DNA from: a virus
DNA: 28,004 nt
IMG/VR virus record: IMGVR_UViG_3300044986_000704
Span: 1-28,004 of that record
Strand: one strand, 5' to 3'
Position numbers and translations under genes: made by a program
Part shown: positions 1 to 28,004 of the stretch, piece after piece
How the letters are laid out: every line of letters begins with the position of its first letter
How positions within the stretch are numbered: the first letter of the stretch is position 1
The notes under the pieces: model-generated
Seen by the model: the letters and a program-made list of their open reading frames with translations, nothing else
Told to the model about the DNA's origin: nothing
Database searches by the model: none

Positions 1-9
1 TATTACTAC

Positions 10-33
10 CCTACTTGCTTACCTACTTGCTTA
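10..33. repeat. Two tandem copies of a 12-base repeat
   Basis: CCTACTTGCTTA occurs twice head to tail (10-21 and 22-33). TATTACT also occurs on both sides (1-7 and 32-38). The array may continue upstream of the window. Function unknown; short iterons are one possibility. Confidence 0.75.
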
Positions 34-73
34 TTACTGCGCTGTTAACTTACTTTGTTAATAACTTTCTATA

Positions 74-147
74 CTAGTACTGCTTAGATAGTACTGGTAA
101 GTATTTATTGCAAGAATTATAGCAAGCATACTAAGCAACAGTACTAG
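74..147. repeat. Imperfect inverted repeat
   Basis: The left arm 74-87 (CTAGTACTGCTTAG) is complementary to the right arm 131-147 (CTAAG, then CAA, then CAGTACTAG) apart from a 3-base bulge. A further copy of TAGTACTG lies between them at 89-96, so the same 8-mer occurs twice direct and once inverted. The arms could form a hairpin or be paired protein-binding sites. The spacing of about 43 bases argues against a transcription terminator. Confidence 0.6.
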
Positions 148-244
148 TCTTTCTGTTTGAATAATACATCGCCCGTGCGTGTATGTGTGTGCGTGATGTG
201 GGTGTGTGACGCACGTGAGGGGTGTTGTTGTTGATGTTCTGTTG

Positions 245-276
245 ATTGGTGTGCGGTGGTGGTGGTTGTAGGTTTG
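245..276 (+). promoter_or_regulatory. Bacteroidota-type promoter directly on the 281 start codon
   Basis: TAGGTTTG at 269-276 matches the Bacteroidota -7 element TAnnTTTG exactly. An ATTG at 245-248 lies 20 bases upstream, the expected distance for the -33 TTTG-like element. The ATG begins only 4 bases after the motif, so transcription should start on or very near the start codon. Confidence 0.6.
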
Positions 277-280
277 CGGC

Positions 281-868
281 ATGGGAGAGAATGACGGTGG
301 AGGGAAGGTGATCGACATGGGTGAGAAGCCTATGGAGCCCTTTGTGGCGAACACGGAGACGGGTGAGCACAGGAAGATCAGTGAGCTGACCAGGGAGGAG
401 CAGATCAGGCTGTTGAAGGAGAAGGCAACGGAGCTGCGTAAGGAGTTTGTGCGCTCAGGCCAGCCTGTTCTGGAAGCGGCCATTGATGAGGTACGTTCGA
501 TGCAGGTGCGGCTCAATGAGCTTGGCATGTATGAGTCACACAGGATACTGGCGCGGATAGGTGTCAGGGCCGCATGGTGTGTGAGCGGGGGGATGGACAT
601 GGGAACGGTGACCGACCATGTGCTTGCGGGATACCGTGGTGTGGTGGCATGGCATGACAGCAAGGTGAGCGGTACGGGGCCAGTGAAGGGTGATGTGGTG
701 GCCATGGTCACCAGAATCATCAATGTGGGCAACACGCTCTATGCGCTGCTGCAGAAGTTTGAACCCATGAGGGGAGACGTGGTGAGGATGTTGACGGCAC
801 TTGAGGAGTGCAGGGAAGTGATCATGATTGAATCAGACGAACTGATTAATGGCGATGGACAAGCGTAA
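281..868 (+). CDS. Unrecognised phage protein, 195 aa
   Basis: This is the first gene of the window, placed immediately behind a TAnnTTTG promoter motif. The ATG at 281 is chosen because of that motif. The protein is soluble-looking, with no signal peptide or membrane segment. A polar N-terminal ~35 residues precedes a charged helical stretch (about 35-80) rich in Glu, Lys and Arg. Several further probable helices follow, with small-residue patches around 95-130. I recognise no domain or catalytic motif. The next gene starts inside its 3' end (20-base overlap), so the two are probably co-translated and may work together. It could be an accessory virion protein or an early/regulatory protein. 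Confidence 0.75.
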   Translation: MGENDGGGKVIDMGEKPMEPFVANTETGEHRKISELTREEQIRLLKEKATELRKEFVRSGQPVLEAAIDEVRSMQVRLNELGMYESHRILARIGVRAAWCVSGGMDMGTVTDHVLAGYRGVVAWHDSKVSGTGPVKGDVVAMVTRIINVGNTLYALLQKFEPMRGDVVRMLTALEECREVIMIESDELINGDGQA

Positions 869-1538
869 CAATATCAGGGGCGACAGGTCGCTCCTTGTGC
901 CCGAGCTTTTGGCAGGGCCATTCATGGCGGCAGGTCTGGGGGGTGTGGCCCACGCACCGCTGGCCTGTGTCTCAACGGTGTTCCGCAAGGTGGTGCTGAT
1001 GAAGCACGGTGGGATACTGGCCGACATCGAGACGGTGTATCGGGAGCATGCGGAATCAAAGCCGTTCAAGGTGCGGCACTCGTATGAGTCGGAGGTGCCG
1101 GCCCATGACGACCTGGTGAACACGTTCGCGAGGCTGACCCCCCACTTCCTGATGCTCACCGAGATGGAGGGCTATGACATGGACTCGACCGACAGGCAGC
1201 TGCTTGACATGATGCATGACGGGATACCAGGGGATGCTGAGCACAGGGCGTTGAAGTGGAGGATGCGCATATTGCTGCAGCACTCAGACATGGATGACAT
1301 GAAGGGAGGTGTTCAGATACACGGGCAGAGGCGCATAACGAGGACGAGCAAGGCTGTTCCGCTGCTGTCTCCGCTCATCCAGTGGGGAGAGGACTATCCG
1401 CACATGAGGGCGTTGCAGGATGCCTGTGAGGACCTATGGACGGAGACAAGGCTGTATCTGCAGGGCAAGCATGCCATGGGTCAGCTCGAGATGTTCGGTG
1501 AGGAGATTGGTGCTGACGGACTGGCTCAGGCGGTGTGA
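849..1538 (+). CDS. Unrecognised phage protein, 229 aa
   Basis: The gene overlaps the preceding one by 20 bases and shares its transcription unit. Two in-frame ATGs are possible (849 and 855); 849 is used here. The N-terminal third has a hydrophobic, small-residue segment (about 16-48), but it is interrupted by charged residues and is not a clear membrane helix. The rest is mostly helical and rich in Asp, Glu, Met and His, with frequent HxxMxxM-like patterns. I see no known active site. A 30-base gap holding nothing recognisable separates it from the metallopeptidase-like gene. Function unknown. Confidence 0.72.
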   Translation: MAMDKRNNIRGDRSLLVPELLAGPFMAAGLGGVAHAPLACVSTVFRKVVLMKHGGILADIETVYREHAESKPFKVRHSYESEVPAHDDLVNTFARLTPHFLMLTEMEGYDMDSTDRQLLDMMHDGIPGDAEHRALKWRMRILLQHSDMDDMKGGVQIHGQRRITRTSKAVPLLSPLIQWGEDYPHMRALQDACEDLWTETRLYLQGKHAMGQLEMFGEEIGADGLAQAV

Positions 1539-1568
1539 TGGTTATGAGCTGATCGCAAGGCAGAGAGC

Positions 1569-2231
1569 ATGAAGATTGAGAACCACTTTTTTCGGGCAGA
1601 CGGCACGAGGGTTGAAGGGTACATATTGCCCAACGGCGTGCTTCTGCGACCATGCCAACACGATGGCGTTGACTTCTGGTTCTTCTGGAACGAGACGTAC
1701 GAGGCACTGTTCTGTGTGGCAAGGAGCAACAGCAACAAGACCTTGGGAAAGGTGTTCTGTTCGGGCGAGGACTACTTTGGTGAAAAGGACGGCCCGCGGC
1801 TGACTTCAGATATGTTCGCCTGCAGCGGATATGTGGACTGCACGTTGCCGAACGGTGAGTTGGACAAATGGAAGTGCGTGTTCATTGTGGCATCAAAGGA
1901 CCATTACCTTCCATTCAGGATGAGTGTGCTGGCGCATGAGTCGTTCCATGCAATGGAGTTCCTGTTGGATCACATCGGAGAGACAAAGCGCGGGGAAGAG
2001 CAACAGGCATATCTGGTCATGTGGGTGTTTGACCAGTGCGTACGCCTATTGCCGGGTGCCAATCAGATGCTCTATGCCAAGGATGATGGATGGAAGCCCC
2101 TTGCATTACGGCCACCATCACTGGATTCAAACCAGACAGACAGCGCGGAATCAGCTCACGCGCATGAGAGACTTGCGCCTAAACCCCCTTCGGCAAGGGA
2201 CAAACAACAAACTGACAATGGGAGGCAATGA
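1569..2231 (+). CDS. Putative HExxH zinc metallopeptidase-like protein, 220 aa
   Basis: Residues 121-127 read LAHESFH, giving a HExxH zinc-site motif (H123, E124, H127) in a predicted helix. About 16 residues further on is a GEEQQAY stretch (142-148) whose Glu could be the third zinc ligand, as in gluzincins. Small uncharacterised phage proteins with a similar helix (HE..H followed by an acidic residue and AY) are a familiar sight, so this probably belongs to that group. The N-terminal ~115 residues look beta-rich, with several Cys. The last ~50 residues are Pro/Ser/Gln-rich and probably disordered. No signal peptide is visible, so it would act in the cytoplasm or virion. Possible roles are prohead or virion protein processing, or cleavage of a host protein. 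The catalytic role is inferred only. Confidence 0.65.
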   Translation: MKIENHFFRADGTRVEGYILPNGVLLRPCQHDGVDFWFFWNETYEALFCVARSNSNKTLGKVFCSGEDYFGEKDGPRLTSDMFACSGYVDCTLPNGELDKWKCVFIVASKDHYLPFRMSVLAHESFHAMEFLLDHIGETKRGEEQQAYLVMWVFDQCVRLLPGANQMLYAKDDGWKPLALRPPSLDSNQTDSAESAHAHERLAPKPPSARDKQQTDNGRQ

Positions 2232-2505
2232 TCAAAACCCAAAGGCATCGACAGAGATTGAGCGTGTCTATCATCACGCAAGGAATCAGGTAGAAACTGC
2301 GGCCAACATTCTTGACCAGCTGTCACATAGCACAGAAAAGCTTTGTGGTTCGCACACTGCTGATAGGGTGCGCGCAGAGCGTGAAACGCTGGAACCAGCT
2401 TGCCCTGATGGTGCGCTTTTCTCGATTATCAAGGAGCTGAATCAGATTCAGGCCCTGTTGTACCAGATTGGGAGAAAGGCAGACGTACTCTCTGAGGTCA
2501 TTTGA
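2218..2505 (+). CDS. Small helical protein, 95 aa, unrecognised
   Basis: The start at 2218 (protein beginning MGGNDQ) overlaps the end of the metallopeptidase-like gene by 14 bases. The frame stays open further upstream, but that part would lie entirely inside the neighbour and has unnatural composition, so it is left out. The protein is almost wholly helical: residues ~10-45 (ERVYHHARNQVETAANILDQ and on) and ~65-92 look like two amphipathic helices joined by a loop with two Cys. A small helical-bundle or coiled-coil accessory protein is likely. It is the last gene before a 280-base gene-free stretch with a terminator. Confidence 0.65.
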   Translation: MGGNDQNPKASTEIERVYHHARNQVETAANILDQLSHSTEKLCGSHTADRVRAERETLEPACPDGALFSIIKELNQIQALLYQIGRKADVLSEVI

Positions 2506-2564
2506 TTGAACCCCATCCCCTGAGAAAGGGTCTATGAAGGTCTGACACAGCGGTTAGGGTTGCC

Positions 2565-2595
2565 GTCCGGGGGTTGCGTCCCTCTGCCCCCGGAC
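2565..2595 (+). other. Strong RNA hairpin, 9-bp stem
   Basis: GTCCGGGGG (2565-2573) pairs perfectly with CCCCCGGAC (2587-2595) around a 13-base loop. No T-tract follows (the next bases are AAATTAC), so this is not a terminator by itself. Confidence 0.75.
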
Positions 2596-2600
2596 AAATT

Positions 2601-2620
2601 ACAGGTGAGGCATCACCTGT
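2601..2620 (+). other. Perfect 8-bp hairpin with GGCA loop
   Basis: ACAGGTGA (2601-2608) pairs with TCACCTGT (2613-2620) around the loop GGCA. It lies 5 bases after the preceding hairpin, so the two could stack. As DNA it is also an inverted repeat that could bind a dimeric protein. Confidence 0.75.
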
Positions 2621-2700
2621 TCTGAGGTATCAAAGGGCGATGCTGTGTACGATACGACCCGCCAAGAAGAGCCGACCACGGGCAGGCAAGACGGTGGACG

Positions 2701-2735
2701 ACCCCCGATGCAGAAATGTGTCGGGGGTTTTTGTT
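2701..2735 (+). terminator. Intrinsic (Rho-independent) terminator
   Basis: ACCCCCGA (2701-2708) pairs with TCGGGGGT (2721-2728), with a 12-base loop. The stem is followed at once by a T-rich tract (TTTTTGTTT region, to about 2736). It closes the first transcription unit after the four genes at 281-2505. Confidence 0.85.
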
Positions 2736-2757
2736 TATACCCATTCCCGATCTTTTG

Positions 2758-2765
2758 CATATTTG
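2758..2765 (+). promoter_or_regulatory. Weak -7-like promoter motif
   Basis: CATATTTG matches TAnnTTTG with one mismatch, and a TTTTTG lies 24 bases upstream, further than usual. It sits between the terminator and the ATG at 2786, so a promoter is expected about here, but the match is poor. Confidence 0.35.
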
Positions 2766-2785
2766 TGCTCTCAACCAGCGGCACA

Positions 2786-3442
2786 ATGTTCACCAAGATC
2801 AACGACAGGATTCAGAACACCTTTGGCCAGATACTGCGCCTCGGTCTTGTTGGAACAGCTTCGACCGATGATGATGCAGTCCCTTATGGTCAGGCCAAGG
2901 AGATGCTGCAGAACATCACTCTTCAAGAAGGCAAGACGATTGAGAGCACGATCAGGATATTCAACAGTGAAGTTGATGGCCTGACAGTCAAGCACTTCGG
3001 TGTAGGGATGATAAAGACCGTGATCACATTCACGGATGTGGTACTTGGTGCGTTTGACGGCACACCCGGTGACCTTGGCTTTGGGTTCGATCTTAGTAGC
3101 AACAGCGCACCAATGCTGATTCATGCCGTATCTCCTTCGCTCTCGATTGAGATTGAGGGCACGGCCCACGATGTGGAGTGTGCAATTGGCACAAGGGATA
3201 TCACAGGAGAGACAGATGCAACGATTGCCGCGGCCCCGGCTCAGTGCAGTAATATTTCAGATGGGTTGGCAATTACCTGTGACGGCACTGATACGGCCTA
3301 TACGGACTACAAAAAGAGCGGCTTTATCAGTACGTCAGATGTTTATCTGAACATCTGCGGAGCATGGGTCGCTGACAATGAGGGCGATATTGTTGCCAAC
3401 GGCACGATTGTGATTGTGTGGAACCCCATGACCGCTGACTAA
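2786..3442 (+). CDS. Putative beta-rich structural protein, 218 aa
   Basis: The frame extends back to 2645, but that extension would run through the terminator hairpin and encode an unnatural Pro/Arg-rich leader. The ATG at 2786, just after the terminator and promoter-like motif, is the credible start (protein beginning MFTKINDRIQNTFGQ). A short N-terminal amphipathic helix is followed by about 180 residues dominated by alternating hydrophobic/polar strands rich in Gly, Thr, Ser and Asp (for example VIVWNPM near the end), typical of phage surface or decoration proteins. No membrane segment or catalytic motif is seen. Its stop overlaps the ATG of the next gene (TAATG). It heads a group of likely surface proteins. 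The exact role (head fibre, decoration or tail) is not resolved. Confidence 0.7.
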   Translation: MFTKINDRIQNTFGQILRLGLVGTASTDDDAVPYGQAKEMLQNITLQEGKTIESTIRIFNSEVDGLTVKHFGVGMIKTVITFTDVVLGAFDGTPGDLGFGFDLSSNSAPMLIHAVSPSLSIEIEGTAHDVECAIGTRDITGETDATIAAAPAQCSNISDGLAITCDGTDTAYTDYKKSGFISTSDVYLNICGAWVADNEGDIVANGTIVIVWNPMTAD

Positions 3443-3723
3443 TGGAAACAGAGTATTCAGAATTTCACAAGCAACGTGACTCCGCAAACAGCGGTGGGAG
3501 CGGATATGTGATCATCGCAAATGGTCAGAGCACACCGGCTGACGCTGTGATAAGAGAGATACTTGTGCTTGGCGCGGGCGGCACACTCGGGACTGTTGGT
3601 TACAGCAACGGCACGGACATCTCGAACATGACCTTTGCACAGGGCCTGAGCTTCTGTGGCCGATGGAAGAACATCACGGCTGCAGCAGGGGCAACGAATT
3701 CCTTCTACTGCTACTTCCTATGA
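3442..3723 (+). CDS. Small Gly/Thr-rich structural protein, 93 aa
   Basis: The start overlaps the previous stop (TAATG), and its own stop overlaps the next start (ATGA), so it is locked into a translated operon. The sequence is short, Gly/Ser/Asn/Ala-rich and strand-forming, ending in an aromatic FYCYFL. This resembles the small beta-sandwich proteins often coded beside phage decoration or fibre genes. No enzyme motif is visible. It is probably a minor virion component assembling with the 2786 and 3720 products. Function inferred from context only. Confidence 0.65.
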   Translation: METEYSEFHKQRDSANSGGSGYVIIANGQSTPADAVIREILVLGAGGTLGTVGYSNGTDISNMTFAQGLSFCGRWKNITAAAGATNSFYCYFL

Positions 3724-4532
3724 ACCTGATCGGAGGCTGTTCAATGGTTGGTGCCGGTGGGTCAGGGACCTACTCCCGCATATCACCGACCAACATGCTG
3801 ATGGCTGCAGCCTCAAGGGCCATTGTCTCTGGCTACGCATCAAACCTTTTCCGATTCAGGAAAGCAACAGGCGGGTCTGAGTTCAATGTCCTTCCGATAG
3901 TGGGCGGAGAACCCGATACGGTGACCGCATGGACAGACCTTGGTGCTGATGCGGCCTATCTCGTAAGGGTACACGACCAGAGCGGGAATGGCAGGGACGT
4001 GTACTGGACCTCAAGCACGGCACCACAGCCACGCCTGGCCATGGCAAAAGGAGACAGCTGTGGCCGCGTTGAATTTGCCCATATCACCAGCCAGTACATG
4101 CAGTGTGACTGTCCTATAACAGCAGGACAGACCAACACGCTGTATATGAACCTGACCCCATCAGAGATGGCCGGAGCATGGGTACTGTGCGGAGGGACAG
4201 GGTCGGCATTCAAGTGGTGGATGAATACAGACGCACTGAACCGGGTATATCTGTATGACGGGGTTCAGAACCCAGTTACCCCCAATTACAGCTTTGTACA
4301 ACGCGCAAGGCAGACCATTGCACTGCAGTTCAAGACCAATGACTTCAAGATGTACGTCAACGGAGAGCTGGTTTATTCCAACACATCTTGGACGGTACAG
4401 GCCAGCGCCATGTTCCAGATATGCAGACGTGTGGACGGTGGCGGCTCGATGAGTCAGATCAACTGGTCTGCCATAGCGGTCTATGCAGCGGAATACAATG
4501 AGGCAGTCAACAGTTCATTGATGGAGATATGA
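3720..4532 (+). CDS. Putative glycan-binding fibre protein with arabinofuranosidase/LamG-like signature, 270 aa
   Basis: The start at 3720 is set by an ATGA overlap with the previous stop. An ATG 57 bases upstream would add a Leu-rich leader inside the neighbouring gene and is rejected. Residues ~28-105 show the pattern of the alpha-L-arabinofuranosidase B-like domain found in phage fibre proteins: a variable beta segment, then YLVRVHDQSGNGRD (80-93) and an APQPRL stretch (101-106). Residues ~195-225 (QTIALQFKTNDFKMYVNGEL and on) look like the strands of a concanavalin A/laminin-G-like sandwich. The combination suggests binding, or less likely cleavage, of surface polysaccharide on the capsid or tail. 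No catalytic pair can be assigned with confidence. The gene lies in an operon of small structural genes upstream of terminase. Confidence 0.68.
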   Translation: MNLIGGCSMVGAGGSGTYSRISPTNMLMAAASRAIVSGYASNLFRFRKATGGSEFNVLPIVGGEPDTVTAWTDLGADAAYLVRVHDQSGNGRDVYWTSSTAPQPRLAMAKGDSCGRVEFAHITSQYMQCDCPITAGQTNTLYMNLTPSEMAGAWVLCGGTGSAFKWWMNTDALNRVYLYDGVQNPVTPNYSFVQRARQTIALQFKTNDFKMYVNGELVYSNTSWTVQASAMFQICRRVDGGGSMSQINWSAIAVYAAEYNEAVNSSLMEI

Positions 4533-4729
4533 GGGTTCATTTATACACTCAAGAGGCCGCTGCCAATGCAGCCGCAGAACTGGTCAACACGGCAAACCCG
4601 ATGCCGGACGGCTCAGAGACACTTGGATACTGTGCACCAGAACTGTTGGTTGACAAGTGGATAATCAGGGCAGATGATATCACCATTGCCGCCCTTGGCG
4701 ATGACCTTGTTACGGATATCGCATTTTAG
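4529..4729 (+). CDS. Small protein, 66 aa, unrecognised
   Basis: The ATGA overlap with the preceding stop supports the start. The protein has an Ala-rich helix (residues ~7-22) and then a mixed segment ending in aliphatic/acidic stretches. It is the only gene here that ends in TAG. It lies directly downstream of the putative fibre gene and could be a fibre chaperone or minor structural protein, but nothing specific shows this. A new promoter-like motif follows immediately. Confidence 0.6.
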   Translation: MRVHLYTQEAAANAAAELVNTANPMPDGSETLGYCAPELLVDKWIIRADDITIAALGDDLVTDIAF

Positions 4730-4732
4730 GCC

Positions 4733-4740
4733 CATCTTTG
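4733..4740 (+). promoter_or_regulatory. -7-like promoter motif 4 bases before the 4745 ATG
   Basis: CATCTTTG matches TAnnTTTG with one mismatch and sits exactly 4 bases before the start codon, as at 281 and 15664. A CTTG at 4706-4709 is a possible -33 element, but its spacing (23 bases) is long. Confidence 0.45.
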
Positions 4741-4744
4741 GCCC

Positions 4745-5305
4745 ATGTCCAACAGAAGGCCAAACACACTCATCCTTCACAATGTGACCGCCATCAGGAC
4801 GGTGCGGCCAGTACCGGAGAATGTGGTGCGCATATGGGGCAGTACTGATGAGGACGTTGTCGTGTCACTGCATAAGCGCGATGCACTCATGCATATCGCT
4901 CTGGCCGATAGCACGACCACCAATGTGCGCAACGTACTGCAATACGCCTACGGGAACGGTATCCAGTACTTCAAGAGCGTAGTTGACTCAGACACGGAGC
5001 CGTTCGTGAATGAGAGCAATGCCATGGTCTATCTGCGCCCATGGACCTTTGCGATTGACATGAAAAAGCTCCGCGCCATTGTCAGGGCATGGAAGGCAAA
5101 CGAGGGCGGTGCATATGACCTGACCGTACTCTTTGACGGCAACTACAAGGAGATTGGGCTGTTGCATGATCTCGCACACATTTTAGGGTGCAGCACGGAC
5201 AAGATGCCGGGCATGGGCACTGAGGACCTGAGCATTTACCTCGCGCGTTGGGGCGGTATGCCTGGGGCAGAGAAGTTCGCCTACCCATACAACATCAAGC
5301 TATGA
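4745..5305 (+). CDS. Unrecognised phage protein, 186 aa
   Basis: The gene starts 15 bases after the previous stop, right behind a -7-like motif, so it may head a transcription unit running into the terminase genes. The protein is mixed alpha/beta and soluble, with no membrane segment. Residues ~10-60 look strand-rich; ~100-120 (MKKLRAIVRAWKANEG) are clearly helical; a short HDLAHIL segment lies near 140-147. That His-containing segment is not a HExxH motif. The stop overlaps the start of the membrane-protein gene (ATGA). No function assigned. Confidence 0.72.
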   Translation: MSNRRPNTLILHNVTAIRTVRPVPENVVRIWGSTDEDVVVSLHKRDALMHIALADSTTTNVRNVLQYAYGNGIQYFKSVVDSDTEPFVNESNAMVYLRPWTFAIDMKKLRAIVRAWKANEGGAYDLTVLFDGNYKEIGLLHDLAHILGCSTDKMPGMGTEDLSIYLARWGGMPGAEKFAYPYNIKL

Positions 5306-5661
5306 TATTGCTGCAGGTGCCTCCGGGCACACAGGAACTGCTTACCGGTGCTCAGGACATTACCCCGTATAGCGAGAAGGTGTTTGGGTATATCATCCTT
5401 ATCCTTGTCGTTGGGAACCTTGCACAGGCAATGGTTGTCGTATATCTGTACCGAGCAAAGGAGAAACTCCATGACCGAATGGCCGACAACGGAATTGCCC
5501 AGACAGAGGTGTTCGGGAAACTTGCCATCTACATGGAGCAATCAGCCGATCATTGGCAGACGCTCAACGAATCAATCACCAGCCGCACAACCGAACTGAC
5601 CCGCGTGATAAAGCGTGTCGGTTTCAAAATTCAGAAGAATGAAGCGATTGACCCAGATTGA
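5302..5661 (+). CDS. Single-span membrane protein with C-terminal coiled coil, 119 aa
   Basis: The start at 5302 is fixed by an ATGA overlap; an 18-residue upstream extension lies inside the neighbour and is rejected. Residues ~27-49 form one strong membrane helix (VFGYIILILVVGNLAQAMVV and on), preceded by a short polar N-terminus and followed by Lys/Arg (RAKEKLHDR), which favours an N-out, C-in topology. Residues ~52-110 are amphipathic and probably coiled-coil. Possible roles are a class of holin, a lysis-accessory protein, or a virion/ejection membrane protein. The short size and membrane span fit a holin, but no endolysin is visible in the window. The next gene begins inside its 3' end. 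Confidence 0.7.
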   Translation: MILLQVPPGTQELLTGAQDITPYSEKVFGYIILILVVGNLAQAMVVVYLYRAKEKLHDRMADNGIAQTEVFGKLAIYMEQSADHWQTLNESITSRTTELTRVIKRVGFKIQKNEAIDPD

Positions 5662-5842
5662 CGCAGGACAGGCGAGCCTTCAACAGCTCAGTTCCACCCT
5701 CGACCGCATCACTGGCCATGCACCAAGAAACGAGAACAGGCCGCAGCAGACGGCCACAACCGCACCAACAGGAAAAGAGCCGATACGCCCGAGCCTGTGG
5801 AGGGACCTCGTACTTGCGTTCATTGCTTTTTTGCACCGATGA
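5639..5842 (+). CDS. Small protein with hydrophobic C-terminus, 67 aa
   Basis: The start at 5639 lies 23 bases inside the membrane-protein gene in another frame, and its stop overlaps the next start (ATGA at 5839), which supports this frame over a competing one at 5658-5846. Residues ~1-28 form a Gln/Leu-rich amphipathic helix, the middle ~28-50 is a Pro/Gln/Thr-rich linker, and the last ~15 residues (SLWRDLVLAFIAFLHR) form a hydrophobic or amphipathic tail. The nested layout recalls phage lysis gene pairs, but there is no signal peptide or lipobox Cys. Function unknown. Confidence 0.55.
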   Translation: MKRLTQIDAGQASLQQLSSTLDRITGHAPRNENRPQQTATTAPTGKEPIRPSLWRDLVLAFIAFLHR

Positions 5843-6165
5843 CTGAGAACATTCAAGAGCTGCAACGGAACTGGTCCAACCGGATCCGTAGAAAGACGTG
5901 TGTGGATATGCCGGCCACCCCTGACCGCAGTGGGATGAAGCATCATGGCATTGCCGATGTGATAGTGAGTTGGCCGCAGGGAGCGGACATGATGAAGAAC
6001 AAGGTCTGTAGTCTACCGGTATGGTATCGCAACGGCTATCTGTTCGGGAATGACCCGACATTCATCATGAGCCTCATCATGCGCTGCAGGTCTGAGCTGA
6101 GACTCAGGCCCGGTATCGATGCCCGTGACATTGAACTGGTCATAGATAATTTCCGTTCGACATGA
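5839..6165 (+). CDS. Unrecognised phage protein, 108 aa
   Basis: The start at 5839 is chosen for its ATGA coupling; a 14-residue extension to 5797 would lie within the upstream gene. The protein is small, basic and soluble. An N-terminal helix (NIQELQRNWSNRIRRK) is followed by a mixed region with two Cys, and it ends in a Leu/Arg/Asp-rich helical stretch (from about residue 74). The stop overlaps the ATG of the terminase-adjacent gene. A role in packaging or regulation is possible from position alone. Confidence 0.68.
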   Translation: MTENIQELQRNWSNRIRRKTCVDMPATPDRSGMKHHGIADVIVSWPQGADMMKNKVCSLPVWYRNGYLFGNDPTFIMSLIMRCRSELRLRPGIDARDIELVIDNFRST

Positions 6166-6698
6166 ACGCTCTGTTCGATGTGGATGCCAATGGGCATATC
6201 GTGGTCAAGGACAGGCGCATCATGCTTGTCCCTGAGTTTCGCGATGTGCTTGACCTGCCAAAGGGAGAGAAGTGGTTCACCTACGTGTTCTGCGTGGCCG
6301 ACTACCTCTCACCGTATGCCCATGTGGTAAAGGAGACGGACAGGGAGAAGCAGGTATATGCGGATGTAATCGGGCCAGGGGCAATGAAGATCCCGGGTCA
6401 GGTCGCCCCGGCCATCAAGAAGTACTATCAGCTGCAGTTCAACAACGATCAGCGGATACTCAGAGTGCTGAACGGCAAGCTGGCAGAGGCAACAGACTCA
6501 TTGGAGATACTCGAGGCCAAAGACCAGAAGGGGATGATGGAGATCATCACCATGAGTTCAAAGCTCACGGAGCAGCACAAAAAGGTAAAGGAACACGAGG
6601 CCAACATCACCAAGCTCAGCATGGCCAATCATGTCAGCAAGATTTACGAAGGACTTAGTATCATTGAGGTCAAGCTGAGGCAGAAGCAGGAAGAATGA
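6162..6698 (+). CDS. Terminase-adjacent protein, possible small terminase, 178 aa
   Basis: The gene lies immediately upstream of the large terminase gene, with ATGA overlaps at both ends, where a small terminase subunit is commonly found. Residues ~10-75 contain a pattern I associate with proteins found next to TerL in Bacteroidota phages: an LVPEFRDVL segment, then a FTYVFCVADYLSPYAH segment and a charged ETDREK helix. Residues ~95-178 form a long charged coiled coil ending in KLRQKQEE. A coiled coil could drive ring or oligomer formation, as in small terminases. I see no classical helix-turn-helix, so the assignment remains a proposal. Confidence 0.62.
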   Translation: MNALFDVDANGHIVVKDRRIMLVPEFRDVLDLPKGEKWFTYVFCVADYLSPYAHVVKETDREKQVYADVIGPGAMKIPGQVAPAIKKYYQLQFNNDQRILRVLNGKLAEATDSLEILEAKDQKGMMEIITMSSKLTEQHKKVKEHEANITKLSMANHVSKIYEGLSIIEVKLRQKQEE

Positions 6699-8656
6699 GA
6701 CTTGGGAGCGATTATGCGCCCGTTGTGCGAGAGGGCCGGCCAAATAAGCGGGACGGCCTGAACTACTATAACAGCTGGTGGGATGAGCAGATAGGCCGTA
6801 TCACAAACGGTTGGACAACGCCATGGGGGGAGTATGTTGACCCAGATATGTACTTCTATCTCAACTTTGGTACGATAGAGGGATTTCTCAAGGCATCGGA
6901 CACGCGCAAGTCACCGATGAGGCCGCTGTATCTGGACGGTCAGCATGGGTGGTTCCTGAGCAAGGAAGGGGTCATTCAGAAGCAGCGGGCCGGTCTGCCC
7001 GGAAAGGCAGGCCTTGTGACAGGCAAGGGCCGCAGGAAAGGATACACATGGATGGTCGAGCACATGGTGCTTCGTAGGCTCATCACCCAGAGTAACAGTC
7101 GCTGTGCCATCGGTTCTGATGGTGAGGTCAGTCAGGGATATGTGAAGGATTTCAGGCTCAAGTTGCTGTTCTCCTATCAGCACCTGCCCAATGAACTAAA
7201 GGCCTGTATTGACACAAAGCGCGGGGCCATCAACAACAGTGACCTGATCAAGTCACAGTACAAGGACACGGTCGATGGAAGGGACCAGATATTCGGGCTA
7301 GAGAGCGAGGTTCACTTTAAGAACACGAGCAATCCGTCCTGCTTTAAGGGCCTTGGGCTTGACCTGGGCGTGATAGAGGAGGCGGGTGAGGTCGGATTTC
7401 TCCGCGAGGCCATTGACGAGAGCAAGGACTGCTACAAGGAAGGGGATATGTACTACGGCCTGCAGCTGGTCGGTGGCACATCGAACAAGATCAAGTATGA
7501 CTCGGAGGATTTTCAGAACCTGATGCTCAACCCCGAGGCCGCAGATTTCAGCTCATACTTCTTTCCCGCACAGGTCAATTACTATCCCTGCTATTCACGG
7601 GAGACTGGTAAGAGTGACGAGGTCGCAGCTGCCAAGTTGATCAATGACGAGGCCGAAAGACTCAAGGCCGCAGGTGACCTTAAAAGTTACTACTCACATA
7701 GGCAGAACAACCCCACCAAGGTGGAGGATATGTTCAACATCTATGGCGGTGGCCGGCTCAGCATTGAGCACATCAACCGTCAGCTGGGCTATCTGATGTC
7801 AATGGAGTCTGTGCGGGAAAAGGTTAAGCGTGGCAGGCTTGAATGGATAGTCGATGCCGCGGGCAAGACGCGCAAGGACAAGGCTCCGATATTTGAGGAG
7901 GACCCCATGGGGAACTGGGAAATGTACCTTGGTCCGCATACTGTGCCCGGCTACGAGGTCAGCGCCATTGACTCATACTACCTGAGTAACGAGTTCGGAG
8001 GCGGTGCTGACACCGATTCAAAGGGAGCCATGTGCGTGTTCCGACAGTTCGTGGACATGAGAACAACAGGGCGACTACCTGTTGCCATATATCACGGCAG
8101 ACCGTCAACCAAGACCGATTGGTATGAGGAGACGGCCAAGGGCAATATGTACTATGGCATCAAGCGCAAGTGCCTGGTCGAGTACAATGATGAGGAACTA
8201 CTGAGGTGGTACGTGGAGAACGGTTATGAGAACCAGCTCATGTTACGACCTGCATCGGCTGACGCGCCCAATTCTGTCGCGGCCAATAGGTACGGAGTTC
8301 ACATGAAGGGACACCAGAAGGACCTTCTGACCCGTCTGCTTGATGAGTACGTGAAGCAAAGCGCAGAAAACATCATGTTCACCGGTCTGCTCAAAGAGCT
8401 GAGTGTCTATGGATTGAAGAACACAGACCGTGCGATTACTTTTGGCCTGTGCCTACTGGCCGACTTTGCAAGTGTCTCCTACCCGGATCCAACGGAACCG
8501 ACAGAAAAGGAGATAGCTGAGACGAGAAAAGCCATGAGGCCGCAACTGATCGACCAGAACGGGGTTCCCGTGATGATAGGCCAGAGAACGGACGATCCAT
8601 ACCGGCAGGAGCCGGATGGTGGGATTGGGGACAGACGATGGGCTAACCTACTATGA
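6695..8656 (+). CDS. terL: Terminase large subunit (packaging ATPase and nuclease), 653 aa
   Basis: The TerL motor drives DNA into proheads and cuts it. The N-terminal ATPase domain has a degenerate Walker A (GKGRRKGYT, 110-118), a Walker B with catalytic acidic pair (LGVIEEAGE, 224-232) and a coupling motif (GGTSN, 260-264). The C-terminal RuvC-like nuclease begins near 418 with its first Asp in VSAIDSYY (D425). A later acidic position is likely in NTDRAITFGLCLLAD (D577). The non-canonical Walker A lacking GKS/T is typical of TerL proteins in Bacteroidota/crAss-like phages as I remember them. The length fits the family. ATGA couples it to the genes on both sides, including portal, the classical order. 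Confidence 0.92.
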   Translation: MRLGSDYAPVVREGRPNKRDGLNYYNSWWDEQIGRITNGWTTPWGEYVDPDMYFYLNFGTIEGFLKASDTRKSPMRPLYLDGQHGWFLSKEGVIQKQRAGLPGKAGLVTGKGRRKGYTWMVEHMVLRRLITQSNSRCAIGSDGEVSQGYVKDFRLKLLFSYQHLPNELKACIDTKRGAINNSDLIKSQYKDTVDGRDQIFGLESEVHFKNTSNPSCFKGLGLDLGVIEEAGEVGFLREAIDESKDCYKEGDMYYGLQLVGGTSNKIKYDSEDFQNLMLNPEAADFSSYFFPAQVNYYPCYSRETGKSDEVAAAKLINDEAERLKAAGDLKSYYSHRQNNPTKVEDMFNIYGGGRLSIEHINRQLGYLMSMESVREKVKRGRLEWIVDAAGKTRKDKAPIFEEDPMGNWEMYLGPHTVPGYEVSAIDSYYLSNEFGGGADTDSKGAMCVFRQFVDMRTTGRLPVAIYHGRPSTKTDWYEETAKGNMYYGIKRKCLVEYNDEELLRWYVENGYENQLMLRPASADAPNSVAANRYGVHMKGHQKDLLTRLLDEYVKQSAENIMFTGLLKELSVYGLKNTDRAITFGLCLLADFASVSYPDPTEPTEKEIAETRKAMRPQLIDQNGVPVMIGQRTDDPYRQEPDGGIGDRRWANLL

Positions 8657-10857
8657 CACAACAACCGAGTCTATTTGTTCCGAGCGATAACGCCAACTAT
8701 GATGCGTGGATCAAGGCTTGGGGAGCATTCCTGACATTACAGATAAGCTCAGACGACCCTGAGCGAAAGACAATACACGAGGACTTTAACGTATTCTTCG
8801 GAACCTTCAATGCCTCCAAGTTCAAGTACCTCACAGAACAGTACGGCATCCGCACACCAGCCCGACTGGTGAGCTATCCTCTGTTGAACCGCATGGTGAA
8901 CTTCCTTGTCAATGAGGTTCGCAACGAGAGCCTTGACGTAGGTGTTGAGTGTATTGATGAGACGGTGATCAACGAACAGCTTGACAAACGTGCCCGTGCC
9001 GCGGCTGAGGTGCTGCTCAGGCCCATGCGCAGACAGCTTGAGAAGGAGATCAAGACCAAGATGCCGGACGACATGACCCACATCCCCATTCCCGATAGCC
9101 CCGAGGAGTTCATGAATATGGATTGGAAGGCTGAGGAAGAGGTGGCAATGCAATGGGCACTGAGGTATATGAACCTGACATACTCGCTGGACACCATGTT
9201 TCAGGACGGTATGCGTGACCTGGTGCTATCCTATCGGGAGATATATGACATCGGGCCGGGCGACAAGGACCCAAGCGTGAGGCGGGTCGATCCGCGCAAT
9301 ATCCGCTATGCCAAGACCACATCATCGTGGATTCAGGACAGCCCATGGATAGTCGAAGAGACGTTGGAGCCAATCACCGATGTGCTCCATGAGTTCAGGG
9401 GAGAGATTGAGCGTTCACCTGAACTGCATCTAGTCCTTGATTCATTGGCAACAGGAAAGCAGGATGCGTTGACCAAGTATCATGCGAACGGATGGGTTCA
9501 CACTGATTCAACCGGGCACCTTGTAAGGGTCGTGCGGTACAGGTGGAGAGCTATCAGACCACTGACCTACAAGTTTTCAGAGAACAAGTACCAGCCCAAT
9601 ATCCCGTTTGTCAAGAAAGTAAGCCCGACAGAGGTCGGACAGAACATCAAGACCTTTCCGATTGAAGACGTTTATGTTGGGGTGTGCATCTGTGGATATC
9701 ATATCTCGCAGGGCCGCAAGTACAACCAGGTGCGCAAGGCAGGGAACTACGCAAGGGCAACGCACGGATATGTGGGCTGTGTCCGTGATACCCCATCGCT
9801 CACGCAGATGATCAAGCACCTGTTGGTGTTCTATTTCATTGTCATGTACCACATTGAGGCCACCCTCAACCGCGCAGGTGGTAAGGCAGTGGTCTATGAC
9901 ATGGCTCAGAAACCCGCCAACGTGCCCATCAATGATGTGTTCTTCCATGCCAAGGAGGGCGGGATGATCCTCATCAACAGTGCACAGACAGGCATGAATC
10001 TGTTGAACCGCGCCAGTTTCAACCAGTTTCAGTCCGTTGACTTTACTTTGAGTTCATCGATCACTCAGCTCATCAATCTAAAGATGATGATTGAAAGCAC
10101 GGCAGAGAGATTCATCGGCATGAACGATTCGGTGCTTGGTGCGGCAAAGACAGATGAGGCCGTTGGTCTGAATGAGAGCAAGGTCCGTCAGTCCGGCCTC
10201 ATCACGCAGAACCTGTATGACGACCACTATCAGGTGCTGGACGGGGTAATGACTGAGGTAATAGGTCAGCTGAGGTATCACTGGCCCCACGATAAGAAGC
10301 GCACCCTGCGCCTGTTCGGGGAGCGAGGCCTTCAACTTTTTGATTTCAACGGCAAGGCACTGCAATACGAATACGGGCTGTTCATCCGCAACAACCAGAA
10401 AGAGCGTCAGCTTAAGGCCCGGTTGCAAAACGCGGCAGAGAAGAGTTATGTGGCTGGTCAGATGGAGCTTGAGGACTGGCTGAAAATCATGAACGCCAAC
10501 AACAGCCGTGAGATGGAGCGCAGTCTGAAAGAAGGCATCCGCACCATCAAGCAGCTGAGCGAGATGAAGCAGCAGGGAGATATGGCCCTTGCCAAGGAGA
10601 AGAACGAGCTGACAAGGTTGAGCATCCAGAGCCGCATTGAGGCTGCCCGTATTGAGGCACAGGCCTATGTGGAGACACAGAAGATGAAGATGGCGATGGA
10701 CAAAGAGGGCAACATCCGCGACAACATGATCAAGGTGAATCAGGTTGCTGATGAAAGCCGTTCTGCCCTTGCGGGCCCATCAGCCATCATGAATCAGCCG
10801 TTCCCGAGCGGGGAGCCACAACAGCCCACGGGAGAGGAGATAATGCCTGAAATGTGA
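8653..10857 (+). CDS. Portal protein, 734 aa
   Basis: The gene directly follows TerL with an ATGA overlap, the usual place for the dodecameric portal that forms the DNA channel at one capsid vertex. The length suits a podovirus/crAss-like portal. The central region has recognisable portal-like segments: helical stretches around 375-400 (LLVFYFIVMYHIEATLNRA) and a segment near 495-535 with GLNESKVRQSG followed by a long helix. The C-terminal ~645-690 is a charged Ala/Glu/Lys/Arg helix (SRIEAARIEAQAYVE), probably a coiled-coil barrel entering the capsid. The final ~35 residues are Pro/Gly-rich. A promoter-like motif before the scaffold gene follows after 18 bases. Confidence 0.88.
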   Translation: MTQQPSLFVPSDNANYDAWIKAWGAFLTLQISSDDPERKTIHEDFNVFFGTFNASKFKYLTEQYGIRTPARLVSYPLLNRMVNFLVNEVRNESLDVGVECIDETVINEQLDKRARAAAEVLLRPMRRQLEKEIKTKMPDDMTHIPIPDSPEEFMNMDWKAEEEVAMQWALRYMNLTYSLDTMFQDGMRDLVLSYREIYDIGPGDKDPSVRRVDPRNIRYAKTTSSWIQDSPWIVEETLEPITDVLHEFRGEIERSPELHLVLDSLATGKQDALTKYHANGWVHTDSTGHLVRVVRYRWRAIRPLTYKFSENKYQPNIPFVKKVSPTEVGQNIKTFPIEDVYVGVCICGYHISQGRKYNQVRKAGNYARATHGYVGCVRDTPSLTQMIKHLLVFYFIVMYHIEATLNRAGGKAVVYDMAQKPANVPINDVFFHAKEGGMILINSAQTGMNLLNRASFNQFQSVDFTLSSSITQLINLKMMIESTAERFIGMNDSVLGAAKTDEAVGLNESKVRQSGLITQNLYDDHYQVLDGVMTEVIGQLRYHWPHDKKRTLRLFGERGLQLFDFNGKALQYEYGLFIRNNQKERQLKARLQNAAEKSYVAGQMELEDWLKIMNANNSREMERSLKEGIRTIKQLSEMKQQGDMALAKEKNELTRLSIQSRIEAARIEAQAYVETQKMKMAMDKEGNIRDNMIKVNQVADESRSALAGPSAIMNQPFPSGEPQQPTGEEIMPEM

Positions 10858-10875
10858 TCGGAGCGATTTTGCATA

Positions 10876-10883
10876 TAGCTTTG
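10876..10883 (+). promoter_or_regulatory. TAnnTTTG promoter motif before the scaffold/capsid genes
   Basis: TAGCTTTG matches the -7 consensus exactly and is followed by C, as at 281 and 15664. The ATG at 10889 is 5 bases downstream. A TGTG at 10853-10856, 19 bases upstream, is the only -33 candidate and is weak. A promoter here would boost scaffold and capsid expression. Confidence 0.5.
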
Positions 10884-10888
10884 CGCTC

Positions 10889-11977
10889 ATGGAGAACACC
10901 CAAGCAGGCGCAGCAGGCGCACCGGCATTTGACCCAACGGCATGGCTGAACAAGGGAGCAGCCGTAGAGGCCCCTGTTTCGCCCACACCTAACGCGACTG
11001 TTGCGGGTCAGCAGCATCAGGCGGCACCGACCGTTGCTCAGCAGATTGAGCTCAATCAGATAAGGGCCGGGCATGTGAAGCAGGCGGACGGCACCTATGC
11101 CCCACCCGCAGGTGCACAGCCCGCAGCGGCAGCGGCCCAGCCCGCGTCACCAGATGGAGGTGCCGCGGCTGCAGCAGCACCAGCTCCTGCAAAAGGAGGC
11201 CTTGTCATTGATGAACAGGGCATCATAGAACTGCGTAAGGTGATTGGCAAGAATGACGGTGAGCTCACCGTAGCCGACATATCGGCTGCGATTGCCGAAA
11301 GAGAGGCCCGTCTGACGGCCCACAACGAGACATTGGCCGCTGGCGGCATCTTTGTCAACGACACTATCAAGGACATACGCGCAACACTCGCGCTTGATGA
11401 CAGGGAGTTTGTGAAAAAGATGCTCGGTAAGAGCGTCCCCGCATCTTCCCTGGACTCAGTGGTGGACAACATCATTGTCAGTAATCAGCTCAAGGCAACA
11501 GCCGATGGCTTCCGCACGGAGTTGAATACCCAGTTGACTACCGAGGAGACACGTCTCAAGAGTGAGCATGATGCGCGTGTTCAGGCGGCCTTAGCGCAAA
11601 AGACCGCCCCTGATGTAACGGCTGTTACCGCACGGTATGTGGCAGCAGCCAAGGACATTTCGACCATTGCCGGGGTCAGCCTTGGCAAGACACCGGAGGA
11701 GGTGAGCACGGTTGTCGGCAAGGCCGCAGCCGCACTTGCAGACGGGTCTTTCGCCAGGGATGTGGTTGGCAATGATGCGAACATGATCCAACTCGCACTG
11801 CTTTGGCAGTCGCGGGAAACTTTAGGCTCTGTGCTGACTGAACTTGGTCGGCAGCAAGGCAAGGCAGCCCTGTTACTTGAAGAACTTGGAAACGTGCGTC
11901 CTGCTGATCAGCATGGCGTAGTCCCTGTTCCCGGTGACGGGACGTTCGATCCCAATAAATTCAGGCAAAGAGCCTGA
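10889..11977 (+). CDS. Capsid scaffolding protein (putative), 362 aa
   Basis: The gene lies between portal and major capsid protein, the standard place for a scaffold that guides procapsid assembly and is then removed. The N-terminal ~105 residues are Ala/Pro/Gln/Gly-rich, low-complexity and likely disordered, with a poly-Ala block near 80-100. Residues ~105-330 are acidic and mostly helical, with coiled-coil character at ~200-235 (LTTEETRLKSEHDARVQ). The C-terminus ends in a basic NKFRQRA, which resembles the basic capsid-binding tail of some scaffolds. No protease signature is visible. An internal virion protein is the main alternative. Confidence 0.72.
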   Translation: MENTQAGAAGAPAFDPTAWLNKGAAVEAPVSPTPNATVAGQQHQAAPTVAQQIELNQIRAGHVKQADGTYAPPAGAQPAAAAAQPASPDGGAAAAAAPAPAKGGLVIDEQGIIELRKVIGKNDGELTVADISAAIAEREARLTAHNETLAAGGIFVNDTIKDIRATLALDDREFVKKMLGKSVPASSLDSVVDNIIVSNQLKATADGFRTELNTQLTTEETRLKSEHDARVQAALAQKTAPDVTAVTARYVAAAKDISTIAGVSLGKTPEEVSTVVGKAAAALADGSFARDVVGNDANMIQLALLWQSRETLGSVLTELGRQQGKAALLLEELGNVRPADQHGVVPVPGDGTFDPNKFRQRA

Positions 11978-11992
11978 TAATTCCTTTCAGTC

Positions 11993-13384
11993 ATGCAGAT
12001 CACAACCGGTACGTTCGGGGCCACAACCCTCGAGAGCAATAGCCTTGTGGCCAATTTGCTCAAGTACCCAAGCATCAACACAACCCTCGTGGACCTGTGG
12101 CCTCAGTACACCCTCAGCTCGTTTGTTGAGAGGACTGAGCGCTATGCCACTGAGGTGGAGTATGCGGATAAGCGCGTCCAGTGGGCCGCAAAGAACCGCA
12201 CCCGCAGGGCAAGCCGCATCCTGACCGCTTCGGCTCCGGCCTCAGCAGCCACGGTATCCGGCCCAAGCATTTTGTGGACCATCAACTTTGACCCACAGGA
12301 GGACCACGTGTACCCTAATGACATCATCAACCTGTTCGATGTGAACGTGATGATTGTCAGCAAATTGGGCAACACCGCCACTGTGCGTATCCACAACTAC
12401 GATTCAACCGTGACCGTGACCATGGCAAACCTTACAGGGGTGCAATGTGGCGTGATCGGTACAGCGTACCCCGAGGGCAGCACCGGAGGCCAATCCGTGC
12501 ATGGGTTCCCAGACTGGTACGACAACTACATGAGCATCCAGCGCAGGACGTTCGACATCACGGGCAGTGCCTATACCGATGTCACATGGATTGAGAACAA
12601 CGGCCAGAAGCTGTGGTATTTCACTGCCATGCAGGACTTCTTGGACAACTGGGCCTATGAGAAGGAGATTAAGCGTTGGGTCGGTACACGTACCGTCACG
12701 GCTGCAGGAGCCCCGACACAGTTCGACCAGAACGGCAAGCCCATCTATGATGGTGACGGTCTGTTGGCTCAGGGAGACTCTGGCCTTATGGACTCGTATG
12801 CCAACGGAGTGATCACCCGTTCACAGATTGACAGCTTCGTGCAGTCGCTCAAGAAGAACGGAGGTGTCATGGAAGGCGGGGAAATCATGGTGTGGGGCGG
12901 TCTGGCCGCTCAGCAGGTGTTCTCAAACGCCATGCAGAACGCCTACCTGCCTAACGGCAACGTGGTGTGGAACCCGACTGCAGGCGCGAACATCTCGCTC
13001 GGTGGACACTTTACCACCTATTTCACGATGGGTGTGAAACTGACCTTTGCCCTGTGCCCGTTCTTCGATGACGAGACTGTTTTTGGCAGCGACATCATCA
13101 CCAGTGCAGCATTGGGTGGTGCGTTCAATCGCAGGTCATTCGACATGATCTTCGTGAACACCTCGCTGATGGGCAAAGGTTCAAACCTTGAGCTTGCTGT
13201 TAAGTCAGCCGGTGGCATCAACCGTGCGAATGTGGTGAAGTACATCTCTGGCATGTTCGACCCGCACAACCCATCTTCGATGTATGCAATGACATCGGAT
13301 GATAAGTTCAGCGTGGAGGTACTGTGCGAGTCTGCGCTGATCCTCAAGAACGGCAAAGCTTTCGGCAGGCTCTTCCACGCCTGA
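11993..13384 (+). CDS. Major capsid protein (probable), 463 aa
   Basis: The gene follows the scaffold gene after 15 bases and has its own 3' gap, as expected for an abundant product. Its length and mixed alpha/beta, Trp/Asn/Gly-rich sequence fit an HK97-fold shell protein of the crAss-like type. Visible features are an N-terminal arm-like region (~1-80), beta-rich stretches at 85-170, a long helix near 205-225 (DFLDNWAYEKEIKRWVG) that could be the spine, another at ~275-290 (SQIDSFVQSLKKNG), and a strand-rich C-terminus (SVEVLCESALILKNGKAFGR). No HK97-type protease or crosslinking residue can be assigned. The call rests mainly on order, length and composition. Confidence 0.78.
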   Translation: MQITTGTFGATTLESNSLVANLLKYPSINTTLVDLWPQYTLSSFVERTERYATEVEYADKRVQWAAKNRTRRASRILTASAPASAATVSGPSILWTINFDPQEDHVYPNDIINLFDVNVMIVSKLGNTATVRIHNYDSTVTVTMANLTGVQCGVIGTAYPEGSTGGQSVHGFPDWYDNYMSIQRRTFDITGSAYTDVTWIENNGQKLWYFTAMQDFLDNWAYEKEIKRWVGTRTVTAAGAPTQFDQNGKPIYDGDGLLAQGDSGLMDSYANGVITRSQIDSFVQSLKKNGGVMEGGEIMVWGGLAAQQVFSNAMQNAYLPNGNVVWNPTAGANISLGGHFTTYFTMGVKLTFALCPFFDDETVFGSDIITSAALGGAFNRRSFDMIFVNTSLMGKGSNLELAVKSAGGINRANVVKYISGMFDPHNPSSMYAMTSDDKFSVEVLCESALILKNGKAFGRLFHA

Positions 13385-13433
13385 TCTCTGAACTGACAAT
13401 CACTTCATCTACCAACTATCAATAACCACAACA
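13385..13433 (+). promoter_or_regulatory. A/C-rich unstructured leader before the 13434 gene
   Basis: These 49 bases between the capsid gene and the next gene are rich in A and C (CAATAACCACAACA just before the ATG) and lack a Shine-Dalgarno sequence and any strong hairpin. Such A-rich, unpaired leaders favour translation start in Bacteroidota. No TAnnTTTG motif is seen. Confidence 0.45.
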
Positions 13434-14138
13434 ATGGCAAAATTGGCCAGCGGCAAAGAGTCTGTGTCACCATCTCAGATGCGTACAGGCAAGATCACGT
13501 TCCGACACGTTCGTAACAAAGGGCCATTCATTCTCAGGGAGCACGTTGACAAGAACGGAAAGCTTTTTGTGCTGAAAGACCCGGCTACCCGACAGGACAC
13601 GACCTACACGTTGCAGGGAGATAAGGAGTTTGACCTCAGCAATCCATTCAATAAGGCCGTGTTCGAGGGGTTCAAGAACCATCCCGTCTATTCTGAGAAG
13701 CTTCTGTTTGCAGAGCTTGAGGATACAGCGGCCAAGTCGATGGACTTTAGAAGGCTGAGGCGCGAACTGGAAGAGAACATTGATGCACTCGAGATCAAGA
13801 CCAGGGCAATGGCCCGTCTTGTCGGGCTTGCTGTTGACCGTGATGCCATTGTTGTGGTAAAGGATAAGTTGTGCAAGTATGTTGAGAATGCCAATAATGC
13901 TCAGCATCTAAAGTCGCTGCTGGACTCTCCGACATTAGACGAGAGGCTGATATTCACTGCTGCCAAGCACTTCGGGATAGTGACATCGACCAATGGAACG
14001 ATGTACTACAAGCAGGTGCTCATCGGCAACACGATTGATGCCGCTGTCGAATGGCTTGAGAAGAACCGCGACTATACGGGCGAGATCGTTCAACTCGTGG
14101 AACAGCGTCAGAACGCTGAGGAAGACCGACTGAAATGA
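13434..14138 (+). CDS. Structural or head-completion protein, unrecognised, 234 aa
   Basis: Located just after the capsid gene and coupled by ATGA to the adaptor-like gene, this is probably a head or neck component. The N-terminal ~75 residues look beta-rich (KITFRHVRNKGPFILREHV and on). Residues ~95-160 are charged and helical, with a likely coiled coil (RRLRRELEENIDALEIKTRA). The last ~40 residues are again helical and acidic (IVQLVEQRQNAEEDR). There is no membrane segment and no enzyme motif. A small head-completion, decoration-anchoring or late assembly role is possible; I do not recognise the family. Confidence 0.7.
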   Translation: MAKLASGKESVSPSQMRTGKITFRHVRNKGPFILREHVDKNGKLFVLKDPATRQDTTYTLQGDKEFDLSNPFNKAVFEGFKNHPVYSEKLLFAELEDTAAKSMDFRRLRRELEENIDALEIKTRAMARLVGLAVDRDAIVVVKDKLCKYVENANNAQHLKSLLDSPTLDERLIFTAAKHFGIVTSTNGTMYYKQVLIGNTIDAAVEWLEKNRDYTGEIVQLVEQRQNAEEDRLK

Positions 14139-14836
14139 CACTGGCAGAGATGCTCACGGAGTGCGATCTCCGGATTGATGAAGCCAATGCAGCGTGGTTC
14201 ACGGATGCAGAGAAACTTCGTTATCTGAATGACGCAACCCTGAGTCTCGTCCGTCAGCGTTATGAGGAAGGTTACGACACAAACGAAAGCATAAGGCAGG
14301 ACCTGGCCAATCTCACAGAGCCGGGCACCATCACTATGACACAGGTGGGCACAACACCGGAATGGCGCGGGAACATTGATGCCGTTACGACACCCATCGC
14401 AGGAACCACAGTGATGTTCGTCCTTGCATTGTCAGTCACATCGACACTTAGCGGTGCAAGCCGCACCGTTGGAGCAAGGGCCGTAAGGATAGCGGAATTG
14501 GATGGGATATTCCAGAGCCCATTCCTACGGCCCTCCCAGCGGGAGCCTAAGTATTACATCACCCATGACGGCACTACGAACACGGCAAGAAGGATATCCC
14601 TATGGGTGGGCTCTCCCAACCAGACGGTGACATTGCCCGTGGTCACGGGGGCCACATTGATTTATCTGCGCACTCCTCGCGCCATGGCCATCGGTTCTCC
14701 GAACACGGAGAGCGAATTGCCCGCGCACATTCATCCGCAGATCATATCTTTGGCCGTCACAAGAATGCTCGAATCAGTCGAGTCTGCCCGTACTCCGGGA
14801 TTCGCAAATGTTCAGGACGATAGAAGTCCTGAGTAA
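14135..14836 (+). CDS. Head-tail adaptor/connector-like protein, 233 aa
   Basis: The N-terminus (residues 2-45) has the helical pattern of phage head-tail adaptors: a helix, then WFTDAEKLRYLNDATLSLVR with a conserved-looking aromatic and an L-N-DA segment. Residues ~65-180 form a beta-rich insertion. The C-terminus has ELPAHIHPQIISLAVTRMLE (194-213), the LP-H-...-A-...-LE signature helix seen in P22 gp4-like and other adaptor proteins. This suggests it builds the ring below the portal. It follows an unknown head gene by ATGA overlap and precedes a beta-rich structural gene after 12 bases. The specific ring cannot be assigned. Confidence 0.68.
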   Translation: MTLAEMLTECDLRIDEANAAWFTDAEKLRYLNDATLSLVRQRYEEGYDTNESIRQDLANLTEPGTITMTQVGTTPEWRGNIDAVTTPIAGTTVMFVLALSVTSTLSGASRTVGARAVRIAELDGIFQSPFLRPSQREPKYYITHDGTTNTARRISLWVGSPNQTVTLPVVTGATLIYLRTPRAMAIGSPNTESELPAHIHPQIISLAVTRMLESVESARTPGFANVQDDRSPE

Positions 14837-14848
14837 TACTCCAAGACA

Positions 14849-15601
14849 ATGAGACGTACTGACCGTGGACACGCGATTGTGTCCCACTTCATCCCAGCGG
14901 GTGGTAACCCCACCCAGGCCAACGGTGTGGTCACATATGACATCGTGAACGGTCGCGAGATCGTCAAGTCTGACATCAAGCGTGTTCAGGCTGTCGAGAC
15001 TGGTGTTGCAGGCACGGCCTGTGTCCGTACCGTGGTGTTCGGTGGAACTGTTGCCCTCGGCAATACCTACAGCTTGAGCATTGTCGGTTGGAAACCTGGT
15101 CGCGAGGGTCACAGCCCTATTGTGATCAACCTGCGTCAGCCTTCGACAGGCACAGCCTACACGACCGCTCAGCTTGCTGACCAGCTTGTGGCTGCTGTGA
15201 ACCAACGGAAGTTGGGCATTACCGCTGCCATCGGTGGCACTTCATCCACGGTCGTTCTGACCGCTGGTGAGCTTGGCCCCGACTTCAAGGTGTCGTACTC
15301 GACTGACAGCGCAGCCGGTACTGTGACCGTGACCAACACTACTGCAGGGGTATATCCCCTTGGCGTGGAGGCCACCGTGCTTGCTCTGGACCCGGTAGCC
15401 ACAGCCGCTGCATGTCCAGATCTGTGCGCACGTACCAAGGTGTGGGTTGACCGCTTCAACCACGATGGCGTGGCTGAGCGTTTCGAGCTGCATCTGTACT
15501 GGGGCGACAGTTCATCGGGGGCATCTGCCGCTGATGCTGCTGCTTTTGCCGCTCTGTTTGACGAGGCCACGGCTGCAGATCAGTTTGTTCACATCGCGTG
15601 A
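14849..15601 (+). CDS. Beta-rich virion protein, 250 aa
   Basis: This is the last gene before a strong intrinsic terminator, closing the head operon. The protein is rich in Gly, Thr, Ala and Val with long strand-forming runs (~45-75 and ~105-175), and ends in a Ser/Ala-rich segment and an Ala-rich helix. Composition and regular codon use suggest an abundant structural component such as a decoration or tube-like protein. No membrane segment or enzyme motif is visible. In a short-tailed phage a capsid decoration or neck role is more likely than a tail tube, but the sequence alone does not settle it. Confidence 0.68.
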   Translation: MRRTDRGHAIVSHFIPAGGNPTQANGVVTYDIVNGREIVKSDIKRVQAVETGVAGTACVRTVVFGGTVALGNTYSLSIVGWKPGREGHSPIVINLRQPSTGTAYTTAQLADQLVAAVNQRKLGITAAIGGTSSTVVLTAGELGPDFKVSYSTDSAAGTVTVTNTTAGVYPLGVEATVLALDPVATAAACPDLCARTKVWVDRFNHDGVAERFELHLYWGDSSSGASAADAAAFAALFDEATAADQFVHIA

Positions 15602-15621
15602 TCGGTCGCGTATCAGGAAAG

Positions 15622-15646
15622 AGGGGGCTTCGGCCCCCTTTTTTTT
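15622..15646 (+). terminator. Intrinsic terminator with UUCG tetraloop
   Basis: AGGGGGC (15622-15628) pairs with GCCCCCT (15633-15639) around TTCG, giving a C(UUCG)G-closed, very stable hairpin followed by eight T (15639-15646). It separates the head operon from the neck/tail operon. Confidence 0.93.
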
Positions 15647-15651
15647 GCACC

Positions 15652-15659
15652 TAACTTTG
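15652..15659 (+). promoter_or_regulatory. TAnnTTTG promoter motif before the neck/tail operon
   Basis: TAACTTTG matches the -7 consensus exactly, sits 6 bases after the terminator T-tract and 4 bases before the ATG at 15664. A TTCG 19 bases upstream, within the terminator loop, is the only -33 candidate. The context (terminator then promoter) makes a new transcription start here likely. Confidence 0.6.
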
Positions 15660-15663
15660 CCCC

Positions 15664-16476
15664 ATGGCAACACTATCAGAAGCGGTACATGATGTGCTGC
15701 ACATCATCCAACAGGGCAGGCTCTCGCAGGACCAACCATTTGAACGGCCACAGGTTGCGTACTGGATTCACCGCAGAAGGGCTGAGGTGATCCTCAAGAT
15801 ACTCGGGCAGAGCAAGACCTACATGGTCGATCCTGTGTGGTATCAGCCCTTGAGACATCTTGAGCTGCTGCAGGTGGACAGGAACGCCTCCCCGATACTC
15901 GAGGTGGAAACTGAGTGCATGCTGCATCATGTGCGTGTCCCGACCCCGATAGCATATGAGGGTGTGCCCCTCTTTGTACTTCAATGGCAGAACAGGCTAT
16001 CAGCCATCCCCATGGTGCACAATGACCGTGTGAGCGGATATGCCACAAGTAGGTCAGGCAGGCAGGCGGACTGGGGTTTTCTTACGGCAAGCAATGACGA
16101 CTCTTATATGGACCTGTTCGTGGTATCACCGATGAATCAGGAAGAGGAGAGGCTGTATATGCAGGCCCGTGTGGTGGCGATGAACCCTACCAGCGTGCCA
16201 CGTTACATTCAATCCGGTTCGCCTGCAACGTGGTCTGAGGTTCCGTTTGACTGGGACCGCGACCAGTATCCCATCAATGCGTTCGACCTGAACGAGGTCA
16301 TTGGCAGGGTGTTGCAACAGGACTTTGGACTGAGCCGGGCCGGAATGATTGACCTTCTGAATAACTTCGCGCCTGATGATGCGGAAGCGATTGCTAAACG
16401 GCTTGACCGAACGGGAAGCCCGTATGGTGGGATTCAGAGAGTTCGAGCAAGTAAACTGGCAAAAGATCGTCAATGA
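15664..16476 (+). CDS. Neck/ring protein of crAss-like type, 270 aa
   Basis: The N-terminal pattern LSQDQPFERPQVAYWIHRRR (20-39), followed by AEVILKIL, resembles the start of ring (neck) proteins of crAss-like phages: a polar segment, an aromatic, then a helix with a conserved Arg-Ala. Residues ~85-200 are strand-rich, including a middle segment (~125-150) with Ser/Arg/Gly loops. The last ~65 residues are helical (FDLNEVIGRVLQQDFG and on). No membrane segment. It starts the tail operon right behind a promoter motif and precedes the HU-like and second ring genes, the order expected for the collar between portal and muzzle. The particular ring position is not assignable. Confidence 0.7.
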   Translation: MATLSEAVHDVLHIIQQGRLSQDQPFERPQVAYWIHRRRAEVILKILGQSKTYMVDPVWYQPLRHLELLQVDRNASPILEVETECMLHHVRVPTPIAYEGVPLFVLQWQNRLSAIPMVHNDRVSGYATSRSGRQADWGFLTASNDDSYMDLFVVSPMNQEEERLYMQARVVAMNPTSVPRYIQSGSPATWSEVPFDWDRDQYPINAFDLNEVIGRVLQQDFGLSRAGMIDLLNNFAPDDAEAIAKRLDRTGSPYGGIQRVRASKLAKDRQ

Positions 16477-16741
16477 GGTTTCGCACCGTAGCGGTGTAGA
16501 ACCAGGCCTCACGGAGAGGATTCTCAAAACAATGATGCTCATGCAAGTGAGGGAACTTCGGTTCCGCTCATGGGTGAAGATCGGAGGACTCTATCTGATG
16601 CGGCCACACGGCAATATCAGGGATTGGGACCTTCGGTGCAAGGAGGCAGAGGAACACCCTCTGTTGCGCTTTCATCCAGCTGCATGGGTATTGTCGATGC
16701 TGAAAGGTTATCATGTGGGTAAGCGCAAGGACGGCAATTGA
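16424..16741 (+). CDS. HU/IHF-like small protein in the neck operon, 105 aa
   Basis: Residues ~11-60 match the two-helix start and beta turn of HU/IHF proteins: KIVNEVSHRSGVEPGLTERI, then a helix to LREL-like R-E-L-R, then WVKIGGLYLMRPHG, which recalls the V-x-I-x-G-x-F-x pattern. IHF-like subunits are coded near the tail genes of crAss-like phages, which supports the call. The start at 16424 overlaps the ring gene by 53 bases; the frame extends to 16376, but that part looks less natural. The C-terminus (residues ~70-105) is divergent and basic, and a canonical DNA-binding arm is not obvious. It could bind packaged DNA at the neck or act as a nucleoid-type factor. Confidence 0.6.
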   Translation: MVGFREFEQVNWQKIVNEVSHRSGVEPGLTERILKTMMLMQVRELRFRSWVKIGGLYLMRPHGNIRDWDLRCKEAEEHPLLRFHPAAWVLSMLKGYHVGKRKDGN

Positions 16742-17396
16742 CACGGCCCTATCATTAAGGCCAGTGCCGAACATCAGTCACATTGAGGGTGACATGATGA
16801 ACTGGGTCTATGAGGCCCTGAAACACATCAACAGCCGCATGACCTATGTCAGGAGGGGATGCTGGCTTGAGGTCAAGGACAACGTTGCGAAGTTGCCGGC
16901 CTGTTGTGTGGGCCTGTATGGAATGCGCATAAGCGGAGAGCTGCCGGAGCGCAGCGCATCAAACCTTCGCATGTACGGAGAGGATTATCCGTTGGCCTCG
17001 TTCCCTTTGAGCGGCACAGAGCCTCTTCTGAACAATCTAGATGCACAGCCTTACAGACATTCGATTGAGAATGGCTGCATCCGCTTTGTGGCCTATAAGG
17101 AAGGGTATGTCTATATCGAGTACAAGCACTTGTCGATTGATGCAAAGGGCTATCCGATGATACCTGAAAGCCACCAAGCCGCGGTATCGAGGTACATCAT
17201 ATTTATGATTGAAACGAGAGAGTTCTATACCCATCCGGGAGAAGGGCAGAAGCTGAGCTTTGCTGAGCGGCAATGGCTGCAGCACTGTGATGCCGCAAGG
17301 GTGGAGGCCGAATGGCCTGATTCGGTGGAGATGAGGACGCTTGTGGCGACATGGAACAACATGCTGCCAATGCCAGACCCTGATAGCTACAACTGA
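16713..17396 (+). CDS. Neck/ring protein (P22 gp4-like family), 227 aa
   Basis: A helical N-terminus (GDMMNWVYEALKHINSRM, 27-43) resembles the start of crAss-like collar proteins. Residues 131-162 carry a segment I recognise from the same group: a YVYIEYK strand followed by D-x-x-GYPMIP, then a helix (AAVSRYIIFMIE). The C-terminus is helical (~180-215) with an acidic/aromatic patch. It overlaps the HU-like gene by 29 bases and its stop overlaps the muzzle start (TGATG). It should form a ring linking the portal/adaptor to the muzzle. Confidence is moderate because no alignment was possible. Confidence 0.72.
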   Translation: MWVSARTAIDTALSLRPVPNISHIEGDMMNWVYEALKHINSRMTYVRRGCWLEVKDNVAKLPACCVGLYGMRISGELPERSASNLRMYGEDYPLASFPLSGTEPLLNNLDAQPYRHSIENGCIRFVAYKEGYVYIEYKHLSIDAKGYPMIPESHQAAVSRYIIFMIETREFYTHPGEGQKLSFAERQWLQHCDAARVEAEWPDSVEMRTLVATWNNMLPMPDPDSYN

Positions 17397-20300
17397 TGGA
17401 GGCAAATAACAGTTTTGAACAGGGACTGAACCGCGACTTTGATGCGCGGAGGTCCAGTGACCGGTCATTGTATGACGGTGAGAACGGCACCATCATCTAC
17501 CATGAGAATGGGAGTGTGGTGTGGAGGCCCACATCAGGCAATGCAGTCGTCCTGCAGTTTGACGGTGACACAATAGACCCAGACGATAAGCCACCCGCAC
17601 CAATTGGCGGTACCACGCTGCACATGCCGATGGGCGGATGCTCATTTGAGGACTGCTGTGTTATTCTGACCATTAACACGACCACAGAGGACACTACTCT
17701 GTGGGTATTTCAGTTCACCAAGGACAGACAGGCATACGGGCAGATATTGCTCAGCGATGCATCATTTCCACCGGAGGACAGGTTCAATGGCACACTCTTG
17801 GAGCCTGTTGTGATGAGGCCGGTGTATGAGAACAGTCAGATATATCGCGTGTACTGGTGTGACGGGGTAAGCGATGAGAGCAATCCGTTGCGGGCGCTGA
17901 GCTTTAGGATAAGTGGAACCGTCACAGACCCTACCTATTCAGGCATGACGGTGTATGGAACATTCAACACGTATGTGAGGCTGGACGGGCAGAGTCCATC
18001 GACCACTGACATCATGGCTCCGTGGTGGCCAGGGCGCATATGGTTCAAGCAGCGCATACCCGGCCAGCTCATGTGCGGCAGCTACCAGTATGTGTATCGG
18101 CAGATCAGGGCAGACGGTTACCGTACCCCATGGTCAATGCCCACGAACCCCATCCACAACACAACAGACCCGGTCAATGCCTCCAACATGCACCTGTATG
18201 AGATGGAGGCCCCGAATCAGCAGACGGCCTTTGGCATCCGCATAATGGTTCAGGGGATAGATGAAAGGTATGAGCAGATCGAGGTGGGCTATGTGTATAT
18301 CACCGACCCTGACGTGCCGCCTACAATAGGCGCATCATTCGCCATCATGGATGTGGATACCACGGGTGCGGACAAGCACATGATGGTTGACCACATCTCC
18401 ATGACGGGAGAGCCGTTCAGCCCAGAGGAGATCAATATGCTCCGCATGAACATCCGTGCGGCCCAGACCATTGAAGTCAAAGACAACAGGCTGTGGGCGG
18501 GCAACTACAAGATCGGCATGATGTCGCTTGATCCTGATGAGGTGGAGACGGTGCTGGCTGATTTCAAGTGCCACCACTTCTTCCGTGATATGTGCGGTGA
18601 TGAGAAGGGCAAGACGGACAAGTGTGAAGACATACATGGTGAGAGTAGGCCGTTCACGCACATCAATCCCACCACGACCACACTTGACTTCTGGCTCAAC
18701 TCAGCGCAGACCATAACCTTGGACATTGTAAGCGACTATCGCAACTACAAGGGTCAGCAGATCAGCAATCTGTTTGTGGGTCATCCAAGGGATGAGAAGG
18801 GCAGATATGGCCTTGTGTTCTATGACCTGGTGGGTCAGCCGGGCTTTGTGTACCACCTGTGTGACTATAAGTTCCCCAAGATTTACAATGGTGACCAGAC
18901 CTCTGATGTGGAGGCCATCAGGATAGACAAGGACGGGAACCTTGTGAACGTGCTTGACGACAGTCTGTGGCTCTCAGGTGATATGCGTAACTCGTGGTTC
19001 ACCACGAACATGGGAGACGACCTGAGCATAGTTGGTGGAACCGCGGGTGCCCTTGGAACAAATGGGGAGCGACCGATCACCGATGATGCGCATGACAATG
19101 CACTGACCGGAACTGACGACTATGGCTGGACAATATCGCTATTGCGTGTTATGGGTATGCTGATGCATGGTATTGACGTGAGCAGCATTAAGACGAAGAT
19201 CAGCGGGTTCTCCATTGTGCGCTGTCCGATGGAGTACACCACGGTGGCTCAGGGGCTTGTCTCGCCATGCGTGATTGATGGTGATGAGATACGCCCGATG
19301 CCGCGACCTGCGTGGGCTGGTGTGATTGACAGTAACCCCGCATCGGGAACGTATGGTCGGTTCCAATGGGGCACAGAGAGCGGTGACCCGCTATGGGACA
19401 CTGAGGACGTGCGTGACGACATCTTCATGTCCTACAATTTTCTGAACATCTACTTTGCAAATGTCCTGTTTGACCCCGAGACAAGGCCGGGGCTGCAGTC
19501 GGGCGACTCACTTGAACTGGTTCAGGTACTGTGGGAGGAATACAACGACAAATCGGAGATCGCCTATCCGGTTGGGGAGCCTCTTGGCAGAAGGATGAAT
19601 CTGGTACATGCGGGGCCGACAACCTCAACGGCCACCCGCTCCGAAGGGGATAAGCTCAGCTTCCATCTTCTGAATATGAGCAGGGAGGTTCGTCCTGACC
19701 CTGCCGGTACACTTGTGTTCGATGGATGGGACGGCACCCACTTCACCAATGGAGGAAACAATTTCCCGTTGGGTGTTCTTACGGGTGCAAGCACTCACCC
19801 ATCAACGGCTGCATATCGTGCTAACTGGGCAGCAGCGGAGTTCATGTTCCCCCTCTATGGAAGTACCATCTCATTCGAGTATGTGAAGTGGATTGAGATG
19901 AACGAGGAGCTGGCCGGTATCGATCCCGGTAACCCGACCTGGCAGTTCCTCAATAAGGTCCGCTGCTTTTATAGCAACGGTGGCGGTGGTGGCGGTATTC
20001 CTGACCCCTTATTCGGGGGCATCAATGACAACGTGGCCCTTAACATCCCCAATTCCATGAGTGGTGGTAGTAGATGGGAAGGAATCGGCCACGACCAGAC
20101 AGCGCTGGTGAAGTATGTGGATATCGCAGGACCTAACGGAGAGTCTGCTAAGTATCCTCTGGCAGCCATTTTCCCTGCGTATGCGGAGACATCGCTCGGT
20201 GGGCCAGGTTCTGCTGACGGAGGTGGAAGAAAGCATGGCCCGATGATCGGTTCTGTGGCTCGTTGGCTGGTAAACTGGAAACGGCCTATGGGTGCGGTGT

Positions 20301-22504
20301 ACGGTGGTCAGACTCTAAGCGCACTGCAGAACAACATCTTTATCCCGATCGGTCACTTTCAACCCGTGAACAATCCGGCATACACCACCCCGACCAATGA
20401 CATCTATGACAGCATGGAGGTGTGGGGCGGTGACTGTTATCTGGACTTCCATAGTGCAGCGGTGATGTTGCCGAACTATTGTCATGACGGTGGCACATCA
20501 GACCCGGCCTCACGCGAAGTGGCAGACACGGGATGGGTGATCACATATCCGACAGAGCAACGGTTCAATCACGTCATGCGCAATGCGCCTTCTCCCGGCA
20601 ATCCGATCAGCTCAGGCGTGGGCATACAGCCGCGGCAGACATACGAGGGATTTTCCTCAAGGGGCACAGGTGGCATCTTTTTCTATGGCGGTCTGAACGG
20701 TCGGAACGTGGTGCCCACAAAGCATTACCTTGAGGAGTTCTTTATCAGCGCACTCATGCGTTTGGAGAACCGTCTAAGATTATTTGCAGTCAAACCAAGG
20801 GCATTCCTTGAGGTTGACCATTTTGCTTTGCGTTGGGCCTATGCAGAGGTCAAGTATTACGGGGCCCTTGTAGATGCGTTCAGAACATTCCTTGTCAACA
20901 GCTGGGCAGATACTGACGGTCAGTATGGGCCGGTACAGGGTTCAGTACACTGGGCCAACGAGATATGGTCCTTTCAGACAAAGGCCATTTCACGCCTGCT
21001 TATCAATGAGAAAAGCCTGATCAAAGACGAGGCGGGTGACACCATCACTACGGGAACAGGCCAGACACTTGCGGGCTACGATGTGAAGGTGCATGATGCA
21101 GGGACACAGCACAGGATGAGCATTGCCGCTGGGAATTCCGGAGTGTTCTTTGTCGATGCACAGGGTCGTGCCATTTATCATTTTGACGGGCAGAAGGCCA
21201 ACAACATTGGGCGGGCCGTAGGCATGAACACAATGCTGGCCGATGTACTGAGGCACTATAAGTGGTCGCAGACGGTATGGAGCGACAAGAAGGGCACGGG
21301 AATATTCACTGGCTTTGACCAAGTGACGAGCAATGTGTACTTCAATCTGACCTCAAGGGTCGGTGATTTCATGGCCGGTGGCATCAGCCAGAGGTACAAG
21401 TACCACGCCATCACATTCACAAACACGACAACAGACGTGTACGGTGCCTCATTGCCGGGTGGCCTTGCCCATGATTACATCGCCATCTCCCCGCTTGACT
21501 GGGGCAGCTATGTGATTGAGAACGCGACCACACCGGAGATACGCGATCAGGACATACTTGTTCTGACTGGTTGGCCGTCACCGACCATGCCAAGGCCCGT
21601 GTACATCGACCTGTTGCTTTACAGGGGCATCATTCAGAATGCAGCGTTCACCGTCAAGGAGTTCTACTTGGTGATATATCCGACCCTTGAAACGAACAAG
21701 TGGCTGCTGAATGTAAGGAACATCTACAACCCATCGCCCACGTTGGCTGAGCCAAATCAGGTCTGGCCGGATAGAACTGAGGACAGGCCCGGATATCGCT
21801 TTGTTGCACCTGGATATGGCCGGCCAGAGTTTGTGCCATATGAAGTGGCACCCACCTATGGGGTGGTGTTCCATTTCTACCGTCCCGATGGTGATGCTGT
21901 GTTTCAGGTGCGGATGCTCAGCGGTAACGGAAGTCGCAGTGGAGGATATGGCATAGGCGCATGGCTTAACCCAAGGAGCGTGTTCATCTACAACGAGGCG
22001 AACAAGCTAGCGCAGGGATGGGAGTCGGTCGGCAATCATTTCAATCTTGCCCATGAGCAGAGACTGTTGCAGGCACGGGAGAACTATGGCGCCACCTCAG
22101 ATGTGTATGAACGGGTCGATCATGCGCTTGATACCCCGAGGCTGTACGGCATGAGCATCGACAGCTGGATCCAATTCATTGTCCGTGGGGTACAGACACG
22201 GGCCGGGTCTGATTTAGAGAGCAACAAGATATTCGACAACCTGATGATTCAGACAGCGGAGCAGGCGGATGTCAAGACAGTACGTTTCAGCACAGAGGAG
22301 CAGGCCATACTTTTGTCGATGTCGGGTGAGCAGAGGGCTGTTTTCAAAAGGAGCCTGTTGCGGATGCCGATAAGGACAGTGGCACAGCTTGCACGTATGC
22401 GCGGCACTTATCTTCTTGTCGATGTTCATGTTGAGAAGAGGAGGATGAAAGTGGCATACGTCAGCGGGGCCAAGACACTCTACCGTATCAGCAACAAGAC
22501 CTGA
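17396..22504 (+). CDS. Tail stabilization/muzzle protein, 1702 aa
   Basis: By far the largest gene in the window. The N-terminus carries the signature of crAss-like stabilization (muzzle) proteins: an FEQGLNRDFD segment (~8-17), then HENGSVVW, and IYRVYWCDG near 144-152. The C-terminus ends in strands (RRMKVAYVSGAKTLYRISNK), again family-like. The body is almost all beta-rich, with a six-Gly run at 862-867. A Cys/His cluster (C392, H393, H394, C400, C410, H414) could bind metal. The product should form the tail-tip nozzle through which DNA leaves. It sits after the ring genes and before the internal virion genes, as expected. Confidence 0.8.
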   Translation: MEANNSFEQGLNRDFDARRSSDRSLYDGENGTIIYHENGSVVWRPTSGNAVVLQFDGDTIDPDDKPPAPIGGTTLHMPMGGCSFEDCCVILTINTTTEDTTLWVFQFTKDRQAYGQILLSDASFPPEDRFNGTLLEPVVMRPVYENSQIYRVYWCDGVSDESNPLRALSFRISGTVTDPTYSGMTVYGTFNTYVRLDGQSPSTTDIMAPWWPGRIWFKQRIPGQLMCGSYQYVYRQIRADGYRTPWSMPTNPIHNTTDPVNASNMHLYEMEAPNQQTAFGIRIMVQGIDERYEQIEVGYVYITDPDVPPTIGASFAIMDVDTTGADKHMMVDHISMTGEPFSPEEINMLRMNIRAAQTIEVKDNRLWAGNYKIGMMSLDPDEVETVLADFKCHHFFRDMCGDEKGKTDKCEDIHGESRPFTHINPTTTTLDFWLNSAQTITLDIVSDYRNYKGQQISNLFVGHPRDEKGRYGLVFYDLVGQPGFVYHLCDYKFPKIYNGDQTSDVEAIRIDKDGNLVNVLDDSLWLSGDMRNSWFTTNMGDDLSIVGGTAGALGTNGERPITDDAHDNALTGTDDYGWTISLLRVMGMLMHGIDVSSIKTKISGFSIVRCPMEYTTVAQGLVSPCVIDGDEIRPMPRPAWAGVIDSNPASGTYGRFQWGTESGDPLWDTEDVRDDIFMSYNFLNIYFANVLFDPETRPGLQSGDSLELVQVLWEEYNDKSEIAYPVGEPLGRRMNLVHAGPTTSTATRSEGDKLSFHLLNMSREVRPDPAGTLVFDGWDGTHFTNGGNNFPLGVLTGASTHPSTAAYRANWAAAEFMFPLYGSTISFEYVKWIEMNEELAGIDPGNPTWQFLNKVRCFYSNGGGGGGIPDPLFGGINDNVALNIPNSMSGGSRWEGIGHDQTALVKYVDIAGPNGESAKYPLAAIFPAYAETSLGGPGSADGGGRKHGPMIGSVARWLVNWKRPMGAVYGGQTLSALQNNIFIPIGHFQPVNNPAYTTPTNDIYDSMEVWGGDCYLDFHSAAVMLPNYCHDGGTSDPASREVADTGWVITYPTEQRFNHVMRNAPSPGNPISSGVGIQPRQTYEGFSSRGTGGIFFYGGLNGRNVVPTKHYLEEFFISALMRLENRLRLFAVKPRAFLEVDHFALRWAYAEVKYYGALVDAFRTFLVNSWADTDGQYGPVQGSVHWANEIWSFQTKAISRLLINEKSLIKDEAGDTITTGTGQTLAGYDVKVHDAGTQHRMSIAAGNSGVFFVDAQGRAIYHFDGQKANNIGRAVGMNTMLADVLRHYKWSQTVWSDKKGTGIFTGFDQVTSNVYFNLTSRVGDFMAGGISQRYKYHAITFTNTTTDVYGASLPGGLAHDYIAISPLDWGSYVIENATTPEIRDQDILVLTGWPSPTMPRPVYIDLLLYRGIIQNAAFTVKEFYLVIYPTLETNKWLLNVRNIYNPSPTLAEPNQVWPDRTEDRPGYRFVAPGYGRPEFVPYEVAPTYGVVFHFYRPDGDAVFQVRMLSGNGSRSGGYGIGAWLNPRSVFIYNEANKLAQGWESVGNHFNLAHEQRLLQARENYGATSDVYERVDHALDTPRLYGMSIDSWIQFIVRGVQTRAGSDLESNKIFDNLMIQTAEQADVKTVRFSTEEQAILLSMSGEQRAVFKRSLLRMPIRTVAQLARMRGTYLLVDVHVEKRRMKVAYVSGAKTLYRISNKT

Positions 22505-23334
22505 TGGAATTCCGATCACTTGAGGAACAGACCGCGGTAACCCAGGCACTTCAAGGCGGGGTACGCAGGGGCAATTACAGTGCAGCAGAAGAGGCATTTC
22601 TCGCTATGGCGGGATACAACACCGATGGCACCCGTAACGGATGGGGAGATTTCCGACAGGGCCTTGCGTCAGTTGACATTGGAACCTTCGGCCTGATCGA
22701 CAACACTATTGAGCATCAAGTGCAGGGTTTCCTGCGCGGTGACGAGGGTGATGCTATGCGGTCACAGGGCTATGAGGATCTTCAGGCCCGCGACCGGGAG
22801 CTGCAGGCACAGCAGTACATGAACTCCTTTCAGATCATGCAGCAGATATGGGGCATGGCAGGTGGTTCTGGTGCTGGTGGTGGGGCGGGTGCTGTTGCGG
22901 GCGGCATGATGGGCGACACTGCCTCTGGTGGTGCCGGCCCTGAGCAATGGTCTGGGCCGACCACGGCTGAGCTGGCAAAGGATTTTGGCAAGGACAATCC
23001 CGAACTGAAAACACAGGCGGGTGCTGAGGCTGCTACAAGTGCGTTCCTCAAGAACACCGAGGGTGGCCAGAAAGCGGGCTCCGCTGCGCTGAGTGCAACG
23101 AACACCGACAAGGAGGTGGTAGAGGCTGCCTCAAAGGGAGATAAGTCGTCCACGGGCTCGGATATCAGTGCATGGGGGGGTCAGATGGGTTCGTTGGCAG
23201 GAAGCATCACCTCAGCGGTGGGCAATGCGGTACAGCAGAATGAGCTGTCTGTTGAGAAGGACGACTACATCTCGACATACATCAGCCGCCTGAACAGGTC
23301 ACTCAAGTTAAACCAAGGGGAATACGTGCTATGA
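22504..23334 (+). CDS. Putative internal virion protein, Gly/Ala-rich, 276 aa
   Basis: The start overlaps the muzzle stop (TGATG). The N-terminal ~115 residues are helical (LEEQTAVTQALQGGVRRG, then ~85-118 QARDRELQAQQYMNSFQIMQ). Residues ~118-150 are a Gly-rich flexible linker, and the rest is Ser/Ala/Gly-rich with a helical C-terminus (SVEKDDYISTYISRLNRS). No enzyme motif or clear membrane segment. Position after the muzzle and before two large low-complexity genes fits a cargo or ejection protein carried in the virion. The next gene begins by ATGA overlap. Confidence 0.62.
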   Translation: MEFRSLEEQTAVTQALQGGVRRGNYSAAEEAFLAMAGYNTDGTRNGWGDFRQGLASVDIGTFGLIDNTIEHQVQGFLRGDEGDAMRSQGYEDLQARDRELQAQQYMNSFQIMQQIWGMAGGSGAGGGAGAVAGGMMGDTASGGAGPEQWSGPTTAELAKDFGKDNPELKTQAGAEAATSAFLKNTEGGQKAGSAALSATNTDKEVVEAASKGDKSSTGSDISAWGGQMGSLAGSITSAVGNAVQQNELSVEKDDYISTYISRLNRSLKLNQGEYVL

Positions 23335-25454
23335 ATGATGAACTGCTTCTGAAATTGCTGCAGGACGATGGGTACATCGGCAATTACCTGAATCAGCTGC
23401 ACACCCAGGCGGGCAATAAGATGGCCAGTCTGCCACTCGATCCGTCTCAATGGGGTGCCGATGAGAACAACCCGTATCTGAACCGCTACAATGCGGGGGC
23501 CAAAAATGCGCTCATTGCGTTCAGCCTTGATGTACTGGGAAAGGCCCGCGAAAAGGGCATGAGGCCATATGCTTACCGTAGCAATAAGGTAAAGCCAGGG
23601 CCTGTGACACTCTCGGGGGCAAAGGAGGATATCAAAGGACTCCTCGGTCAAATCAACGAGGCCAAGGAATATCTTGAGAACAGGGGCTATGTGATCAATG
23701 CAAAGGGCGAGGTTGAGAAGGCGCATGATATCAAGCCTGACCAGAACCACGCATACAATGATGCGATAAGGGAGCTGACATGGCTTGACGGCAATTATGA
23801 CCGCACACAACAGGTGGCCTATCTCAAAGCGACACCGGTCAAGTTGCCCGAATTTACAATAAGCGGTAAACCGGCCCGTCAGATCAGTATTGCTGATGTT
23901 GAGAATGAAAGCCGACCGGCAGCACTTATGGCTGTTGAGGCCGTTGACCGCTATCGATATTCAACGATGCGCGATAAAGAGGCGTTCGAGAATAAAAAGA
24001 CAGCGGAACCCAACACGCTCAAAGCATATTGGAACCGCTTCACCAAGGACGTTCCCGATGAGCAAGAGAGCCTTTGGGATATGGGAAAGGCATTGATAAC
24101 GGGCGAGAACTTAGCGGTTTCACGGGCAAAAAACAAACTGGCTGACCTTCCTAGCAGAGCGAACAATGCAATCACTCAGTTTGAGGAACAGATATCGGGT
24201 CAGATTCTGAAATCACAGACACCCAAAACAACGTCCGATGGTGCTGGTTACGTCCCTGCTTCTATTACTGATCCTGTATCGGGTATCACCGCACCGGTAT
24301 TCCCTGGTAGTCGAATGCCTGCCACACCGCCTGCGCCTGCCACTGGTGCTGGTGCTGTCGCTGTTCCTCCCGTTACAGCTGGCGGGAACGGAGGAGCACC
24401 CGCAGCCGCGCAAAGTCAGGCTGCAGCCGCGCCCACTGCAACGGCCACGCCTGCTACTGATGCTCGTAAGCAAGAGGTCGCAGACCGCGCTCAGGCTGCG
24501 TTCAATGGGCAGACAGCCCCGACAGCCCCGACCGAGACTGCGCAGTTTGTTGGCCCACCATTGCCCACGGGCGACCAACTGCCAGTCACGCCAGCCAGTG
24601 CAGCGAACACCGAGGCACCGGCTGCAGCTCCGGCACCAGTGAATGACCCGAATGACATCCTTGCTCAGGACAGGCTTGCCAACGAAATGCTTGATCGCTA
24701 TCGCAAGGGTCAGATCACCCGTGGCATAGGAGCAGGGATGAATGTCGTTGCCGACACGGTGAACGCTATCAATGCAGGGTCAAGGCTTGACGACCCAATG
24801 CCTGAGTATCAGATATCCCCTCAGCTCATGGAGGCCTACAAGATGGCCAAACGATTGACTGAGGAGGGTATGCCTGACATCTCAACAGAGATCATGCGGG
24901 CAGAACTCAGGAGGACATTGGCCGCAGATCAGGTCTATGTGACCAATGTTGCAGGCGGAAGCGGCGGCGCGGCACTTGGGGCGAGGATGGCAGGACTGCG
25001 CACCCATTATGAGGCCAACGCCAAGGTAGCCGCATTGGATGAACAGGCCAAGCGCGAGGCCATGCCCGGGTACATCAATGTTGCTGGCAAGGTAGAGGAC
25101 CAGTATCGCAAAGCCTTTGAGGACAAGCTGGCCATGGAAAAGCAGATAAGGGAGTCAGCTGCAAATCTTGTGAGCGAGAGCATGACCCGGATCAACAACT
25201 CTAACCAGTTCATGTCAAGCTACGGCCCAGGCAGCATCAATGACATTTACCAATGGAGCACCCTGATGAGGACACAGCGGAATGATGCCATGGTCGGAGC
25301 GGGCAATGCAGCTTATCTAAAAGAGCAGGAAGAGAGCCTGAGAAAGAAAGATGGGCAACAGAGATATGATCCCAACTTCTCAACGACAGGCACACCATCA
25401 ACGGAGTATGGTACCCCGAACGCAGGCAACTACATTCTGGCCCCAAATAACTGA
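23331..25454 (+). CDS. Putative internal (ejection/cargo) virion protein, 707 aa
   Basis: A helical N-terminal region (~1-300) is followed by a Pro/Ala/Thr/Gly-rich low-complexity linker at ~320-445, then a second helical region to ~680 with a coiled-coil-like block (~565-620, for example AKVAALDEQAKREAMP) and a Ser/Thr/Asn-rich tail. Two helical domains joined by a disordered linker suit a large protein that must pass through the tail channel. No catalytic motif is recognised. It lies between other likely cargo genes and is ATGA-coupled upstream, with only 3 bases to the next gene. Confidence 0.62.
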   Translation: MNDELLLKLLQDDGYIGNYLNQLHTQAGNKMASLPLDPSQWGADENNPYLNRYNAGAKNALIAFSLDVLGKAREKGMRPYAYRSNKVKPGPVTLSGAKEDIKGLLGQINEAKEYLENRGYVINAKGEVEKAHDIKPDQNHAYNDAIRELTWLDGNYDRTQQVAYLKATPVKLPEFTISGKPARQISIADVENESRPAALMAVEAVDRYRYSTMRDKEAFENKKTAEPNTLKAYWNRFTKDVPDEQESLWDMGKALITGENLAVSRAKNKLADLPSRANNAITQFEEQISGQILKSQTPKTTSDGAGYVPASITDPVSGITAPVFPGSRMPATPPAPATGAGAVAVPPVTAGGNGGAPAAAQSQAAAAPTATATPATDARKQEVADRAQAAFNGQTAPTAPTETAQFVGPPLPTGDQLPVTPASAANTEAPAAAPAPVNDPNDILAQDRLANEMLDRYRKGQITRGIGAGMNVVADTVNAINAGSRLDDPMPEYQISPQLMEAYKMAKRLTEEGMPDISTEIMRAELRRTLAADQVYVTNVAGGSGGAALGARMAGLRTHYEANAKVAALDEQAKREAMPGYINVAGKVEDQYRKAFEDKLAMEKQIRESAANLVSESMTRINNSNQFMSSYGPGSINDIYQWSTLMRTQRNDAMVGAGNAAYLKEQEESLRKKDGQQRYDPNFSTTGTPSTEYGTPNAGNYILAPNN

Positions 25455-25457
25455 GCA

Positions 25458-26984
25458 ATGAACGTCTATGAAGGTGCCCGCAGGGGCGACAGCAATCCGA
25501 TGGCTATTGCACTGCAGGCCGAGCAGCAGAATGTTCAGCTTGTGCGTGAGATGGCGCAACAGAGCGAGAAGGAGGTAGCTGAGATGAGCCGCTATCAGGA
25601 ACTGATGGCAAAGGCATTCAGCGAGGTCAGCAACATGGAGCTGCCTGGCCCGTCAAAGACCCGTCTTATTGCGCTTGAGAAGGCTGAGCGGGCCAAGGTC
25701 ATTGAAAAGCTGCGCAGCCATGGCGGTGATATCCGCAAGTTCATGGCCTATGGTGGGTCAACGGTATTGGCCGACTATGCCTCAGCCATAAAGAACTCGC
25801 AGGAATGGCAGGACGGGATGCAGAGCAAGACCAATCAGGCTCTTATTCAGAAGCAGATAGTTGAGGGCGGCCTGATACCTCATAAGGTCAAGGTAAAGGA
25901 TGCTGATGGGAACATGAAGGAGATATTCCTTGAAGATGCCATAGCCGCCTATAACGGTGACGACCCGAATCTTAAAGTTGATGTACTACCATTTGGAGGA
26001 GGGTTCAGGGGTGTGGATGAACAGAAGCTGTTTGACTACGTGACAAAGAGCGCAGACCCTTGGGCAACCGTCTCAGATCTTATGAGTGGTCAGGACAGAG
26101 AGGTAGCCCCTGAGCAGATGGAGAAGATACTACGTGACAGCGGCCTGCCCGACTGGTATGTGGGCGACTATGTGACAAACTATCGGAACAAGTATTATGG
26201 CAAGGCCCAACGCGATAAGACAGGTAGAGTCCAGCGCGTAAATCCATTCGTATGGGCTAAGGACCCACGTTATATCGGCATGGCTCAGGATATTGCTCAT
26301 CGCAGGGCAATGGCTGAGGCTGCAATGGAAAAGGCCAAGGCCACTCAGGATAAGGGATGGACCGGAACGGCCATAGAGAATTTTGTTGTACCAGAAGGTC
26401 AAGCAGAACCAACGGCATGGGCCAATGTCGCACCCTCAACTACACCATTGAATGGTCAGCCATACAAGGAAAAGACCATTTCAGAGGCCACAGAGTTTGA
26501 TATGGGCAAGAGTGTCGGTTCGGTCAGCGTAGTGTATTTCAAACTGGGAGATCAGTTGATTCCCGTGGGTGATGTGTCGGCACATGGTCAGACAGACCCA
26601 TTGACGGGTCAGCCTATCAGAGGGATGTTCGAGAACGAAAATGAAGGGGTTCCCTATGGTACTTTTCAGTTCAGCCAGATTGTCGGTGGGCAGAAGAACC
26701 ATATCAAGACCGCCAACGGAAAGCAGTTTGTTCTGGCCAATATGACTGCAACCGGTGAACTGCGCCTTGCGGGTGAGGAAACAAACCCATCCCTGTACTC
26801 AACACTGAGCAACGGAAACTACATCCGCAAGGCAATCAAGAATGGGGCAAACTCGGAAGATAAAACGGTGCCGACCCAGCTCTTTACGGTATGGGTGCCA
26901 TGGCATATCCCAGAAGGAACTGCCAAAGCAGAGGCAGCAAACCGTAGCAACCATTTATTGAAACAGTATCTGGAGGGCCAATAA
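25458..26984 (+). CDS. Putative virion protein, 508 aa, unrecognised
   Basis: The N-terminal ~95 residues are strongly helical (VQLVREMAQQSEKEVAEMSR) with coiled-coil character. Residues ~100-300 are mixed alpha/beta with charged helices (RRAMAEAAMEKAKATQDK, ~283-300), and residues ~340-480 are strand-rich (SVSVVYFKLGDQLIPVG and on), ending in a helix. No signal peptide or enzyme motif. Context (after the 707-residue protein, before another large one) suggests an internal virion protein. It ends in TAA and is followed by a 49-base gap with promoter-like motifs. Confidence 0.62.
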   Translation: MNVYEGARRGDSNPMAIALQAEQQNVQLVREMAQQSEKEVAEMSRYQELMAKAFSEVSNMELPGPSKTRLIALEKAERAKVIEKLRSHGGDIRKFMAYGGSTVLADYASAIKNSQEWQDGMQSKTNQALIQKQIVEGGLIPHKVKVKDADGNMKEIFLEDAIAAYNGDDPNLKVDVLPFGGGFRGVDEQKLFDYVTKSADPWATVSDLMSGQDREVAPEQMEKILRDSGLPDWYVGDYVTNYRNKYYGKAQRDKTGRVQRVNPFVWAKDPRYIGMAQDIAHRRAMAEAAMEKAKATQDKGWTGTAIENFVVPEGQAEPTAWANVAPSTTPLNGQPYKEKTISEATEFDMGKSVGSVSVVYFKLGDQLIPVGDVSAHGQTDPLTGQPIRGMFENENEGVPYGTFQFSQIVGGQKNHIKTANGKQFVLANMTATGELRLAGEETNPSLYSTLSNGNYIRKAIKNGANSEDKTVPTQLFTVWVPWHIPEGTAKAEAANRSNHLLKQYLEGQ

Positions 26985-27033
26985 CAATTTTGTGCTGATC
27001 GGGTGACCTTTGAGGCCATCCAATAACAGCACA
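26985..27033 (+). promoter_or_regulatory. Intergenic gap with two weak -7-like motifs
   Basis: CAATTTTG (26985-26992) and GACCTTTG (27005-27012) each match TAnnTTTG with one mismatch. They are the only hints of a promoter before the last gene, and the 22-base distance to its ATG is longer than at 281 or 15664. The leader before the ATG is A/C-rich (CCAATAACAGCACA). Confidence 0.3.
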
Positions 27034-28004
27034 ATGAGCGTAATAGACAGACTTCGCCAGCAGAACAGGCTGCAACCCGCACAGCAACAGCCCGCTGTGC
27101 CCGCACCGTTAGCCCCTCAACAGCCCGAAATGAACGGGCCGTTGTTAGGACAGCCACAGCTGCCGTCATTCAGCGATTGGGACCTTCTGCCAAGGACACC
27201 CATTCAGACCCAGCCCGATATGCTGGATCCGGCAATGCTTGACCAGATGCGCACAGCACCCGCTGACCGGGTGAACCGTCTGAGGGAATTCTATGCCAAT
27301 CCGCTGATCGATGATGAGCTGCGCAGCAAGTATGCTGACAACTCTCAGGCCTTTGTCAATGACCGTAGTGCCTTCTACCATTCAATGGCGGCACTCGAGG
27401 CTGAGAAGGGCAAGGTCATGAGCCCACAGAAGCTCTATCTGCAGAACCTCTACGACATCAACCCAAGTGCTTACAAGGCACAGATGGCATCGATTGTTGC
27501 TGAGGACGAGGAAAGAAGGAAGGCAAAGGAACAAGCTGATTGGGAGGCCCGTCAGGGATGGGTGGGTTCTACGATGAAGTCATTCTACAACACGGTAGTT
27601 GACCCTGCTATCGGCCTTGCCATGTCCTTTGTGGGAAAGCCCGCTGATGATGTTGCCAAAGCCGCTGGCATTACCGATACCGATGTGGTACACCAGAAGC
27701 TTGCAGATCTATCAACAGCCGCCACATTCGAAATAGCTCAGCGATACAGTGGCTCAGATTTGTTGGATAACATCTGGAACAAGGAATGGGGCAAGGCATG
27801 GGACAGTGCCGCGGGTCTGGTCGGTTCGGTGACCGCATCATTAGGTCTGATGGCGGTGGGTTCCCGTGTTGGCGGAAGCAAGGGTGCCCTGGTCAGTTCA
27901 ATAGGCCAGTCATACGGATCCATCTACAAGGACGTGTATGAGGAGACGAAGAACAGCAACTCCGCGTTTATGACTGCAATGCCTTTGTCTGTGGCTATCG
28001 GCTA
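27034..28004 (+). CDS. Large virion protein, 3' end outside window (323 codons seen)
   Basis: The frame is open from the ATG at 27034 to the window edge, so only the N-terminal part is visible. Residues ~1-45 are Gln/Pro-rich and probably disordered. Residues ~45-190 are helical and charged (AEDEERRKAKEQADWEARQG, ~152-171). Residues ~259-300 form a Gly/Ala/Ser-rich hydrophobic stretch (AAGLVGSVTASLGLMAVG and on) that could insert in a membrane. That pattern suits a phage ejection protein with a membrane-active region, sometimes carrying a murein-degrading domain further on, but none is visible here. Its position after the other internal virion proteins agrees. Confidence 0.66.
   Translation, partial: MSVIDRLRQQNRLQPAQQQPAVPAPLAPQQPEMNGPLLGQPQLPSFSDWDLLPRTPIQTQPDMLDPAMLDQMRTAPADRVNRLREFYANPLIDDELRSKYADNSQAFVNDRSAFYHSMAALEAEKGKVMSPQKLYLQNLYDINPSAYKAQMASIVAEDEERRKAKEQADWEARQGWVGSTMKSFYNTVVDPAIGLAMSFVGKPADDVAKAAGITDTDVVHQKLADLSTAATFEIAQRYSGSDLLDNIWNKEWGKAWDSAAGLVGSVTASLGLMAVGSRVGGSKGALVSSIGQSYGSIYKDVYEETKNSNSAFMTAMPLSVAIG

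Follow-up and report, generated by a model that had tools for sequence, protein, structure and literature searches.

Known promoters and leaderless mRNAs in Bacteroidota and their phages

Leaderless mRNAs are known from both bacteria and phages, the textbook phage example being lambda cI transcribed from PRM. Among mapped Bacteroidota messages they account for 3.7% in B. thetaiotaomicron (5' UTR <10 nt) and 5.5% in F. psychrophilum. The sigma-A promoter of this phylum combines a -33 element (TTTG) with a -7 element (TAnnTTTG), and the latter usually lies about 19-35 nt from the start codon. In Flavobacterium the -7 box was mapped at positions -12 to -5 (PMC6847099, PMC9723704), and in F. johnsoniae promoters G almost never occupies its two variable positions, giving the form TAHHTTTG (PMC6847099).

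Boxes of the sigma-A type also precede late genes in two described phages. In Bacteroides phage crAss001, gp40 of the tail-side unit, taken as the orthologue of the crAss ring protein 2 (ring-2) gene by gene order and on a long tree branch, has a TATATTTG promoter, around which a terminator-like hairpin may form, but the gene is leadered, with the box 35 nt ahead of the ATG, and a spacing of 4-5 nt occurs at 0 of 96 crAss001 gene starts. The cultured Flavobacterium phage FpV4 carries TAAATTTG-N7-ATG at the gene behind its portal gene and, elsewhere, one TATCTTTG-N4-ATG; its boxes are mostly leadered, and its ring-2-like gene is preceded by neither terminator nor box. For Bacteroidota phages, the literature searched yielded no account of leaderless transcripts and none of mapped TAnnTTTG promoters.

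Four TAnnTTTG-type boxes lie 4-5 nt ahead of start codons

We analysed a 28,004-nt stretch of viral DNA (hereafter, the window). It encodes two Crassvirales markers, the crAss major capsid protein (PF23898) and crAss ring protein 2 (PF25702). Crassvirales genomes of about 90-100 kb also carry a replication module and a virion RNA polymerase; this 28-kb record holds the structural part only. The terminase is 22% identical to that of FpV4, with which the window shares the gene order terminase, portal, one further gene and capsid. This crAss-like phage probably infects Bacteroidota; portal and ring-2 queries gave no match in bacterial genomes. The features discussed below are as follows.

269-276, + strand: putative -7 element TAGGTTTG, exact TAnnTTTG; spacer CGGC, then ATG 281
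281-868, + strand: ORF of no assigned function (no PHROG or Pfam match), the first gene predicted to be leaderless
4733-4740, + strand: putative -7 element CATCTTTG, 5/6 match with C for the first T; spacer GCCC, then ATG 4745
4745-5305, + strand: gene of no assigned function; its orthologue in relative L003 is 31% identical and shares the start codon
6695-8656, + strand: terminase large subunit (phrog_6681, E 4.7e-53)
8653-10857, + strand: portal protein (phrog_6547, E 1.3e-61)
10876-10883, + strand: putative -7 element TAGCTTTG, exact, in the 31-nt gap behind the portal gene; spacer CGCTC, then ATG 10889
10889-11977, + strand: post-portal gene, flanked by the portal and major capsid protein genes; assigned by orthology, with a possible scaffold-like role
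11993-13384, + strand: Crassvirales-type major capsid protein (PF23898, 64.6 bits, cut-off 27)
15622-15645 (approximate), + strand: predicted intrinsic terminator, stem GGGGGC-TTCG-GCCCCC followed by an eight-T tract (MFE -17.5 kcal/mol, z -2.2)
15652-15659, + strand: putative -7 element TAACTTTG, exact; spacer CCCC, then ATG 15664
15664-16476, + strand: crAss ring protein 2 (tail ring), predicted leaderless (PF25702, E 4.8e-9, 36.6 bits, cut-off 27)

The four boxes described in the initial annotation were all found at their coordinates, 4-5 nt from an ATG, with one mismatch in the box at 4733. Its remark that a -33 element is clear at the first site only was also borne out: a TTG stands 20 bp ahead of the -7 box at 281 and another 23 bp ahead of that at 4745, and none occurs at a plausible distance from the boxes at 10889 and 15664; in sigma-A promoters the -33 element (TTTG or TTG) is expected about 19-21 bp ahead of the -7 box. 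The variable positions lack G, as in TAHHTTTG, at 15652 (AC) and 4733 (TC), and contain it at 269 (GG) and 10876 (GC). The sites share with Bacteroidota sigma-A promoters the -7 consensus, the + strand and a position at the starts of transcription units, but differ in their proximity to the ATG, in a mostly missing -33 element, in a C-rich discriminator and in the G present at two of them. Given F. johnsoniae RNA-seq results on the -33 element (PMC7366714), we read them as sites that would work like sigma-A promoters without being textbook members.

All four genes start with ATG and show no ribosome-binding leader signal. Across the six sites of the window and L003, bases -4 to -1 contain no A (0/24, compared with 43/136 elsewhere; p 3e-4) and are rich in C (p 3e-5), position -1 being C in all six, so that the sites resemble promoter discriminators leading into a C-A start, unlike the A-rich bases upstream of Bacteroidota genes. 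As in known leaderless mRNAs, the box lies one discriminator length from the AUG; the window's cases differ in being predicted, in lying on structural (late) genes of a presumed Bacteroidota phage and in the addition of a terminator at ring-2.

The spacing is enriched at gene starts

TAnnTTTG itself is not over-represented in the window (six matches, all on the + strand, with 7.0 expected over both strands). By contrast, TAnnTTTG-N4-ATG occurs twice against 0.19 expected, a number reached in none of 100 shuffles. Among 26 window gene starts, three have exact boxes at 4-5 nt, compared with a mean of 0.015 in dinucleotide shuffles (0/3000 reach three), and none has an exact box at any other spacing from 0 to 44; one start was taken as 2790 with its ATG near 2786, which leaves the result unaffected.

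For related records the signal depended on the anchor. Raw counts over whole records showed little enrichment relative to a reversed-pattern control (11 versus 10 for N4; 19 versus 16 for N5). As this control is blind to genes and strand, tests anchored on gene starts were made with letter-order and shuffle controls. Over 494 gene starts, 12 of 65 boxes fall at a spacing of 4-5, compared with a mean of 0.8 over 30 letter orders, which include the target order itself and of which the next highest gives 4. The spacing histogram has a sharp peak at 4-5 and a second, broad mode near 17-25.

Two other classes of candidate promoter were set aside. Intragenic TAnnTTTG sites at 8437, 14745 and 22308 are all kept in L003 (3/3; baseline 7%) but not in more distant relatives; for this reason, and because the protein sequence at these places is itself conserved between the window and L003, they are simply noted. 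General E. coli sigma-70 promoters were rejected, promoter-like sites being fewer than in shuffles.

Conservation in relatives and a proposed compact cassette at ring-2

Terminase and capsid protein queries for relatives, run one at a time or in two-row alignments, recovered L003 alone, which shares 65% of capsid residues with the window. Its orthologue of gene 4745 (L003:398) is preceded by TATTTTTG-CCCGC-ATG and that of gene 10889 (L003:6463) by TACATTTG-GCCCC-ATG, and both boxes (at L003:385 and L003:6450) lack G at the variable positions. The retention of TAnnTTTG five bases ahead of the ATG in otherwise different DNA supports the promoter reading. At ring-2, the L003 box is leadered, 19 nt (N19) from the ATG, and in other relatives TAnnTTTG precedes the post-portal gene by 9-25 nt, mostly 17-25 nt. 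Homologues match the start codons of 15664, 10889 and 4745, that of ring-2 being set by the N-terminal MATL(S/N)E shared with its homologues. Site 281 is the weakest of the four, its support coming from the motif: no relative covers it, no homologue of its gene was found, and its box carries the disfavoured GG.

The hairpin ahead of 15664, a G+C-rich stem joined directly to a T-tract, is a predicted intrinsic terminator. A script located a terminator hairpin with T-tract within 45 nt of the ring-2 ATG in 17 of 18 records, and inspection by eye added the last one, compared with 25 of 476 other genes; the ring-2 hairpins differ in sequence and share one form in 17 of the 18. In most relatives the terminator leaves only about 15-20 nt ahead of the ATG. 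An exact TAnnTTTG stands 4-5 nt before the ring-2 ATG in 5 of 16 sequence clusters (shuffle mean 0.04), and a box matching at five of six positions or better in 8 of 16 (shuffle mean 0.97); none of 5000 shuffles, which keep the T-richness of the upstream stretch, reaches either number. In one rumen-type clade, TATTTTTA or TAATTTTA takes the place of TAnnTTTG.

Leaderless transcription as the preferred reading

Host-type promoters placed on the ATG and giving leaderless mRNAs are, in our judgement, quite probably the explanation of these sites. Bacteroidota sigma-A promoters would be used, their -7 boxes ending 4-5 bases ahead of the start codon; as the mapped box occupies -12 to -5, transcription would start on the A of the ATG with a 4-nt spacer and one base earlier with a 5-nt spacer, and ribosomes would enter at the 5'-terminal AUG. 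At ring-2, the intrinsic terminator would close the capsid-side transcript, with the next promoter directly behind or inside the T-tract, so that terminator, promoter and start codon would fit within some 45 bp. The same layout, its box and ATG separated by a C-rich stretch, would open transcription units at 10889 and 4745 in the window and in its nearest relative, L003. The motif with its spacing and strand, the conservation, the terminator fold and the start codons of three genes are observed; promoter activity, exact 5' ends, a Bacteroidota host and leaderless translation are inferred. Counted against this reading were the missing -33 elements at 10889 and 15664, the G in the boxes of 281 and 10889, the leadered L003 ring-2, the deviant rumen-type clade, the weak raw counts, the rarity of leaderless messages in Bacteroidota and a host that is presumed.

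It is quite unlikely that these genes are instead read from long polycistronic mRNAs, with the hairpin before ring-2 a leaky attenuator or processing site, the T-rich stretch an S1-type ribosome-binding leader and TAnnTTTG coincidental. Tight gene packing (neighbours lie 15-31 nt apart at 4745 and 10889), the T-rich bases before the ATG in AT-rich relatives and the clade without an exact box would all suit such a reading, but exact ring-2 boxes at one spacing exceed shuffles of equal T-richness; moreover, the box 17-25 nt ahead of the post-portal gene in many relatives is placed as expected of a promoter and not of a ribosome site, and the window's bases ahead of the ATG are C-rich and free of A. 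Chance, by which the four sites would be accidental matches picked by eye, fits the unremarkable TAnnTTTG total and the uncorroborated site 281, yet is contradicted by conservation, which suffices for 10889 and 15664, and by the start-anchored tests; it is highly improbable overall, although 281 may still be such a match.

A closer variant keeps the promoters and has transcription begin a few bases upstream, or translation downstream, leaving short leaders of 3-40 nt. Transcription start points do shift by a few bases in bacteria, spacings of 7 (L025 and FpV4) and 19 (L003 ring-2) occur, and a further in-frame ATG at 317 offers gene 281 a later start; we nonetheless consider this variant improbable, as homologues match the start codons of 15664, 10889 and 4745 and spacings of exactly 4-5 nt predominate over those of 6-10 nt. 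For leaderless transcription, the initial proposal that mRNAs begin on or next to the ATG gains support from L003 conservation, the ring-2 terminator and the mapped box position at 15664, 10889 and 4745, where the starts remain predictions from sequence, and at 281 from the motif. Its further suggestion of a deliberate layout holds only for the phage's own lineage and for the ring-2 gene, as the longer post-portal spacings, L003 ring-2 and crAss001 indicate; we judge the layout real and lineage-specific.

Implications

Leaderless starts may represent a regulated mode of late expression, in which ring-2 and other structural units would be translated by a route favoured after the phage alters the translation or transcription state of its host, with the terminator-promoter-AUG cassette acting as an insulator between tail and capsid units; we offer this as a speculative and rather doubtful extension. 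Bacteroidota lack Shine-Dalgarno signals, yet leaderless mRNAs are rare among them (3.7-5.5% of mapped messages), and the way in which their ribosomes locate start codons is debated. Repeated placement of a host promoter on the start codon in one phage lineage, in one case on a tail gene behind a conserved terminator, would provide a natural and compact system for testing leaderless initiation in these bacteria. Such very short promoter-start cassettes may also serve as genetic parts, and the spacing of box to ATG would give a rule by which the transcription units of uncultured crAss-like phages could be predicted from sequence.

A crAss-like structural gene order

The window is a complete IMG/VR virus record of 28,004 bases, and all of its assigned genes lie on the + strand in the order of crAss-like structural genes:

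6695-8656, + strand, terminase large subunit (phrog_6681, E 4.7e-53)
8653-10857, + strand, portal (phrog_6547, E 1.3e-61)
10889-11977, + strand, post-portal gene, by position between portal and major capsid protein
11993-13384, + strand, major capsid protein (Pfam Crass_capsid; 64.6 bits, cut-off 27)
15664-16476, + strand, ring protein 2 (ring-2; Pfam CrAss_Ring_2, E 4.8e-9)

The capsid protein and terminase share ~22-26% identity with their counterparts in named crAss-like and Flavobacterium phages, and from this kinship, together with the promoter box TAnnTTTG, we infer a Bacteroidota host. As G+C is strongly unequal among the phages (54% in the window, 46% in its nearest relative L003, about 28-40% in others), different hosts are suggested.

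Predicted promoter boxes lie on start codons in the window and L003

The initial annotation had placed TAnnTTTG elements directly before four start codons and predicted leaderless transcripts from them. All four elements were found (269-276, 4733-4740 with one mismatch, 10876-10883 and 15652-15659, before ATGs at 281, 4745, 10889 and 15664). The box is not over-represented in the window; rather, its placement relative to gene starts is, with three exact boxes at a spacing of 4-5 nt from the ATG among 26 gene starts (expected 0.015) and no exact box at the other spacings up to 44. Mapping of 5' ends in Flavobacterium johnsoniae and F. psychrophilum puts the box at -12 to -5 (PMC6847099, PMC9723704), so that spacing 4 would place +1 on the A of the ATG and spacing 5 one base earlier. 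Leaderless-type mRNAs are a small minority in Bacteroidota: 5' UTRs shorter than 10 nt make up 3.7% in B. thetaiotaomicron (PMC7366714), and 5.5% of F. psychrophilum mRNAs are leaderless. Elsewhere in the window, a second strong terminator spans 2700-2729. Behind it, CATATTTG comes ~20 nt ahead of an ATG at about 2786; this predicted terminator-promoter pair would give a short leader rather than a leaderless transcript.

L003 (IMGVR_UViG_3300010354_000944) is collinear with the window, and its capsid protein is 65% identical. Its orthologues of 4745 and 10889 read TATTTTTG-CCCGC-ATG and TACATTTG-GCCCC-ATG, with free box positions and spacer letters that differ from the window's. At the orthologue of 15664, a terminator is followed by TATGTTTG 19 nt before the ATG, and the L003 ring-2 promoter is thus predicted to be leadered. 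When the six on-ATG sites of both phages were taken together, the four bases before the ATG contained no A (0/24 versus 43/136 for other genes; Fisher p 3e-4) and were C at 18/24 positions (p 3e-5), including base -1 at every site. Transcription initiation at an A would be expected to show a preceding pyrimidine. These C-rich bases differ from the AT-rich signal that PMC3160421 reports upstream of Bacteroidota genes.

On-start placement is specific to genes and lineages

Spacing was then counted over 494 non-redundant gene starts from the window and its relatives, taking the longest ATG reading frame, a filter that excluded gene 281 and near neighbours of the same kind. Six exact boxes occur at spacing 4 and six at spacing 5, and a separate broad group lies at about 17-26; over 30 letter orders, the mean at 4-5 was 0.8 (target included) and the next highest count 4. 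The twelve are not independent, since five come from ring-2 orthologues. For the post-portal gene, most relatives carry the box at 17-25 nt, and only the window and L003 have it moved to spacing 5. In crAss001 (annotated starts), 0/96 genes have it at 4-5, whereas it is clearly used at 19-35; of 61 genes in Flavobacterium phage FpV4, one has the box at spacing 4 and another at 7. From these spacings, the promoter itself is ordinary for these phages, and its placement on the start codon is specific to ring-2 in several lineages and to further genes in the window-L003 lineage.

A predicted terminator, in some clusters with the box, precedes ring-2 across distant relatives

Using a 1702-aa query and a ring-2 alignment, we gathered 29 ring-2 loci, with protein identity to the window's down to 22-24%. 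A hairpin with T-tract was detected by script directly before the ring-2 ATG in 17/18 non-redundant records, compared to 25/476 other genes; in the eighteenth record, L097, which is the same phage as L026, a longer hairpin escaped the script. Stem sequences vary while their form is constant, and the counted stem lies 15-21 nt from the ATG in most records (33-34 in L003 and L096). Exact boxes at spacing 4-5 follow the terminator in 5/16 sequence clusters, and in the relatives among these the box abuts or overlaps the T-tract, as in CTCCTTTTTTTT-TATATTTG-TATT-ATG. A match of 5 or more out of 6 positions is seen in 8/16 clusters; shuffles of the final 22 nt gave means of 0.04 and 0.97, respectively, and 0/5000 shuffles attained either count. 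At this spacing, one clade carries TATTTTTA or TAATTTTA as candidate variant boxes. Gut Suoliviridae have neither hairpin nor box at the ring-2 start, and Cellulophaga phage phi14:2 has a hairpin ~20 nt before the ATG without a box. In a tree that includes three gut rows with shortened sequences, the window and L003 are separate from 16 relatives that form a clade and share the terminator, with the deep order unsure because several branches are long.

Internal boxes and other hairpins

Intragenic boxes at 8437-8444, 14745-14752 and 22308-22315 are all kept in L003 (3/3; baseline 7%, letter-order controls 7/55), the first two within the two longest identical-codon runs between these phages, and are absent from the more distant relatives compared; they may be internal promoters. 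Behind the 14745 box, three successive small hairpins can be folded (14757-14849; L003, 10264-10346), with CTCGA..TCGAG and CCCG..CGGG conserved and loop letters changed in the first. Their fold energies are not unusual versus shuffles, and the region coincides in part with the best conserved stretch of aligned coding DNA.

Six records (L082, L086, L087, L088, L091, L108) carry perfect 10-12 bp hairpins 12-26 nt before the ATGs of many small, probably early genes, mostly on the strand opposite the structural genes; the loop is often TTCG, with AGTAC-TTCG-GTACT as the core. They may act as terminators for single genes, or as hairpin promoters recognised by a phage RNA polymerase. Promoter and terminator-like stem may also overlap in crAss001 (35040-35150), where the gp40 promoter TATATTTG seems to sit within the loop of a possible hairpin formed by AAAACCCTTG...CAAGGGTTTT.

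Predicted leaderless initiation and its alternatives

The best reading of these sequences is that sigma-A-type promoters with their start point on the ATG yield leaderless messages. At ring-2, an intrinsic terminator would stop the preceding unit, its end abutting or overlapping the next promoter; transcription from the box would begin on the ATG, and the 5'-terminal AUG would be translated. The sequence itself shows box, spacing, conservation, hairpin with T-tract and, by homology, correct start codons for three genes. At 281 the motif is the one line of evidence, and the leaderless prediction fails to extend to the leadered L003 ring-2 promoter; missing -33 elements, G at variable positions of two sites and the variant boxes of one clade also weaken it.

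The AT-rich relatives would also fit a polycistronic message in which the hairpin is leaky and a T-rich stretch binds the ribosome. This rival leaves three things unexplained: the exact box at one spacing, which exceeds an effect of T-richness; the C-rich sites of the window; and the occurrence of the same box 17-25 nt upstream of the post-portal gene in other relatives. Chance matches are very unlikely at 10889 and 15664 and possible at 281. Short leaders of a few bases, in place of leaderless ends, are also possible.

Promoters of this family, leaderless initiation and terminators are already known individually. In the papers searched, with most subscription journals outside the search, we found no published description of their predicted combination, which, at a phage tail gene, places terminator, promoter and start codon within about 45 bp. 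This arrangement is kept across distant crAss-like relatives, and their presumed host phylum seldom uses leaderless messages.
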